Shown piece by piece: positions 1-64,000 of a DNA stretch of 64,000 nucleotides. The notes under the pieces were generated by a model, which ran no database searches, was not told the DNA's origin, and saw only the letters and a program-made list of their open reading frames with translations. Source of the stretch: Martelella mediterranea DSM 17316 (GTDB lineage Bacteria > Pseudomonadota > Alphaproteobacteria > Rhizobiales > Rhizobiaceae); NCBI RefSeq assembly GCF_002043005.1, contig NZ_CP020331.1:1-64000 (forward strand), read 5' to 3'. The translations under genes and the position numbers were made by a program. Numbering within the stretch: the first letter of the stretch is position 1; every line of letters starts with the position of its first letter.

Positions 1-1218
1 ATGACCGAAACAGCCGCATACACCGCGACCGGCGACACAGCGGCAAAGATCGAAGATTATACCGAGCGTCTGTCGGCAGAGCTGCAGTCGATGCGCCACC
101 GCATCTATCCGCCGGAGGCACGCAAGCAGTTCACGCGCACCTTTTCCACGCTCGATCTCGTCAAGCTGCTCGATGTGCCGGAAAGCACATTGCGGGCTAT
201 GACCATCGATGGCAAGGGGCCGCAGCCCTCGCGCGCCGATAATAACCGGCGCATCTATCAGGTCGGACAGCTTGCCGAGCTGCGACAGTTTCTGGCCGAC
301 CGCCGCCCGGACGACGCGCTCAGGCTTTGGCCGCGCCGCAGGGGAGGGGAGAAGCTGCAGGTCGTCGCCACCGCCAATTTCAAGGGCGGCAGCTCAAAGA
401 CCACGACATCGATCCACCTATCGCATTATCTGGCGCTGCAGGGCTACCGGGTGTTGTGCATCGATCTCGATCCGCAGGCTTCGATGACTTCGATCTTCGG
501 CCTGCAGCCTGAATTCGATGTCGGCGAGAACGAGACCGTCTATGCGGCGCTGCGCTATGATAATGAGCGTCGACCGCTTTCCGATGTCATCCGCGAGAGC
601 TATTTCCCCGGCATCGATCTCATCCCGGGCAATCTGGAACTGATGGATTTCGAGTTCGATACGCCGGCCTATCTCGCCCAGCGCGAGCGCGACGAGCTCG
701 GCCTGTTCTTCGAGCGGCTGAAGAATGCGATCGCGTCGGTCGAGGGTGACTATGATTTCGTGGTGCTCGATACGCCGCCCTCGCTCGGCTATGCGACGCT
801 GGCCGCGCTTTACGCGGCGACCGGCCTGATCGTGACGGTTCACCCGGCGATGCTGGACGTTGCCTCCTGCAACCAGTTCCTGATCATGATTTCCGATCTC
901 GCCGATACGCTCGCCCAGTTCGGTGCCCGGTTCGATCACGATTTCCTGAAATTCCTGATGACCCGGGTCAATCCCAATGACGGGCCGCAGAAATACATGT
1001 CGAGCGTGATGCGGCGGCTGTTTGAAAACGATGTGCTGGTCTACGAGGCGATCGAATCGACCGCGATCGCCGGCGCCGGCGTTGCCAAGAAATCACTCTA
1101 CGAACTGGAAAGCGGCGAGGTCGGTCGCGAGGCCCTGAAGCGCGCGATCGAGAGCGCCGACAATGTGAATGGTGAAATCCTGGCGCTTCTTCGGGCCGTA
1201 TGGGGCAGGGCATCATGA
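1..1218 (+). CDS. repA: RepA, ParA-type plasmid partition ATPase
   Basis: RepA is the Walker-type ATPase that segregates repABC plasmids together with RepB and helps repress the operon. The 405-residue length is normal for the family. An N-terminal winged-helix-like DNA-binding part (about residues 40-100) precedes a ParA domain with the deviant Walker A motif KGGSSKTTTS near residue 128, the CIDLDPQAS strand, and the A' motif VLDTPPS near residue 255. The ATG is at the first base of the window, so its ribosome binding site and the repABC promoter lie outside. The stop overlaps the repB start (ATGA), which indicates translational coupling. Confidence 0.96.
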   Translation: MTETAAYTATGDTAAKIEDYTERLSAELQSMRHRIYPPEARKQFTRTFSTLDLVKLLDVPESTLRAMTIDGKGPQPSRADNNRRIYQVGQLAELRQFLADRRPDDALRLWPRRRGGEKLQVVATANFKGGSSKTTTSIHLSHYLALQGYRVLCIDLDPQASMTSIFGLQPEFDVGENETVYAALRYDNERRPLSDVIRESYFPGIDLIPGNLELMDFEFDTPAYLAQRERDELGLFFERLKNAIASVEGDYDFVVLDTPPSLGYATLAALYAATGLIVTVHPAMLDVASCNQFLIMISDLADTLAQFGARFDHDFLKFLMTRVNPNDGPQKYMSSVMRRLFENDVLVYEAIESTAIAGAGVAKKSLYELESGEVGREALKRAIESADNVNGEILALLRAVWGRAS

Positions 1219-2222
1219 AGAAGAACATCCTGAAAATGATGGCGGAAGCCAACAGTGAGGAGAAGGGACCGGAACCACCGGTCCCCTCGCCGCTTTCGCG
1301 TTCCAGGCGCGGTTCGTCCGTGGTCAGCAATGTCGGCAAGGCGCTGAACACGCTGTCGGAATCGAGCAGCGTCGTGCTCGATCCGGGCAAGATCGACGCC
1401 TCGCCCTATCGCGACCGGTTCGAAAGCGATGGCGAGGCGACTGAGGAAATCGAAAGCCTCGCGGCCTCGATCCGTGCCGAAGGGCAGAAAATGCCGGTTC
1501 TGGTCCGGCCGCACCCCAAGGCCGAAGGGCGCTATCAGCTCGCCTACGGCCATCGCCGGCTCGCCGCGATCCGGTTGCTCGCCGCCGAGAGCCGGACGCC
1601 CGCCGAGGTGACGATCCGCGCCTATGTCCGCCCGCTCGATGACCGGGAATTGCTGGTGGAGCAATCGCTCGAAAACGGCGTGCGCGAGAACCTCACCTGG
1701 ATCGAGCAGGCGCTGTGGGCGGCGCAGCTGCGCGAGGCGGGTTTTTCCAGCGTCGCGATCGAGCCGGTGCTTGGCCTTTCCAAGACGCCGATCTCGCTGA
1801 TGCTGAAAGTGGCCAATGCGGTGCCACACGATATCATTTTCGCCATCGGCCGCGCCAAGGGCGTCGGCCGGCCGAAATGGATGGCGCTTGCGGAAACCTG
1901 CCTGAAGGGCGGGGGAGAAGAAGCGGTATCCCGCATCCGCTCCATTCTTGAAAGCCAGGCTTTCCAGTCCGCCGATGCCGCGCAGCGCATCGATCTTGCG
2001 GTGAAGGCCGCGCGCGGCGGCCAAGACAGGCCTGCGGAGAAGTCCGTGCGCGAACTGGTCAGCAATGGCAGGAGCCTTGGCCGGATCGCTACGGGCGCCT
2101 CCGGCACCACGATATCGATCGCAAGGCAGGAATCCGGCTTCGCCGAATGGCTTTCCGAGCGCATGGATGCCCTCGCCGAGGAGTATTTTTCATCAACCAC
2201 CGGCGCCAATCGCGAAGATTAA
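1215..2222 (+). CDS. repB: RepB, ParB-type centromere-binding protein
   Basis: RepB binds the plasmid centromere (parS) and works with RepA in partition. The ParB nuclease-like core is visible (SIRAEGQKMPVLVRP, then GRYQLAYGHRRLAA around residues 90-115), followed by a helix-turn-helix region containing LGLSKTPISLML. I chose the ATG at 1215, which gives the N-terminus MKKNILKMM common in rhizobial RepB proteins, has a purine-rich GGGGCAGGG just upstream, and overlaps the repA stop by four bases. An in-frame ATG at 1200 would add five residues. I could not find a convincing GTT-N4-GC-N4-AAC parS site in the window; it may lie upstream of repA. Confidence 0.95.
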   Translation: MKKNILKMMAEANSEEKGPEPPVPSPLSRSRRGSSVVSNVGKALNTLSESSSVVLDPGKIDASPYRDRFESDGEATEEIESLAASIRAEGQKMPVLVRPHPKAEGRYQLAYGHRRLAAIRLLAAESRTPAEVTIRAYVRPLDDRELLVEQSLENGVRENLTWIEQALWAAQLREAGFSSVAIEPVLGLSKTPISLMLKVANAVPHDIIFAIGRAKGVGRPKWMALAETCLKGGGEEAVSRIRSILESQAFQSADAAQRIDLAVKAARGGQDRPAEKSVRELVSNGRSLGRIATGASGTTISIARQESGFAEWLSERMDALAEEYFSSTTGANRED

Positions 2223-2289
2223 AAACAGCGATGGCCCGATGGGCGATAACCGAAACAGCAAAAGGAGAGAAACAGACAAAAGAAAAGGC

Positions 2290-2400
2290 CCCCAAACGAC
2301 AAGCGTCCGGAAGCCGATAAGTTCTTAGCACCTACTGATTCGCATTTCCGGCCGTCCCAGTCAAGAGGCTGCAGTTCATTCCGTGGACTGCGGACGGGAT
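2290..2400 (-). ncRNA. Probable repABC counter-transcribed RNA region (incA-like)
   Basis: All well-studied repABC replicons carry a small antisense RNA between repB and repC that controls RepC synthesis and incompatibility. This 206-bp gap has the expected position and size, and its right half folds as the leader of repC should. The exact ends and the antisense promoter cannot be fixed by eye, so the coordinates are approximate and the call rests mainly on family knowledge. Confidence 0.45.
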
Positions 2401-2415
2401 TTCTTTTGCCTTTTT
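2352..2415 (+). terminator. S-element hairpin in the repC leader
   Basis: GCAGTTCA (2371-2378) pairs with TGGACTGC (2384-2391) across the loop TTCCG. The outer arms CCGTCC (2352-2357) and GGACGG (2392-2397) extend the structure. It is followed by a T-rich run ending at 2415, just before the repC ribosome binding site. This matches the intrinsic-terminator-like S-element that, when stabilised by the antisense RNA, reduces repC expression. Confidence 0.6.
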
Positions 2416-2428
2416 GAAAGGTGAACCT

Positions 2429-3748
2429 ATGGACAATGCGATGACAACGACGCCCTTTGGGCGGCGGCCGATGTCGCTCGCGATGCTTTCAAACCAGAAA
2501 GTGGCGCGGGAGGCCCCGAAGGGGGCGCGGCTCAACAAGTGGAAACTGTTTCATACCGTGCGGGAAGCACGTACGGCGTTGGGGGCGAGCGATCGCGGCC
2601 TTGCGATCCTGAACGCGCTTTTGACCTTTTATCCCGAGAACGAACTCTGCGAGGAGACCGGCTTCGTGGTCTGGCCCTCCAACGAGCAGTTGATCGCGCG
2701 CGCCAACGGCATCTCGCCGGCGACGCTGCGCCGTCACCTGGCCGTCCTGGTCGAGTGCGGGTTGATCATCCGGCGCGACAGTCCGAACGGCAAGCGCTTC
2801 GCCAGGAAGGGCAGGGGAGGGCAGGTCGAGCAGGCCTATGGCTTCGACCTGTCGCCGCTGGTGGCCAGGGCGGCCGAGTTCGAGGCGATGGCCGCGCGGA
2901 TCGCCGAGGAGCGCCTGGCGCTGAAATGCGCCCGCGAACGGCTGACATTGCTGCGCCGGGACATCGTCAAGATGATCGAGGCCGGGCTCGATGAGGGCGT
3001 TCCGGGCGACTGGGCGAAGATGAGCCGTGTTTACCGCGACATCATTGACCGGCTACCGCGCCTTCCAGACCTGGCGATCGCCGAAGATATTTGCGATGCC
3101 CTGGCTCTGCTGCATGAGGAAGTGCGTGAGACATTGGAATTTCACGTAAATTCGCAAAAAATAAACGCCAATGAGTCTCATGCTGAGCGCCACAAACAGA
3201 ATTCAAACCCAGAATCCCAATCTGAATCTGAATATGGCTTAAGAAATAAATCAGAAGCGAGCGGCAGCGCCGACGAAACCGACAACCTGCACAGCCTGCC
3301 GAAGCGGGAATTGCCGCTGGCACTGGTGCTGGATGCCTGCGAGGGCTTTCGGGATCTGGCAAAGGGAGGCTCGATCCGTAACTGGCGGGACTTCCTGGGC
3401 ATCGCCGAGATCGCCCGGCCAATGCTGGGCGTCAGCCCCAGCGCCTGGCGGGAGGCGGCCGAAATCATGGGCGACAAACAGGCCGCGATCACGTTGGCAG
3501 CGATCTACCAGCGCGGCGAGGCCGTCGTCAGCCCCGGCGGCTATCTCCGCAACCTGACGGAACGGGCGAGGGATGGCCAGTTCTCCGTCTGGCCGATGGT
3601 CATGGCGCTGCTGAGGGCAAGGATCGAGGCAGGGAATGCCACGCAGACACCGCCTACCGATGACGACGGGACAGGGGAGGACGGCCGTGACGATGGGTTG
3701 ACCGTTTCTTCCGCTCTCGCCCGCTCCCTGAAGAAGCCGCGATCGTGA
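2429..3748 (+). CDS. repC: RepC, plasmid replication initiator
   Basis: RepC is the initiator protein of repABC plasmids. The 439-residue product has the family's typical start (MDNAMTTTPFGRRPMSLAML), an N-terminal winged-helix region (VWPSNEQLIARANGISPATLRRHLAVLVECGLI, about residues 85-120) and the C-terminal RepC domain rich in WREAAEIMG and GGYLRNLTERA. The ATG at 2429 is preceded by AAAGGTG with good spacing; an upstream in-frame TTG at 2414 would fall inside the leader T-run and is unlikely. The central part of the gene is distinctly AT-rich. Confidence 0.96.
   Translation: MDNAMTTTPFGRRPMSLAMLSNQKVAREAPKGARLNKWKLFHTVREARTALGASDRGLAILNALLTFYPENELCEETGFVVWPSNEQLIARANGISPATLRRHLAVLVECGLIIRRDSPNGKRFARKGRGGQVEQAYGFDLSPLVARAAEFEAMAARIAEERLALKCARERLTLLRRDIVKMIEAGLDEGVPGDWAKMSRVYRDIIDRLPRLPDLAIAEDICDALALLHEEVRETLEFHVNSQKINANESHAERHKQNSNPESQSESEYGLRNKSEASGSADETDNLHSLPKRELPLALVLDACEGFRDLAKGGSIRNWRDFLGIAEIARPMLGVSPSAWREAAEIMGDKQAAITLAAIYQRGEAVVSPGGYLRNLTERARDGQFSVWPMVMALLRARIEAGNATQTPPTDDDGTGEDGRDDGLTVSSALARSLKKPRS
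3135..3255 (+). other. Candidate origin of replication inside repC
   Basis: The middle of repC changes from GC-rich to markedly AT-rich here (runs such as AAAAAATAAA and TTAAGAAATAAAT) while the reading frame stays open. In characterised repABC replicons oriV lies within repC, in an AT-rich stretch. No iterons are obvious. The assignment is by composition and position only. Confidence 0.5.
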
Positions 3749-3844
3749 ACAGGCAACCGTCGCCATCCGACGGCAGCGTCGCTTGTGAAAACGCTGTTGA
3801 CGAACTATATATGACTACAGTGGTTACGAAGTAGGATTACGATA

Positions 3845-4087
3845 ATGAGGGAAATTCAACTCAGAGATGCGAAGGCGACGTTTTCTGCTGTTGTCGATCA
3901 GGCCGTGCACGGCACGCCGTCGGTGATCACGCGGCGCGGTCGCAAGGAAGTGGTCGTCTTGTCCTATGAGGAATACGAAAAACTCGCGCATGTGCCCAGT
4001 TTCGGCCGGCTTCTGGCTGCCTATCCAGGCGAGGACAATACGATTGCCGAGCGCAGTGATAAACCCGGACGCGATGTCGCGTTTTGA
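3845..4087 (+). CDS. Phd/YefM-family antitoxin
   Basis: This 80-residue protein has the Phd/YefM fold signature: an N-terminal DNA-binding half (MREIQLRDAKATFSAVVDQAV, then GTPSVITRRGRKEVVVLSYEEYEKL) and a short C-terminal tail expected to wrap the toxin. It would neutralise the PIN-domain toxin encoded immediately downstream and autorepress the pair. AGGA lies about eight bases before the ATG, and TTGACG at 3797-3802 is a plausible -35 element. The stop codon shares a base with the toxin start (TGATG), the usual toxin-antitoxin coupling. It sits next to repABC, where addiction modules stabilise plasmids. Confidence 0.9.
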   Translation: MREIQLRDAKATFSAVVDQAVHGTPSVITRRGRKEVVVLSYEEYEKLAHVPSFGRLLAAYPGEDNTIAERSDKPGRDVAF

Positions 4088-4518
4088 TGTATCTCGTCGA
4101 TACCAATGTCATTTCGGCACTTGCGCCGTCGAAACGCGGAGGCGACGTGGCGCTGATCGGGTGGCTTGACAGGGCAAGCGATGCGCTTTTCTTGTCCACG
4201 GTGACGGCTGCCGAGGTGCGCGCCGGGATTGCCAAGGCGGAACGGGAACGATCGACGACGAAGGCAGAGCGCTTGCAGGCGTGGTGGCAGAGCATCGAAT
4301 ATCTATATGGCGAGAAAATTCTGCCATTCGATCTTTGCTGCGCCCATGCCGCAGGCGAGATTCTCGATGCCGCCCGCGCCCATCAGCCGGGCTTTGCCGA
4401 TATCGCCATCGCCGCGACTGCAAAGGCCCATGGGTTGACGATCCTGACCCGCAATCTCCGCCATTTCGCACCGCTTGGCGTTCCGGTGCATGATCCGTTT
4501 CAGTCGCTGCCGGGTTGA
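4087..4518 (+). CDS. VapC-type PIN-domain toxin (ribonuclease)
   Basis: The 143-residue protein is a PIN-domain endoribonuclease of the VapC type. The acidic metal-binding positions are visible as YLVDTNVIS near the start, AAEVRAGI near residue 45, and GFADIAIAATA near residue 100, followed by ILTRN. It most likely cleaves RNA unless bound by the antitoxin encoded just upstream. The ATG at 4087 overlaps the antitoxin stop. It is of normal family length and appears intact. Confidence 0.9.
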   Translation: MYLVDTNVISALAPSKRGGDVALIGWLDRASDALFLSTVTAAEVRAGIAKAERERSTTKAERLQAWWQSIEYLYGEKILPFDLCCAHAAGEILDAARAHQPGFADIAIAATAKAHGLTILTRNLRHFAPLGVPVHDPFQSLPG

Positions 4519-4738
4519 AATACCTTTGTTGGAGGAGCGAGCAAAAGGCGACCATCTTCCAGGCCGATGCGCGTAAACCAGCGGTTTCTGATTGATGGCC
4601 CAAGCGCACTCGACCACGGTCGGCCAAGCAGTGAAATCAACGCGCCTATGGCGTGAAGCTCCCAAGCCTCAATAGGTTCGGATTGCCGCTTACAATGGAT
4701 TTGATTTCGCTGTGGGACTCTTGACGGAGTAGAGTGCT

Positions 4739-5809
4739 CTACAGCCCCGCCGCCTTTGTGAGATTGACGCGGAACCGGTCACGCCTGCGCTGATAGCGCC
4801 TTGTCATTTCGGCGGAGGCATGGCCGAGCTGTTTCTGGATGTAGCGCTCGTCGACTTCGGCCGAGGAGGCGAGGCCCGCTCTCAAGGAGTGACCGGAGAA
4901 CAGTTTTATCCGTTCGGCCTCGGGCAACTCGCCGCGAATGCCGGCGGCAAGAACGGTCTTCTTGATGAGGCGGGCAATCTCCTGGTCCTTCAGCCGTTCG
5001 GAACCGACGGCCTTGCCCTTGTCGGTGACCCGGCGAAACAGCGGGCCATGGCCGATCCTGCCGAGCTTCAGCCAGGTTTCCACGGCATGGACAGGGCAGG
5101 TGAGATCGGAGGAGCCGCGGCCGATCTCCACCTCGCGCCAGCCGGTCTTGCCGCGCAGCGTCACCAGCAGCCCCTTGTCGAGGATTTCGATCCAGCCGTT
5201 TCCGTCCTCGGTCTGGTCGCGGCCGCAATCGAGCGCGACGATCTCCGAGCGGCGCAACCCGCCGGCAAACCCCATCAGCAGCATGGCGCGATCGCGCAGG
5301 CCTCTGAGCGTGCCCCGGTCGAGCGTTTCGACCATGGCGATCAGCTCCTCGGGCAGGATCGCCTCCTTCTGGCGCGGGGGGGCGGCATGGCGATTGCGGA
5401 TGCCGGCGAGCACGGTGGCGATATGCCGGTCGCGGCGATCGAGCGTGAGGCCGCGCTGCGCATAGTTCCACGCGATCGCCGACAGCCGCCGCTCGATGGT
5501 GGAAACCGCGCTCGGCTTTGCCCGCGGGGCCGCTTCCCCGGAGGCGAGGGCCGTGATGTAGAGACCGACGGTCTGCGGATCGGGCGGCAGGGTCGCAAGC
5601 TCCTTGCGCCGGCACCAGCTTGAAAAATGCGCCCAGTCGGCGGCATAGGCGCGCCTTGTATTGGCCGCGCTCGCGGCGTCGACGTAACCGCGGGCGCGTT
5701 CGACCAGCGGCGCGAGATGGCCCGTCAACGCGCCCGACGGCTGCAATTCATAAGCGGCGCTCGTGCCGAGAGACGGGCTGGCGTGCGGATCGACGTCGTT
5801 TTCGGGCAT
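4739..5809 (-). CDS. Tyrosine recombinase/site-specific integrase
   Basis: This 356-residue protein has the two-domain layout of XerC/D-like tyrosine recombinases. The N-terminal SAM-like core-binding domain (ANTRRAYAADWAHFSSWC, residues about 45-65) is followed by a catalytic domain with Arg in GLRRSEI, the box II pair HSLRAG, His in LGHAS and the nucleophile Tyr in TRRYQRR. I chose the ATG at 5809 (MPENDVD); the upstream in-frame extension is AT-rich promoter-like sequence. It could resolve plasmid multimers or mobilise neighbouring DNA. No att sites could be defined. Confidence 0.92.
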   Translation of the reverse strand: MPENDVDPHASPSLGTSAAYELQPSGALTGHLAPLVERARGYVDAASAANTRRAYAADWAHFSSWCRRKELATLPPDPQTVGLYITALASGEAAPRAKPSAVSTIERRLSAIAWNYAQRGLTLDRRDRHIATVLAGIRNRHAAPPRQKEAILPEELIAMVETLDRGTLRGLRDRAMLLMGFAGGLRRSEIVALDCGRDQTEDGNGWIEILDKGLLVTLRGKTGWREVEIGRGSSDLTCPVHAVETWLKLGRIGHGPLFRRVTDKGKAVGSERLKDQEIARLIKKTVLAAGIRGELPEAERIKLFSGHSLRAGLASSAEVDERYIQKQLGHASAEMTRRYQRRRDRFRVNLTKAAGL

Positions 5810-5837
5810 TGAGGGCCTCAAAATGGGGTTTTTCTCT

Positions 5838-5851
5838 ATAATGAGCATTAT
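5838..5851. promoter_or_regulatory. Perfect 14-bp palindrome in the integrase promoter
   Basis: ATAATG-AG-CATTAT is a perfect inverted repeat 29 bases before the recombinase ATG. It sits in a short AT-rich island (5830-5900) that contains further ATAATG-like copies. It may be an operator or a recombinase binding site. The function is unknown. Confidence 0.45.
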
Positions 5852-5955
5852 GAACGATAATGCAAGATTATCAATCATAATAGCAAAAAGACAAGCTGTG
5901 CGCTTTATGTCGATTATGCTGGCATTAACTGCTCGTTTCGGTTAGCGTTGGCGCC

Positions 5956-6909
5956 ATGGATTCGTACGCCGCGCCACCCGCCAGAACCGCCGCGACCACC
6001 GCGCCTTTGCCAGCTTGGACCCGCCCGCGCGGGCCCCAATTGAGCGAAGCCGATGCCGCCTTCTCGGCCGGTATCGCTCTGAAATCCCTTGATGATCTCG
6101 TTCGCTCCGAACCCGTCTGGGCCGGCTGCTGGCGCGAACGGCAGGCGCTGAAATGCGCCGCCGCCGCCGTCCGCCTGACCGGCCGGGGCGAGGACGAGGC
6201 GGCGCTGCGCGATGCCGTCCTGCTCACCGCCGCCGGCGACGATCCGGGCCCCGCCGGAACGATGTTTCTGGCCTACAAAAGGCTCGTCGCCCGAAAACCC
6301 GGCTTTTCTGTGAAACAGGTCGAAGAACTTGCCGACCTCATGGGGATCGCTTGGAATGATGATCTCGCGTCGATCCTAGAGCTGGCGGAAGCCGCGCTCC
6401 AGTCCGGTCGCGCCGTTCCCTTCGTGGTCGCCGACCTTGTGACCGCAATCCTCGCCGCCCGTCCGGACGCCGAACCTTTGGCCTGGGCGATGGCCGACAT
6501 GCTGATCGCAACCCTGTTGAAGTGGAACCGGCCCGTACCTTTGATGATAGCGGAGCGTTACGGCCCTGCGTTTCGGACCATTGGGGGTAGGGGGCGTGTG
6601 CGGCCAGGCGAACCGGCTTTTGCCCGCGCGGTCTGTCTGGCGCTTGCCGACGGGGCCGGGGCCGCATTGCGGACGGCGGGTGCGATCGCGCGCCGGGCCG
6701 ACATTCTTGTGGCCGTCGCCCTCAAGGTGCGGACGAAGGGGGCCGGCCCGGTCATTCAGACGCTCTTGGAGGAGGACGCCATGCCGGCTTCAGCGCCCGG
6801 CAGCAAGCTTTCCCGCTGGGCCGCAACCCGCCTGTTCGAACGGCTCGAAGGTTTCGGCGCCGTGCGCGAATTGTCGGGCCGTTCCTCCTTTCGGATTTTT
6901 GGATTGTGA
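5956..6909 (+). CDS. DUF1403 family protein
   Basis: This 317-residue, Ala-rich, mostly helical protein resembles the DUF1403 family found on plasmids of Rhizobiales, usually next to a ScpB-like gene as here. No catalytic motif is visible. The stop overlaps the start of the next gene (ATGA-type overlap at 6906), so the pair is translationally coupled and probably acts together. The function is unknown; the position next to replication and partition genes suggests plasmid maintenance, but that is inference. Confidence 0.8.
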
Positions 6910-7613
6910 CGATGGCCGGAGCAGCGGAGAACAGGCCATCCCGCCGCAGGAAAGCGAATGCCGCAGATCAAAAGGCGGGAGGCGAACGCCTCTTTGATCG
7001 GGAGCTCGAGGCCTTGCCGCCCGAACTGCGCTGGCGCGAATGGATGCTGCGGGTCGAGGCGGTGATCTTCGCCGCCGCCGAGCCGGTCACCCGCGAGACG
7101 CTTTCCCGCGTCGTCGGCAAGGCCTGCAGCATCGATCTTCTGATCGACGATCTTCGTGAAGAACTCACCGGTCGGCCCTACGAGATCGTCGCGGTCGCCG
7201 GCGGCTGGCAGCACCGCAGCCGCCCCGCCTATGCCGACGCGATCCGCGCCTCTGCGGCGCCCACAAGGGGCGGGGTGTCAGCCCTTTCCGAATTCGAGTC
7301 CATGGTGCTGATGGCCGTCGGCTACTTCCAGCCCATCACCCGCGCCGAACTGTCAAAAATCTTCGGCAAGGAGGTCAGCCGCGACACCATCGGCGCGCTC
7401 CGAAGCGCCACCCTCATCGCCTCCGGCCCCCGCAGCCCGACACCCGGCGCGCCCTACACTTACGTCACGACGAAGCATTTCCTCTCCGCCTTCGGCATGG
7501 AAACGCTCCGCGACCTGCCCGATATCGAGGCGCTCGAGGATGCCGGGTTGCTGAGCCGCAAGGCCGTGCAGGAGGAGGCGATGGCGGCCGTGGGCGAGGG
7601 CGAGGAGGAGTGA
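6906..7613 (+). CDS. ScpB-like segregation/condensation protein
   Basis: The 235-residue product matches ScpB, the winged-helix subunit of the SMC-ScpAB condensin. The clues are [24 protein letters not shown] (first winged helix, residues about 45-70), [22 protein letters not shown], and [40 protein letters not shown] (second winged helix). It is encoded outside its usual scpA-scpB locus and overlaps a DUF1403 gene. A plasmid-borne ScpB could adapt host condensin to the replicon or act as a DNA-binding regulator. No ScpA or SMC gene is in the window. Confidence 0.85.
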
Positions 7614-7811
7614 GGCTGTTGCCGCATGGCGCGCGGAGGATTCAATGACCAGCTCCTGCGATGTTAGCGGCAAGCATGGTTGTTGGTGTGGTGGCCCTGC
7701 GTATGAAAGGCAGCCGATTGGGCGGTCTACCCTGCGTTCTAACTTGCGCGGATCACCCAGGTAGAAGGATGAATGCCGTCATCGGCACAAAGGGCCCGAC
7801 CTCTTCTGGGC

Positions 7812-8273
7812 CTACAAATAGTTCATCGGCACGGCGGTGGTGTATTTCAACTCCTCCATACCGGTAAACGAAGAGATGTCGGTGAAATCGAGGCGGGCGA
7901 TCAGCTGTTTGTAGACCGCGTCGTAGACCTCGACATCCGGCACCACCAGCCTCAGCAGATAATCCATTTCTCCGGTCAGGCGATAGGCCTCGACGATTTC
8001 GGGTATGTCGCTGATCGCGCGCCGAAAGCTCTCGAGCCAGTCCATGGAATGGCGCGAGGTGCGCACGGCGACAAAGACCGTCATGCCGACATTGGCCTTC
8101 CGGCGGTCGACGATTGCCACCTTGCGCGCAATCAGACCCGTTTCCTCGAGATTTTTGATACGCCGCCAGCATGCCGATACCGATAGCCCGACGGTGTCGG
8201 CGATATCGGTGACCGGCATATCGGCATTCTGCTGAAGAAGTTCGACGATCTTGCGGTCGCGATGATCAAGCAT
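7812..8273 (-). CDS. Lrp/AsnC-family transcriptional regulator
   Basis: The 153-residue protein has an N-terminal helix-turn-helix (VTDIADTVGLSVSACWRRIKNLEETGLI, residues about 20-48) and a C-terminal RAM/AsnC ligand-binding domain (EAYRLTGEMDYLLRLVVPD). Such regulators respond to amino acids. It is transcribed away from the racemase gene across a short AT-rich gap, which makes the racemase and the amino-acid importer beyond it the likely targets. Confidence 0.93.
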   Translation of the reverse strand: MLDHRDRKIVELLQQNADMPVTDIADTVGLSVSACWRRIKNLEETGLIARKVAIVDRRKANVGMTVFVAVRTSRHSMDWLESFRRAISDIPEIVEAYRLTGEMDYLLRLVVPDVEVYDAVYKQLIARLDFTDISSFTGMEELKYTTAVPMNYL

Positions 8274-8435
8274 GGGAAACCAATCGCGTGGAATTATCTC
8301 TGAATAAAAAATAATCGCATAATATAAGGTTAATGCAAGAAATTATGGCAGGCTTCGGCCGTTTTCCTGCGATCTTCGATCTCATTTTGCAGCGCAACTG
8401 AGCTATCTTGCTTTAAAAGCATGAGGAGCAAGACC
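8274..8435. promoter_or_regulatory. Divergent AT-rich control region (Lrp-type gene / racemase gene)
   Basis: The 162-bp gap between the two divergent genes holds an AT-rich stretch (8290-8345) with opposed ATTAT/ATAAT half-sites, the kind of degenerate sequence bound by Lrp/AsnC proteins. No precise operator can be fixed by eye. Confidence 0.4.
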
Positions 8436-9161
8436 TTGAAAAAGACAATAGGCATGATCGGCGGCATGAGCTGGGAGTCGACCGCAGTTTACTATAAGGA
8501 GATCAATGAACTTGTGCGAAAGCGATTTGGCGGCCTGGTCTCGGCCGACATTCTCATGCGCTCGGTGGATTTCTCTGAAATCGTGGCCTGGCAGAAGGCT
8601 GGTCAATGGGACAAGGCGAGCGCCTATCTCGGGCAGGTCGGTCGGAATCTTCAGCGCGGCGGCGCGGATTGCGTACTGATCTGCACAAATACGATGCACA
8701 TGATCGCAAATGAGGTTTCGGCGCAGTTCGATATCCCGCTCATCCACATCGTTGATGTGACCGGGCGGTCCTTGAAGGCGGTCGGCATGAAACGCCCGCT
8801 GCTGCTCGCAACCCGCTATACAATGGAGCAGGGGTTTTATCGGGATCGCCTTGAATCAGAGCATGGAATTTCAGCCATGGTGCCGGACGCAGCCGACCGG
8901 CAGGCCGTACACGATATCATCTTTGATGAGCTTTGCTGCGGCATCGTGCAGGATGCGTCGCGGGAGGTTTATCGCGGCGCGATCGAGAAGGCAAAAGCTG
9001 CCGGCTGCGACAGCGTTATTCTGGGGTGCACGGAGATCGGGTTGCTGATCGGGCCTGCCGATACCGATCTTCCCGTGTTCGACTCGACGAAGCTTCACGC
9101 GGCCGCGGCCGTCGATTTCGCCTGCGCGGAAGACCAGGACCGATTGCGGGAACCGGCCTGA
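8436..9161 (+). CDS. Aspartate/glutamate-type amino-acid racemase (YgeA-like)
   Basis: This 241-residue protein belongs to the cofactor-independent Asp/Glu racemase superfamily. The start MKKTIGMIGGMSWESTAVYY closely resembles YgeA-type broad-specificity racemases. Both catalytic cysteines are present, in ICTNTMH and LGCTEIGLL. I place the start at TTG 8436, which has AGGAG seven bases upstream and gives the family's N-terminus; the in-frame ATG at 8421 overlaps that ribosome binding site. It lies upstream of a LIV-type importer and an ATC-hydrolase homologue, so the substrate may be a cysteine-derived or other amino acid. The actual substrate is unknown. Confidence 0.88.
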   Translation: MKKTIGMIGGMSWESTAVYYKEINELVRKRFGGLVSADILMRSVDFSEIVAWQKAGQWDKASAYLGQVGRNLQRGGADCVLICTNTMHMIANEVSAQFDIPLIHIVDVTGRSLKAVGMKRPLLLATRYTMEQGFYRDRLESEHGISAMVPDAADRQAVHDIIFDELCCGIVQDASREVYRGAIEKAKAAGCDSVILGCTEIGLLIGPADTDLPVFDSTKLHAAAAVDFACAEDQDRLREPA

Positions 9162-9395
9162 CGGCTAAATGCCGATGGCATGTAAATTGCTTGATCCATC
9201 CGTCAGATAGGGTGCTGAACAAGCATCTTATTTGGTAAAAGTTTCCAAAGAACGGAGGCGCCGCGCAAACCGCTTTCTCATTTCAGGGGGCAAAGACTGC
9301 TAGCTGCTATCGACATCGCATCACAGCAAGACAGGTGTCACTTGACCAACGATCTTTCACGAAAAAACAAAAGAAAGACCACAGAGGAGAACGAC

Positions 9396-10526
9396 ATGAA
9401 TGGACTTAGAAAATCGGTACTGGCGCTTTCCGCCGGCATAGCGGCATCGGCGCTTGCGACGGGATTTTCGTTTGCCGCAGACGGTGATCCGATCAAGGTG
9501 GGCTATCAACTGCCGCTGACGGGCTCTACCGCGCAATACGGCAAGGATTTCCAGACGGCTGCCGAAATCGCGCTGGAAAAATTCAATGCGTCCGGCGAAC
9601 TGCCGGTCCCGGTGGAAATCATCTATGAAGACTCGCGTTCGGATGCCAAGGAAGGCGTCACGATCGCACGCAAATTCGCCGACAATGACGAAATCGTCGC
9701 GGTGCTGGGCGATTTCACCTCGGGCGTCTCGATGGCCTCCGCCCAGGTCTATCAGCGCGAAGGCATGCCGCAGCTTTCCCAGACGGCATCGCATCCCGAT
9801 TATACGAAGATCTCGCCCTATCAGTTTCGCAACATCACCACCCAGGCCCAGGAAGGTCCCTTCAACGCCGACTGGATGAATGAAGAAGGCTACAAGAAGA
9901 TCGCCGTCATTTCCGAGCAGACGGACTGGGGTCAGACCGTGGTCGACAACTTCGCCGAAGAGGTGAAGGCGAATGGCGGCGAGATCGTCTTCTCGGAATA
10001 TTTCAATCGCGGCCTGCCGGATTTCCGCTCGATCATCACCAAGATCGAGCGCGCCGAGCCGGACGCGATCTATACCGGCTTCTTCTATGAGGACGGCGCC
10101 AATTTCCTCAAGCAGGCCAAGCAGCTCGGCCTCGACATCCCGATCTTCTCCACCTCTGCGGCCTATAGCCCTCAGCTGATCGAGCTTGCGGGCACCGATG
10201 CCGACGGACTTCACCTAACGGCGACCTTCATGCCGAACGACGACCGCCCGGAAGTGCAGGAATTCGTGGCCGCCTGGGAAGAAGAGCGCGGCGACCTGCC
10301 GGGCCAGTTCCCCGCCCAGGCCTATGACGCCGTCAACATCATGCTCGACGCGATCGTCAGGGCCTATCCCGACGTCACCCGCGACAGCGTGCGCGATGCG
10401 CTTGCCGGAACCACCGATTTTCCGGGCGTGACGGGCGTGACGACCTTCGGCTCGGATCGCGAGCCGCAGAAGGAACTCACCAAGGCCGTTGTCGAAGGCG
10501 GTGAATTCACCCCGGTCTCCAACTGA
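9396..10526 (+). CDS. Periplasmic binding protein of a branched-chain amino-acid-type ABC importer
   Basis: The 376-residue protein is a type I periplasmic binding protein of the LivJ/LivK family. A signal peptide (about residues 1-28, ending FSFA-ADGD) precedes KVGYQLPLTGSTAQYGKDF, typical of the family. The ATG at 9396 has GAGGAGA seven bases upstream. It starts a five-gene LIV transporter run that continues into an ATC-hydrolase homologue and a flavoprotein. The ligand may therefore be an unusual amino acid or heterocycle rather than leucine; this is inference from context. Confidence 0.93.
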   Translation: MNGLRKSVLALSAGIAASALATGFSFAADGDPIKVGYQLPLTGSTAQYGKDFQTAAEIALEKFNASGELPVPVEIIYEDSRSDAKEGVTIARKFADNDEIVAVLGDFTSGVSMASAQVYQREGMPQLSQTASHPDYTKISPYQFRNITTQAQEGPFNADWMNEEGYKKIAVISEQTDWGQTVVDNFAEEVKANGGEIVFSEYFNRGLPDFRSIITKIERAEPDAIYTGFFYEDGANFLKQAKQLGLDIPIFSTSAAYSPQLIELAGTDADGLHLTATFMPNDDRPEVQEFVAAWEEERGDLPGQFPAQAYDAVNIMLDAIVRAYPDVTRDSVRDALAGTTDFPGVTGVTTFGSDREPQKELTKAVVEGGEFTPVSN

Positions 10527-10536
10527 GATCGATGGC

Positions 10537-10563
10537 GCCCGGCGGTCGCTTGATCTGCCGGGC
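10537..10563 (+). terminator. Hairpin after the binding-protein gene
   Basis: GCCCGGC (10537-10543) and GCCGGGC (10557-10563) form a perfect 7-bp stem directly after the binding-protein stop. Only a weak T tract follows at 10574-10577. It probably trims or attenuates transcription so that the binding protein is made in excess over the permeases. Confidence 0.45.
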
Positions 10564-10652
10564 TCTCCCGCTTTTCCGGAAACGCGCTATACTTGCGTCC
10601 CCTGGTGCGCCCGGCCAGAACCGGGCCGGCCACTCATGCGGAGTTACGCACC

Positions 10653-11567
10653 TTGCTTGATCCCTATTATCTGCAGCAATTGCTCATCGGCCTTTCGCTC
10701 GGCGTGACCTACGCCCTGATGGCGATCGGGTTCACCCTGATCTTCGGCGTTCTGAACGTCGTCAACTTTGCCCATGGCGAGGTCTATACAATAGGCGCTT
10801 TCGCCGGGCTCCTCGCAATCACGGCGTTCGCGCCGCCGCTGCTCATTGTCCTGTTCATCGCGCTGGCGATCGGCGCGCTCGCCGGTTTCGGGCTTGAGCG
10901 GATAGCGTTTCGTCCGTTCCGGCGGTTTTCGGATGAAGCGTCGCTGAAATCCCGCGCCATGCGCGAGGCGACGCTGATGTCGTCGCTTGCGGTTTCGATC
11001 GTGGTGCGCGAAGCGCTTGAGCTGATCTTCGGATCGCAGATGCAGGCCGTGCCTTTCGATTACATGATCAACAAGCCGATCCAGCTCGGCGCGGTGACGA
11101 TTTCCAACGGCGACATCATCATTCTGGTGGTCGCCATCATCATGCTGGGCGGTCTGCAATATGTCCTGAAGCGCACCCGGATCGGCCTTGCCATTCGCGC
11201 CGTGTCCAACAATGCGCTCGGCGCGAAATATGTCGGCATCAACACCGACATGACGATCGTGTCGACCTTTGTCGTCGGTTCGATGATGGGGGCCGCCGCC
11301 GGCCTGCTTGTCGGGCTCTATTACGGCGCGATCTTCCCGGCCATGGGGTTCGTGCCCGGCATCAAGGCGTTCGTGGCTATGATCATGGGCGGTCTGACAT
11401 CGATCCCCGGGGCGGTGATCTGCGCCCTGCTTCTCGGTCTTTCCGAAGGCCTGGCCACGACTTTCATCTCATCCAACTGGTCGGATATGGTGGCCTATGG
11501 CTTCCTGATCGTCACCCTCATCTTCTTCCCGCGCGGCCTGTTCGGCGCAAGGAGGGAACGTGTTTAA
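10653..11567 (+). CDS. LivH-type ABC permease
   Basis: This is an inner-membrane permease of the branched-chain amino-acid (HAAT) class, with several hydrophobic spans and the family motif GFTLIFGVLNVVNFAHGEVYTIGAF. I chose the TTG at 10653 (MLDPYYLQQLLIGLSLGVTYALMAIG), which has GCGGAG about nine bases upstream; the longer TTG start at 10593 would add a Pro/Arg-rich tail unlike the family. Its stop overlaps the GTG start of the second permease. It forms the translocation pore with the next gene product. Confidence 0.9.
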   Translation: MLDPYYLQQLLIGLSLGVTYALMAIGFTLIFGVLNVVNFAHGEVYTIGAFAGLLAITAFAPPLLIVLFIALAIGALAGFGLERIAFRPFRRFSDEASLKSRAMREATLMSSLAVSIVVREALELIFGSQMQAVPFDYMINKPIQLGAVTISNGDIIILVVAIIMLGGLQYVLKRTRIGLAIRAVSNNALGAKYVGINTDMTIVSTFVVGSMMGAAAGLLVGLYYGAIFPAMGFVPGIKAFVAMIMGGLTSIPGAVICALLLGLSEGLATTFISSNWSDMVAYGFLIVTLIFFPRGLFGARRERV

Positions 11568-12570
11568 GCTCCCGTCCTCCCGCCTTTTGTCCGTCGGTCT
11601 GCCGCTCTTGCTGCTGTTCATCATCGTGCCGGCGGCTCTTTACGGCTTCGATCGCGGCTATTTCTATCAGATCGCAAGCCTTGTCCTGATCTTCGTTCTG
11701 CTGTCGGCGTCGCTCAACATGGTCTCCGGCACCTCCGGCCTGCTGCATCTCGGCCATGCCGCCTTCTACGGCGTTGGCGCCTATACCGCCGCCCTGCTTG
11801 GCGCCGATTACGGTATCGGTTTCACGCTGGGGCTGCCGCTCGCCGGACTTGTCGCCGCGCTCATCGCCTTTCTGGTGGCGCTGCCGACCATGCGGCTGGT
11901 GTCGATCTATTTCGCCGTGGCAACGCTCGCGATCGGGCAGATGCTCTATCTCATCATGCTGAACTGGGTCGGCTTTACCAAGGGGCCGAACGGCGTCATG
12001 CTGTTTGACGGCATGAGCGTGTTCGGCTTCTCCATCACCTCCGACACGGGGATTTATTTCGTCGTCGCCGTTGTCGTGACAGTTTCGATCTTCCTTATCC
12101 ACCGCATCAGCCACTCCTATTACGGCAATGGGCTGAGAGCGCTGCGCGAGGACGACCAGTGCACCGATGCGATGGGCGTGAACACCGTCCGGCTGAAGAT
12201 CGAAGTGTTTACGCTTTCGGCCTTCTTCGCGGGTCTCGCTGGCGCACTGTGGGCCTACACGACGGGCTATATTTCGCCAAAGGACTTCGATTTCTCGGTC
12301 TCGATCCAGATTCTGGCGATGGTGGTTGTCGGCGGGCTCGGCTCGCTGCCGGGGGCGATCATTGGCGCGGCGCTGCTGATCCTGTTGCCGGAGGTGCTGC
12401 GCGATGTCGGCGACTTCCGCAACATCGCGGTCGGCCTCGTCATGTTCCTGGCCATCCTGTTTCTGCCCAAGGGCCTCTTCGGCGAAGTGCCCGCTCTCTC
12501 CCTGATCCGCCGCCAGTTTGGCGACCGCTGGGCCGCGGCCCCGGGCGACAAGAAGGTGGGCTGGCGATGA
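11560..12570 (+). CDS. LivM-type ABC permease
   Basis: The second pore subunit has 336 residues. Multiple transmembrane helices and the LivM signature SLNMVSGTSGLLHLGHAAFYGVGAYTAALL are visible, and GGLGSLPGAIIGAALLILLPEVLR occurs near the C-terminus. The start is GTG at 11560 with a strong AAGGAGGGAA ribosome binding site inside the end of the preceding gene. The stop overlaps the next ATG (ATGA). Confidence 0.92.
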   Translation: MFKLPSSRLLSVGLPLLLLFIIVPAALYGFDRGYFYQIASLVLIFVLLSASLNMVSGTSGLLHLGHAAFYGVGAYTAALLGADYGIGFTLGLPLAGLVAALIAFLVALPTMRLVSIYFAVATLAIGQMLYLIMLNWVGFTKGPNGVMLFDGMSVFGFSITSDTGIYFVVAVVVTVSIFLIHRISHSYYGNGLRALREDDQCTDAMGVNTVRLKIEVFTLSAFFAGLAGALWAYTTGYISPKDFDFSVSIQILAMVVVGGLGSLPGAIIGAALLILLPEVLRDVGDFRNIAVGLVMFLAILFLPKGLFGEVPALSLIRRQFGDRWAAAPGDKKVGWR

Positions 12571-13319
12571 ACGTGCTCGAAATCCAGAACCTCTCGCGCC
12601 ATTTCGGCGGGCTGAAGGCGGTTGACGACATCACCACCCATGTCGGCGAAGGCGAACTTGTCGGCCTGATCGGCCCGAACGGCGCCGGCAAGACGACGCT
12701 GTTCAACCTGATTTCCGGTTTCACGCCGGTGTCGGGCGGAAAGGTCCGGTTCAAGGGCGAGGACATTACCGGCCAGAAGCCCTTTGCGATCGCCAAGCGC
12801 GGCATGTCGCGCACCTTCCAGAATTTGCGCATCTTTCCCAACATGACCGTGTTCGACAACGTCTCCGTCGGCGCGCTGGGGGCGACCGGCATGAATTTCT
12901 TTCAGTCGATTGCAGGCGGTAGAAAGCGTGCCGAGACCATCTCGGAGGCAAGCTGGAAGGCGCTGGAGATGACGGGCCTGACCGAGGTTGCCGACGATCT
13001 TGCCGCCAACCTCTCCTATGGCCGCCGCAAATATCTGGAAATCGCCCGCGCGCTGGCGATGGATCCGCAATTCCTGATCCTCGATGAGCCGGCGGCGGGC
13101 CTGAACGACACGGAAACGGCGGAGCTCGCGACCTTTGTCAAACAGCTCAACGCTGACGGCCTGCCGATCATGCTGGTCGAGCATGACATGAACCTGGTGA
13201 TGAGCATCTGCGAAAGGGTCGTCGTCATCGCGTCGGGCCGCAAGATCGCGGATGATGTGCCCTCCGTGGTTCGCAATGATCCCGTTGTTCTGGAAGCTTA
13301 CCTTGGAGGCGACGAATGA
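12567..13319 (+). CDS. LivG-type ABC ATPase
   Basis: This 250-residue ATP-binding subunit has Walker A GPNGAGKTT near residue 37, a signature region LSYGRRKYLEIARAL in which the usual LSGG is replaced by LSYG (common in LivG), Walker B FLILDEPAAGLN and the switch His in VEHDM. Together with LivF it energises the HAAT importer. It overlaps both neighbours by four bases. Confidence 0.94.
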   Translation: MNVLEIQNLSRHFGGLKAVDDITTHVGEGELVGLIGPNGAGKTTLFNLISGFTPVSGGKVRFKGEDITGQKPFAIAKRGMSRTFQNLRIFPNMTVFDNVSVGALGATGMNFFQSIAGGRKRAETISEASWKALEMTGLTEVADDLAANLSYGRRKYLEIARALAMDPQFLILDEPAAGLNDTETAELATFVKQLNADGLPIMLVEHDMNLVMSICERVVVIASGRKIADDVPSVVRNDPVVLEAYLGGDE

Positions 13320-14026
13320 GCGCGGTACTCGAAGTCGAAAACCTCACCGTTTCCATGGGCGTCCAGCAGATCCTCCATGGCGTCTCGCTGAGCGTCGAGG
13401 AGAAAGGCATTTACGGCGTGCTGGGCTCCAACGGGGTTGGCAAGACCACGCTGATGCGCGCCATTTCCGGCATCTACAAGCCGGATGGCGGCACGATCCG
13501 CTTCAAGGGCGAGGTGGTCAGCGGATTGCCCAGCCACGCCATCGTCAAGGCAGGCATTTCCCAGGCCCCGGAAGGCCGCCAGATTTTCTCCAACATGACG
13601 GTGCGGGAAAACCTGCTGATCGGCGGTGGCCGGCACGGACTTTCCGAACTCGATCATGTCGCCAGCCTGTTTCCGATCCTGAAGGAGCGCATCAACCAGG
13701 AGGCCGGGTCGCTTTCCGGCGGTGAACAGCAGATGCTCTGCATCGGCCGGGCCCTGATGGGAAAACCGGAAATCCTGCTTCTGGACGAGCCCTCGCTCGG
13801 CCTCGCGCCGAAAATCGTCAAGGCGATCTTTGATCTCATCGAGAGAATCCGCAGCGAAGGCCTGTCGATCCTGATCGTCGAGCAGAACGCCAAGTCGGTT
13901 CTGCGGATCACGGATCAGGCCGCCGTCATGGAAGGCGGCAAGATCGTGCTGCAGGGAGACGCAAAGGCGCTTGCCGCCGATCCACGCGTCGCGGAAGCCT
14001 ATCTCGGAGGTCACGCGCATGTCTGA
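13316..14026 (+). CDS. LivF-type ABC ATPase
   Basis: The second ATPase subunit has 236 residues. It contains Walker A GSNGVGKTT, the family segment QAPEGRQIFSNMTVREN, the signature LSGGEQQMLCIGRAL and Walker B ILLLDEPSLGLAP. Its 3' end overlaps the start of the ATC-hydrolase gene by eight bases, which ties transport and catabolism into one transcript. Confidence 0.94.
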   Translation: MSAVLEVENLTVSMGVQQILHGVSLSVEEKGIYGVLGSNGVGKTTLMRAISGIYKPDGGTIRFKGEVVSGLPSHAIVKAGISQAPEGRQIFSNMTVRENLLIGGGRHGLSELDHVASLFPILKERINQEAGSLSGGEQQMLCIGRALMGKPEILLLDEPSLGLAPKIVKAIFDLIERIRSEGLSILIVEQNAKSVLRITDQAAVMEGGKIVLQGDAKALAADPRVAEAYLGGHAHV

Positions 14027-14504
14027 GCAGCGCCGTATCCCGATCATCGAGCAGCGCCGCATCGAGGCCAATGTTCTGGCAAGCGTCTACCAGGAGCTGA
14101 AGGCGCGCCGGGGCGAGGGCGAGGCGCGTTCCGTGATTGGCGATGCGGTGACGCGGGCGGCGATCCGGCAGGGCGAAAGCTTTGCTGGCGAACTCGACCA
14201 CCCTGCGGATTTCGCTGATTTTTCCGCGATCCTTCCCAACTGGACGGCTGGCGGCGCGCTGGAAATGACTGTGCTGGAGGCGGGGCCGGAAACACTCTCC
14301 TTCAACGTCACCCGCTGCCGGTATGCGGAAATGTATCGGGCAATGGGGCTCGGCGATATCGGCGATCTCCTGTCGTGTAATCGCGACGGCGCGTTTTGCG
14401 AGGGCTTCAATCCGAAAATGAAGCTCAGACGCACCCAGACGATCATGTCCGGCGCAAGCCACTGCGATTTTCGCTACTCAATGGAAGATGAGGCGGCGCA
14501 ATGA
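14019..14504 (+). CDS. L-2-amino-thiazoline-4-carboxylate (ATC) hydrolase family protein
   Basis: The 161-residue protein matches the ATC hydrolase family by its C-terminal signature: GFNPKMKLRRTQTIMSGASHCDFRY, with the paired Cys/His positions (CNRDGAFCEGFNP and SHCDFRY). The family's namesake opens the ring of L-2-amino-thiazoline-4-carboxylate on the bacterial route to cysteine; many homologues are uncharacterised. The ATG at 14019 has CGGAGG upstream and overlaps the LivF gene. A thiazoline-acting enzyme is notable because the same window carries a cysteine-specific heterocyclisation-type NRPS. The substrate of this homologue is unknown. Confidence 0.82.
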   Translation: MSEQRRIPIIEQRRIEANVLASVYQELKARRGEGEARSVIGDAVTRAAIRQGESFAGELDHPADFADFSAILPNWTAGGALEMTVLEAGPETLSFNVTRCRYAEMYRAMGLGDIGDLLSCNRDGAFCEGFNPKMKLRRTQTIMSGASHCDFRYSMEDEAAQ

Positions 14505-14532
14505 CGCCGGCCAACAGGGAAGCTGAACAGAG

Positions 14533-16005
14533 ATGCCTACATCCTTGAAGATATCCGACGCGCCGCAGGAAGGGCGCGCGGGGCTTGCCGCACTTGAAGC
14601 GCGTGTGAAAGACGATCTTGCCGTTCTCAAACTCCCGCCGGAGGATTGGACGGCCCGGAAGACCGCCGCAGATGGCGCGCCGCTTTATGACGTCGTCATC
14701 GTCGGCGCCGGCATGTTCGGGCTTTCGGCCGCCGGAAGCCTGATATTCAAGGGTATCCGCAACATCAAACTGCTGGATCGCGCGCCCGAGGGCAAGGAAG
14801 GGCCGTGGGTAACCTATGCGCGGATGCTGACCTTGCGGTCGAAGAAGGATCTGCCCGGCTCGCCCTTCGGCATCCCTTCGCTGACCTTCCGCTCATGGTA
14901 TGTCGCCGCCTTCGGCGATGAGGCATGGGGGGCGCTCTATAAAATCCCGAACTCCGTATGGCAGGACTATCTGATCTGGCTCAGAAACGTGCTGGAACTG
15001 CCGGTCGACAACAACTGCGATGTCGTCGACCTTGCTCCCTCTCCGGACCATGTGGCGCTCACGACCGCGGATGGTCGGGTGCTCAGGGCCAAGCGCGTTG
15101 TGATCGCCACCGGCCGTCCGGGAGCGGGCGGCTTCAATCGCCCTCAGGGCGTGGCGGCCGATCTCTGGCCGGATCTGTCGGCGCACACCTGTGAAATGAT
15201 CGATTTCGGCCGCCTCAAGGGCAAGTCCGTCGCCGTCATCGGCGCGGGTTCATCGGCCTGGGACAACGCCGCGACGGCGCTCGAAAGCGGGGCTGGCCGG
15301 GTGGAGATGTTCTGCCGCCGAAAGGCGCTGCCGCAGTTGAACAAGGGGCGCGCCAATGCCAATCCCGGTTTCTTCGCCGGCTGGCGCGGTCTTTCCGATG
15401 CGAAACGCTGGGAAATGGCTGTTTATCTGGAACGCATCCAGACCCCGCCGCCGCATGAAACCGTGCTCAGAACGACTGCCCATGACAATTTCGAGATCCA
15501 TTTCGGCAAGCCGTTCAGAACGATCGCGCGCGCCGGCAACGGCGTTGAAATCACCTTCATGGACGGCGAGATCAGGCATTTCGACTTCCTGATTCTTGGC
15601 ACCGGTTTTTCCGTCGACCTTGCACGGGAGCCTATGTTTTCCGCGCTGAAGGACCGCATCCTTACCTGGGGCGATTGTTATCAACCGCCGGAGGGCATAG
15701 CCAATGCCGGCCTCGCCCGGATGCCCTATCTCGGCGAAGGTTTCGAGCTCAGGGAGCGCGGCATTGAAGAAAGCGCGCTCGAGCGCATCCACATCTTCAA
15801 CACCGGCTCATATCTGAGCTTCGGCACGCTCTCGCTCGATGTGCCGAGCGTCAATCCCGCCGGCGAGCACCTGGCCTCGCATATCGCCAGCCATCTCTTC
15901 GTCGACGACTTCGACGTTCTGTTCAAGCGCCTGAAAGACTGGGAAGAAGAACATGAACTGGCGCCAACGCCATTCTATGCGCCGGACTATGTCAACCGCG
16001 CATAG
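14533..16005 (+). CDS. FAD/NAD(P)-binding oxidoreductase, flavoprotein 1
   Basis: This 490-residue protein is a two-dinucleotide-binding flavoprotein of the flavin-monooxygenase / lysine-ornithine N-hydroxylase-like superfamily. The FAD motif VVIVGAGMFGLSAAG lies near residue 55 and the NADPH motif VAVIGAGSSAWDNA near residue 235. Between them is the block TYARMLTLRSKKDLPGSPFGIPSLTFRSWY. It shares this block and overall layout with the product of the gene at 22218-23732. It follows the ATC-hydrolase gene after 28 bases and likely ends the importer operon. Hydroxylation or S/N-oxidation are possibilities; the reaction is unknown. Confidence 0.85.
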   Translation: MPTSLKISDAPQEGRAGLAALEARVKDDLAVLKLPPEDWTARKTAADGAPLYDVVIVGAGMFGLSAAGSLIFKGIRNIKLLDRAPEGKEGPWVTYARMLTLRSKKDLPGSPFGIPSLTFRSWYVAAFGDEAWGALYKIPNSVWQDYLIWLRNVLELPVDNNCDVVDLAPSPDHVALTTADGRVLRAKRVVIATGRPGAGGFNRPQGVAADLWPDLSAHTCEMIDFGRLKGKSVAVIGAGSSAWDNAATALESGAGRVEMFCRRKALPQLNKGRANANPGFFAGWRGLSDAKRWEMAVYLERIQTPPPHETVLRTTAHDNFEIHFGKPFRTIARAGNGVEITFMDGEIRHFDFLILGTGFSVDLAREPMFSALKDRILTWGDCYQPPEGIANAGLARMPYLGEGFELRERGIEESALERIHIFNTGSYLSFGTLSLDVPSVNPAGEHLASHIASHLFVDDFDVLFKRLKDWEEEHELAPTPFYAPDYVNRA

Positions 16006-16333
16006 AGGGATCGTGTTCCGCAGCGTTCAAAGACAGCTACCGTGCTTTGATGGTGACGCCTCCGTTAACAGTTGCTGTCTTTGGTTGAGAAAGGCCGCAT
16101 ACGATTCTTCGCAAACCTTGTTCTGGCCCCTAACAATCGATACTTTCTTATCTCGTTTTTAGGCACGAAGGCGTCTGTAATTCGTGGGGCTATTCATGCC
16201 GCGCCAGTTCGGAACTAATCCGAAGAAGCCGAAACTTAACCCGATCGCCAGGCGCGGAGGGTAGCTTGATCTACGCCAGATCCTGCCCCGCAATCGGGGA
16301 GTGGCTCAATGTCGCTGAACCCCGGCTGCGTCC
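16006..16333. other. Non-coding stretch between convergent genes
   Basis: No gene is seen here. It holds a perfect but widely spaced inverted repeat, CAAAGACAGC (16028-16037) and GCTGTCTTTG (16074-16083). It also has a TTCGGA/TCCGAA repeat (16208-16224) and a short CCCCG-CAAT-CGGGG hairpin (16286-16299) that could end transcription of the acyltransferase gene on the minus strand. None has a clear T tract. Confidence 0.4.
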
Positions 16334-17200
16334 TCAATCGCTGGCCGGTGGAATTCTGGCGACCAGTCGCGTCAGGACATCGCCGGGTCCAGCCTCGATG
16401 AATTCCTTGGCACCCTCCGCCTTCAGGTGGGCGATGCCCGGCGCCCACAGCACTCTGGACGACAACTGATCCACCAGAAGGCTGCGGACCGAAGGTCCCG
16501 GATCGGTCGTGGCGGGATAGGCTCGGGCGGTCACGTTCGCTACCACCGGCAGGCGTGCTTGCCGGAACGCGATGGTTTTGAGATACGCTTGGAAACCGGC
16601 CGCCGCCAGCCTCATGAAGCGAGAGTGAAAGGCCGCTCCCACGGAAAGGGGAATGAAGGCGCGCGCGCCCGCCTTCATCATTTCCGCTTCCGCAGCGTCG
16701 ATGGCCTTGAGCGAACCGGAGATCACCAGTTGATCGGGCGCGTTCACATTCGCGATATCCACGTCCGCGATGGCCGCGAGGCATTGCGTAACCGTCGCTT
16801 CATCGAGGCCGATCACGGCGGCCATGCCGCCCTCGCGCTGGCGCGCCATCAACTGGCCGCGGTGCGTCACCATGGAGAGCCCGGTGAGGAGGTCGAATGC
16901 GCCGGCGGCCTGCAGCGCATTGTATTCGCCGAGACTGTGGCCAATGAACCGGCTCGGTCGCTTTCCCGTCGCCAGAAGCTGTTCGCAGGTGAGAGCGTTG
17001 ACGATATAGAGGCACGGCTGGGTGATGTCGGTCCGTCGCAGGGTTTCCTCATCGCCATTGAGGCAGGTTTCCCGGACGCTGAAACCGGCGATCCGGTCTA
17101 TCCGGCTTTCGAGCGGGCCGAACATCCGGCTGGTGTCGAACAGTTCCTTGCCCATGCCGGGAAATTGTGATCCTTGTCCTGGAAACATGAATACGAGCAT
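16334..17200 (-). CDS. Discrete malonyl-type acyltransferase (trans-AT)
   Basis: The 288-residue protein is an ACP acyltransferase of the FabD fold. FPGQGSQFPGMGKELF starts the domain, GHSLGEYNALQAAGAFD carries the nucleophilic Ser near residue 90, and VGAAFHSRFM carries the catalytic His near residue 200. The GHSLGEYNAL form is typical of discrete ATs that serve trans-AT polyketide synthases. That fits, because none of the KS proteins in this window contains an AT domain. It probably loads malonyl units onto the ACPs of the PKS at 37-45 kb. Its start lies only 29 bases from the divergent PPTase gene. Confidence 0.92.
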   Translation of the reverse strand: MLVFMFPGQGSQFPGMGKELFDTSRMFGPLESRIDRIAGFSVRETCLNGDEETLRRTDITQPCLYIVNALTCEQLLATGKRPSRFIGHSLGEYNALQAAGAFDLLTGLSMVTHRGQLMARQREGGMAAVIGLDEATVTQCLAAIADVDIANVNAPDQLVISGSLKAIDAAEAEMMKAGARAFIPLSVGAAFHSRFMRLAAAGFQAYLKTIAFRQARLPVVANVTARAYPATTDPGPSVRSLLVDQLSSRVLWAPGIAHLKAEGAKEFIEAGPGDVLTRLVARIPPASD

Positions 17201-17229
17201 GGATTGGCTCTTTCTTGGATGGAATTGTT

Positions 17230-18000
17230 ATGTCCGACCCCGTAGAGAGGGACGCGGGCCGCCTGCTGCCAGCGGCTTCCGGCACGGGGCCTGCAGCGGA
17301 TACCGTTGATGTCTGGTGGATGGACCTCGGCCAATTCGGCCCTGAGAGGCAAGTGGCGGCACTCAGCCTTCTCGATTCTGGGGAGCGTGTCCGTCACGCC
17401 GCCTTCATATCCGAGCCGGCGCGCCAGCAGTTTCTCGCCGGCCGGGCGCTGGTGCGCACCTGCCTTTCCCGCTACGGCGGCCTGTCTCCGCACGAGTGGC
17501 GCTTTCGCGTGAACCGCTATGGGCGGCCCTTTGTCGATGAGCGCTGCGGGCCAAGCGGGCTCTATTTCAATCTTTCGCATACCGAGGGCATGGCGGTCTG
17601 CGCCATTGCGGGATTTGGCGAAATCGGCGTCGACGTCGAACGTTGCGACCGCCATGCGGCGATCGAGGAACTCGGCGAAACCGTGCTCGCACCTGCGGAA
17701 CTGGCACAGCTGTCGGCCCTGAGGGGGGCCGAGCGACAAGAGCGGTTCTATCGATTCTGGACCCTCAAGGAAGCCTATCTGAAGGCCCGCGGCGTCGGCC
17801 TGTCGCGGCCGATGGCCGACATAAGGTTCGATCTGTCCGCGATGCTGCCTTCGGTCGCCTTTGCCGGCGTCGTTGACGATGCTGCGGCACGCTGGAGCTT
17901 TCGGATGATCGCTCCCGGCGCCGGACACATAGTGGCCGTGGCCGCGGCAGTGCCGGATGCGGCGCTGAGGCTGCGCGTGTTCGAGGCCACCTTGCCTTGA
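17230..18000 (+). CDS. Sfp-type 4'-phosphopantetheinyl transferase
   Basis: This enzyme would convert the apo carrier domains of the local NRPS/PKS to their pantetheinylated form. The family motifs are present: NRYGRPFVDE, LYFNLSHTEGMAVCAI, the metal-binding GVDVERCDRH near residue 138, and FWTLKEAYLKARGVGLS near residue 180. I place the start at the ATG at 17230 rather than the in-frame TTG at 17215. It converges on the NRPS gene with a 53-base gap. Confidence 0.93.
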   Translation: MSDPVERDAGRLLPAASGTGPAADTVDVWWMDLGQFGPERQVAALSLLDSGERVRHAAFISEPARQQFLAGRALVRTCLSRYGGLSPHEWRFRVNRYGRPFVDERCGPSGLYFNLSHTEGMAVCAIAGFGEIGVDVERCDRHAAIEELGETVLAPAELAQLSALRGAERQERFYRFWTLKEAYLKARGVGLSRPMADIRFDLSAMLPSVAFAGVVDDAAARWSFRMIAPGAGHIVAVAAAVPDAALRLRVFEATLP

Positions 18001-18053
18001 GGGATCGCTCTCGGATCCCGCTCCGGCAGGGAGTAGCCGCCGTCCTGCGCGCA

Positions 18054-21000
18054 TCAGCGGTTTCCCGCGGACGGCGTCGCGGCAGCGATTGGACCGGGCG
18101 AGCGGTCGCGCCGGTTGCCGGCCGCCTCCATGGCATCCGCCTTATCCTTTTGCTCCATAACCTGTGCAATGCGGCGCGCGATCGCTTCGATGCAGGGTTG
18201 GCGCATGATCGAATAGTGATCGCCGTCGAGGCCGACGATTTCCATTTGCGGCATCAGTTCGCGCCATTCCCGACAGACGCGGTCGAAGCCCTTTTGAAGG
18301 CGAGCGGCAAACAGCAGGGCGGGAGCGCTGGAATGCGACGGGCGGTGGCGCTCCAGGGCTGTGCTCCCGGCCTCGAAGACGCGGTAGACGGTCTCGAGCC
18401 GGGCTGCCTCGGAGGCGACCCCGGCCTCCTCCAGCCGGTCCGATAGAACAGCGATACGGTCGCTGAGCGGAAAGGCGATCTCGCTTTCGTTCCACCGGTG
18501 CGGGCTCAGACCGGCGATCGCCTCGATATCGGCGGCGAAATGGAGAAAGCGCTTCCGATCGCAGACTGGCGCAGTGTCCGGGACGACGCTGTCGATCATG
18601 GCCAAAAGGCCGGGCGACCCGTCGAGGCGGCGCGCCATCTCCTGCACGACCAGTCCGCCGAGCGACCAGCCGGCCAGATGAAAGCGACCATCGGGCCGGA
18701 TCTCTCTGATCTCATCGAGATAGCGTTCGGCCATGGCAGCGATCGAGGAGAGCGGCGTTTCTTCTCTGGAAGTGAGCCCTGGTGCACGCACGCCGTAGAT
18801 CGCTCGCTCGTCCGTCAGAGATTGCGCCAGCAGGGCATAGCACATCACATTGCCGCCGATCGGGTGGATGCAGAACAGCGGCGCGATAGCATCATTCCCC
18901 TTGCGGATCGGAACGATCAGCGCGTCGTCCGCGGTGGCGCCGTCGCCGTTCGCGATCGCGTCGGCGAGCGATGCAATGGTCGGGTGGCTCATGAGCATCG
19001 CGAACGAAACGGTCGTGCCGCACCGCTTTTCCAGCCGCGCCATCAGGCGCATCCCGGCAAACGAGGAGCCGCCGAGCGCGAAGAAATTGTCGTCCCTGCC
19101 GATCGGTCCGGCAATCGCCAGCAGGTCCTGCCACAGGGCGGCAATTTCGGTCTCGAGCCCCGCGTGCGGGGCCGCGTATGGGCGCGTGTTGCGGACGGTC
19201 GCGGCGAAATCGGGCGCGGGCAGGGCGGTTCGAATGACCTTGCCGTTGTCGCTCAGCGGCAGCCTGTCGAGGATCATAAAAAATGCGGGGACCATATAGG
19301 CCGGCAAGGTCGCGCGCAGTCTTTCCCTCAGGGCTTTGATGTCGGGCGTTGCGCTGCGGGCCACGATATAGGCCACGAGGTGGCGGGTTCCGGTACTGTC
19401 GCTGGCAGCCGAGACGATCGCGCCTGCAACCTCCGGCATGGCAAGCAGGGCGGCCTCGACCTCTGCGCATTCCACGCGATAGCCCTGGATCTTGACCTGG
19501 AAATCCGTCCTGCCGAGAAACTCGATTTCGCCATCGGCGAGATAGCGGCCCATGTCGCCGGTGCGGTAGAGGCGTTCCCCGGTTCTTGGATGGATAATAA
19601 AATTCGCTGCGGTTTTTTCCGGATCCTGCCAGTAGCCGAGCGCCACGCCGATGCCGCCTATGTAGAGATCGCCGGAAACCCAGGGTGGGCAGAGCCGCAG
19701 CTCCTTGTCCAGCACATGAATCGACTGGTGGTCCATGGCATGGCCATAGGGGATCGACCGCCATTCCGGGTCCATGTCTTCGATCGGGTAGAGCACCGAC
19801 CAGATGGATGCTTCCGTCGCCCCGCCAAGGCTGCAGATGTCCGCGGCGGGCGCGGCGATCCGGATCTGCGGGGGCAGTGAAAGCGGAATCCAGTCGCCGC
19901 TCAGCATGACGAGCCGCAACGAGGAAAGGACCGGTTCGCGGGCGTCCTCGGCGGCCAGCTGCATCAGGGCGGGAACGGAATTCCAGATCGTCACGGCGTG
20001 GTCGCGCACGAGCTTTTGCCAGTGCGCCGGGTCGCGGGTGCCGTCCCGATCGGGCATGACGATCGTCGCCCCGGCCGCAAGCGTGCCGAAGATGTCGTAA
20101 ACGGAAAGATCGAAGCTGAGCGAGGAGAGGGCCAGCACCCGGTCGCTTGCCTTCAGTGCGAAGCGATCGTTGAGATCGACGATCGTGTTCCAGGCGCCGC
20201 GATGGTCGATCATGACGCCCTTCGGTATGCCGGTGGAGCCGGATGTGAAGATGACATAGGCGAGGTCCGTCGTCTTGCAGGCCGTCGTTGTTTGGACCGG
20301 GGCTGCTTCGGCAGGCTCATCGAGCCCGTCGACAGGGATTGTCTGAAGGGCCTCCGGCCAGGACAGGCGGGCCTCCAGTTCCTTGCGGGTGAGGGCGATC
20401 CGGGCGCCGCTACTCTTCATGAGAAGCGCGCGCCTTTCATCGGGCAGGTCGGGATCGACCGGCACATAGGCGGCGCCGGCATAAAGAATGCCCAGCACGG
20501 CCGCGACCTGTTCCCACCCCTTGTCGAGCACCACGGCAACAAGCGTCCCCGGCGCGGTTCGACTGTCACTCAGTGCACGGGCGACCGCCAGCGCGCGGCC
20601 GCGTAACCTCGCGTAGCTGATGCTGCCTGTCGACGAGATGATTGCGGTCCTCTCGGGATGGGAAACGGCCTGATGCTCGAACATCGCTTCCAGACGTTGT
20701 GGCTCCAGGGCGGGTGGTGCCGCCGGCGCGGGGTCGGGGCGGGTCCTGGCCAGGGGATCGTCCTGGTCCCAGAGCGCCTCATCTTCAGCAAGAGCCGTCA
20801 TCAGTGCGAGATGGGCTTCGCTTAGTTTTTCGACAAAGCCGGTGGGGAAGATTTCCGCCGCATAGTCCCAATTGAAGATCGCTGAACCGTCGGGACCGAA
20901 ATGGAGCTGATGGTCCAGATGGACCTGCGGCACCTGCAGGCGCGACACCTGGTGGCGGATTGCGGCGGGTGCCGGTTCGGTTGCGGAAGGGCGGGGGGCG

Positions 21001-22088
21001 CTGACAGCCGTGAACGTGACGGGAACGCCGATGGTTGCCCCCGCGCCGGATCGCTGCTGCAGCGCCCGGGTTATGTCGAGGCCGCTGACTTCCATATGTT
21101 CGACATCGCGCAGGAATTGCGACTGGAGCGCCCGCGCCCGGCCGCCGAAGCCCGTGTCGGCGGACCGATCCACTTCAAGCAGGATCGTCGTGCCGAAATT
21201 GCCGATCGTGCGCTCGGCATCGGGAAGATACTGGAACCGGCCGGAATGCAGCAGGGTGATCGCGAAATCCTCGCTTCCCGAGGCGCGCGCAAGCACTTCG
21301 GAATAGGCCGCGCAGGCGAGCAGGCTTGGCGTAAGCCGCCGGGCCGCGCAGATGCGCATCAGCTTTTGCCACTTAGCCTTCGGAAGGGTGCGGGCGATAT
21401 GGCGGAATGTCGGCCGTGCACCCGGCTGAAGCCGAGGGCTCAGTGGCAAAGCGGGCGGGCCGGGGAAGGTTTGAAGGCGCTGATGCCAGTAGGACCATGC
21501 GCGTTCCCGGCGCGCGCCGGCGCGTCGTTCGCGCTGATCTTCGACATAGGCGGGAAAGCGCAGCGCGATCTCCGGCAGGTCCGTCTCGGGTTCACGGATC
21601 AGCGCGGTCAGTTCCTGCAGCAGGATGTGAAAGCTCCACCCGTCCATCATCCACAGCGCGAATGAAATATGCAGGCGCAGGCCGGCGTCGTCGCGGGTGG
21701 CGCGGATATCGAATTGCGGCCAGCGGTCCGGCGGCAGATCGCGCGCCTGCATCGCCGCGCGAAGTTCGCTGCGGCGCGCTTCGGCCTGTTGGGCGCCAAG
21801 GCCGCGCAGATCGATGCATTCGGGCCGATAGAAGGGTACGCTCGCCAGGATGCGCTGTTCGCCATTGTCGCAGATGACCGCGCGCAGCATTTCATGGCGC
21901 CTGATCAGGGCGTTGAGCGCAGTTTCGAGGGTCTGTGGGTCGTCGCCGGGCAGGTCTGCTTCGCCGCAATAGCGCGCTGGTACGCTTAGTTCGAGCGAGC
22001 CGGATTGCCCGACCCAGTAGGCCTGCTGAATGCCCTCAAGCAGAAACTGCGCATCGACCCGTTCCCTCATGTTTTCGCGCTGGCCCAT
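18054..22088 (-). CDS. NRPS, Cy-A(Cys)-T-TE
   Basis: A single-module, 1344-residue peptide synthetase. Residues about 10-440 form a heterocyclisation-type condensation domain, shown by LQVPQVHLDHQ and PVTFTAV, but the DxxxxDxxS motif reads AxxxxDxxS (in SFALWMMDGWSF). Residues about 455-950 are an adenylation domain (FTSGSTGIPKGV, YRTGDMGRY, NGKVIR); its specificity residues read DLYNMSLIWK, the code of cysteine-activating modules such as yersiniabactin HMWP2. A carrier domain (FALGGSSFAG, about 1020) and a type I thioesterase (GWSLGG about 1155, DGDHYSIM near the end) follow. It likely accepts an acyl chain, adds L-Cys, possibly cyclises it to a thiazoline, and releases the product. An operator-like site lies 66 bases upstream. 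Confidence 0.95.
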   Translation of the reverse strand: MGQRENMRERVDAQFLLEGIQQAYWVGQSGSLELSVPARYCGEADLPGDDPQTLETALNALIRRHEMLRAVICDNGEQRILASVPFYRPECIDLRGLGAQQAEARRSELRAAMQARDLPPDRWPQFDIRATRDDAGLRLHISFALWMMDGWSFHILLQELTALIREPETDLPEIALRFPAYVEDQRERRAGARRERAWSYWHQRLQTFPGPPALPLSPRLQPGARPTFRHIARTLPKAKWQKLMRICAARRLTPSLLACAAYSEVLARASGSEDFAITLLHSGRFQYLPDAERTIGNFGTTILLEVDRSADTGFGGRARALQSQFLRDVEHMEVSGLDITRALQQRSGAGATIGVPVTFTAVSAPRPSATEPAPAAIRHQVSRLQVPQVHLDHQLHFGPDGSAIFNWDYAAEIFPTGFVEKLSEAHLALMTALAEDEALWDQDDPLARTRPDPAPAAPPALEPQRLEAMFEHQAVSHPERTAIISSTGSISYARLRGRALAVARALSDSRTAPGTLVAVVLDKGWEQVAAVLGILYAGAAYVPVDPDLPDERRALLMKSSGARIALTRKELEARLSWPEALQTIPVDGLDEPAEAAPVQTTTACKTTDLAYVIFTSGSTGIPKGVMIDHRGAWNTIVDLNDRFALKASDRVLALSSLSFDLSVYDIFGTLAAGATIVMPDRDGTRDPAHWQKLVRDHAVTIWNSVPALMQLAAEDAREPVLSSLRLVMLSGDWIPLSLPPQIRIAAPAADICSLGGATEASIWSVLYPIEDMDPEWRSIPYGHAMDHQSIHVLDKELRLCPPWVSGDLYIGGIGVALGYWQDPEKTAANFIIHPRTGERLYRTGDMGRYLADGEIEFLGRTDFQVKIQGYRVECAEVEAALLAMPEVAGAIVSAASDSTGTRHLVAYIVARSATPDIKALRERLRATLPAYMVPAFFMILDRLPLSDNGKVIRTALPAPDFAATVRNTRPYAAPHAGLETEIAALWQDLLAIAGPIGRDDNFFALGGSSFAGMRLMARLEKRCGTTVSFAMLMSHPTIASLADAIANGDGATADDALIVPIRKGNDAIAPLFCIHPIGGNVMCYALLAQSLTDERAIYGVRAPGLTSREETPLSSIAAMAERYLDEIREIRPDGRFHLAGWSLGGLVVQEMARRLDGSPGLLAMIDSVVPDTAPVCDRKRFLHFAADIEAIAGLSPHRWNESEIAFPLSDRIAVLSDRLEEAGVASEAARLETVYRVFEAGSTALERHRPSHSSAPALLFAARLQKGFDRVCREWRELMPQMEIVGLDGDHYSIMRQPCIEAIARRIAQVMEQKDKADAMEAAGNRRDRSPGPIAAATPSAGNR

Positions 22089-22153
22089 GCGTCCTCCCCA
22101 TTTGTGCCTCCGCCCTGGCTTGCCGGATCGGAGTCTAGACTTTCCTTGTATTA

Positions 22154-22167
22154 ATATACTAGTGTAA
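22154..22167. promoter_or_regulatory. GntR-type operator copy (NRPS / flavoprotein 2 divergon)
   Basis: ATATACTAGTGTAA matches the shared palindrome TTAYAYTARTRTAA at 13 of 14 positions. It is centred between the divergent NRPS and flavoprotein 2 genes, 66 and 51 bases from their starts, so one site could control both. Confidence 0.7.
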
Positions 22168-22217
22168 TTTGGCTTTCAAGTTTATGCGAGTTTGCCGTTC
22201 AACGGGAGGATAGGCGG

Positions 22218-23732
22218 ATGAACGACGATATCGGCAATGACGGTTGGAATGCCGGGCCGGCTTCCTCGCGACAGGGTGCGGAGGCCCATGATGCGGCGGT
22301 GCGGACGGCGCTGGCGCTTCGGGGCGGTTTTCCGGATGACTGGGTCGTACCCCGGAAAGACATCGATCACGACGTCGTCATCGTCGGGGGCGGCCAATCG
22401 GGCGTGGCGATCGCCCTTGCGCTCAAGCGGGCGGGGATCACACGCGTGAGCGTCATCGACGCCGCGCGCAGCGGCGAGGAGGGGATTTGGCGCACGACGG
22501 CACGCATGAAATCTCTCCGCTCTCCCAAGCAGCTCCCCGGGCCGGAACTGGATGTGCCTGAAATGAGCTTCCGTGCCTGGTACGCCGCCCGCACCGGCGA
22601 TGAGGCCTATGATGCGCTGCAATCCATACCGCGGCTGGTATGGGCGCAGTATCTCGACTGGTTCAGGATCATCGCCGGCGTGACGGTGCGTTATCAAACG
22701 CGGCTTGATAGGGTCGAAAGCAGCGAAAACGGCCTGCGTCTCGCCTTGTCGGTTGAAGGCGAAGAACGCATCGAGACGTGTCGGAAAGTGGTTCTCGCCA
22801 CCGGCTTTCTGGGCGGCGGTTGCGCCCGCATTCCCGACTGGATCAAAAATGAGCTTCCGCCCGAACGGTATGCCCATGCCGATACCATGGTCGATTTCAC
22901 GGCCCTGAAGGGGCGCAGGCTGGCCGTTTTTGGCGCCGCCTCTTCGGCCTTCGACGCCGCTGCGGTTGCGCTTGAGACCGGCGTCCAATCGGTGCACATG
23001 TTCTGCCGGCAGGATGATCTGGAGCGCTATTCGCGCATGCGGGTTCTCTATTATCCAGGATCGGTCGAGCACTTTCCGCGCCTGCTTGACCGACACCGGT
23101 GGCACATCATGAATGCGCTCTGCTGCCGTGCCCAAGGCCCGGTACCAGAAACGGTGCGCCGCGCCACGCAGTTTCAGAACTTTCATCTTCATCTGGGCGC
23201 TCGCGATGCCCTGCCGGTGTTTGACGGTCGTTCGATCGTGATCGGGGACCTCGCATTCGACTATGTCATCGCGGGCACGGGCTATGGCGTTGATCTCGCC
23301 GCGCGACCGGAACTCGCCAGCGTTTCTGACGGGATTGCCTTGTGGGGGGATCGCTATCAGCCGCCCAAGGAGGAACGGAACGAGGAGCTCGCGCGGTATC
23401 CTTATCTCACACCGGGATTTGGCCTGACGGCGAAAGGGCCGGACCGGCGCGTCGAGGACATTCACCTCTTCAACGCGGCGGCGATGCTGAGTAACGGCCG
23501 CAATCCCGCGGAGATCAGCGGGTTCCGGCATGGGATACCGCAATTGGTGACGGCGATCGGCGCTGATCTTTACACGGCCGACGCCGAAATGCACGTGAAG
23601 CGGGCGTTGACGCCGGTCGAGCCTATCCTGAGCGCAGACGAATACAGGCACAGCATCTGGACCGAGCGCGCTCCGGCGGTCTCGCGGAAAGACCGCGCCA
23701 TCCAGCCCGTCCGGCAAGATGACGCCTGTTAA
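22218..23732 (+). CDS. FAD/NAD(P)-binding oxidoreductase, flavoprotein 2
   Basis: The 504-residue flavoprotein has FAD motif VVIVGGGQSGVAIALAL near residue 55 and a second Rossmann motif LAVFGAASSAFDAAAVAL near residue 235, where the usual GxGxxS is GAASS. The segment TTARMKSLRSPKQLPG, then FRAWYAARTGDEAYDAL, parallels flavoprotein 1 at 14533-16005, so the two are paralogues. It is transcribed divergently from the NRPS from a region with a shared operator, and is followed by a discrete carrier protein gene. It is a likely tailoring oxidase for a carrier-bound intermediate. The reaction is not established. Confidence 0.86.
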   Translation: MNDDIGNDGWNAGPASSRQGAEAHDAAVRTALALRGGFPDDWVVPRKDIDHDVVIVGGGQSGVAIALALKRAGITRVSVIDAARSGEEGIWRTTARMKSLRSPKQLPGPELDVPEMSFRAWYAARTGDEAYDALQSIPRLVWAQYLDWFRIIAGVTVRYQTRLDRVESSENGLRLALSVEGEERIETCRKVVLATGFLGGGCARIPDWIKNELPPERYAHADTMVDFTALKGRRLAVFGAASSAFDAAAVALETGVQSVHMFCRQDDLERYSRMRVLYYPGSVEHFPRLLDRHRWHIMNALCCRAQGPVPETVRRATQFQNFHLHLGARDALPVFDGRSIVIGDLAFDYVIAGTGYGVDLAARPELASVSDGIALWGDRYQPPKEERNEELARYPYLTPGFGLTAKGPDRRVEDIHLFNAAAMLSNGRNPAEISGFRHGIPQLVTAIGADLYTADAEMHVKRALTPVEPILSADEYRHSIWTERAPAVSRKDRAIQPVRQDDAC

Positions 23733-23821
23733 TATCAGAAGTCCGGAAAGGACGCGCTCCGGTTGTTCTCGGACGGGTGAGCCAAGGCTGGATTTTGTTT
23801 TAGATTCAAGAAAGGGAGACT

Positions 23822-24088
23822 ATGATGAGCGAACCAACGGTGATCGACGAAGCCGGCCTTCAGGCGCGGATACGCGACATCGCCGGCGTACTTCTGCGGG
23901 CCGAAACGCCTGCCGCCGAAGACCATTTTCTGGCGCTTGGGGGCGACTCCCTGCTCGCGACGGTCTTTGCCCGCAAGGTCGAGGTCGAATGCGGGCTGCG
24001 CCCGTCGCTTGAGGAGATATTCACGCTGTCCTTTGCCGAAATGGCCGAGGCGCTTGCGGGGCGCCAGGACGGCGCCGCGCGGCCGTAG
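23822..24088 (+). CDS. Discrete acyl/peptidyl carrier protein
   Basis: This 88-residue protein has the phosphopantetheine attachment motif FLALGGDSLLATVFARKVE, with Ser near residue 43. GGDSL with a following aliphatic pattern is typical of NRPS-type carriers. It lies downstream of flavoprotein 2 and presumably holds the substrate that the flavoprotein oxidises, or shuttles an acyl group to the NRPS. AGGGAG precedes two possible starts, ATG at 23822 and at 23825. Confidence 0.93.
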   Translation: MMSEPTVIDEAGLQARIRDIAGVLLRAETPAAEDHFLALGGDSLLATVFARKVEVECGLRPSLEEIFTLSFAEMAEALAGRQDGAARP

Positions 24089-24089
24089 C

Positions 24090-24109
24090 GGCCCGGCAGC
24101 AGCCGGGCC
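24090..24109. terminator. Hairpin between convergent carrier-protein and hydrolase genes
   Basis: GGCCCGGC and GCCGGGCC form a perfect 8-bp stem with the loop AGCA just after the carrier-protein stop. It has no T tract on either strand, so its role as a bidirectional terminator is likely but unproven. Confidence 0.45.
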
Positions 24110-24129
24110 TCAGTAACTGGCGGCCTTTA

Positions 24130-24969
24130 TCAGGTGTCGGCGCGTACCTGCTGGCGCTGGCCGCCGAGGCCCTCGATGCCGAGTTCGACCGTGTCGCCGG
24201 CTTTCAGATAGCGCGGCGGCTTCAGTCCCTGACCCACGCCGGGCGGAGTGCCGGTCGAAATGATGTCGCCCGGGTGCAGCGTCATGAAGTCGGACAGATA
24301 GCTCACCACATGGGCGACGCCGTAGACCATCGTGGCCGACGAGCCATCCTGCATCGTCTCGCCATTGACCTTCAGCCACATCTTCAGGTTCTGCGGGTCG
24401 GCAATCTCGTCGCGCGTGACCAGCCAGGGACCGACAGGGCCGAACGTGTCGCAGGACTTGCCCTTGGTCCACTGACCGGACCGCCGGGTCTGGAAGTCGC
24501 GCTCGGAGACGTCGTTGATCACGCAGTAGCCGGCAACGTGTTCGAGCGCCTCATCGCGGGAGACGTGCTTGGCGCACTTGCCGATGACGACGCCGAGTTC
24601 GACCTCCCAATCCGTCGCGGTGGAGTTGCGCGGGATGACGATGTCATCATTGGGCCCGACGATCGCCGATGTGGCCTTCATGAAGATCACCGGCTCCGGT
24701 GGTACCTCCATGCCGGATTCGGCGGCGTGGTCGGCGAAATTCAGCCCGATACAGATGAATTTGCCGGTGCCCGAAACACAGGGGCCGAGGCGTGATGCTG
24801 CCTCCGCCATGGGCAGCGCCTCGGGATCGAGGTCTTTCGTCCATGAAAGGTCTTCAAGCCATTTGCCGGCAATGTCATCGACGATCCCCGAAAGGTCGCG
24901 AATGTTGCCGTCCTTGTCGAGCAGCCCGGGGCGTTCCTCGCCAGCGGGTCCATAACGCAGCAGTTTCAA
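24130..24969 (-). CDS. Fumarylacetoacetate-hydrolase-fold enzyme, probable 2,4-diketo-3-deoxy-L-fuconate hydrolase
   Basis: The 279-residue FAH-fold protein shows the family core GKFICIGLNFADHAAE, EVELGVVIGK with the metal-binding acidic residues, YCVINDVSERDFQ and GDIISTGTPPGVG. Members of this length are ureidoglycolate-lyase-like hydrolases and the last enzyme of L-fucose oxidation, which splits 2,4-diketo-3-deoxy-L-fuconate to pyruvate and L-lactate. The start is TTG at 24969 with GCGGAG eight bases upstream. It follows the SDR gene after 17 bases in one operon. The substrate is inferred from the neighbours. Confidence 0.82.
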   Translation of the reverse strand: MKLLRYGPAGEERPGLLDKDGNIRDLSGIVDDIAGKWLEDLSWTKDLDPEALPMAEAASRLGPCVSGTGKFICIGLNFADHAAESGMEVPPEPVIFMKATSAIVGPNDDIVIPRNSTATDWEVELGVVIGKCAKHVSRDEALEHVAGYCVINDVSERDFQTRRSGQWTKGKSCDTFGPVGPWLVTRDEIADPQNLKMWLKVNGETMQDGSSATMVYGVAHVVSYLSDFMTLHPGDIISTGTPPGVGQGLKPPRYLKAGDTVELGIEGLGGQRQQVRADT

Positions 24970-24986
24970 TAGAGTATCTCCGCAAA

Positions 24987-25733
24987 TCAGTAGGTGGTTC
25001 GACCGCCGGAAAGATCGAAGGCGGCGGCAGTGGTGAAGCTGTTTTCGCGCGAAACCAGCCATGCGACCATCGCTGCGGCCTCGTCGACCTCCAATAGGCG
25101 GCCACGGGGGATGCGCGAGCGCATATATTCGATGTGCTCTTCGGTGAGCTGTTCGAGAATGCGGGTCTGTGCCGTCGCCGGCGTGATGCAGTTGACCGCA
25201 ATATCGTATTGCGCAAGCTCCTTGCCGAGCGACTTCGTCATCCCCATTACCGCGGCTTTCGAGGCGGAATAGGCGGCAGCGTTGGGGTTGCCTTCCTTGC
25301 CAGCGACGGAGGCGATATTGACGATCCGCCCGTAATTGCGTGCCTTCATGCCCGGTACCACCGCGCGGTTGACGTAGAAGGTGCCGTTGACATTGATGTC
25401 GATGACTTTCTTCCACATCTCGATGTCATAATTGTCGAGAGGTGCGGCGGCGCCCGCGATGCCTGCGGAATTGACGAGGATCGATATCTTGCCGCTTGCC
25501 TTCTCAGTGGCGGCAGCAGCGGCTTCCACCGATGACCAGTCCGAAATGTCCGCGATCTGGACGGTTGCCGCCTCGCCTATTTCGGCGCGAGCCTGTTCCA
25601 GCCTGTCTTTATCGATATCCCACAGGGTGACCGTCGCACCGGATGCGACGATGCGTCGGGCCATGGCGAAGCCCAGTCCCTGGGCGCCTCCGGTAACGAC
25701 GGCGTGTTCGCCTTCAAGGTCGATCTTGTTCAT
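24987..25733 (-). CDS. SDR oxidoreductase, probable 2-keto-3-deoxy-L-fuconate dehydrogenase
   Basis: A classical short-chain dehydrogenase of 248 residues. It has the nucleotide-binding motif TGGAQGLG near residue 15, NSAGIAG near residue 88, the catalytic Ser in NIASVAG and YSASK near residue 153. In the L-fucose oxidative pathway an SDR oxidises 2-keto-3-deoxy-L-fuconate to the diketo acid cleaved by the FAH-fold enzyme encoded next. The promoter region, shared with the aldo/keto reductase, contains a perfect operator copy. The substrate assignment is contextual. Confidence 0.82.
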   Translation of the reverse strand: MNKIDLEGEHAVVTGGAQGLGFAMARRIVASGATVTLWDIDKDRLEQARAEIGEAATVQIADISDWSSVEAAAAATEKASGKISILVNSAGIAGAAAPLDNYDIEMWKKVIDINVNGTFYVNRAVVPGMKARNYGRIVNIASVAGKEGNPNAAAYSASKAAVMGMTKSLGKELAQYDIAVNCITPATAQTRILEQLTEEHIEYMRSRIPRGRLLEVDEAAAMVAWLVSRENSFTTAAAFDLSGGRTTY

Positions 25734-25835
25734 AGGTTCGCTTCCTCCTCATTGTGTGCGCGACCGCCTCGAGACGCCATGTCCCGGCATTTTCCTGCAT
25801 GGCGGATACGCTGATATATCCCTTGAATAGTCTAA

Positions 25836-25849
25836 TTATATTAGTGTAA
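25836..25849. promoter_or_regulatory. GntR-type operator copy (SDR / aldo-keto reductase divergon)
   Basis: TTATATTAGTGTAA matches the shared consensus TTAYAYTARTRTAA at all 14 positions. It lies 52 bases before the aldo/keto reductase start and 102 bases before the SDR start on the other strand. Confidence 0.75.
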
Positions 25850-25901
25850 CAGTTTGGGCAAGGCCTGGTTTCACCGGGCGAATTTCGCAAGGGAGGCGGC
25901 T

Positions 25902-26927
25902 TTGAAGGCGACTGACGAACGGAAGGTGAGACGGACGGATCTTAACGTGACCAGGCTCGGCATGGGGTGCGCCTCGCTCGGCGGGCTGTTCGCCCCGGTG
26001 GATGCGCCGACATGTCTTGCGACGCTGCAGGCCGCCTGGGACTGCGGCATTCGTTATTTCGATGCCGCTCCGATGTACGGGCTCGGCCGGGCGGAACATA
26101 TGCTCGGCTATTTCCTGCGCGAGCAAGTCGGCGCGCGCTCGAGCATCGTCAGCACCAAGGTTGGGCGCCTGATGGCGCGGGACCGCCCTGGCCGGGAACT
26201 GCCGCCCGAGGCCGACAAGAACCCCCTCGATCCGGGCTGGCGGAATGGGCTGCCCCTTCGGGAAGTGTTCGACTATTCCTATGACGGCCTGATGCGCAGT
26301 TTCGACGACAGCCTCCAGCGCATGGGGCGAGCGGACGTTGATATCCTTTACGTGCACGATATCGGCAAGCTGACCCATGCCGAGCTTGCGGAGCATCACT
26401 GGAACGCATTGACCAAGGGCGGCGGCTTCCGTGCATTGTCCGATCTGCGTGACGCCGGCATCATCAAGGGCTTCGGTCTCGGCGTCAACGAGGCCGAGGT
26501 CGTGATGGCGGCCATGGATGAGGCGGAGCTGGATTGCACCCTGCTTGCAGGTCGCCATACCCTGCTCGACCAGAGCGCCGATGCTCTGCTCGAACGCGCC
26601 GCCCGCGAGAATATGGCAATCGTCATCGGCGGCGTATTCAACTCGGGCATTCTCGCCTCGGCAGCCGGCGGCAATCTCAAATTCGATTATCAGGATGCGC
26701 CCGAGGCGATCGTCAGAAAGGTCGGCGAGTTGCGGGCGGTGTGCGGCGAGTTCGACGTGCCGCTTGCCGCCGCGGCCATTCAGTATCCGTTCCGCCACGA
26801 AGCCGTCACCTCGGTGCTGATCGGCGCCAAGCACCCCGACAGGGTGAAGCAGAATGTCGACTGGTTCGAGATGACATTGCCGGAGGAGCTGTGGCAGACG
26901 CTCGCGGCGCGCGGATTGGCAGGGTAG
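25902..26927 (+). CDS. Aldo/keto reductase, probable L-fucose (D-threo-aldose) 1-dehydrogenase
   Basis: The 341-residue AKR has the catalytic tetrad region YFDAAPMYGLGRAEHMLG, Lys in SIVSTKVG and His in ILYVHDIGK. It resembles bacterial L-fucose / D-threo-aldose 1-dehydrogenases, which oxidise the free sugar to the lactone. The start is TTG at 25902, five bases after GGGAGG; an earlier in-frame TTG at 25854 would read through the promoter. It would perform the first oxidative step of the pathway encoded around it. Confidence 0.84.
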   Translation: MKATDERKVRRTDLNVTRLGMGCASLGGLFAPVDAPTCLATLQAAWDCGIRYFDAAPMYGLGRAEHMLGYFLREQVGARSSIVSTKVGRLMARDRPGRELPPEADKNPLDPGWRNGLPLREVFDYSYDGLMRSFDDSLQRMGRADVDILYVHDIGKLTHAELAEHHWNALTKGGGFRALSDLRDAGIIKGFGLGVNEAEVVMAAMDEAELDCTLLAGRHTLLDQSADALLERAARENMAIVIGGVFNSGILASAAGGNLKFDYQDAPEAIVRKVGELRAVCGEFDVPLAAAAIQYPFRHEAVTSVLIGAKHPDRVKQNVDWFEMTLPEELWQTLAARGLAG

Positions 26928-26948
26928 GGGCGGCTGAGGCGCCCCTAC
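26924..26948. terminator. Bidirectional hairpin overlapping two stop codons
   Basis: GTAGGGGC (26924-26931) pairs with GCCCCTAC (26941-26948). The stem contains the stop codons of both convergent genes (aldo/keto reductase and UxaA-type dehydratase). It lacks clear T tracts but is well placed to end both transcripts. Confidence 0.5.
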
Positions 26949-28456
26949 ATGGTGGCGCCCAGGCTCCAGGGCACGAATTCATTGTCGCCATAACCGAGCG
27001 TTTCCGATTTCGTCCTGCCGCCTGAGGCCACTCTGAGAATCTCGTTGAAGATCTCCTCGCCCTTGGCGGCGAGCGAGACGCCTTCCAGCACATCGCCGCA
27101 ATTGACGTCCATATCGTCGTTCATCTGTTCGTAGATGAAGGAGTTGGAGGCGAGCTTGATCGACGGCGTCGGCTTGCAGCCGAAGGCGGAGCCCCGGCCG
27201 GTGGTAAAGCAGAGCACATTGGCGCCGCCGGCCACCTGGCCGGTCGCCGAAACCGGATCGTATCCGGGGGTATCCATGAACACCAGCCCGCGCTCGCGGA
27301 TCGGCTCGGCATATTCGAGAACAGCGCGAAGATTGGTGCTGCCGCCCTTGGCCGCGGCGCCGAGCGATTTCTCGAGGATCGTCGTCAGGCCGCCGAGCTT
27401 GTTTCCTGGCGAGGGATTGTTGTTCATTTCCATATCGTGGCGGGCTGTGTAGTCTTCCCACCAGCGGATCCGCTCAATCAGCTTTTCCCCGACCTCGCGG
27501 TTTTCCGCGCGCCGCGTCAGAAGGTGTTCCGCACCGTAAATTTCGGGCGTTTCCGACAGAACGGCCGTGCCGCCATGGGCAACCAGCATATCGACCGCCG
27601 CGCCCAGTGCCGGATTTGCGCTGATGCCGGAATAGCCATCCGAGCCGCCGCATTGCAGCGCCAGAACGAGTTCGGAAACCGGTTGGGTGGTCCGCCGCGC
27701 GGCATTGACGGTCGGCAGCATGTCGATGATCGCCTTGACGCCGGCATCGACGGTTTTGCGCGTGCCCCCGGTTTCCTGGATGGTCATGGTGCGGAAGGTC
27801 TCGCTCTCCGTGATATCGTAGGATTTCATCCAGCGCGGAATCTGGAACGCCTCGCAACCCAGTCCCACCATCAGCACGCCGCCGACATTCGGGTTGGTTG
27901 CAAAGCCCCATTGGGTGCGCTTGAGCACGTCGTAGGCCGGCCCCTTCACATCGATGCCACAGCCCGTGCCGTGGACGAGCGAGATCACGCCGTCGACATT
28001 GGGATACTCATCGAGCACGCCGGACCGGTTGATTTCATCGGCTATGAAACGGGCGACGCTCGCCGAGCAGTTCACCGAAGTCAGCGTCGCGATGTAATTG
28101 CGGGTTCCAACCCTGCCGTTGGCCCTCCGAAATCCCTCGAAGGTCGCGCGGGCGCTGTCATCGACAAAGCGTGTGGGATGCGTATTGGTGCCGAATTCAT
28201 AACTGCGCTCGAAGGAATGGAGGTAGACATTGTGCTCGTGAACCCAGGCGCCGGGGACGATATCCTCGCGTGCAAAGCCGATGGTCTGACCGTATTTCAC
28301 GATCGGCTCGTCCTTGCCGATCTTGCGTATGGCCATCTTGTGGCCGCGGGGAATATTGGCCAGCGCCGTAACGGCATGGGCCTCCTCTCCCTTCTTGAGC
28401 GGGTCCACGACCAGCAGGATATTGTCTGTGTCGGATAGTTTTATGAAACGTGTCAT
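26945..28456 (-). CDS. UxaA/GarD-family sugar-acid dehydratase, candidate L-fuconate dehydratase
   Basis: The 503-residue protein belongs to the altronate/galactarate dehydratase family: an N-terminal SAF domain (residues about 1-100) followed by the large dehydratase domain with RVGTRNYIATLTSVNCS, HGTGCGIDVKG, VGLGCEAFQIP, ALQCGGSDGYSGISANP and NNNPSPGNKLGG. In this setting it is the only candidate for dehydrating L-fuconate (or a related 6-deoxy sugar acid) to the 2-keto-3-deoxy acid, since no enolase-type fuconate dehydratase is present. A 13-of-14 operator copy lies 50 bases upstream. Altronate or galactarate are alternative substrates. Confidence 0.87.
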   Translation of the reverse strand: MTRFIKLSDTDNILLVVDPLKKGEEAHAVTALANIPRGHKMAIRKIGKDEPIVKYGQTIGFAREDIVPGAWVHEHNVYLHSFERSYEFGTNTHPTRFVDDSARATFEGFRRANGRVGTRNYIATLTSVNCSASVARFIADEINRSGVLDEYPNVDGVISLVHGTGCGIDVKGPAYDVLKRTQWGFATNPNVGGVLMVGLGCEAFQIPRWMKSYDITESETFRTMTIQETGGTRKTVDAGVKAIIDMLPTVNAARRTTQPVSELVLALQCGGSDGYSGISANPALGAAVDMLVAHGGTAVLSETPEIYGAEHLLTRRAENREVGEKLIERIRWWEDYTARHDMEMNNNPSPGNKLGGLTTILEKSLGAAAKGGSTNLRAVLEYAEPIRERGLVFMDTPGYDPVSATGQVAGGANVLCFTTGRGSAFGCKPTPSIKLASNSFIYEQMNDDMDVNCGDVLEGVSLAAKGEEIFNEILRVASGGRTKSETLGYGDNEFVPWSLGATM

Positions 28457-28505
28457 TTGCCAACTCTGAAAGACCGCGGATTCGTCATCCGGTAAAATCG
28501 AATTT

Positions 28506-28519
28506 GTATACTAATATAA
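28506..28519. promoter_or_regulatory. GntR-type operator copy (dehydratase promoter)
   Basis: GTATACTAATATAA matches the shared consensus TTAYAYTARTRTAA at 13 of 14 positions, 50 bases before the dehydratase start. Confidence 0.7.
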
Positions 28520-28736
28520 CAATGGCATCCTAAGCAAGTGCGAGCCTTGTCGCATCAGCAAATCACGCCGAGATACAACGGAGAGGAGCGGATGCGGAGT
28601 CCGCTGGCGCGGTGGGCGGAATGGCGCGCCGGAGCATTCTCCGCTGATGTGGAGGTTATCTATCTGTTTGTTTTTGCGCCTTTAGCGGAGGGGGGCGATT
28701 CAGCCTGACTGCACCGCCGAAAGCCTGCGTACCGGT

Positions 28737-29066
28737 TCAGGGGAGGTGAAAGACTTCTTCCAGGGACGCCCACCACTCGCCGGAGGCGCGGGTAGCAAGC
28801 GGCGCCTGCATCGGGCCGCACAGTTCCCACCATTTCTTCATGGCGGGCGATCCGGCCATTCGGGCCGCATCGGCGGCGAAGTCGTTGCCATGATATTCCC
28901 AGTAGGCGAACAGAAGGTTCTCGGGCTCGCGCAGGAAGATCGAATAGTTGCGGATATTGGCCTTGCCGAGCAAGTCGAGAATTTCCGGCCAGACGGCGGC
29001 GTGGACGCGCTTGTATTCCGCGATCGCCTCGGGTTTCACGCCGATGCAGTGAGCCATTCTTTGCAT
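28737..29066 (-). CDS. L-rhamnose/L-fucose mutarotase family protein
   Basis: This 109-residue protein of the L-rhamnose mutarotase family interconverts sugar anomers. The conserved start RMAHCIGVKPEAIAEYKRVHAAVWPEIL, NIRNYSIFLRE and WWASLEEVFHL are intact. It is encoded 26 bases after the GntR regulator in the same transcript. In the fucose pathway the mutarotase supplies the anomer used by the dehydrogenase. Confidence 0.92.
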   Translation of the reverse strand: MQRMAHCIGVKPEAIAEYKRVHAAVWPEILDLLGKANIRNYSIFLREPENLLFAYWEYHGNDFAADAARMAGSPAMKKWWELCGPMQAPLATRASGEWWASLEEVFHLP

Positions 29067-29092
29067 ACGGTCGCTCCTCTTCGCTGCAGGAA

Positions 29093-29767
29093 TCAGTCGG
29101 TAAGATCGCCCGCGACTTCCAGCGTATTGAGGAGCGATGTATTGAGGTGGCTCTCCATGGCGCGCGCCGCGCCCTCCGCATCGCTACGGGAGAGCGCCTC
29201 CAGAATGGCCTCGTGCTGCTCGATCGTCTGGGCGCCATAGCCCGGTCTCGGGATCGCCAGATAGCGGCCGCGGTCCATCTGGGCCTTGGAAATATCCACC
29301 GCGCGCCAGATCGACGGGAAACCGCTAATTTCGGCAATGGTGCGGTGAAAAACATCGTCGAGCTGGATAGCGTTGGCATATCGGCCGCGGGAAATCGCCA
29401 GCCGGTGGGCGGCGATATTGTCTTCCAGCAGTTCGGCGGTGGCGGGCGTGAAATTGGCTGCGGCGTGGCGCGCGCTTTCCATCTCGAGCGCGCGGCGGAT
29501 CACATAGGCCTCTTCCAGGTCCTTGCGACTGATCGGCGCGACATAGGTGCCGGTCTGGGCGAGGATCTTCACCATCCCTTCATCGCTGATGCGCTTCACG
29601 GCTTCGCGCACCGGTGTGCGCGATACGCCGAGTGCTTCGGCAATCGCGATCTCGTTGATCGGCTCGCCCGGCTTCAGCTTTCCGCCCACGATCATGGTGC
29701 GGATCATCTGATATATCTGGTCCCTCAAAGGCAGGGATCGGTTCAATGTCGAGGGATCGAATTCCAT
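29093..29767 (-). CDS. FCD-type GntR transcriptional regulator, candidate master regulator of the operator family
   Basis: The 224-residue protein has an N-terminal winged helix (GEPINEIAIAEALGVSRTPVREAVKRISDEGMV, residues about 33-66) and a C-terminal FCD ligand-binding domain with the metal-binding pattern DDVFHRTIAE and HEAILEAL...HLNTSL. It is encoded with the mutarotase and divergent from the sugar importer; its own promoter region holds the densest cluster of the TTAYAYTARTRTAA palindrome. It is therefore the best candidate to bind all copies, with a sugar acid or lactone as likely ligand. It may repress, since the sites overlap TATACT/TATATT-like -10 sequences. Confidence 0.93.
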   Translation of the reverse strand: MEFDPSTLNRSLPLRDQIYQMIRTMIVGGKLKPGEPINEIAIAEALGVSRTPVREAVKRISDEGMVKILAQTGTYVAPISRKDLEEAYVIRRALEMESARHAAANFTPATAELLEDNIAAHRLAISRGRYANAIQLDDVFHRTIAEISGFPSIWRAVDISKAQMDRGRYLAIPRPGYGAQTIEQHEAILEALSRSDAEGAARAMESHLNTSLLNTLEVAGDLTD

Positions 29768-30106
29768 AGGTTCGTTCCAGTTTGCGGCGCGCCTACGGCC
29801 ATTATTATATTAGCATGTCAAACGCTTACCGGCATGTCAAATATTATCTGGACTGTCGAACCCCGGTCTCGGCGCGGCCTCGGCTTTTCGGCAGAATGTC
29901 TTCCAAGGATGCTTGTCAGTCCTATTATATTAGTGTAATAGACTGCGGAAATAGCTTCTCGTAATTGCTTGACCGCCATCCCTTTAGGGCGAGACCGGGA
30001 TTCGGGTGAGAGAGATCGCGCTTGAATAAGCTATTATACTAACATAACGTGAGGGTGGGCATTGTTTGGAGGCGATGTCCCTTTCCAGAGGAGGAAGCAG
30101 GCCGAT
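29768..30106. promoter_or_regulatory. GntR / sugar-importer divergent control region with three operator-like sites
   Basis: The 339-bp gap contains TTATATTAGTGTAA (29925-29938, perfect), TTATACTAACATAA (30034-30047, one mismatch, 59 bases before the ATPase start) and TTATATTAGCATGT (29807-29820, 11 of 14, 39 bases before the GntR start). The last overlaps the first copy of a direct repeat GCATGTCAAA at 29815-29824, repeated at 29834-29843, 19 bases apart. This looks like autoregulation plus control of the importer. Confidence 0.7.
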
Positions 30107-31606
30107 ATGACCGAAGCTCATTTCGCGCTGGACATGAGGGGCATCACCAAGACGTTTCCTGGCGTCAAGGCGCTCTCCAATGTCAATTTCAGGGTCAAAT
30201 TCGGTACTGTGCACGCGGTCGTCGGCGAGAACGGCGCGGGCAAGTCCACGCTGATGAAGGTCCTGAACGGATCCTACGCGCCCACCAGCGGCACGATCCG
30301 CGTCGCCGACAAGGAGGTGCGGATGCGCCGTCCGGCCGATGCGCAGGCGCTCGGTATCCGCATGGTCCATCAGGAAATCAATCTGGTGCCGGATCTCAGC
30401 GTGGCGGAAAACGTGTTTCTTGGGCGCATGCCCGGGCGCTGGGGCTATCTGCGCCGCAGCGAACTGGTCTCCCGCACACAGGCGATCCTGGCCGAACTTG
30501 GCGCCATCGTGAACCCGCGCGACCGCCTGGGCGATCTGTCGATCAGCCAGCAGCAGCTTGTCGAAATCGCCAAGGCCTATGCCGCCAACCCGCGCATCAT
30601 CGTTCTGGACGAACCGACGTCCAGTCTGAGCGAACACGAAACGGCGGCGCTGTTCAGGATCCTGCGAAAGATGCGCGATGACGGCATCGCGATCGTCTAT
30701 ATCAGCCACCGCGTCAAGGAAGTCCTGCAGATCGCCGACGAGGTGACTGTTCTGCGCGACGGCGCCATGATCGAGACGCGACCGATCTCTGGTATCACCG
30801 CCAGCGAAATGATCCGCCTGATGGTCGGACGAGAAGTCGGCAATGTGTTTCCGAAAAGCCCGGCGACCATCGGCGCTCCGGTTCTCCGCGTCGAAAATAT
30901 CGGCGACGGCACCCATTTCCACGATGTCAGCTTCGAGGTGCGGGCCGGTGAAATTCTTGGTCTAACGGGGCTTGTCGGTGCCGGGCGGACCGAGCTGGCT
31001 CAAGCGATCTTCGGTCTCTCTCGCCTTGTCGAGGGCACGGTGACGCTGAACGGCCGGCCGCTTTCGATCGAGACGCCGGCCGATGCGGTGCGCGCCGGCA
31101 TTGCCTATGTGCCGGAAGACCGCAAGGGCGACGGCATCATTCCCGAAATGTGCATTCGGGAAAACATCAGCCTTCCGGTGTTGAGGAAGCTCAGCCGGAT
31201 CGGGCGCATCAGCCGCAGCGCGGACCGCGCGCTGGCCAGCGAGTATGTGAGGCAGTTCGCCATCTCACCACCTGACGGGGAACGGCGCATCAACCTGCTT
31301 TCCGGCGGCAATCAGCAAAAGGCGGTTATCGCGAAATGGCTGGCGGCAAAGCCCAGCGTGCTGATTCTGGACGAGCCGACGCGCGGCGTCGATGTCGGCG
31401 CCAAGGCGGAAATTCATAACATCATCGGCAGGCTTGTCGGAGAGGGCATGGCGGTAGTGATGATCTCCTCCGAACTCCCTGAAGTCATGGGCGTGTGCGA
31501 CCGCGTCGTGGTCATGCGGGGCGGGCGCGCATCGGCGCCGCTCCTCAGAGAAGAGCTGAGCGAGGAACGGATCATGACACTGGCGACGGACGAGGAGGCG
31601 GCATGA
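30107..31606 (+). CDS. RbsA-type sugar ABC ATPase (two nucleotide-binding domains)
   Basis: The 499-residue ATPase has two ABC domains. The first has Walker A GENGAGKST near residue 40 and Walker B RIIVLDEPTSSLS. The second has a degenerate Walker A GLVGAGRTE near residue 295, signature LSGGNQQKAVIAKWL and Walker B VLILDEPTRGVDVG. This layout belongs to ribose/xylose/fucose-type (CUT2) importers. The ATG at 30107 follows a GAGGAGGAAG ribosome binding site; an operator copy lies in the promoter. Confidence 0.95.
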   Translation: MTEAHFALDMRGITKTFPGVKALSNVNFRVKFGTVHAVVGENGAGKSTLMKVLNGSYAPTSGTIRVADKEVRMRRPADAQALGIRMVHQEINLVPDLSVAENVFLGRMPGRWGYLRRSELVSRTQAILAELGAIVNPRDRLGDLSISQQQLVEIAKAYAANPRIIVLDEPTSSLSEHETAALFRILRKMRDDGIAIVYISHRVKEVLQIADEVTVLRDGAMIETRPISGITASEMIRLMVGREVGNVFPKSPATIGAPVLRVENIGDGTHFHDVSFEVRAGEILGLTGLVGAGRTELAQAIFGLSRLVEGTVTLNGRPLSIETPADAVRAGIAYVPEDRKGDGIIPEMCIRENISLPVLRKLSRIGRISRSADRALASEYVRQFAISPPDGERRINLLSGGNQQKAVIAKWLAAKPSVLILDEPTRGVDVGAKAEIHNIIGRLVGEGMAVVMISSELPEVMGVCDRVVVMRGGRASAPLLREELSEERIMTLATDEEAA

Positions 31607-32595
31607 GCGATCTGACCGCCGGCAGCATGAAAAAGACAGAACGATTTACACGCGCCCACTGGCTTGTCGAGATTGCCTCGCGTGCCGGGCTGCTGTTCGC
31701 AATTCTGGCAGTGATCCTCTACGGCTCGTTCGCTAGCCCCGCATTCTTTTCCACGGGCAACTTCGTCAATGTCCTGACATCGATGTCGATCGTCGGCATT
31801 GTCGTGGTCGGCATGACATTTGTGCTCGTCGTCGGTGGGCTTGCCGATCTTTCGGTACCGGCGACGATTGCCTGCGGGGCGATTCTTTCGCTCGGGCTGC
31901 AGCCAATGATCGGGCCGGTTCCGGCCTTCGTCGTGGCGATCGCGCTTGCGGGCGTCATCGGCTCTCTCAACGGAGCGTTGGTCGGCTATGCCGGCATCAA
32001 TCCCATCATAGCGACGCTCGGGGTCGGCACAGTGGGTCTTGGCATCGTCCAGGCGGCGGTTGGCGGCGTCATCGTCTATGGGACCAATCCGGCTTCAGCC
32101 GAACTGGTGAAGGGTCGCTTGTTCGGCATACCGGTCGTGGTCATCATCTTCGCCGTCATTGCCGTGATTGGCCATCTCATCCTGTCCCGTTCCTATTGGG
32201 GGCGCTGGACCACAGCAACCGGCGGGAATTACTCGGCCGCCAGGGCAAGCGCGGTTCCCGTGCGCGCGGTCAAGGCCGGAGCCTTCGTCATCACCGGCAT
32301 CGCTGCAGGCATCAGCGGAGGACTTCTCGGCTTGACGCTGCAAAGCGCGCGGCCTCTGGTGGGCACTGGCTATGAGTTCAGCGCGATCACGGCCGTCGTG
32401 GTCGGCGGGGTTTCGATCATGGGCGGATTCGGTTCGGTTCCGCGCGCGATTGCCGGCCTCGTCTTCGTGCAATTGCTGACCAATGTCATGGTGCTCGAGG
32501 GCGTGCGCACGCCGGTTCAGGGCTTTGTTCTCGGCATTCTGATCGCAGGCGCCGTCGGCATGGATGCCGCCCTGCGCAGAAGAGGAGGCGTCTGA
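31603..32595 (+). CDS. CUT2-family sugar ABC permease 1
   Basis: The 330-residue, highly hydrophobic protein carries the RbsC-like signature VGMTFVLVVGGLADLSVPATIACGAIL and the conserved GVSIMGGFGSVPRAIAGLVFVQLLTN near the C-terminus. The ATG at 31603 overlaps the RbsA-type stop by four bases. With the following permease it forms the heterodimeric pore. Confidence 0.94.
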   Translation: MSDLTAGSMKKTERFTRAHWLVEIASRAGLLFAILAVILYGSFASPAFFSTGNFVNVLTSMSIVGIVVVGMTFVLVVGGLADLSVPATIACGAILSLGLQPMIGPVPAFVVAIALAGVIGSLNGALVGYAGINPIIATLGVGTVGLGIVQAAVGGVIVYGTNPASAELVKGRLFGIPVVVIIFAVIAVIGHLILSRSYWGRWTTATGGNYSAARASAVPVRAVKAGAFVITGIAAGISGGLLGLTLQSARPLVGTGYEFSAITAVVVGGVSIMGGFGSVPRAIAGLVFVQLLTNVMVLEGVRTPVQGFVLGILIAGAVGMDAALRRRGGV

Positions 32596-33578
32596 TGCGC
32601 ATGCTCGCACTGGCCCTTCAATACCGGGTCGCAATCATTCTCGGCCTGACGCTTCTGGTGTCCGCGCTGGTCGTTCCGGGGTTTCTCAACCTAACGACGC
32701 TCAGCCTCGGCTTCGACCGCGCCGCGACCATCGGTCTGATCGCGATCGGGCTGACGGTGCTGCTGATCGCCGGCCAGATCGACCTTTCGGCCGGGTCCGT
32801 GTTCGCCTTGTCCGGCATCGTCTCGGTCATGCTGCAGCCGCAACTGGGCATTCTGCCCGCCGCAGTGGTGGGGATCGTGGTCGGCATGCTCTGCGGCGCG
32901 ATCAATGGGCTCCTGGTGGTCGGGCTGAAGGTCAACGCACTGGTTCTGACGCTGGCGACGATGCTGATCTTCCGCTCTGTCGCCCACTGGCTCACCGACA
33001 GCCAGCCGGTCAGCGGCATCGACATCATGTTCTCGCTGAAGATGTCGCAGCTCTATTTCGACATCTTCACCATCCGCAGCGCATTGTTCCTGCTCGCCAT
33101 TCTGGTGCTCCATTTCTGGCTGACCCGCACCATTCCCGGGCGCAACGTCTTTGCGGTCGGCTCCAATGCGGTGGCGGCGAAGGAGAGCGGCATCGCTTCC
33201 GGACGCATCATCTTCATGAGTTTCGTCTTCGCCGGCGCCATGGCCGGGGTCGCGGGCGTGCTGCAGAGCCTGGTGACCAATACCGGCTCTCCGGTGTTCG
33301 GGTCGGAACTCATTGTCGTGGTGATCGCGGCGGTCGTCGTTGGCGGCACGAGGCTCGAGGGCGGCAAGGGGTCGGCGCTCGGCACGCTTGGCGGGGTGCT
33401 GACCATCGGCGCGCTGACGATCGCAATGGAATTCCAGTCGGTGCCCGCCTACATCCAGCAGGTCGTTTCAGGTTGCATCCTGATCCTGCTGGTCGTGCTG
33501 GACCGTACCGTGAGCATAAGGCGCCCCGCTGCGCCGGTTATCGAAGGCAAGTTTATCACTGAAGGAGGAAACGCATGA
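32595..33578 (+). CDS. CUT2-family sugar ABC permease 2
   Basis: The second 327-residue permease has the motif IGLTVLLIAGQIDLSAGSVFALSGIVSV and VVVGGTRLEGGKGSALGTLGGVL. Its start shares a base with the preceding stop (TGATG), and its own stop overlaps the binding-protein start. Confidence 0.94.
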   Translation: MRMLALALQYRVAIILGLTLLVSALVVPGFLNLTTLSLGFDRAATIGLIAIGLTVLLIAGQIDLSAGSVFALSGIVSVMLQPQLGILPAAVVGIVVGMLCGAINGLLVVGLKVNALVLTLATMLIFRSVAHWLTDSQPVSGIDIMFSLKMSQLYFDIFTIRSALFLLAILVLHFWLTRTIPGRNVFAVGSNAVAAKESGIASGRIIFMSFVFAGAMAGVAGVLQSLVTNTGSPVFGSELIVVVIAAVVVGGTRLEGGKGSALGTLGGVLTIGALTIAMEFQSVPAYIQQVVSGCILILLVVLDRTVSIRRPAAPVIEGKFITEGGNA

Positions 33579-34510
33579 CTGGGAAGAAAACGATTTTGGG
33601 TTTGGCCGTTGCGGGCATGATGGCCTCGGCCGGCTTCGCGCACGCCAAGACCGTCTGTTATGTAAACGCTGCGGATTCGCACGCTTATGCAACGCCGGCA
33701 AACGAGGCGCTGCTCGCAAGCGCCAAGGAACAGGGGTTGGAAATCCTGAGCCTGAGCCAGGACTTTGACGTCCAGAAGGGCACGGAGCAGCTGAACACCT
33801 GCGTGGCCCGCGGCGTCGATGCCATCATTCTGTGGCCGCTCGATCCGCAGGCCTATATTCCGGGACTCGCCCGCGCGCAGCAGGCCAAGATCCCGGCAAT
33901 CATCATCAATTCGCCGATGAGCGACGATGCAAAGCCGTTCCTCAAGTCCTTCACCGGTCCCGACGTTTACGAGGAAGGTGAAATGGCTGCCGATGCGCTC
34001 AACGAGGCGCTGGGCGGAGAGGGCTCCGTCGTCGTGATCGCCGGCCAGGCCGGCAACGGCACGACGATTGGTCGCGTCGGCGGCTTCACGGATCGCCTTG
34101 CGGAGATCGGCTCCAATATCGAGGTTCTCGATACTGTGAATGCCGACTTCGACCAGCAGAAGGCGCTGGTGATGAGCCGCGACCTGATCACCCGTTTCGG
34201 CGACAAGATCCAGGGCGTCTATGCCAATGACGACACCATGGCCCGCGGCTTCATCGATGCATGGAAGGAAGCGAAGCCTTCTGAGGACATGCCACCGATC
34301 GTCGGCATCAACGGCCAGAAGGATGCCTTCGAATCGATCCGCAGCGGCGACATGTACGCAACGATCGTCCAGTCGCCGGCCGAAGATGGCCGTCTGGCGG
34401 CCGAGACCGTCGGCAAGATCCTCAATGGCGAGGATGTCGCGGATCGCCTGCCCATTCCGCTGACCGTGGTCACGATCGACAATGTCGAATCCGTCGAACC
34501 GGCGTTCTGA
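33575..34510 (+). CDS. Sugar ABC importer periplasmic binding protein
   Basis: This 311-residue RbsB-like protein has a signal peptide (residues about 1-24, ending GFAHA-KT) and the periplasmic-binding-protein fold: QDFDVQKGTEQLNTCVARGVDAIILWPLDPQAYIPGLARAQQAKIPAIIINSP, and GVYANDDTMARGFIDAWKEA. Given the neighbours, L-fucose or another 6-deoxyhexose or related aldose is the likely ligand. It ends the importer operon at a strong hairpin. Confidence 0.93.
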   Translation: MTGKKTILGLAVAGMMASAGFAHAKTVCYVNAADSHAYATPANEALLASAKEQGLEILSLSQDFDVQKGTEQLNTCVARGVDAIILWPLDPQAYIPGLARAQQAKIPAIIINSPMSDDAKPFLKSFTGPDVYEEGEMAADALNEALGGEGSVVVIAGQAGNGTTIGRVGGFTDRLAEIGSNIEVLDTVNADFDQQKALVMSRDLITRFGDKIQGVYANDDTMARGFIDAWKEAKPSEDMPPIVGINGQKDAFESIRSGDMYATIVQSPAEDGRLAAETVGKILNGEDVADRLPIPLTVVTIDNVESVEPAF

Positions 34511-34518
34511 TAATGACC

Positions 34519-34544
34519 GCCGGCCCGGTGCATGCCGGGCCGGC
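34519..34544 (+). terminator. Strong hairpin after the sugar-importer operon
   Basis: GCCGGCCCGG and CCGGGCCGGC form a perfect 10-bp stem with the loop TGCATG, followed by TTCCCCTT. It probably stops or attenuates most transcription before the monooxygenase gene, with read-through possible. Confidence 0.6.
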
Positions 34545-34619
34545 TTCCCCTTGATGGGGCGGCGCCCATGCGATTGGGAGGCCTGACGATCGATTGCGCA
34601 ACTCCGCAGGAGGGCAAGG

Positions 34620-35672
34620 ATGAAATTCAGCCTTATCTTCTTTTCCAATTCCTACCCGGATGATGCCGGCGGAGCCTATGGCGCAATCTCCGAATTCGCG
34701 CGATTTGGCGACGATCACGGCTTCGAGGCGGTTTGGGTTCCCGAACGACATTTCCACAGCATGGGCGGAATCTACCCCGACCCGGCCGTGATGGCGGCCT
34801 ATCTTGCCGCGATCACGAAAAAAATTCGGCTCAGGGCCGGCAGCATCGTCGTGCCTCTGCATCATCCGGCCAGCATCGTTGAATCTTGGTCGATGGTCGA
34901 CAACATGTCACATGGGCGGGTCGATCTCGCGCTTGCCAGTGGCTGGAACGTCAATGACTTCGTGCTTGCCCCGGAGGCCTATGGCGATCTTCGCGGCATA
35001 TGGCTCGCGCGTGTCGCGGAAATCCGCGCCCTGTGGGCCGGCCGGCCGCAGACCTATCGCAACGGCGCTGGCAAGGATATTCAGATCACCACCCATCCGC
35101 GACCGGTGCAGCCTGAGCCCGATCTCTGGCTGACGGCGACGAAGCAGCCCGAAACCTTTCGCACGGCCGGCGAAATGGGCATGAATGTGCTGACCATGCT
35201 CGCCGGGATTTCGCTGGAGCAATTGGCGGAAAAAACCAGACTTTACAGGGCAGGGCGGGCCTCGGCCGGCCTCGATCCGGACGGCGGCACAGTATCGCTG
35301 ATGCTGCATACCTATGTGCATGAAGACCCCGAAAGCGTCCATAACGCCGTGCGCGCGCCGTTCCTGCAATACATCCGGACCAGCCTGCTCAGCCATCTCC
35401 AGGGCGGCGCGGTTGATGCCGGCCGCAGCCTATCCGATGAAGAGATCGATGAGATGGCGGAATACTCGTTCGAGCGCTATTTCGAAACGGCGGCATTGTT
35501 CGGCACGGTCGATCAGACGCGGCGGTTCGCGCTGGAAGCGGAGCGGGCCGGCGTCGACGAGATCGCCTGTCTTCTGGATTACGGCCCCTCGTTGAGCGAC
35601 ATCCGCGCCAACCTTCCCTATCTCGCCGAACTCAAGAAGAGCTTTGAAACAGCCGATGCCGGATATCAGTAA
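34620..35672 (+). CDS. LLM-class FMN-dependent monooxygenase, MupA/Atu3671-like
   Basis: The 350-residue protein is a bacterial-luciferase-like flavin monooxygenase. Features typical of the MupA/Atu3671 subgroup of biosynthetic clusters are DDAGGAYGAISEFARFGDDHGFEAVWVPERHFH, GSIVVPLHHPASIVESWSMVDNMSHGRVDLALASGW and FVLAPEAYG. Such enzymes act on carrier-bound polyketide or peptide intermediates. It overlaps the following KS gene, so it is part of the assembly line although it lies on the sugar-importer strand. The start has GGAGGGCAAGG upstream. The oxidation it performs is unknown. Confidence 0.9.
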   Translation: MKFSLIFFSNSYPDDAGGAYGAISEFARFGDDHGFEAVWVPERHFHSMGGIYPDPAVMAAYLAAITKKIRLRAGSIVVPLHHPASIVESWSMVDNMSHGRVDLALASGWNVNDFVLAPEAYGDLRGIWLARVAEIRALWAGRPQTYRNGAGKDIQITTHPRPVQPEPDLWLTATKQPETFRTAGEMGMNVLTMLAGISLEQLAEKTRLYRAGRASAGLDPDGGTVSLMLHTYVHEDPESVHNAVRAPFLQYIRTSLLSHLQGGAVDAGRSLSDEEIDEMAEYSFERYFETAALFGTVDQTRRFALEAERAGVDEIACLLDYGPSLSDIRANLPYLAELKKSFETADAGYQ

Positions 35673-37383
35673 AGCCGCATCCCCGCGCGAAAATGCGGAA
35701 GGGATGGCGATCGTCGGCATGTCCTGCCGGTTTCCCGGCAGCATGGGGTGCGAGGCCTATTATCAGTCGCTGCTAAGCGGGGCAGACCTGTTCTCGCCGC
35801 CCCCGCGCGAGCGCTGGTCCTGGTGCGCCGATGATGCGGTCGTGGTTCGCAGGATGGGTGGGCTTGACGATGTCTTCAGTTTTGACAACGCGCTTTTCCG
35901 CCTGTCTCCGCGCGAGGCCGAAACCATGGATCCGCACCAGCGGCTGTTGCTGGAGGAGGTCTGGCTGGCGATCGAGGATGCCGGCTACCATCCGGAAATC
36001 TTTGCGCGACGGAGCACGGGCGTGTTCGCGGCGATTTATAATCAGGACTTTCAGTTCTACACGCGGGCGGGCGATTGGGACGAAATCTCGCGCATGTATC
36101 TCGCCATGGGGAGCGCGCATTCGATTGTGCCGAACCGGGTCTCCTACGTCTTTGATCTTCACGGGCCGAGCGAGGTGGTCGATACCGCCTGTTCGAGCGC
36201 GCTCGTCGCGCTCCACCGCGCCGTCGAGGCGATCCGCAACGGCGAGTGCGAACAGGCCGTGGTCGGCGGCGCCAGCCTGCTCCTGGAGCCGAGCCGGCTG
36301 GTGATGCTGCAGGATCTCGGTCTTCTGGCCATTGACGGCGATTGCATGCCTTTCGACCGGGACTCCGGCGGCCAGGTTCTGGGCGAAGGGGTCGCCGCGA
36401 TCATCGTCAAGCCGCTGGCGCGCGCACGGAAGGACCGGGATTTCGTCTATGCGGTCATCGGCGGAACCGGCGTCAATCATCAGGGCGCGCGTTCGGGCGG
36501 TCTGACGAGGCCGAGCGCCGCCGCCCAGGCCGATCTCATGCGCCGGACCTATGCCCGCCATCGGATCGATCCGGAAACGATCCGATATGTCGAGGCGCAC
36601 GGCAATGGCGGCAGTGGCGATGTCAGCGAACTGCTCGCCTTTCAGGATGTGCTGCCGGCCGGCACGCCGGTCGGCTCCGTCAAGGGCAATATCGGTTTTC
36701 TGGAAGCTGCGGGCGGTCTTTCGCAGGTCATCAAGGTGGTGATGGCCATGCGCCATGGCGTGCTGCCCGGCACGCGCTCTCACCGGCACCTGCTGGAGGA
36801 CGAGGCGCTCAGCGATGAGGCCTGCCGGATCCTGCAAGCCGATACCCTGCTGGAGGCGCTTCGCGGAGAGGGGAAGCAGCCGTTCACGGTCGCCGTTCAC
36901 GCCTACGGCCTTGGCGGATGCAACGCCCATGTGGTGCTGAGGGAGCCGTGCTCAATAGCGCGTGCCGGCATGACCGAGGCAGCCTTGCCGCTCCTGTTTT
37001 CAGGCGAGGACGTCACGCAGACGGCAGAACTGGTAGAACGATTTCTGCTCTGGCTTGCCGAAGATCCCGCCGTGTCGCTTTCAGATATGGCCTTCACGCT
37101 TGCAACAGGTCGCCCGGCGCGCCGGCATCGGTTGGCGATCATGGCGTCAACGCCTGCTGAGGCTGCGACGCGCTGCCGGGCATGGCTCGCATCCGACCGC
37201 GCGGAGCGCGCCGAAGGCCACCCCCTCGATGACATTGTGCGCGACTGGCTCGCCGGCGGCGCGCCGGACTGGAACCTGCACCTTTCCGGATCGAGGATTG
37301 GCATTCCGCTCACTGCCTGGCGGCGCCGACACTATCCGCTGCCGCCCCTGAAAGGCGGCGCCTCTGGCGAAGTCCCGGCTTGA
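35656..37383 (+). CDS. Stand-alone ketosynthase lacking the second catalytic His (KS0-like)
   Basis: A 575-residue KS plus linker, without AT, KR or ACP. The active-site Cys is kept (DTACSSALVALH). The HGTGT motif is altered to EAHGNGGSGD, and the second His motif NIGHLE reads NIGFLEAAGG. In trans-AT systems KS domains without that His cannot decarboxylate malonyl-ACP and act as transacylases or other non-elongating enzymes. The C-terminal LPTYPF-type linker is also eroded. I prefer the ATG at 35656; an in-frame TTG at 35644 is possible. The gene overlaps the LLM monooxygenase gene, suggesting the two act together. Confidence 0.9.
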   Translation: MPDISKAASPRENAEGMAIVGMSCRFPGSMGCEAYYQSLLSGADLFSPPPRERWSWCADDAVVVRRMGGLDDVFSFDNALFRLSPREAETMDPHQRLLLEEVWLAIEDAGYHPEIFARRSTGVFAAIYNQDFQFYTRAGDWDEISRMYLAMGSAHSIVPNRVSYVFDLHGPSEVVDTACSSALVALHRAVEAIRNGECEQAVVGGASLLLEPSRLVMLQDLGLLAIDGDCMPFDRDSGGQVLGEGVAAIIVKPLARARKDRDFVYAVIGGTGVNHQGARSGGLTRPSAAAQADLMRRTYARHRIDPETIRYVEAHGNGGSGDVSELLAFQDVLPAGTPVGSVKGNIGFLEAAGGLSQVIKVVMAMRHGVLPGTRSHRHLLEDEALSDEACRILQADTLLEALRGEGKQPFTVAVHAYGLGGCNAHVVLREPCSIARAGMTEAALPLLFSGEDVTQTAELVERFLLWLAEDPAVSLSDMAFTLATGRPARRHRLAIMASTPAEAATRCRAWLASDRAERAEGHPLDDIVRDWLAGGAPDWNLHLSGSRIGIPLTAWRRRHYPLPPLKGGASGEVPA

Positions 37384-37408
37384 CCGGGCGAGATTGACCC
37401 GCCCGGTC
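37382..37408. terminator. Hairpin between convergent KS0 and PKS genes
   Basis: GACCGGGCG (37382-37390) pairs with CGCCCGGTC (37400-37408) in the 29-base gap between the two convergent biosynthetic genes. It is probably a shared terminator, without clear T tracts. Confidence 0.5.
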
Positions 37409-37412
37409 GGCC

Positions 37413-40400
37413 TCAAACCTTGGCAGCCCTCTGGTTTTCGATCTCCTCGGCCATGCTTTCGATGGTTGGATGGCGGATAAACCAGCGCGGGGTGATCCCG
37501 ACGCCGAACAGGCGGGTGAGTTGCGAGGAAAGCTTGACGGCCATGATCGAATCCACCCCCATGCTTGCAAATCGGGCCGTCCGGTCGACCTCGTCCGAAC
37601 GCAGCATGGACGCAATCTCAGCGGTCAGAATGTCGGCGACGGTTTCCGGCTGCGATTGGGCGGTCGGGCCGGCATCAACCGCGACGTCCTGCGCCATGAA
37701 TGCCGCGAGTTCCGCAATGGACTGGTGGCGCAGCAGTTCCTTCGGGGTCAGCCGCCGCCCGAGCGCCTTGTCAACGAGGACGATCAGCCGGATCGCCATC
37801 ACGGAATCAAGACCGATCGCAGAGAAGCGCGTCTGTGGGTCGAGGTCGTTGATCTTCAGAAGGTCGCCGATGATGGCGGTCAATGTGGTTTCCAGCGGGG
37901 CGGATCGTTCCGAAACCGAAATTGCCGGACGCGCGCGAGGCGTATCGCCGGTATCCGGCTGTGCCGGGCTCCCGGCTTTTGCCGGAGGTCTCTTGGTCTC
38001 GGCTTCGGGCATGCTTGCCGGTGCGATGGCGGGTCCCCGGAGGAGCGCGTTTTCACGGTCGAGTGCAGTCCAAATCTCGTTGCTCCGGCCGTAGAGCATG
38101 ATCGTTTCCGGCGAGTCCTCAGCCATCGCGGACCGGAACGCCTGGAGGCCCACATCAAGGTCGAGGAAGGCAAAGCCCAGTGAGGCAAACCATGTGTCGA
38201 ATTCCGGGGTGACGTATCTGTCCCATTTCCAGCGCGACCAGCAGATCGCCTTGCTCAGGCCACGACGGCGGCCCGCCGCGACTTCGCCGGCACGCCAGGC
38301 GGCGAAACTGTTCTGGAACGCGCAGCCATAGGCATAGTCCGATCCTCCGGCAAGCCCAAGCGAAGCCAGCGAGGAGAAGGCCACGAAGAAATCGAGATCG
38401 AGCGCCGCCGTCGCCCGGTCGAGATTGATCGTTCCTTGAACCTTCGCGGCCGAAACTTTGTCGAAAGTGTCCCAGTTCTTGCGGAAAATATAGGCGTCGT
38501 CATGGGCGGTGACCAGATTGACGATTCCGTCGATCTTCCCATGTTCTGTCAGGATCTGCCCGATGAGCTCGTCCGTCCGGGCGCCATCGGTGATGTCGCA
38601 CTGCCTGTAAAGCGCACGCCCGCGCATGCCGGAGGAAAGGGTCGCGATCGCGGCGTTCTGGTTGGCTTCGGCCACCGATCGGCCACAGGCGATGAAAGTC
38701 GCGTCAATGTCCTTGCCGAGCCTTGCGATGAGACGCCGTCCAAGCTCGCCGGCGCCACCGGGAACAAGATAGACCCCGCCATCGCGGAACCAGACCGGGG
38801 CCGGTGTCCTTTCGGCTTCGCCCTCGCTGAGAACGCGCGTCGTCCGGTCCGGATTGAAGCGCAGACAGGCCGGCACGGCAGGCGGTCTGGATGTGATCTC
38901 GGCAAGCGTCAGCGACTGCCAGTCGGACGCAGCCTCCGTCCCGAAGAACAGAGTGTGGAGCCGCAGATGCGCATTCTCGAGAAAGGCGGATTTCGCAAAG
39001 GCGGTGATCGCGTCGATGGCCGGGCGGCGCGCAAAGTCTTCCAAGGCTACATGGAATATATCGATCTCGCGGCCGAACGCGTCTTCCATCAGAGCGCTGG
39101 CGAGGCAGAAGGCCAGTTCCGGCTCCGTGCGGGACGGGTCCGGCGCGTCCGATGACGGAAGCACGATCACCGCCTCGGGTTCGGCACCCGAGCATTGCCA
39201 GACGTCGAGCGACGGCCGGAAGCAATGTTCCTCTTCCGAGAAGACTGACGAGATGACCGTCGCCGTTCCAGCCAACGCTCTTTCGAAGGCGGGCATATGG
39301 GCGGCAATCTGTTCCTCGCTCCGGCCGATCATCCACAGGCATTTGCTGCTCCAGATGCGCGGCTCCGCCTGGGCGGGCCTCGTGCGCCAGCCGGGTCGCA
39401 GGCCGATGAGTTCGGGCTCGGAAGCGCTGGCGACCTCTTCGAGGCGCGGCTCGAACCAGCAGCTTCGGCTCCGCCAGGGCACGATTGGCAGGGAAACGCG
39501 GCGTGCCTGATCGATCGCCGGCCAGTTTACATGCCCGCCCTCAAGCCAGACTGCGACGTGGTCGGGCAGCGACAGTCTTCGAGCGGTTGCCGCGTCGGCT
39601 ATGATGGCGTCGTCGGTCGCAATGCCCGATATGATGGCGTTGAGCCGATCGACAAGGGTCTCGGTATCGGCAACCTTGATGACCACGCGCACCGGCCGGC
39701 TTTCTCCGCGCTGCTGCAGCGTGAAGGCGATGTCCTTCAGAAGGTGCGCCGGGTCGGTTTGCGCCTTAAGTGCAGGAATGGCTTCGGCGATGGCTGCCGC
39801 ATGGTCCTGAAGATCGGCCTCGGTGAAGGCCGTCAGTGGAATGAACATGGGATCGACGCTGGCCGGTGAACGGCCGGACGGCAGGTGTTGCGCCAGCGCG
39901 ACCGATGCATTGGCCCCTCCGAAGCCGAAGGAATTCACGAGCGCGGCAAGCGGGGCATCGGGCGCAGGCCACGGCCCGGTCTCAGCCTGAAGGCTGAGCC
40001 CGTCCTCGAACACGATATGGGGATTGAGCGTTTTGAAATTCGAGAGACCCGGCAGCCTGCGGTCCCGTATCGCCATGGCCACGTTGATGACGCCCGCGAC
40101 GCCCGCCGCCGGCTCCAGATGGCCGATATTGGTCTTGACCGATCCGACGGTGCAAGGGGAAGGCGGCAGATGCCGATCCGCGCGAACCTGCCGGAAGGCG
40201 CTCTTGACCGCCTCGATTTCGATCGGGTCGCCGAGTTCCGTGCCGGTTCCGTGCATTTCGACGTAGGAAATATCGTTCGGCGTCAGCCCCGCATCTTCCA
40301 TGGCGCTGATCATCAGCCTCGCCTGCGCGCGGCTGTTGGGCGCGGTGAGCGATGCGGCCTTGCCGCCGTGATTGACGGCGCTGCCCTTGATCACGGCGTA

Positions 40401-41470
40401 GACGCGGTCGTGGTCGCGCTCGGCATCGGCGAGCGTCTTGAGCAGCAGCACGCCGACGCCTTCTCCCCGCACATAGCCGTCAGCCGCGGCATCGAAGGTG
40501 CGGCATTGGCCCGTTGGCGACAGGACGCCCAACTGTCGGCCCATGATGAACATGTCAGGAGTCAGCAGCAGGTTGACCCCGCCGGCCACAGCCATCGTGC
40601 ATTCGCCGCGGCGTATGGCCTGCACGGCGCTGTGAATGGCAACCAGGCTGCTCGAGCAGGCCGTGTCGATGGCCGCGCTCGGGCCATGGACGTCCAGCAA
40701 AAACGAGACGCGATTGGCGATCATGGCATGGGCATTGCCGGTGCAGGCCTGTGCACTGGTCAGGCCGCGCTGATCGATAAGCCTCTGGTAATCCTGAAAC
40801 TGGACACCGGCGAAGACGCCGACCGATTGACCGGCGAGCGCACGGGGATCGTGGCCAGCATCCCATATTGCTTCCCAGGCCCCAGTCAGAAACAGGCGGT
40901 GCTGGGGATCCATGAATTCCGCCTCGTATTGCGAAATTCCGAAGAAATCAGGCGCGAACTGGTCTTCGCCTTCGATGAAGGCCCCCCATTTGACATCCGT
41001 GCGACCGCTTTCGCTGAAAGGGTCGCCCTCAATGCTTTTCCAGTTCCAGCGCCGACGCGGTATTTCCGTGATGCTGTTCCGTGTTGCGATCTGGTTTTTC
41101 CAGAACTGTTCCTTTGAGTGCGCGCCCGGCAAACGGCATGAAATCCCCACAATGGCAATATCGTGGCCTTCGTGGTCGCCGTGGTGCCGCGTGTCTTTTT
41201 CAGGAGTCGGGGCCTTGGAAGGGTTATCGCTCGCTGCCCAGTGCTCGTCGAGATGTTCGGCAAGCTCGTTCAGGGTCGGGAAGGTGAAGAGCGTTATGGT
41301 GTCGACGGGGTGGCCGAAACTGTCGGAGAGCCGGGCGGCGAAGAGTTTGAGCGATGCCGAATCGAAACCCAGATTGCCCAGGGTCTCATCGACATCGATC
41401 CCGGTTTCGCTGATTTCGAGGATTGCGGCGGCGAGACCCTTCAGGGTCGGGAGGGTCGGGGTCGCGGATC

Positions 41471-41474
<4 letters not shown>
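37413..41474 (-). CDS. Polyketide synthase, ACP-KS-KR-ACP-ACP
   Basis: A 1353-residue AT-less PKS. An N-terminal ACP (NLGFDSASLK near residue 37) is followed by a KS with full triad (DTACSSSLVAIH, EMHGTGTELGDPIE, NIGHLEPAAG), a KS linker ending VSLPIVPWRSRSCWFEP, and a KR (VPGGAGELG; SSLASLGLAGGSDYAYGC). Two C-terminal ACPs have IGLDSVMA and MGVDSIMA. In the KR the Asn of YxxxN is replaced, so activity is uncertain. It would extend an acyl chain with malonate from the discrete AT and reduce the beta-keto group before hand-over to the NRPS. The start overlaps the upstream KS stop (ATGA). Confidence 0.95.
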
Positions 41475-43356
<1,882 letters not shown>

Positions 43357-43357
<1 letters not shown>

Positions 43358-45438
43358 CAGCTCTGGCTTTCCCGGCTGTTCGCGCCGAGCGCGGCCCTCA
43401 GGCTCGCGATCATGTCCTGGCGCGACGTGCCGGCGGGCTGTGGGTCCGGCGGGGCCTCGGCGGGTGCGGCCAGATGGGCGGCGAGCCGGGCAGGTGTCGG
43501 ATGTTCCCAGATCACGGTCGGATCGAGCGAGAGCGAAAACCTCCGGTTCAGCGCCGCCACGAACTGCGCCGCCAGAACCGAATCCAGGCCGATCGCGCCG
43601 AAACTGTCGCCAGTGCGCCGCTCCTTTTCTCCGACCAGCTTTTGCAACTCCTCCATCAGGCTTTGCAGTAGTTCACCCGCCTGCAAGCTGGCGTAGCTTG
43701 CTGTTCGGGGACGGGTCTGCGTCTCCAGCGGCTTGATATCGCCGGCCAGATAAAGGTCGCGGGTCAGGCGGCGCTGGACCTTTCCGCTTGTGGTCTTGGG
43801 AAGAGAGGCAGGCGGGATGAACACCACGTCCGCCAGGGTGATATCATGCTCCTGATAGACCGCTTCGCGCACGATGCTTTCGAGTTCGGCGAAATCCGTC
43901 GAGTGGCGGGCGGTGCGCTCGACCTCGTGCACCACCACGACCGCATCGCCGTTTTCGGTGTCGATTGCGAAGGCCGCGCCATTCACGGTGCGGAAGGCCG
44001 GGTGGCAGTCCTTGGTGGTCAGTTCGATGTCCTGCGGATAGATGTTGCGTCCCCGCAGGATGATGACATCCTTCAGCCGTCCGGCAATGAACAGCTCGCG
44101 GGCGTGCAGCACGCCGAGGTCGCCGGTGCGCAGGAAGCCGGAGCGGTTTGTCCCGCTCGGGCTCTGGCCGAATGTCTTGCCGCTTTCTTCGGGCGCCCGC
44201 CAGTATCCTGATGTGATGCTGCCGCCGCGAACCCAGACCTCGCCGATCTCGCCTTCTGCGCAGGGGGAAAGAGTCTCGGGGTCGACGATCGCGATTTCCA
44301 TGTCGTCGGCCGGGCGGCCCGAACTCACCAGCTCGACGGCGTCGCCGTCTTCCTGCGCCCTGACAAACCGGCCGGCGGCGAGGGCGCGCCTGTCGGCGGA
44401 CACGATGACGGGCGGCTCGCCGACCCGCGACGTGGTGCTGAGCAGTGTCGCTTCCGCCAGCCCATAGGCCGGGAAGAACGCATCCGCGGCAAAGCCGTAG
44501 GGACCGAAGCGTTCCTGGAAGCTGTGCAGCGTCGAGGCGTGGATCGGTTCCGCGGCATTGAGGGCATTGCGCCACGTCCGCAGATCGACGCCGTCCATCT
44601 GGTCGTCGCGGATCGCCTTGACGCAGAGCCTGTACCCGAAATCAGAGGACATGCTGGTTGTGGCGCGATAGCGGCTGATGGCCTGAAGCCAGAACGCCGG
44701 ATTGCCGCTGAATGAGGCCGGGCTCATCATATAGCAGGTGGCGCCGACAAAAAGGGTCTGGATGACGATGCCGATCAGGCCGAGATCGTGAAACAGCGGC
44801 AGCCAGCTTACGATCACGGTATCCTCATCATGGCCCATATGTCGCGCCGTGAGGTCTGCATTGTGCATCAGGTTGCCGTGGCTGACCATGACCCCCTTTG
44901 GGTTGCTGGTCGAGCCGGAGGTATATTGCAGAAAGGCGATGTCGGTGGATTTCGGCAAGGCCGCGTCCCAGGCCTCCGCCGCGTCCTCCTCGATCAGGTC
45001 CTCGATGCAGAGGAATTCCAGCGCGCTGATCGAAGGGTAGGGGCGGGACCAGGCCATGATCTTGTCGAAGAGCGCGCGACAGGTGAGGATCAGTCGCGGT
45101 CGGCAATCCGCCACGATCGCCTCGAATGTCATCCAGCTGCGCTTGTTGGGCTTCGGCGTGTGGGCCGGAACGGCGATCGCGCCGCCGAACAGGGTTCCGA
45201 GAAACCCGATGACGAATTCGCTGCCCTGCGGAAACAGCAGCAGCACGCGCTCGCCGACGGCTTGCCTCCGCTGGAGCGCGCCGCCGATGCGCCTGCATGC
45301 CTCATCGAGGTGGGCGTAGCTGATGTGGCCCTGCTCTTCCGTACCGTTTCGGAGGTTCACATAGGCGATCTTCGGCCCCAGCCGTTGGGCGTTGTCTCGA
45401 ACCACGTGAACGACGGATTCGGGTAGGGTGGTGGGCAT
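43357..45438 (-). CDS. Fatty acyl-AMP ligase fused to an acyl carrier domain
   Basis: The 693-residue protein has a FAAL adenylation domain (IAFLQYTSGSTSNPKGVMVSHGNL near residue 170, VSWLPLFHDLGLIG near residue 210, AYGLAEATLLS, LRTGDLGVLH, GRLKDVIILRGRNIYPQDIE) and a C-terminal carrier (AIGLDSVLAAQF near residue 625). It activates a fatty acid as acyl-AMP and loads it on its own carrier to start the assembly line. GGAGGAG precedes the ATG, and an operator copy lies 74 bases upstream. It is the first gene of the FAAL-KS-PKS operon. Confidence 0.95.
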
Positions 45439-45511
45439 GCGATCTCCTCCTGCGGCGCTTGCCGGTATCCCTCCTCCGGGCCGGCGGCCTCGCGATGCTG
45501 CGCTCAGCCAA

Positions 45512-45525
45512 TAACACTAATATAA
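45512..45525. promoter_or_regulatory. GntR-type operator copy (FAAL/PKS operon promoter)
   Basis: TAACACTAATATAA matches the shared consensus TTAYAYTARTRTAA at 13 of 14 positions and overlaps TATAAT-like sequence. It lies 74 bases before the FAAL start, directly linking the PKS operon to the sugar regulon. Confidence 0.72.
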
Positions 45526-45627
45526 TAGTATTATTCTCGATGTTGTAAATGCGTGGCTGTCCTCAACAGGTGTCACAGCCATGATTCTGATACGTGACGA
45601 ACGCGCGACGCCGCGCGCGTATACCTT

Positions 45628-46491
45628 TCACGCCGACAGGGCGGGGTCGCTTGGGGCGGGGAAGGCCGGAAGGCCGTAGAAACGGACTGCATTGCCGCCA
45701 AAAATTCCCGGATCGCGGGCGAGATGCGCGGGCAGGGCCGCCATCGTCGCGGCCAGCACGTCGGCGTAGTTTCCCGCCGGACGGCAGACAGGCCAGTCGC
45801 TGCCAAAGATGAGGCGTTGCGGGCCGAAAACGTCGAGCGCGTGATTGATGGCGGGACTGAGGTCGTCCACGCTCCACGCCGTGGCGTCGGCTTCGGTGAT
45901 CAGTCCGGAAAGCTTGCAGAAGAGCGTGTCGAATTCCGCCAGACGGGCAAGGCCGTCCTTCCAGAAGCCGAGGTCTCCGGAAGCGATCGGCGGCTTGGCC
46001 AAATGGTCGATAACCGCGCGTAGGCCCGGCACCAGGCGAAGAGTCTCCGCGACATGCGGAAGGTGGAGCGCGAGGACGAGAAAATCGAACGTAAGGTCCT
46101 GCTCCGCCAATTTCTCCAGCGCCTTGAGGACGCGCGGGCGGACGATCCAGGCATCATCGGCGATATCCTGAAGCATCGGCCGCAGGCCCAGAAATTTCGG
46201 ACGTTCGGCATATCTGGAAAGCGTGCTCGCAAACTGCGCGTCCTCCATATCAAGCCAGCCGACAACTCCGGCCACGAAATCCGTCTTTTCGGCGATATCC
46301 AGCAGGAAATCGGTCTCCGCCTGCGTCGGCGCGGCCTGGATCAGAACCGTGCGCCGGATGCCGAACCGCGAAAGAAGCGGGGCGAGGTCGCAGACGAGGT
46401 AATCCCGCTGCAGGATTTCCGGGGCGCCGGGCATCCAGGGATAGTCGCCGCGCGCGCGGTTCCAGAGATGATGATGCGCATCGACAAGCAT
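45628..46491 (-). CDS. COG3618-type amidohydrolase, probable L-fucono-lactonase
   Basis: The 287-residue metal-dependent hydrolase starts with the metal-binding DAHHHLW and has VIDHLAKPPI, CKLSGLITEAD and FGSDWPVCRPAG. Family members include L-fucono-1,5-lactonase and L-rhamnono-lactonase, which open the lactone made by the sugar dehydrogenase. This is the step otherwise missing from the fucose-type genes at 24-29 kb, but the gene lies 17 kb away beyond the PKS operon, downstream of a glycosyltransferase gene whose promoter holds the same operator. Confidence 0.87.
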   Translation of the reverse strand: MLVDAHHHLWNRARGDYPWMPGAPEILQRDYLVCDLAPLLSRFGIRRTVLIQAAPTQAETDFLLDIAEKTDFVAGVVGWLDMEDAQFASTLSRYAERPKFLGLRPMLQDIADDAWIVRPRVLKALEKLAEQDLTFDFLVLALHLPHVAETLRLVPGLRAVIDHLAKPPIASGDLGFWKDGLARLAEFDTLFCKLSGLITEADATAWSVDDLSPAINHALDVFGPQRLIFGSDWPVCRPAGNYADVLAATMAALPAHLARDPGIFGGNAVRFYGLPAFPAPSDPALSA

Positions 46492-46554
46492 GACGTGTCC
46501 GCAAGGTTCGAAAGGCGGCGGCCGGTCGCAGGGCTTCTACGCCGGCCGCGCGTT

Positions 46555-47442
46555 TCAGGTCGTAAGACGTTGATCGGCGAGGGCGTCGTTGAGGTCGAAG
46601 GACTGAACGTCGATCAGCATTTCGGTCTCCATGCGCTGGAACTTGCCATGGAGATAGATCTTGTTCGGACGCGATGAGGCCGAATTGACTTCGTGGGACT
46701 TGCCGTGCGGGATATGGATCGAGCTTGCGTCCCGGCTGAGCTTGAACTCGACGCCCGAAAGGTAAAGGGCGAGGGCGAAATCCAGATCCTCGGCACCCCA
46801 GGTCGCGTAGTTCTCGTCATACAGGAAGCGTTCGCCCAGCGTTTCGCGACGAACCGAGAGGTTGCAGCCCCAGGATATCGCCCATGGCGCGGGCAGGTCC
46901 ATCAGGTTTTCGCCGAACTTGCGATAGGTCCGTTCGCGCATGTCGGCGAACCGGTCTTCAGCCCGGAAACGTTCAAGCATGGCTTCGACATTATCGAGAT
47001 CTAGGGTCTCCAATGCCCGACCCAGCGCTTCGTCTTCATTGCCGGTATTGCTGAAGCCGAAAACATAGCCGATGACGAGGGCGGACGGCGACGAATGCGC
47101 CTCGACATGCGCGCGCACGCAGCCCTGCGAAACAACCACCCCGCAGTCGAGAAGGATGCAAATCTCGCCTTCCGCCAGTTCAAGACCGAGGTTGCGCGCC
47201 CGCGCCAGGCGGTAGCCCTTGTCCTTTTGGTAGATATAGCGGATCTGGCAATCCGCAGTGTCAATGAAGGTGCGCACCAGTTCATAGGTGGCGTCCGACG
47301 AGCCGTCATCGACAATGATGATCTCGAAAGCGTCTGCCGGCATGTCGCTGGCCACAAGGGACTGAAGGGTCTTGGCGAGCATCTTCTCCCTGTTGTAGGT
47401 CGGAACGACGACTGTCGCTTTGAACCTGGTGTTGTTGCGCAT
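46555..47442 (-). CDS. Family 2 glycosyltransferase
   Basis: The 295-residue GT-A protein has VVVPTYNREKMLAKTLQSL at the start, IIVDDGSSDATYEL near residue 50, the metal-binding position LLDCG (usual DxD altered), and a C-terminal galactosyltransferase-type segment YATWGAEDLDFALAL. No membrane helices are visible, so it is probably cytosolic. It is the first gene of an operon with the lactonase and carries the shared operator 78 bases upstream. It may glycosylate the cluster product or a surface polymer; donor and acceptor are unknown. Confidence 0.87.
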   Translation of the reverse strand: MRNNTRFKATVVVPTYNREKMLAKTLQSLVASDMPADAFEIIIVDDGSSDATYELVRTFIDTADCQIRYIYQKDKGYRLARARNLGLELAEGEICILLDCGVVVSQGCVRAHVEAHSSPSALVIGYVFGFSNTGNEDEALGRALETLDLDNVEAMLERFRAEDRFADMRERTYRKFGENLMDLPAPWAISWGCNLSVRRETLGERFLYDENYATWGAEDLDFALALYLSGVEFKLSRDASSIHIPHGKSHEVNSASSRPNKIYLHGKFQRMETEMLIDVQSFDLNDALADQRLTT

Positions 47443-47519
47443 GACTTGTGCCCCTCCCCGAGCGCTATTCCATAGCAAGACGACGCGGTGACCTTTTCAC
47501 GTCTAACTTGAAAATCCTA

Positions 47520-47533
47520 ATATATTAATGTAA
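47520..47533. promoter_or_regulatory. GntR-type operator copy (glycosyltransferase/lactonase operon)
   Basis: ATATATTAATGTAA matches the shared consensus TTAYAYTARTRTAA at 13 of 14 positions, 78 bases before the glycosyltransferase start. Confidence 0.7.
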
Positions 47534-47624
47534 TGACACCTGTCAACGGCGGCTCTGCACCGCCTCCATAGGGGGCAAAACAAGATCTGCTTCCGCAGAC
47601 ACCCGGTTTGAAGGGTAACGCCAC

Positions 47625-47678
47625 ACGAAGGCTCTGACGGCGGTGATCCAAGAGGCCTATATCCAGGGTGTATCTCGG
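47625..47678 (+). pseudogene. IS256-family transposase fragment
   Basis: The plus-strand frame reads TKALTAVIQEAYIQGVSR, matching the conserved Mutator/IS256 transposase segment KALTAVIQEAYxQGxSTR. Flanking codons do not continue the match, so only about 18 residues remain. Confidence 0.6.
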
Positions 47679-47940
47679 TGGAAATATAAGGCCACGTCGG
47701 GTCAGCTTTCACTGGCAAACAACAGATTGCGTCCGGATCCTGATCCTTGTTCTATGTCCTCAGGTAACGCTGTGCCTGCTGCATGCAGGTTGAAGCGGCG
47801 ACTGCACGGGGCGCGGCATTCCTTTTTCCAAGAGAAGGCGACTAACGGGACAGCGCGCGGAAAATTGCCTTGCCAAGGCGAACGATTGCGTCAAGCTTTG
47901 CGTACGCGGTGGCGAAGCGTTTCCCTTGGGTTCCTCGCAA

Positions 47941-48192
47941 TCAGGCAATCATGCCGCCCAAGGCGAGGGTCAGCGAATTGTCTAGATGCTGTTGCAAGGC
48001 GCTTTTGGCCGCCTCCGCATGTCCTTCACGCATCGGGATGAGGAAAGCGAGATGCTCGCGTCCGACGCGTTCGGCATTGAACCGGGTGACGCGCAGCCGG
48101 TATTGCACGGCCATCCGGATCTTGATCGCCGTCACCCGATAGACGTTGAGAAACAGCTCGTTATGCATACTCCCGATCAGCGCGTTGTGCAT
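47941..48192 (-). pseudogene. C-terminal remnant of an FCD-type GntR regulator
   Basis: The 83-codon frame ends like an FCD domain: HNELFLNVYRVTAIKIRMAVQYRLR, then EGHAEAAKSALQQHL before a variable tail. The DNA-binding half and the start are missing. It is unlike the intact GntR proteins at 29.1 and 57.1 kb and seems to come from a lost regulatory gene. Confidence 0.55.
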
Positions 48193-48200
48193 CGACCAGT

Positions 48201-48296
48201 CTGATGGTGCCCCTCTGCCTGCTTCTCGTCGGTCTTCTTGTCATCACGTTCTGGCCCCAGCTCACGCTCTGGCTGCCGTCAGTGGTCGGCAACTAG
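48201..48296 (+). pseudogene. C-terminal remnant of a TRAP transporter large permease (DctM-like)
   Basis: The frame LMVPLCLLLVGLLVITFWPQ, then LTLWLPSVVGN and a stop, resembles the last transmembrane segment and tail of DctM proteins (ITF-P-LTLWLP). Upstream sequence is lost. It lies beside the GntR remnant, as TRAP operons often do. Confidence 0.5.
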
Positions 48297-48487
48297 CTAA
48301 AAAGCCTCAGAGGTTGCCCCTGTCGCCGCAGCCTTGGCGGCGGCCGTCAGCGGGGTGAGTGTCGGCGCTCTCTCTCCGCGGTTGATCTTGCGCCTGTTTT
48401 TGGGGCCAGATCGTTCGCCGAGATGTTTGCCCCCGAGCTTTGGTGTCTTGGCTCGGCATTGCCAACTTGTTCAGCCACACTGACCTG

Positions 48488-48534
48488 GCTAAAGGGTGGT
48501 GATGGGAATTCTCCGCCCGGTTGACGTTACGATG
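48488..48534 (-). pseudogene. IS6-family transposase fragment
   Basis: The minus-strand frame reads HRNVNRAENSHHHPLAR, close to the IS6 hallmark GLNNRAENSHQP. The partial IS6 gene at 61.2 kb contains the same segment. Only some 15 residues are recognisable. Confidence 0.45.
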
Positions 48535-48551
48535 CCCCTCGGGCCGATCTG

Positions 48552-49526
48552 TCAGGTCTTCACCGGTTTGAGAGCGCTCCGGGCGTAATGCTGGGCGATG
48601 ACCGCGCAGATCATCAGTTGCATCTGGTGAAACAGCATCAATGGCAGAACGATCGCGCCGACGCTTTGTCCGGCAAAGATCGCGCCGGCCATCGGGACGC
48701 CGCTTGCAAGGCTTTTCTTCGATCCGCAAAACACGATGGCGATCTCATCGGCACGCGAAAAGCCCAGTGCCCGGCTGCCGAACATGGTCAGCGTCAGTAC
48801 CACAGCCAGCATCAGCGCGTTGATGACCACCAGTTCGCCCAGATCGGCGAGCGAGAGCTGATGCCAGAGCCCTTCGGCAACCGCCGTGGAAAAGGCGAGA
48901 TAAACCACCATCAGGATCGATCCGCGATCCACCGGCGACAGAATCTTCTTGTGGCCGCGCACCCATCCGCCGATCCACGGCATAAGGAGCTGGCCGAGGA
49001 TGAAGGGTACAAGCAATTGCAGCAGAATCTGGTAAAGCGCATCAAAGGAAAATCCGCCATGTCCGCCGGCAGTCAGCATGATGCCGATCAGCAGCGGGGT
49101 CGCGAACATGCCGACGATGTTGGAGGCGGTCGCCGCGCAGATCGCCGCCGGCACATTGCCGCCAGCCATCGAAGTGAAGGCGATCGAGGACTGCACGGTG
49201 GATGGCAGCACGGCGATGAACAGGATGCCGGCCAGCATGCCATCGGGCAGCTCGAACGGCAAAAGATGGGCAATGCCGAAGCCCAGCAGCGGGAAGATGC
49301 CGAAAGTCGTCGCGAGAATGGCGAGGTGCAGACGCCAGTGCAAAAGACCGCCGAGCACCACCTGGCGCGACAATCGGGCGCCCTGGAGAAAAAACAGCAG
49401 TGCGATGGCGCATTTGGTGGCAATCGCGAACCAGCCCGCCGCCGCGCCGGTCACCGGCAGCAATGAGGCCAGAGCCACGGTGGCGAGCAGAAGAAGGGTG
49501 AACTGATCGGGCAGAAAACGACGCAT
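48552..49526 (-). CDS. SBF-like/bile acid:sodium symporter family protein
   Basis: The 324-residue protein has about ten hydrophobic segments and the family pattern ALLFFLQGARLS, ILFIAVLPSTVQSSIAFTSMAGGNVPAAICAATASN and FCGSKKSLASGVPMAGAIF. It belongs to the SBF-like (YocS/CPA-like) secondary transporters. The ATG at 49526 (MRRFLPDQFTLLLL) is preferred over longer in-frame starts. The substrate is unknown. It lies 32 bases downstream of the peptide-importer operon on the same strand and may be co-transcribed. Confidence 0.9.
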   Translation of the reverse strand: MRRFLPDQFTLLLLATVALASLLPVTGAAAGWFAIATKCAIALLFFLQGARLSRQVVLGGLLHWRLHLAILATTFGIFPLLGFGIAHLLPFELPDGMLAGILFIAVLPSTVQSSIAFTSMAGGNVPAAICAATASNIVGMFATPLLIGIMLTAGGHGGFSFDALYQILLQLLVPFILGQLLMPWIGGWVRGHKKILSPVDRGSILMVVYLAFSTAVAEGLWHQLSLADLGELVVINALMLAVVLTLTMFGSRALGFSRADEIAIVFCGSKKSLASGVPMAGAIFAGQSVGAIVLPLMLFHQMQLMICAVIAQHYARSALKPVKT

Positions 49527-49558
49527 GTCTGTCCTTGGGAAATATTTGCCTTTCAGCC

Positions 49559-50443
49559 TCAGCGCGCGCGCGGATCGAGCGCGTCGCGCAGGCCGTCGCC
49601 GAGAAGGTTGAAGGCAAGGACTGTGGAAAAAATCGCGATCCCGGGCCACATCGCCATCCACGGCGCACTGGAGATGAAGCGCTGCGCGGTGTTCAGCATC
49701 GAACCCCAGGAAGGGTCAGGCGGTTGCAGGCCGAGACCAAGGAATGACAGGCTTGCCTCGGAGATAATGGCGGAGGCGATCGTCAACGTCGCCTGCACGG
49801 TGAGTTGCGGCAGGATATTGGGCAGGATGTGACGCACCGCAATGCGCCAGCGCGGATTGCCGACGACGCTCGCCGCCTCGACATATTCCTCGTTCCGGAT
49901 CGACAGCACCTGTCCGCGCGACAACCGGATGAACAGCGGCGTCGCGGTAATGCCGATGGCGATCATCGCATTGGTAAGGCTTGGCCCGAGGAACGAGGCG
50001 AGCGCGATGGCGAGAATCAGCGACGGGCAGGCGAGCAGCGCGTCCGTGAACCGGCTGATCAAACCGTCTATGACGCCCCCGAGAAAACCAGCGGCAAGGC
50101 CGAGCGGCACGCCGATGGCGATCGCGATGGCGACCGAGGTGAGGCCGGCAAGAAGCGAAGCGCGCGTGCCCCATATGATGCGGGAGAGAATGTCGCGGCC
50201 GACCTCGTCCGTTCCCATCCAGTGGGCAAGCGAGGGCGCCTGACGCACCGCGGTCCAGCTCTGCGCGGTCGGATCGTAAGGGGCAAGCAGCGGGGCGAAG
50301 ATGGCGACGAACAGCATGAACAGAACGACGCCGAGGCCGACCAGGGCGCTCTTGCGCTTCCGCAAACGCCGCCAGACGCGACTCTGAAAAAGGCCGAGGA
50401 TGGGCGAGCGTGTGGCCTTCTCGGTTTCCGGGATCGCTGACAT
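49559..50443 (-). CDS. DppC/GsiD-type peptide ABC permease
   Basis: The 294-residue permease has an N-terminal cytoplasmic/first helix region (RKSALVGLGVVLFMLFVAIFAPLLAPYDP), HWMGTDEVGRDILSRIIWGTRASLLAG and the EAA-like loop EYVEAASVVGNPRWRIAVRHILPN. It forms the pore of a dipeptide/oligopeptide or glutathione-type importer with the DppB-type gene two bases upstream. Confidence 0.95.
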   Translation of the reverse strand: MSAIPETEKATRSPILGLFQSRVWRRLRKRKSALVGLGVVLFMLFVAIFAPLLAPYDPTAQSWTAVRQAPSLAHWMGTDEVGRDILSRIIWGTRASLLAGLTSVAIAIAIGVPLGLAAGFLGGVIDGLISRFTDALLACPSLILAIALASFLGPSLTNAMIAIGITATPLFIRLSRGQVLSIRNEEYVEAASVVGNPRWRIAVRHILPNILPQLTVQATLTIASAIISEASLSFLGLGLQPPDPSWGSMLNTAQRFISSAPWMAMWPGIAIFSTVLAFNLLGDGLRDALDPRAR

Positions 50444-50445
50444 GG

Positions 50446-51387
50446 TTAGCCTCGCAGTCTCGGATTGACGAGTATGTACCCGATATCCGCCAGAAGGTTG
50501 AGAAGGATGTAGAACACGGCCGTGACCAGCACCACGCCCTGCACCACCGGATAGTCGCGGGTAAACACCGCATCGACGATGAGCTTGCCGAAGCCGGGGA
50601 TGGTGAATATCTGCTCGGTCAGCACGGCGCCACCGAGCAGGGTGCCGAATTCGAGTGCGCCGAGCGTGATGATCGGCGTCAGCGCGTTGCGCATCGCGTG
50701 CTTGAAGACGACTTTCCATTCGCTGAGGCCCTTGGCGCGGGCGGTGCGCACATAGTCGCTTTCCAGCGCCTGCAACATGGCCCCGCGGGTGTGGCGCATG
50801 ATAATGCCGGCAATCGCCGTGCCGAGCACGAAGGCCGGCATGACGGTCGTCGCCAGATTCATCCGCAAATCCTTGAACGGGCTGACATAGCCGGACGCAG
50901 GCAGCCAGCCGAGATGCACTGAGAAGAACAGAATCAGCAGAATGCCGAGCCAGAAATTCGGAACCGAGATACCGGCAAGCGAAACCACATTGGCCGAATA
51001 ATCGATGGCGCTGTTGGGACGCAGAGCCGAAACAATACCGCCGGCGATACCGAGAACCATCGCAACGACAATGCCCATGACCGCGAGCTGCAGCGTCACC
51101 GGCAGTTTCAAGATGATGAGGTCGAGCACCGGCAGGTTGTGGCGCATCGACATGCCGAGATCGCCGGCAAGCACGCCCTTTACCCAAAACAGGTACTGGA
51201 CGGGAATTGGCTGGTCGAGATGGTATTGCGCGCGGATGGCGGCGATCATCTCGTCACTCGGGTTTTCACCGGCAAGCATCAGCGCCGGATCTCCGGGGAG
51301 GAGATGCTGCAACGAGAAGATGATCATCGACAGGATGATCAGCGTCGGGATGAGCTGCAGCAGGCGTCGCGCGATAAGCGATGTCAT
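50446..51387 (-). CDS. DppB/GsiC-type peptide ABC permease
   Basis: The 313-residue permease shows ARRLLQLIPTLIILSMIIFSLQHLLPGDPALMLAG at the N-terminus and the EAA loop SDYVRTARAKGLSEWKVVFKHAMRNAL. It overlaps the upstream ATPase gene by four bases. It is a standard member of the five-gene peptide importer operon. Confidence 0.95.
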   Translation of the reverse strand: MTSLIARRLLQLIPTLIILSMIIFSLQHLLPGDPALMLAGENPSDEMIAAIRAQYHLDQPIPVQYLFWVKGVLAGDLGMSMRHNLPVLDLIILKLPVTLQLAVMGIVVAMVLGIAGGIVSALRPNSAIDYSANVVSLAGISVPNFWLGILLILFFSVHLGWLPASGYVSPFKDLRMNLATTVMPAFVLGTAIAGIIMRHTRGAMLQALESDYVRTARAKGLSEWKVVFKHAMRNALTPIITLGALEFGTLLGGAVLTEQIFTIPGFGKLIVDAVFTRDYPVVQGVVLVTAVFYILLNLLADIGYILVNPRLRG

Positions 51388-52478
51388 GGCGCGGCCCTCC
51401 CTTCGGCTGCAAAGGCCTCGAAGGCGGAAAACAGCGCTTCCAGGCGCGGATCGCGGCTTTCCCGTCCGTCGAGGCCGAGGTCAGCCACCGGCAGGTCGCG
51501 CCAGAACGGACAGGCATTGGCATGGCCGTACGCATCCGCTTCCAGCGCCATCGGCACGGACGTGCATTCGGCGCGCGCATGCGGGCAGCGGGTATGCAGA
51601 CGGCAGCCGGAGGGGGGAGCGATCGGGCTCGGCAGATCGCCCACGAGCCTTTCGGACGCCGGTGGCCTGATGGTGCGCGTCGCCGCGACCGGGATCGAAG
51701 ACAGAAGCGCACGCGTATAAGGGTGGCGGGGGGCGGCGAAAATCTGCGCCGAGGTGCCGAGCTCGACCAGCTTGCCGAGATACATCACCGCAATGCGGTC
51801 GCTGATATGTTTCACCACGCTCAGATCATGCGAGATGAAGATGAAGGCGAGGTTGAAGCGCGCCTGAAGATCCTTCAGAAGGTTCAGGATCTGCGACTGG
51901 ATGGAGACATCGAGCGCGGAAACGGCCTCGTCGCAGACAATCACCTTCGGTTCCGAGGCGAGCGCGCGGGCAATGACCACGCGCTGACGCTGGCCGCCGG
52001 AAAACTCGTTCGGATAGCGATTGGCCTGTTCTGGCCTGAGGCCGACGAGGCTCAGAAGTTCATCAACGCGCGCGCGGCGTCTGGATGCCGGCAGGATATT
52101 GTAGAGCTTCAGGGGCTCGGCGATCGTCTGCCCGATCGTCATGCGCGGATTGAGCGAGGCATAAGGATCCTGGAAGATCAACTGGACATGCCGGCGGCGC
52201 AAGCGCAATTCATGATGGCCGAGCGCGGTGATATCCTCACCGTCGAGAAAGACCTTGCCGGTGGTGGGTTCGATCAGGCGCATCATCATCCGGCCAAGCG
52301 TCGACTTGCCGCAGCCGGATTCACCGACGACGGCGAGCGTCTCCCCGGGCATCAGTTTCAGTGAAACGTCGTCGACCGCCTGGACTTTGGCCTTCGGGCG
52401 ACCGAGGAGGTCACGCTTGACGACGAAATGACAACTGAGGTCCTTCACTTCGAGGATCGGGGTCTGAAAATCGGTCAA
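51384..52478 (-). CDS. DppF-type peptide ABC ATPase
   Basis: The 364-residue ATPase has Walker [13 protein letters not shown], signature [15 protein letters not shown], Walker [15 protein letters not shown] and the oligopeptide-importer C-terminal extension with conserved cysteines ([15 protein letters not shown]). The start is TTG at 52478, overlapping the stop of the preceding ATPase (TTGA), with GAGGAG eight bases upstream. A longer in-frame start would run into the preceding gene. Confidence 0.94.
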
Positions 52479-53500
52479 GGGACTAGCTCCTCGAGCGGGG
52501 TGCGCCAGCAGCGGCTGAAATGGCCGTCGCGAACTTCGTGAAGCGGCTGTGCCTCGGCGCATTTTTCCATGCGGAAGGGACAGCGTTCAGCAAAGCGGCA
52601 GCCGGTGGGCGGCGCCGACATGTCCGGCACCATGCCGGTGATCGTGGCCAGCCGTTCACGGGCTGCATCAAGGCGCGGCAACGAGCCTAGCAGGCCTACG
52701 GTGTAGGGATGCTGGGGAAAGGCGAAGAGCTGTTCGACGGTGCCCTGCTCGACCACCTGCCCCGCATACATCACGATCACATCGTCGCAGCTTTCAGCAA
52801 CAACGCCGAGATCGTGGGTGATGAGAATGATGGCCGTGCCGGTCTTCTGCTGCAGTTCGCGCATCAGGTCCAGCACCTGCGCCTGTACGGTCACATCGAG
52901 TGCGGTGGTTGGCTCGTCGGCAATCAGCAATTCCGGATCGCAGGCCAGCGCTATGGCGATCATCACCCGCTGGCGCATGCCGCCGGAGAGATTGTGAGGA
53001 TATTGATCAAACCGCACCTCGGGCGACGGGATGCGCACCAGCCGCAGCATCTCGATTGCCCGTTCACGGGCCTCGCGCTTGGCCATGTCGGTGTGGCGCA
53101 GGATGACTTCCATCACCTGGTCGCCGACCGTGTAGGACGGGTTCAGCGAGGTCATCGGCTCCTGAAAGATCATCGCCATCCGGTTGCCGCGCAGGTTGCG
53201 CAACACGCTTTCAGGTTCATGCAGAAGGTCCCGGCCGCCGAAGCGGATGTGGCCCGAGATTTCGGCACTGTGTTTCGGCAAAAGCCGGAGGATCGAAAGC
53301 GACGTCACGCTCTTGCCGCTGCCGGATTCGCCCACAACGGCGAGCGTACGCCCGTGCTTGACGGTAAAACTCACCCCGTCGACCGCCGTCGTCGTCCGGT
53401 CATCGCCGTGGAAGACAACGCTCAGTCCGTCAATTTCTAGCACATTTTTGCGGGAAGCATCGGCCCTGAGGGCCGATGCGCTGTCGTCCGTGTCTGTCAT
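52475..53500 (-). CDS. DppD-type peptide ABC ATPase
   Basis: The 341-residue ATPase has Walker [14 protein letters not shown], signature [15 protein letters not shown], Walker [15 protein letters not shown] and a C-terminal region [16 protein letters not shown] typical of peptide importers. The ATG at 53500 lies 11 bases downstream of the binding-protein stop. It pairs with the DppF-type ATPase. Confidence 0.95.
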
Positions 53501-53511
53501 AACCGTCGGTA

Positions 53512-55026
53512 TCACTCGGCGGTCACGCCCGTCAGGCGGATGATGCCGTCCGGATAGGCCTTGAAGCCCTGGACATCCGAGTCCATCGCGAAGATCCACT
53601 TCGAGTGGTAGAGATAGACGATCGGCAGATCTTCCTGCAGGATCGAGATCACTTCGCTGTAGATTTCCTTGCGTGCATCCGGGTCCTTCAGGGCCCGGGC
53701 TTCGGCAAGCAGCTTGTCCATGTCCTCGTTGCAGTAGTGGGCGTCATTGCCGGCCGCGCCGCAGGAGAGCATCGGCGTGATGTTGAGATCGGGGTCGACG
53801 CGACCGCTCCAGCCAACCAGATGGGCCTCGAACTTACCCTGGCGGGCGATATCGAGTAGCGTCATCAGTTCCGTCGGCTTGATCGAGACGTTGATACCGA
53901 TCTCGCCGACCATGGCCTGGACAAGCTGCATGACCTGCTGGCGTTCCGCATCGGTCGGCACCAGAACCTCGAGGTCGACGCTCTCGACGCCGGCTTCGGC
54001 CATCTTGGCCTTGGCGGCCTCGACATCACGGGCGGGAACCGGGAATTCCTGATCGTACCAGAAGCTCTGCGGCGGGAAGGGCTGGTTGCCGGTGGCGGCC
54101 TGACCCTCGAACACGACCTGGTTCAGCGCGTCGCGGTCGATGGCGAGGCTGAAGGCCTGACGCACCAGTGCCTTCTTGCCGGCGTCGAGATTGGCGCCTT
54201 CTCCGCCGATGTCGAAGGTGACGCCGTAATAGCCGAGACCGACGACAGGCAGCACGGAGAAGTCCGCGTCCGCTTCGGTAGCAGCCACATCGGTCGCGGC
54301 GAGGCGTTCCATCAGGTCGAGCTGGCCGGAGCGCAGGTTGAGCAGGCGAACGTTGGAATCCGGCATGCCGCGGAAGATGAGCTCATCAAATGAGTAGCTG
54401 TCGGCATCGTAATAATCGTCGAATTTTTCGAGAACGATGCGGTCCTGGGCGACGTGTTCGACGAATTTGTACGGACCCGAGCAGACCGGAGCATTGGTGA
54501 AGTTTTCACCCAGTTCCTCGCCGGCCTTCGGGCTGATGACCATGCCGGCACGGTCGGAAAGGGCCGCCAGCAGCGGAACCGACGGGGCCGAAAGGTTGAT
54601 CGTGACGGTGGTGCCGTCAACGACGTCGATCGACGAAATGGCGCTGATCTCGGATTTGCGGCGCGAGGTCGGCATGTTGAGGTTGCGTTCGAGATTGTAC
54701 TTGATCGCCTCGGCATTGATCGGCGTGCCGTCATGGAACACCGCATCGTCGCGCAGGTGCAGCGTCAGGGCGGTGGAGTCATCGTTCCACTCCCAGCTCG
54801 TCGCCAGCTTCGGCGCGATCTGGCCCTGTTCGTCAATATCGACGATCTTGTCGCAGAGCGACTGCAGAACGTGACGGCCCACGAAGCTCCAGTTGGTGGC
54901 CGGATCGAGCGTGTCCGGATCATCCTGCAGGCCGATATTGAGCACGGACTGGGCTGCGGCGGGGCTTGCGGCCATGGCCCCAAGGGCGAGGCTTGCGAGC
55001 AGTGCAAGGTGAATTGGCGTTTTCAT
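53512..55026 (-). CDS. Peptide/glutathione-type ABC importer binding protein
   Basis: The 504-residue SBP_bac_5 family protein has a signal peptide (residues about 1-25, ending SPAAAQS) and the family segments LNIGLQDDPDTLDPATNWSF, TSWEWNDDSTALTLHLRDDAVFHDGTPINAEAIKYNLER and FSLAIDRDALNQVVF. It is the ligand-capturing subunit of the importer. The adjacent gamma-glutamyltransferase suggests glutathione or another gamma-glutamyl peptide as ligand. Confidence 0.94.
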   Translation of the reverse strand: MKTPIHLALLASLALGAMAASPAAAQSVLNIGLQDDPDTLDPATNWSFVGRHVLQSLCDKIVDIDEQGQIAPKLATSWEWNDDSTALTLHLRDDAVFHDGTPINAEAIKYNLERNLNMPTSRRKSEISAISSIDVVDGTTVTINLSAPSVPLLAALSDRAGMVISPKAGEELGENFTNAPVCSGPYKFVEHVAQDRIVLEKFDDYYDADSYSFDELIFRGMPDSNVRLLNLRSGQLDLMERLAATDVAATEADADFSVLPVVGLGYYGVTFDIGGEGANLDAGKKALVRQAFSLAIDRDALNQVVFEGQAATGNQPFPPQSFWYDQEFPVPARDVEAAKAKMAEAGVESVDLEVLVPTDAERQQVMQLVQAMVGEIGINVSIKPTELMTLLDIARQGKFEAHLVGWSGRVDPDLNITPMLSCGAAGNDAHYCNEDMDKLLAEARALKDPDARKEIYSEVISILQEDLPIVYLYHSKWIFAMDSDVQGFKAYPDGIIRLTGVTAE

Positions 55027-55074
55027 TATTCCCTCATTTTTGGTTGGTACGTTAAGTTGGGTCGGATCGAAGCC

Positions 55075-56907
55075 CTAGCGTGCGACGGCGTAGCCCTGCA
55101 CGCCACGCGGGTTGGCTCCCGCCTTCAGCAGAAGCGAGGCGCCATCCATTTCTCGCGCCACCGCCGAAAGCCGGCCTTCCGACCAGTCATCGCCGATGGT
55201 AAGCTTGTGGCCGCGCCGGGCAAGTTCGGCGCGGGTCTGTTCGCCATAGCGTCCTTCTATGGTGACGGCGCCGAGGCTGATCTCGCGCGGCCAGAAGGAA
55301 CTTGGCAGATGGTCCGTGTGGAAGGAAGGCGCGTCGATCGCCTCCTGCAAGTTCATGCCGGCGTGGACATGACGCAGGAACATGATCAACTGCCACTGGT
55401 CCTGCTGATCGCCGCCGGGCGTGCCAAAGGCCATGTAGGGCTTGCAGTCGCGGAACACGGTCGAAGGCGTCAACGTCGTTCGCGGGCGAACGGAGGGCTT
55501 CAGCGACGAATTAAGCCCTTCTTCCAGCCAGAACATCTGGGCGCGGGTGGTCAGGCAGAAGCCGAGGCCAGGAATGACCGGGTTCGACTGCAGCCAGCCG
55601 CCGGACGGCGTGGCCGAGACCATGTTGCCCCAGCGATCGACCGTGGAGACCTGCACGGTGTCGCCGCGCTGGGCGCCTTCACGGGTCAGTGTCGGCTCGC
55701 CTGCCGCATCATTGGGAAGTTTTTGCTCCTTCGCCACCGTCGGTTCGCCGCCGCCGAGGCCGGGCTGGGCGATCGTTCCAACCTTTCGATGCGGCGGCAT
55801 CGGCGGATTGCGGCCGTCCGGCCTGCCGGGGCGCACTTCGAGAGAGGCTTCATCGCCGATCAGCGCGCGACGGGTGTCTGCATAGGCGTCTGACAGCAGC
55901 GTTGCCATCGGTACGTCGCCGCCATCGCCATACCAGCTTTCGCGGTCGGCCATGGCGAGCTTGGCGGCCTCAACGACGAGATGGACGAAGTCGGGTCCCA
56001 TCGGGTCGACCGAGGCGATGTCCGTGCCCTTCAGGATGTTCAGCATCTGCAGCAGGACCGGACCTTGCGACCACGGACCGCATTTGAACACTTCGTAGTC
56101 GCCATAGGTCGTGGAGACCGGCGCTTCGATCTTCGGCGTGAAATTCGCCATGTCGTCGGCCGTGATCAGACCGCGATGGTGACGCCCGGAGACATCCCAG
56201 ACGTCCTCGTTCTCGCAGAACGCCGCGATCTTCTCCGCCACCGGCCCGCGATACCAGAAATCGAGGGCGGCCTGGATACGGGCTTCGCGCGTGGAGGCCT
56301 TGTTTGCCTGCTTCAGAAGTTCGGTGTAGAGCGCCGCCAGTTCACGATTGCGGAACAGCTTGCCGGTTTCCGGCGCCTTGCCACCGGGAAGATAGGTTGC
56401 CGCAGAGGTTGGCCAGTGGGTTTCGAACAGCGGCCGCATGGCGGCGATGGTGTTGGCGATGCGCGGCACGAGCGGGTGGCCGTTCTCGGCGTAGCCGATC
56501 GCGGGCGCCAACACATCTTCGAGTTCGGCCGTGCCATAGTCGCGCAACAGCGTCAGCCACGCCCCGAATGCGCCGGGAACGCAGGCGGCGAGCATGCCCG
56601 TGCCCGGAATGAGATCGAGGCCAAGGCCGCGATAATGCTCGATCGTGGCCTTGGCAGGAACCGGCCCTTGGCCGGAAATCACCACGGGTTTGTCGGCGCC
56701 AGCCGGCGACACGATGATTGGAACCTCACCACCTGGACCGTTCAGATGCGGCTCGACCACCTGGAGTACGAAGCCTGCGGCAACTGCCGCGTCAAAGGCC
56801 GTGTGGCCCTTCTCGAGAATGGACATGCCGACGGCAGCGGAAAGCCAATGCGTGGATGAGACGGCACCAAAAGTGCCCCTGAGTTCGGGTCGGGTCGTGA
56901 ATGCCAT
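55075..56907 (-). CDS. Gamma-glutamyltransferase family protein
   Basis: A 610-residue GGT-family protein. The N-terminal GMSILEKGHTAFDAAVAAGFVLQVVEPHLNGPGGE is conserved. The autoprocessing Thr is expected at GDTVQVSTVDRWGNMVSATPSGGW (about residue 410), and FGTPGGDQQDQWQL is conserved. No signal peptide is visible, so it is probably cytosolic and would split gamma-glutamyl compounds imported by the Dpp-type system encoded downstream on the same strand. A perfect palindrome lies 39 bases before its start. Confidence 0.92.
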   Translation of the reverse strand: MAFTTRPELRGTFGAVSSTHWLSAAVGMSILEKGHTAFDAAVAAGFVLQVVEPHLNGPGGEVPIIVSPAGADKPVVISGQGPVPAKATIEHYRGLGLDLIPGTGMLAACVPGAFGAWLTLLRDYGTAELEDVLAPAIGYAENGHPLVPRIANTIAAMRPLFETHWPTSAATYLPGGKAPETGKLFRNRELAALYTELLKQANKASTREARIQAALDFWYRGPVAEKIAAFCENEDVWDVSGRHHRGLITADDMANFTPKIEAPVSTTYGDYEVFKCGPWSQGPVLLQMLNILKGTDIASVDPMGPDFVHLVVEAAKLAMADRESWYGDGGDVPMATLLSDAYADTRRALIGDEASLEVRPGRPDGRNPPMPPHRKVGTIAQPGLGGGEPTVAKEQKLPNDAAGEPTLTREGAQRGDTVQVSTVDRWGNMVSATPSGGWLQSNPVIPGLGFCLTTRAQMFWLEEGLNSSLKPSVRPRTTLTPSTVFRDCKPYMAFGTPGGDQQDQWQLIMFLRHVHAGMNLQEAIDAPSFHTDHLPSSFWPREISLGAVTIEGRYGEQTRAELARRGHKLTIGDDWSEGRLSAVAREMDGASLLLKAGANPRGVQGYAVAR

Positions 56908-56945
56908 AATCTCAGCCTCTGGACGCGCTATGAACCAAACGATCC

Positions 56946-56959
56946 GATTGTCGACAATC
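56946..56959. promoter_or_regulatory. Perfect 14-bp palindrome, candidate operator of the GGT/Dpp operon
   Basis: GATTGTCGACAATC is a perfect palindrome 39 bases upstream of the GGT start and about 190 bases before the divergent GntR start. It is a good candidate binding site for the second GntR protein. It is unrelated to the TTAYAYTARTRTAA family. Confidence 0.6.
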
Positions 56960-57145
56960 AGGTCGTGTTTTGCTTATAAGAATACAATAATCGGCACCCG
57001 AACGAGGAAACAACCGAGTTCTCCGATTTTTTGTGCACATACTGTATACTAACGTGTCATATGGCAAGTGCATTGTGTAATTTATCATCTTAAGGCTGGG
57101 GCGATCTGGTTCTCTTTGCGCCAGTCTGGATGTAAGGAAATGAAA

Positions 57146-57835
57146 ATGCTGGAAAAAACATCGGCGCAAAAGATGAGCCTCGGGGACAGGATCGCGGGAG
57201 AACTTGAAGAGCAGGTCATCAGCGGAGGCATTCCCGCCGGAGCCAAACTTGATGAAACCGCCATCGCTGCCCAGTTTTCGGTGTCCCGCACGCCGGTGCG
57301 CGAGGCGCTTCACATCCTCTGCGGTCGCGGGCTTGCCGATCGTATTGCATACAAGGGCGTCGTGGTCACGCGTATCTCGCCGGCGCGCATCGATGAGATG
57401 TTCGAGGCGATGGCAGAGCTTGAGGCGGTCTGCGGACGGCTTGCCTGTCACCGTATGACGATGAGCGAGCGTGCCGAACTCCAGAAACTGCATCGCGAGA
57501 TGGAAGGTCTCGCCGCGATTGCTGACAGCAGTGCCTACGAGGCATTGAACACCCGCTTCCATACGCTGATCTTCGCTGGTTGTCACAACACCGATATCAT
57601 CGCCTCGGCAGAGGCGCTGCGGTTGAAGCTCGCACCGTTCCGCAAATACCAGCTTGGGGATGCCGGCCGGCTCAAACGGTCCTCGCTCGAGCATCAGCAG
57701 ATCGTGGATTCGATCCTCGACCAGAACCCCGAGGCGGCCGAAAGCGCGCTTCGCCGGCATCTGATCTCCGCGGCACATGAGGTGATCAGCAGGCGGCAGG
57801 ATAGCGCCGAGATGAAACCGGAAGAGACGCAATGA
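57146..57835 (+). CDS. FCD-type GntR transcriptional regulator 2
   Basis: The 229-residue protein has a winged helix (GAKLDETAIAAQFSVSRTPVREALHILCGRGLA, residues about 32-65) and an FCD domain with NTRFHTLIFAG and EHQQIVDSILDQNPEAAESALRRHL. I chose ATG 57146, seven bases after AAGGA; ATG 57140 abuts the ribosome binding site. It is divergent from the GGT/peptide importer operon and overlaps the SnoaL-like gene, so it probably controls both. Confidence 0.93.
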   Translation: MLEKTSAQKMSLGDRIAGELEEQVISGGIPAGAKLDETAIAAQFSVSRTPVREALHILCGRGLADRIAYKGVVVTRISPARIDEMFEAMAELEAVCGRLACHRMTMSERAELQKLHREMEGLAAIADSSAYEALNTRFHTLIFAGCHNTDIIASAEALRLKLAPFRKYQLGDAGRLKRSSLEHQQIVDSILDQNPEAAESALRRHLISAAHEVISRRQDSAEMKPEETQ

Positions 57836-58206
57836 GCGCGCAGCAAGCCATCCGCGCTGTGATCGCCGAAATGGAAGCAGCATGGAATCGCGGCGATTTT
57901 GCCGGCTACATGGAAGGGTTTGCAAACCCGGATGTGATCTTCGTTTCGCGCGGGCGGATCCAGAAGGACTGGCAGGCGACCCTCGATCACTATATCGCGG
58001 ATTACGGCGGCGCCCCTGGTTCGCAAGGCTCGCTCAAGTTTTCAGACATTCGAATAGAGATGCTCGCGGATGATGCGGCCCAGCTTGTCAGCAGCTTTAC
58101 ACTTACCCGCAAAGCCGGCAATCAGCGGGGTATCAACACGCGCCTGATGCGCAAGCGCATGGGGCGTTGGATAATTGCGCTGAATCATGTCTCGGCACAG
58201 GAATGA
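57832..58206 (+). CDS. SnoaL-like/DUF4440 (NTF2-fold) protein
   Basis: The 124-residue protein resembles the NTF2-like DUF4440/SnoaL group: IRAVIAEMEAAWNRGDFAGYMEGFANPDVIFVSRGRI at the N-terminus and MRKRMGRWIIALNHVS at the end. Members bind or isomerise small hydrophobic substrates; no specific activity can be assigned. It overlaps the GntR stop by four bases, which links it to the GGT/peptide importer locus. Confidence 0.85.
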   Translation: MSAQQAIRAVIAEMEAAWNRGDFAGYMEGFANPDVIFVSRGRIQKDWQATLDHYIADYGGAPGSQGSLKFSDIRIEMLADDAAQLVSSFTLTRKAGNQRGINTRLMRKRMGRWIIALNHVSAQE

Positions 58207-58394
58207 TGCTCGAGACCGGCAACGTTCCGGCTTTGAAATGCGTTTCCGGTCTCCATTCCTGACTATCAAAAGCGGGACAAAGATAATGAAAGTACTGAGC
58301 ATCTGCACAGCTAGGGTAAGCGGAGTTTCTGCCTGACTTCGTCTTAGATGTCGGGAACAGGAGAAATCATGACAAGATGACCGAGCCGGAACCT

Positions 58395-58666
58395 TAGAGC
58401 CCTTCAGGCTTAAATGGAAGCGTTCTGCGGCAAGGAATTTGCGCCAGGACCAAGGGCTTTGGCGCAGGGCATAGCCGTAACTATGTCCAAGCCGAAGACC
58501 GCCGGTAATGGCGCAAATTCATGCCGCCCTTCGGGTTTGCCGAAACCGGCCCTCCACTTTGTCGAAGCCCTTCGCCATAGCTATGGCTATGCCGTGCGGG
58601 CTTCTTCGCGTGGAATGACCGGTTTGGGCAAACAGAACGGATTCCATTTAAGACTGAAGGGCTCTA
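58395..58666. mobile_element. MITE-like non-coding element with long inverted repeats
   Basis: The ends 58395-58427 and 58633-58666 are inverted repeats; a 24-base core, AGAGCCCTTCAG to TTAAATGGAA, differs at one position. Inside are further inverted repeats (GAATTTGCGCCA near 58436 against TGGCGCAAATTC near 58508, and GGCATAGCC against GGCTATGCC), so the whole element could fold into one long hairpin. No transposase is encoded. It abuts an IS3 remnant. Confidence 0.55.
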
Positions 58667-58818
58667 GCCCGGCTTTCAAGGCGAAGGTGGCATTTGCCGC
58701 TATCCGAGGTGAGCAGACGCTGGCGGAGTTTTCCCAGCAGTTCGATGTCCATGCCAACCTTTTCGTCGAACTTCTCTGGCGTTCGATCAAGTACGAGAAG
58801 CCTGGAGACTGTCTATGA
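58664..58818 (+). pseudogene. IS3-family transposase remnant (orfA/orfB fusion by deletion)
   Basis: The frame starts in an OrfA segment (SPAFKAKVAFAAIRGEQTL, then AEFSQQFDVHANL) and jumps directly to an OrfB segment (FVELLWRSIKYE), so the region between has been deleted. The left end is cut by the MITE-like element. It is not functional. Confidence 0.7.
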
Positions 58819-58985
58819 TTGTAATTTCAGGACATAAGGAAACGTCGTTCGAACATCATTGCCGACCGGGAATGGCTTGCCGAGGCCGCCCGGATCGTTC
58901 TGGCGTTTGCGCCTCCGTGGTGGGCGTACCGGTTCACGTGTCGTTGACCTAAAACCTGTCATTCGAGTCCGGCCGCATGGCCTCA

Positions 58986-60464
58986 CTAAAACCCGATTGC
59001 GCGCAGCAGCAGGAAACATGCGGCGGACAGAAGCGCTGCGGCGGGCACTGTGATCACCCAGGCTGCGATGATCGTCATGAAGTGGGAGCGACGGACGAGT
59101 TTGCGACGGGCGCGTTCCTGCCCGGGCAGCCTGCGACCGGCAGGGCGTTCCCGCATCAAACGACGGGCGCGCCGTTCGGTGTACCACTCGCGGAAAAAGC
59201 CCACACCGAAGACCCCGCCGACCGCGATATGCGTGGAGCTCACCGGCAGTCCCAGCCAGGATGCGGCAATGACGGTAACCGCAGCCGACAACGCCACGCA
59301 ATAGGCCCGCATCGGATTGAGCTTGGTGATCTGGCTGCCGACCATGCCGATCAGCTTGGGGCCGAAGAGCACAAGGCCGAAGGAAATGCCGAGCGCACCG
59401 ATGAGCATGACCCAGAGCGGTATCGATACCTCGCCCGCTACGCTGGAGGACTGATGCACATAGGCGATCGCCGCAAGCGGCCCGACGGCGTTGGCAACGT
59501 CATTGGCGCCATGGGCGAAGGAGAGCAGTGCCGCTGAGACCACGAGCGGCGCGTTGAACAGTGATTTCAGGGACCGGTTCCGGTTTTCGAGTCCTTCGGA
59601 TTGGCGCCGGATAAGCGGTACCGACAACAGACCGAAGGCTACCCCCGCGACTACGCCGATCAGCAGCGCGGTGGAGAGATCGATGGCCATCACATGCTTC
59701 AGGCCCTTGAGCGCGAGATAGGTGGCGAAGGCCGCGCTCATCACGCCGATCAGCACCGGCACCCAGGTTCGTGCCGCGGCGATCTTGTCGTCGACATAGA
59801 TGACCCGCCATTTGATGAAGGCGAGCACCGCCGCGGCGAAAATGCCGCCCAGCAGCGGCGAGATCACCCAGCTTGCGGCAATCTGGGCCATCGTTGCCCA
59901 GTTGACGGTTCCCAGCCCCGCAGCAATGATGCCCGCGCCCATCACTCCACCCACCACGGAGTGCGTGGTCGAGACCGGAGCGCCGATCCAGGTGGCAATA
60001 TTGACCCAGATCGATGCCGCCAGCAGCGCCGCCATCATCGCCCGCACGAACACTGCCGTGTTGGAAAGCGCCGAGGGGTCGATGATCCCCTTGGAGATCG
60101 TGGCAACCACATCGCCGCCTGCCAGCAGCGCGCCGGCGCTTTCGAAAACGGCGGCGATGGCAATCGCGCCCAGCATTGACAGGGCTTTCGCCCCGACCGC
60201 CGGCCCCATATTGTTCGCCACGTCATTCGCGCCGATATTGAGGGCCATATAGGCCCCGAATGCCGCGGCGACGACAAGGGCAAGGCTTTGCGGTTCGCCG
60301 CCGGCGAAAATCGCGGCGGCCACGGCTGCAAAGGAAACGAAGACAAGGCTGACGCCGACCCCCACCAGGGGGCGCGAGGCGTACATGGAGGCTTCTTCCA
60401 GACGCGACAGACGGTTCAGATCCTTGTCGAGCGTCTTCCACTGCCGGGTGGCGTCATCGGTCAA
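58986..60464 (-). CDS. PiT-family inorganic phosphate transporter
   Basis: The 492-residue integral membrane protein has the two PiT signature repeats: GANDVANNMGPAVGAKALS near residue 78 and GANDVANAVGPLAAIAY near residue 320. About ten to twelve hydrophobic spans are visible, together with VGGVMGAG and AVGGVFGVGFF segments. It is a low-affinity, ion-coupled phosphate symporter. A NUDIX hydrolase gene follows upstream on the same strand, 54 bases away. Confidence 0.94.
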   Translation of the reverse strand: MTDDATRQWKTLDKDLNRLSRLEEASMYASRPLVGVGVSLVFVSFAAVAAAIFAGGEPQSLALVVAAAFGAYMALNIGANDVANNMGPAVGAKALSMLGAIAIAAVFESAGALLAGGDVVATISKGIIDPSALSNTAVFVRAMMAALLAASIWVNIATWIGAPVSTTHSVVGGVMGAGIIAAGLGTVNWATMAQIAASWVISPLLGGIFAAAVLAFIKWRVIYVDDKIAAARTWVPVLIGVMSAAFATYLALKGLKHVMAIDLSTALLIGVVAGVAFGLLSVPLIRRQSEGLENRNRSLKSLFNAPLVVSAALLSFAHGANDVANAVGPLAAIAYVHQSSSVAGEVSIPLWVMLIGALGISFGLVLFGPKLIGMVGSQITKLNPMRAYCVALSAAVTVIAASWLGLPVSSTHIAVGGVFGVGFFREWYTERRARRLMRERPAGRRLPGQERARRKLVRRSHFMTIIAAWVITVPAAALLSAACFLLLRAIGF

Positions 60465-60518
60465 TATGATCTTCCTTGAAGTCCTGAAAACCGCCGGCTC
60501 GTGGCTCGGCTCTCAACG

Positions 60519-60989
60519 TCAACGTACCTGTTCGAGAAGAGCCGGAAGATCCTTCAGGATCGCCTTCAACTGAGGCTCCCCCACGACCCGTGCCGCATCG
60601 TCGTGGTGCATCCATTTGCGCTCACGCTCCTCCATTTCCGGAAAACTGTCGGCAAGCTCAACCACCTTGATCGCGTAGACATACACATCCGTGGTCACCG
60701 GCAATCCTCCATCGACGATCTTCTTGTAGCGATAGCGTCCGATGCGCCTTGCTTCGGCGCCACGATGAACCCCGGCCTCTTCCCACGCCTCTTCCAGCGC
60801 CGTGCCCGTTCCATCCGTGCCGGCCACCGGCCATCCCTTCGGGATGATCCAGCGCTTGGTCGTGCGCGACGTGATGAGCAGGACCTCCGGTCCGGCATTT
60901 CCCTGTCGATAGCAGAGCGCGGCGATCTGCACATGTGCAGGCCGGCCGAGAAGAGGGGCGAGATAGCTATTCCAGATCCTTGAGAACAT
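60519..60989 (-). CDS. NUDIX hydrolase
   Basis: The 156-residue protein has a NUDIX box around residues 55-78 (GWPVAGTDGTGTALEEAWEEAGVHRG), preceded by LLITSRTTKRWIIPKG. It is of the small MutT-like, DIPP-type group that hydrolyses nucleoside diphosphates linked to another moiety, possibly diadenosine or inositol polyphosphates. The arginine usually at the start of REUXEE is replaced by Glu, as in many alphaproteobacterial relatives. The neighbouring phosphate transporter suggests a phosphate-related role, by inference. Confidence 0.9.
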   Translation of the reverse strand: MFSRIWNSYLAPLLGRPAHVQIAALCYRQGNAGPEVLLITSRTTKRWIIPKGWPVAGTDGTGTALEEAWEEAGVHRGAEARRIGRYRYKKIVDGGLPVTTDVYVYAIKVVELADSFPEMEERERKWMHHDDAARVVGEPQLKAILKDLPALLEQVR

Positions 60990-61219
60990 CGGGACACCGT
61001 GCAGGAGCGGTCAATATCCCCGCTGCTTATAAAAATGCTCGTCCGATCACAAGGTTAGTGGGGCAAAAGTCCCATCTTATCTGACCTTGCAACACGCTCC
61101 CTCGCTTGCCGGCGGGCAGCCGTTTCGCTCGGCAATAGCCCGGTGTCCACGGCATCCGCGCCGGCATCGTAAACTTAACGGCAACGAGGGCAGACCATGA
61201 CAACGGCCTGTTTCGCCGA

Positions 61220-61600
61220 TCATGCTCGGGCGATTTTCGCCCGCAGGTTCATCGCTGTGGAACGCAATTCGCGATAATGATTGGAGGGTATGTCGTGGCG
61301 CGGGATGTGGAACAGGTTGGCGATCTGATCATGGAGGGAGACAAAGCGTTGTAGATGTCGCTGTGACTTGAAGCGCTTCATGATCCGCCCTCGTCGCGTG
61401 ACTGGCTGGTGAGAATTCTCCGCACGGTTATTCAACCCTTTGTGGGAGCGATGCTCGACACAAGGCGTGCTCTCTCGCTTTGCTGCGCCGTAGGATCCCA
61501 GTCTGTCTGTGATCATCACTCGCGGCCATGGCCCTTTCAATAGCTTGCGCATCAGGCGCTTCCCCTGTCCATCATGCCTGTCAGAGTGTTTCACGGTGCT
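61220..61600 (-). pseudogene. C-terminal half of an IS6-family transposase
   Basis: The minus-strand frame contains the IS6 catalytic C-terminal region: GKRLMRKLLKGPWPRVMITDRLGSYGAAKRE with its Asp, and CVEHRSHKGLNNRAENSHQP with the catalytic Glu, ending IMKRFKSQRHLQRFVSLHDQIANLFHIPRH. The N-terminal half is missing; the frame meets the end of the MerR gene near 61580. Confidence 0.75.
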
Positions 61601-62015
61601 CGGGTGATCTCGCAATCTTTGCGGCTTTGTCAGGTGTGACAGTGCCATCGGCCTGCTCAAGCTTCTCAAGCGCCTCCTGAAAAGACGTAAGGCGTTCGAG
61701 TACGGCCGCGCGTTTTACGTCGAGCTCCGCTTTCAGCCGATCGATATGTCCAAGCTTGGTCAGAAGCTGGGTGACGCCGCCCGCGCACGGTCCCGCACCT
61801 TCGTCCGACAGGCAGGCCGCCATCGCCTGGACCTCACGCGTCGAAAAGCCAGTCGCGATGAAATCCCGGATCCGGCCGGCGCGCCGCAGATCGGCTTCGT
61901 TGTAACTGCGATAGCCGTTTTCCAGCCGTCGGGCCGCAATCAGGCCCGATCGTTCATAGTGGCGCAGCATGCGCTCCGTAATGCCGAGCCGTTCGGCTGC
62001 TTCCTTGATCTGCAT
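61581..62015 (-). CDS. MerR-family transcriptional regulator
   Basis: The 144-residue protein has the MerR winged helix (MQIKEAAERLGITERMLRHYERSGLIAARRLENGYRSYNEADL), a middle FIATGFSTREVQAM segment and a C-terminal coiled coil (LKAELDVKRAAVLERLTSFQEALEKLEQ). A single Cys (GAGPCAGG) offers no clear metal site. The start at 62015 is chosen because it begins the DNA-binding domain. It follows the SDR gene on the same strand and probably regulates it. The 3' end runs into the IS6 remnant, so the last residues may be altered. Confidence 0.88.
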   Translation of the reverse strand: MQIKEAAERLGITERMLRHYERSGLIAARRLENGYRSYNEADLRRAGRIRDFIATGFSTREVQAMAACLSDEGAGPCAGGVTQLLTKLGHIDRLKAELDVKRAAVLERLTSFQEALEKLEQADGTVTPDKAAKIARSPEHRETL

Positions 62016-62158
62016 GTCGGGACCTTTCGGCAAGTCTTCGTTGACGATCATTTCAGATGACGCGCTCATCTTTTCAAGGCCCGAAACACGGGAAGGCAGC
62101 AACCTCCGAGCAGGGATGCCGGGACCGTCCTGCCCGGAGTTAACGACCGATAGACGCT

Positions 62159-62917
62159 TCAGCCCCTCTGCGACCATCCGCCATCAATTGTGATGACCTG
62201 ACCGGTCAGCCATTCGTTGGCGGAACTGCCGAGCCGTAATATCCACGGCACAAGATCGGTTGTCGCCCCGCGACGGCCGAGCGGGATTTCAGCGGCTTCG
62301 GCCTCTTCGATCGTGCTCGCCATCTCAGGGGAAAGCCCCATCATGCCGGTCAGCGCACCGGTTTTCACCGGTCCGGGCGCGATGGTATTCACGCGGATGC
62401 CATCGCCAGCGAGCTCGACGGCCCAGGCTCGCGTCAGATGTTCGAGCGCGGCCTTGGTGGCCGCATAATGCGCCAGGCCCGGTGCGGCATTCTGCGAGAC
62501 GGCCGTCCCGATGTTGACGACCGCGCCTTTCGTTTCCCGAAGCGCCGGCAAAGCTTCCTTCAGGAGAAGCGATGGCCCGGTGATGTTCACCGCACAAATC
62601 TCAGCAATCGCTTCGCCGTCATAGGCGCCGATCGGAAGCGGCCTGCCGGCGCCGGCATTGTTGACGACCAGATCGAGCCGGCCCCAGCGGGTAAGCGCGG
62701 TCTCGAGAATGCGCCAGCTGCCCGTTGGGTCGGCGACATCGGCGCGCACGGTCGCGACCGCTGCGCATTTCGCGGCCACACCGGCCAGTTTCGCCTCATT
62801 GCGACCGGTTATGACCACATTGGCGCCCTGTGCCGCTAGAGCCAATGCCGTGGCTTCCCCGATGCCCGAACTCCCGCCCGTCACGATGGCAACCTTGCCC
62901 TGCCAGTCTTCATTCAT
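62159..62917 (-). CDS. SDR-family oxidoreductase
   Basis: A 252-residue classical short-chain dehydrogenase with TGGSSGIG near residue 14, NNAGAG near residue 86, the Ser in NIGTAVSQ and YAATK near residue 150, and VITIDGGWS at the C-terminus. The ATG at 62917 has AAGGAAAA upstream. The substrate is unknown. It is co-directional with the MerR gene and has a MerR-type operator in its promoter. Confidence 0.92.
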   Translation of the reverse strand: MNEDWQGKVAIVTGGSSGIGEATALALAAQGANVVITGRNEAKLAGVAAKCAAVATVRADVADPTGSWRILETALTRWGRLDLVVNNAGAGRPLPIGAYDGEAIAEICAVNITGPSLLLKEALPALRETKGAVVNIGTAVSQNAAPGLAHYAATKAALEHLTRAWAVELAGDGIRVNTIAPGPVKTGALTGMMGLSPEMASTIEEAEAAEIPLGRRGATTDLVPWILRLGSSANEWLTGQVITIDGGWSQRG

Positions 62918-62976
62918 CTTGATTTTCCTTTCCAATGAACGTGCGCGTTCCTGCGCTTCGCGACGTTCCTAGCGGG

Positions 62977-62998
62977 TTGACGCTAGTGTCAGGGTCAA
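62977..62998 (-). promoter_or_regulatory. MerR-type operator/promoter of the SDR gene
   Basis: The 22-bp site is bounded by TTGAC and GTCAA and centred on the near-palindrome GACGCTAGTGTC (62979-62990). Read on the minus strand, TTGACC forms a -35 element with the dyad in the spacer, the usual arrangement for MerR activators that unwind an overlong spacer. It lies 60 bases before the SDR start. Confidence 0.55.
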
Positions 62999-63166
62999 GG
63001 GCAATCCTGAAGGCTGGTATGCAAGGGCAAGTAAACACTCGAACCACGGACGGGACACCAAAAGGGCGGATTGAGCGGGCAAGAGGATACTGGCAGGCCA
63101 TATCGATCGGAGGAACTTTCCATGGTGCTACCCGTTGGAGGACTAACCAGAACAGAGGATTCCGAC

Positions 63167-63667
63167 ATGGCCATGAACTCGCTCAAAGACATCTACCTCG
63201 ACCAACTGCAGGACATCTGGAGCGCTAACACACAGTGCCTGCCCGTTGTGACCGAACTCGGCCGCGCTGCCCAAGACGAGGAGTTGTCCGAGGCGCTTAT
63301 CGATGGCGGCAACGGGATTGCCGATGGTATCGCCCAGATAGAAAAGCTGTGCAATGATCACGGCATCAAGCCAAACGCGGAGCATTGCATGGGTATGGAA
63401 GGCCTCGTAAAGGAAGCGCGCAAGCATGGCCTGTCCGATGAGATCACGGACGCTGACGTGCGCGACGCCGCCATCATCCCGCAATACCAGCGTATGGTAC
63501 ATTACGCACTTGCGGGCTACGGCACGCTGTCCGCCTTCGCCAACCGCCTCGGTCTGGACGGTGACGCGGCGATTTTGAAGAATTGCCTCGATCAGACCTA
63601 TGACGGCGACCGCCGCATGACCGAGATCGCCACGAAGGGCGGGGTCAACAAGGACGCCGCCTCCTGA
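63167..63667 (+). CDS. DUF892 / YciE-YciF-like ferritin-fold protein
   Basis: The 166-residue protein matches the DUF892 ferritin-like family: SLKDIYLDQLQDIWSANTQCLPVVTELGRAA in the first helix, HCMGMEGLVKEA, and DAAIIPQYQRMVHYALAGYGTLSAFANRLG in the third helix with potential metal ligands. Homologues are stress-induced. The ATG at 63167 has AGAGGA upstream; a longer frame exists but would read through the promoter. It is monocistronic and ends at a strong terminator. Confidence 0.92.
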   Translation: MAMNSLKDIYLDQLQDIWSANTQCLPVVTELGRAAQDEELSEALIDGGNGIADGIAQIEKLCNDHGIKPNAEHCMGMEGLVKEARKHGLSDEITDADVRDAAIIPQYQRMVHYALAGYGTLSAFANRLGLDGDAAILKNCLDQTYDGDRRMTEIATKGGVNKDAAS

Positions 63668-63683
63668 ACTTTTTAGCAACCTG

Positions 63684-63718
63684 AAAGGGGCCGTACGAAA
63701 GATCGTGCGGCCCCTTTT
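63684..63718 (+). terminator. Intrinsic terminator after the DUF892 gene
   Basis: AAAGGGGCCGTACG and CGTGCGGCCCCTTT form a 14-bp stem (one G-T pair) with the loop AAAGAT, followed by TTTTAT. This is the clearest rho-independent terminator in the window. Confidence 0.9.
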
Positions 63719-64000
63719 ATGGTAGGGACATTCGTAAAGTGGGCTACCGTGCGATGGCGTCGACATCTGGTTAGGGGTCGTATGCACGGCGGCGGCGCTC
63801 TGGCGGATGCTACCTGTGGTTTTCCACGACGGCTTCTTTGAAGCTGTGCCGGAGAATGTTTCGTCCCCGGAACTCCAAAAGGCCGAGAGGGCCACCGTAC
63901 GCGATGCAGGTAAAATTCGCTTTCTCGACTCGCGTTTTGGAAACCTGTCTGTCAGGTTTGGTAGCCCAACTTCTTGCCGAAACTAGAGAGCCGATGCCGC

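Follow-up and report, generated by a model that had tools for sequence, protein, structure and literature searches.

The palindromic 14-mer TTAYAYTARTRTAA stands upstream of deoxy-sugar genes and natural-product genes alike in the window, the 64,000-nucleotide stretch of Martelella mediterranea DSM 17316 analyzed here, and because the two sets share this operator, one food molecule is most likely the trigger for both. The 14-mer is the predicted operator of the GntR-family regulator encoded at 29093-29767, placed within the promoters of what would be one regulon, comprising an importer, sugar oxidation, and an NRPS/trans-AT PKS assembly line. We consider it probable that this FCD-type GntR represses these genes, that a sugar acid releases it, and that uptake, oxidation, and the assembly line are then derepressed jointly.

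Allowing one mismatch, the 14-mer occurs at seven places in the 5.69 Mb genome, all inside the window, and the pattern read backwards occurs at none. These are the seven coordinates at which the original prediction had reported 13 or 14 matches, and equally good matches elsewhere, which it had named as evidence against a shared operator, are absent. Two sites are perfect, one between the divergent SDR and AKR promoters (25836..25849) and one between gntR and the importer operon (29925..29938). The remaining five carry one mismatch each: that between the divergent NRPS and flavoprotein promoters (22154, together with an overlapping copy at 22146 with two mismatches, spanning 22146..22167), that upstream of the UxaA-type dehydratase (28506..28519), a second one upstream of the importer operon (30034..30047, with CTTG at -13), that upstream of the FAAL and PKS genes (45512..45525), and that upstream of the glycosyltransferase and lactonase (47520..47533). 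With up to two mismatches, the window holds eight matches (the eighth being 22146) against a mean of 0.02 in 100 shuffles, and the genome holds 21 against 32 for the reversed control; the 13 additional places are background. All seven sites are intergenic, at 41-168 bases upstream of start codons (own gene calls) rather than the 50-160 first given, and with the exception of the aldo-keto reductase, whose listed ORF begins 4 bases past the 25836 operator. Its true start is probably further downstream, since for four of the five relatives with an assembly line the alignment starts only at residue 11-14. As predicted, neither the LIV operon nor the trans-AT/PPTase pair has an upstream copy with up to two mismatches in the window. 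The operators are AT-rich in a window of 62% G+C, which might suggest a chance likeness of AT-rich promoter DNA, but the counts against shuffled and reversed controls, and the invariant footprint columns described below, refute this explanation and leave it a negligible probability.

The assembly line includes a one-module NRPS (18054..22088, minus strand) with a condensation-family domain, an adenylation domain, a carrier, and a thioesterase; from the specificity code, we take its adenylation pocket to be cysteine-type. An FAD-dependent oxidoreductase/monooxygenase (22218..23732, plus strand) diverges from it. On the minus strand lie a FAAL-ACP loading protein (43357-45438), a KS (41471-43357), a KS-KR-ACP PKS (37413-41675), and a family-2 glycosyltransferase (46555..47478; PF00535). 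The stand-alone (trans) acyltransferase (16334..17200, minus strand; PF00698) and the divergent phosphopantetheinyl transferase (17215..18000, plus strand; PF01648) are without their own operator in the window. The minus-strand ORF at 17098-18054 was rejected as the PPTase, being antisense to the plus-strand PPTase gene and without any match in Pfam. The three KS proteins lack an Acyl_transf_1 domain and the AT is a separate protein, as in trans-AT systems. The third KS and a MupA/Atu3671-type luciferase-like monooxygenase (34620..37383, plus strand) directly follow the importer, a gene order newly found here and present in all six assembly-line loci described below. Between importer and monooxygenase is a 9-bp G+C-rich hairpin without a T-run, so read-through into the monooxygenase may be partial; a promoter scan of 29700-37500 returned no consensus sigma-70 site. 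The locus is carried on a repABC replicon of this alphaproteobacterium.

The sugar genes comprise an ABC importer (ATPase, two permeases, and binding protein; 30107..34510, plus strand), a probable sugar 1-dehydrogenase of the aldo-keto reductase family (25854..26927, plus strand, start uncertain; PF00248) with a weak match to L-galactose dehydrogenases, and, on the minus strand, an amidohydrolase-type sugar lactonase (45628..46491; PF04909), a UxaA/galactarate-type sugar-acid dehydratase (26945..28456; PF04295, PF20629), an SDR dehydrogenase (24987..25733; PF00106), a FAA-hydrolase-family 2,4-diketo-3-deoxy-sugar-acid hydrolase (24130..24975, start approximate, the listed ORF extending to 25416; PF01557), and a RhaM-like sugar mutarotase (28737..29066). 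All enzyme classes of non-phosphorylative L-fucose utilization (importer, 1-dehydrogenase, lactonase, dehydratase, SDR, and diketo-acid hydrolase) are thus in the window. For the six sugar-pathway proteins scanned (the SDR was not among them), every NCBIfam match falls under its curated cut-off, including L-fucono-1,5-lactonase (216 bits, cut-off 400), L-rhamnose mutarotase (56 bits, cut-off 99.6), and the rhamnonate-type hydrolase (415 bits, cut-off 500). The best solved relative of the FAA-hydrolase-family protein is 8gsr, an L-2,4-diketo-3-deoxyrhamnonate hydrolase, and a solved relative of the lactonase, 4dlf, is named only Amidohydrolase 2; near the Shinella locus, a gene is annotated as L-fuconate dehydratase. 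The imported sugar is likely, not proven, to be a 6-deoxy sugar, most likely L-fucose; any role for it as a signal from algae or a host is conjectural.

The operator was followed across six assembly-line genomes: the window's own, Martelella limonii, Nitratireductor B36, Mesorhizobium B2-3-4, and two species of genus g69. Although gene order is reshuffled among these loci, operator positions are kept, and in all six an operator lies upstream of NRPS/flavoprotein (0-1 mismatch), FAAL or KS (0-1 mismatch), gntR-importer (the 29925 counterpart, 0-1 mismatch), SDR/AKR (perfect in each), and the dehydratase (1-2 mismatches). The second importer operator (30034 counterpart, up to two mismatches) is present in five of the six and absent from Mesorhizobium B2-3-4; the glycosyltransferase/lactonase operator also occurs in M. 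limonii, while Nitratireductor has a degenerate match only. In footprints of the NRPS and FAAL/KS promoters, respectively, 12 and 13 of the 14 operator columns are invariant, compared with a mean of 0.8 (maximum 6) and 1.2 (maximum 4) for other 14-column windows (4 of 6 rows in each case). Genome-wide, 36 of the 40 sites with up to one mismatch fall inside the locus (own genome, 7 of 7; G276, 7 of 7; G136, 6 of 7; G152, 6 of 8; G068, 6 of 6; G297, 4 of 5), against a summed control of 11. A lone site is uninformative, because single chance matches are common in other family genomes: one or more was found in 141 of the 297, often with higher control counts. Several relocated genes remain behind an operator: in genus g69 one lies immediately ahead of the AT, and a divergent one serves both the PPTase and the lactonase; in Mesorhizobium B2-3-4 the glycosyltransferase is located within the SDR-FAH unit. 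The AT and lactonase of Mesorhizobium B2-3-4 have no operator directly upstream. The operator is retained at the main promoters of the five orthologous loci, and the central claim of the original prediction, one operator common to a sugar-catabolic regulon and an NRPS/PKS, is supported by its rarity genome-wide and its retention in these loci.

The assembly line itself appears to be rare, not absent, at order level: an NRPS search across 397 genomes found it in one, that of the window, the other assembly-line genomes presumably not having been sampled. In the genus around G152, two of four genomes have the KS. Further close NRPS relatives occur in, among others, Salinarimonas chemoclinalis (57%), Mesorhizobium sp. 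NPDC059054 (60%), and Nitratireductor aquibiodomus (51% over 86%), and in a plasmid collection 83 records have FAAL-like matches, all below 60% identity.

The regulator (29093..29767, minus strand), a presumed repressor, belongs to the FCD subfamily of GntR proteins, with PF00392 (64.8 bits) and PF07729 (93.4 bits) both over cut-off; in the plasmid collection, four records have this GntR at E ≤ 1e-40. A matrix scan additionally revealed a degenerate operator, TTATATTAGCATGT, 37 bases upstream of gntR (29805..29818), newly found here, which is a possible weak self-control site; it has the same place in all six assembly-line loci and in G178, and is weakest in g69b and G178. The palindrome could instead be bound by another regulator, with the adjoining GntR a passenger, and indeed three congeneric genomes (G073, G217, and G271) encode a GntR 81-84% identical but have no site near it (up to two mismatches), none genome-wide (up to one mismatch), and no sugar locus of the window type; two of the three retain a degenerate site before gntR. 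This explanation is nevertheless very unlikely, as GntR and operator occur together in all six assembly-line loci and in all four stand-alone loci examined, and a degenerate copy precedes gntR. Moreover, of five genomes with a more distant GntR (57-62%), four have the related variant GTATATTAGTGTAC, or a form one base off, near another ABC operon, and the fifth has a weak match only. The co-occurrence in stand-alone loci indirectly supports, and the three siteless genomes weaken, the predicted binding of GntR to the operator.

The stand-alone loci (G285, G178, G173, and Shinella PSBB067) have the same GntR, sugar genes, and operator, with no assembly line. No match to the assembly-line KS was found in the G285, G178, and G173 genomes at E ≤ 1e-60, nor to the luciferase-like monooxygenase-KS pair in the examined stretches of all four loci. 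On the basis of these four loci, sugar control looks older than assembly-line control, and an older sugar regulon may have gained the assembly line when the same operator was placed before its main operons, with the monooxygenase and ketosynthase inserted behind the importer as part of this capture.

With respect to promoter context, 33 of 55 operator sites have a -35 box, CTTG, at a distance of 12-14 bases, a feature newly found here; CTTG occurs at -14 to -12 on both sides of the operator at 10 sites, all in divergent promoters; 22 of the 55 sites have no CTTG at -14 to -12. UxaA operators have CTTG mostly at -18/-19. The best automatic match for a -10 box gives mixed spacings, so it cannot be assigned and the claim is limited to the CTTG phase. 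The operator data are silent on whether regulation is positive or negative, and GntR proteins are able to activate or to repress. The same GntR and operator might then work in the opposite sense, with GntR activating the assembly line, or with the sugar shutting synthesis off, as in a famine signal, and the FAAL/KS sites, none of which shares the CTTG phase of the importer sites, leave room for this. We regard such a reversal as rather unlikely, given that the NRPS/flavoprotein operator is placed with respect to CTTG just like those of SDR/AKR and the importer (on at least one side, in six of six loci), and that the monooxygenase and KS directly follow the importer in every assembly-line locus.

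Under joint derepression, the repressor would block the regulon promoters when sugar is absent. The 6-deoxy sugar, most likely L-fucose, would be imported and oxidized to an acid intermediate (an aldonate or 2-keto-3-deoxy-aldonate), which may bind the FCD domain and release the repressor, such that uptake, catabolism, and natural-product synthesis begin together. The sugar enzymes might also supply the assembly line, with the sugar or a derived acid entering the product via FAAL or the glycosyltransferase. The packing of the lactonase with the glycosyltransferase in the window, with the AT in Mesorhizobium B2-3-4, and beside the PPTase in genus g69 is consistent with such a supply, as is the monooxygenase-KS pair behind the importer; however, catabolism suffices to explain the sugar genes, since four loci have the same genes and no assembly line, and the examined stretches of two g69 loci have no glycosyltransferase match. 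We give this possibility a low probability. Similarly unlikely is a sugar-to-signal device, in which the 6-deoxy sugar would be inducer, fuel, and building block, and FAAL, PKS, cysteine-type NRPS, and glycosyltransferase would build the product; such a product would report and exploit contact with a fucose-rich host surface.

Many natural-product clusters are silent in culture, their trigger unknown. For the uncharacterized trans-AT PKS/NRPS of this locus, a probable trigger can be named from DNA sequence alone, namely L-fucose or a closely similar 6-deoxy sugar, and the stand-alone sugar loci in relatives are a likely starting state for the capture of a biosynthetic cluster by a catabolic regulon. 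Among the matches listed, mostly from outside subscription journals, titles and the starts of abstracts do not name the operator, the cluster, or a sugar-operator-NRPS/PKS link in Rhizobiaceae.

The LacI-family regulator CebR and the GntR-family regulator DasR are Streptomyces precedents for sugar-cued product control, which, if our reading is correct, extends to a Rhizobiaceae-type family; as in those systems, the operator of a sugar regulon lies upstream of biosynthetic genes. For the sugar pathway, the available text on loci for non-phosphorylative L-fucose use, in which FucR sites are predicted, describes varying dehydratase and importer families (PMC5507952); the likeness to the present locus (oxidative L-fucose pathway genes, ABC importer, and local regulator) is by gene content, and an assembly line is not mentioned in that text. 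In the thaxtomin system of Streptomyces scabies, CebR, a repressor of sugar import and catabolism, binds upstream of and within the NRPS cluster, is released by the imported sugar, and acts partly through the cluster activator TxtR (PMC4890002). The likeness is a sugar-regulon operator at NRPS genes, whereas here the regulator is an FCD-type GntR, a site lies at each main operon, sugar and assembly genes are interleaved in one locus, and no cluster-specific activator was found among the ORFs scanned in the window. DasR of Streptomyces coelicolor is GlcNAc-responsive, binds at antibiotic genes, has 66-72 bound sites before induction, and is released after sugar supply (PMC4398421); it belongs to the HutC subfamily (PMC4918961), whereas the Martelella GntR is of the FCD type, with seven predicted sites in one locus.

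All seven sites of the 14-bp palindromic operator in the original prediction (22154, 25836, 28506, 29925, 30034, 45512 and 47520) are present as described, and in the whole-genome scan proposed with it, places with ≤1 mismatch numbered seven, all in the locus, against none for the control (the pattern read backwards). At ≤2 mismatches the genome holds 21 operator and 32 control places; the 21 comprise the seven, an overlapping copy at 22146, and 13 further places that are background. Single matches at ≤1 mismatch are common across the 297 family genomes (141 have them), and the control often yields more of them, so weight can be given to clustered sites only.

The KS at 41471-43357 has orthologues of 58-96% identity in four of the 297 family genomes besides the host's (Martelella limonii, Nitratireductor B36, and two members of genus g69), after which the next-best match falls to 44%. 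The nearest relative found is M. limonii, of the host's own genus (KS identity 96%); a fifth relative, Mesorhizobium sp. B2-3-4, was drawn from a named collection and not from the 297. In all six assembly-line loci the operator lies upstream of the NRPS/flavoprotein unit, of FAAL (or of KS where no FAAL match precedes it), and of the sugar importer, each with 0-1 mismatch; it also occupies the SDR/AKR intergenic region with 0 mismatches and precedes UxaA with 1-2. Across the six genomes, 36 of 40 places at ≤1 mismatch fall inside the locus and four outside it, a number below the control total of 11. Footprints were counted in ungapped alignments anchored on the operator (rows Martelella, Nitratireductor, Mesorhizobium, and one g69 genome; M. 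limonii and the second g69 genome were excluded as near-duplicates): 12 of 14 operator columns are invariant at the NRPS promoter (other 14-column windows: mean 0.8, maximum 6), and 13 of 14 at the FAAL/KS promoter (mean 1.2, maximum 4).

The locus lies on a contig of 593,079 bases, of which the window covers bases 1-64000, in a genome of 5.69 Mb, and this contig is a repABC replicon, since repA, repB, and repC open the window; beside them (4739-7613) are an integrase, a DUF1403 protein, and a ScpB-like segregation protein. A second FAD oxidoreductase (14533-16005), similar in Pfam content to the one at 22218, adjoins a LIV-type importer and an Asp/Glu racemase (8421-14026); this region has no operator, and the fetched M. 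limonii stretch gave no separate match to the oxidoreductase. On the other side (48552-56907), an SBF-like transporter, an Opp-type peptide importer, and a gamma-glutamyltranspeptidase, which flank the cluster in M. limonii too (96-100%), likewise lack the operator; the Nitratireductor stretch gave no match to the three as a unit.

In genus g69, AT and PPTase are located elsewhere than in Martelella; there an operator with 1 mismatch immediately precedes AT, and PPTase shares a divergent operator with the lactonase (2 mismatches). In Mesorhizobium B2-3-4 the glycosyltransferase sits within the SDR-FAH unit, downstream of a perfect SDR/AKR operator. Some genes, however, break the pattern: no operator site was found for AT and PPTase in the window, nor directly upstream of AT and lactonase in Mesorhizobium B2-3-4, and the site preceding the glycosyltransferase and lactonase in Nitratireductor is degenerate. 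In all six loci, a luciferase-like monooxygenase (MupA/Atu3671 family, 426 bits against a cut-off of 244) and a KS lie immediately 3' of the importer binding-protein gene, in the same direction, and we infer that the three are cotranscribed; the four fetched stand-alone stretches have no monooxygenase/KS match after the importer. The importer-monooxygenase gap contains a 9-bp G+C-rich hairpin (34520-34543) lacking a T-run, and the terminator scan listed no terminator there; the hairpin is possibly an attenuator setting the ratio of importer to biosynthetic gene expression.

The assembly line encodes a FAAL-ACP, three KS proteins, a KR, carrier domains, an AT on a protein of its own, an NRPS module that includes a thioesterase, FAD and FMN monooxygenases, and a glycosyltransferase. 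The adenylation pocket resembles the cysteine code; source-named relatives include pyochelin and epothilone synthetases, and solved ones include bacillamide and dihydroaeruginoic acid synthetases. As a motif search detected no HHxxxDG in the condensation-family domain, and no DxxxxD at its usual place, condensing and cyclising are both candidate roles. In genus g69 no FAAL match precedes KS and an extra PKS gene occurs instead, and loading and product therefore probably differ there although the operator is kept. The KS query matches to the last KS of Nitratireductor (C2:19788-21524 of that genome) and to the KS of g69 genome G152 (C3:36354-38177) each contain one internal TGA, possibly reflecting decay, an alignment edge, or sequencing error.

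The GntR protein (29093-29767; PF00392 and PF07729) has matches at E ≤ 1e-55 in 17 of the 297 family genomes, the host's included, and the loci of all 17 were inspected. Five contain the assembly line. Three others (G285, G178, and G173) have the sugar genes, GntR, and operator as a stand-alone locus with no assembly line, as does a Shinella plasmid drawn from a different collection: SDR, AKR, UxaA, RhaM, and importer occur in 4/4 fetched stretches, lactonase in 3/4, and FAH in 1/4. Genome-wide sites at ≤1 mismatch fall in the locus in 2 of 3 (G285), 2 of 5 (G178), and 2 of 2 (G173) cases, and these three genomes yielded no KS match at E ≤ 1e-60. In five further genomes (G134, G272, G151, G067, and G213; GntR 57-62% identical) the neighborhood differs; four carry the variant GTATATTAGTGTAC, or a sequence one base off, near an ABC operon, and the remaining one has a weak match only. 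G208 (GntR about 51%) has a one-mismatch site upstream of gntR on a 12-kb contig. Three genomes of one genus (G073, G217, and G271; GntR 81-84%) have no site at ≤2 mismatches near gntR and none at ≤1 mismatch genome-wide, and two of them retain a degenerate site upstream of gntR; their loci lack the sugar genes and clear operators, so that the GntR of these three looks like an orphan regulator. A degenerate site also precedes gntR in all six assembly-line loci. This association over the inspected loci strongly suggests, if not without exceptions, that the operator is bound by the GntR encoded at 29093-29767.

At 33 of 55 sites in ten loci, the operator is preceded at -14 to -12 by CTTG, the sequence with which the usual -35 box of alphaproteobacteria begins; among the positions scanned (-25 to -6), the highest counts are at -13 (33) and -14 (10). 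CTTG flanks both sides of the operator at 10 sites, all of them divergent promoters, and a second group at -18/-19 (11) consists mostly of UxaA promoters (9). The FAAL/KS sites lack the -14 to -12 phase, and a standard-consensus promoter scan of 29700-37500 found nothing. A 16-18 base spacer from CTTG would place the -10 box on or just beyond the operator's far end, such that binding of a protein would occlude the promoter, a geometry that points to a repressor. Because FCD domains commonly bind carboxylic acids, the inducer may be a sugar acid of the pathway.

That pathway is a complete non-phosphorylative route (importer, AKR, lactonase, dehydratase, SDR, and FAH-family hydrolase), of the kind that ends in pyruvate and lactate. 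Since all NCBIfam names for the six sugar proteins scanned are under cut-off, L-fucose, for which PMC5507952 describes an oxidative route, is the best guess, with L-rhamnose and L-galactose as alternatives.

Sugar-cued control of this kind is already known: CebR-thaxtomin (PMC4890002) and DasR (PMC4398421) in Streptomyces embody the same idea. Relative to those systems, as described in these sources, the Martelella system differs in its FCD-type GntR, in sites restricted to a single locus, in operators placed directly on the main assembly operons, in the interleaving of catabolic genes with biosynthetic ones, and in having a stand-alone form in relatives.
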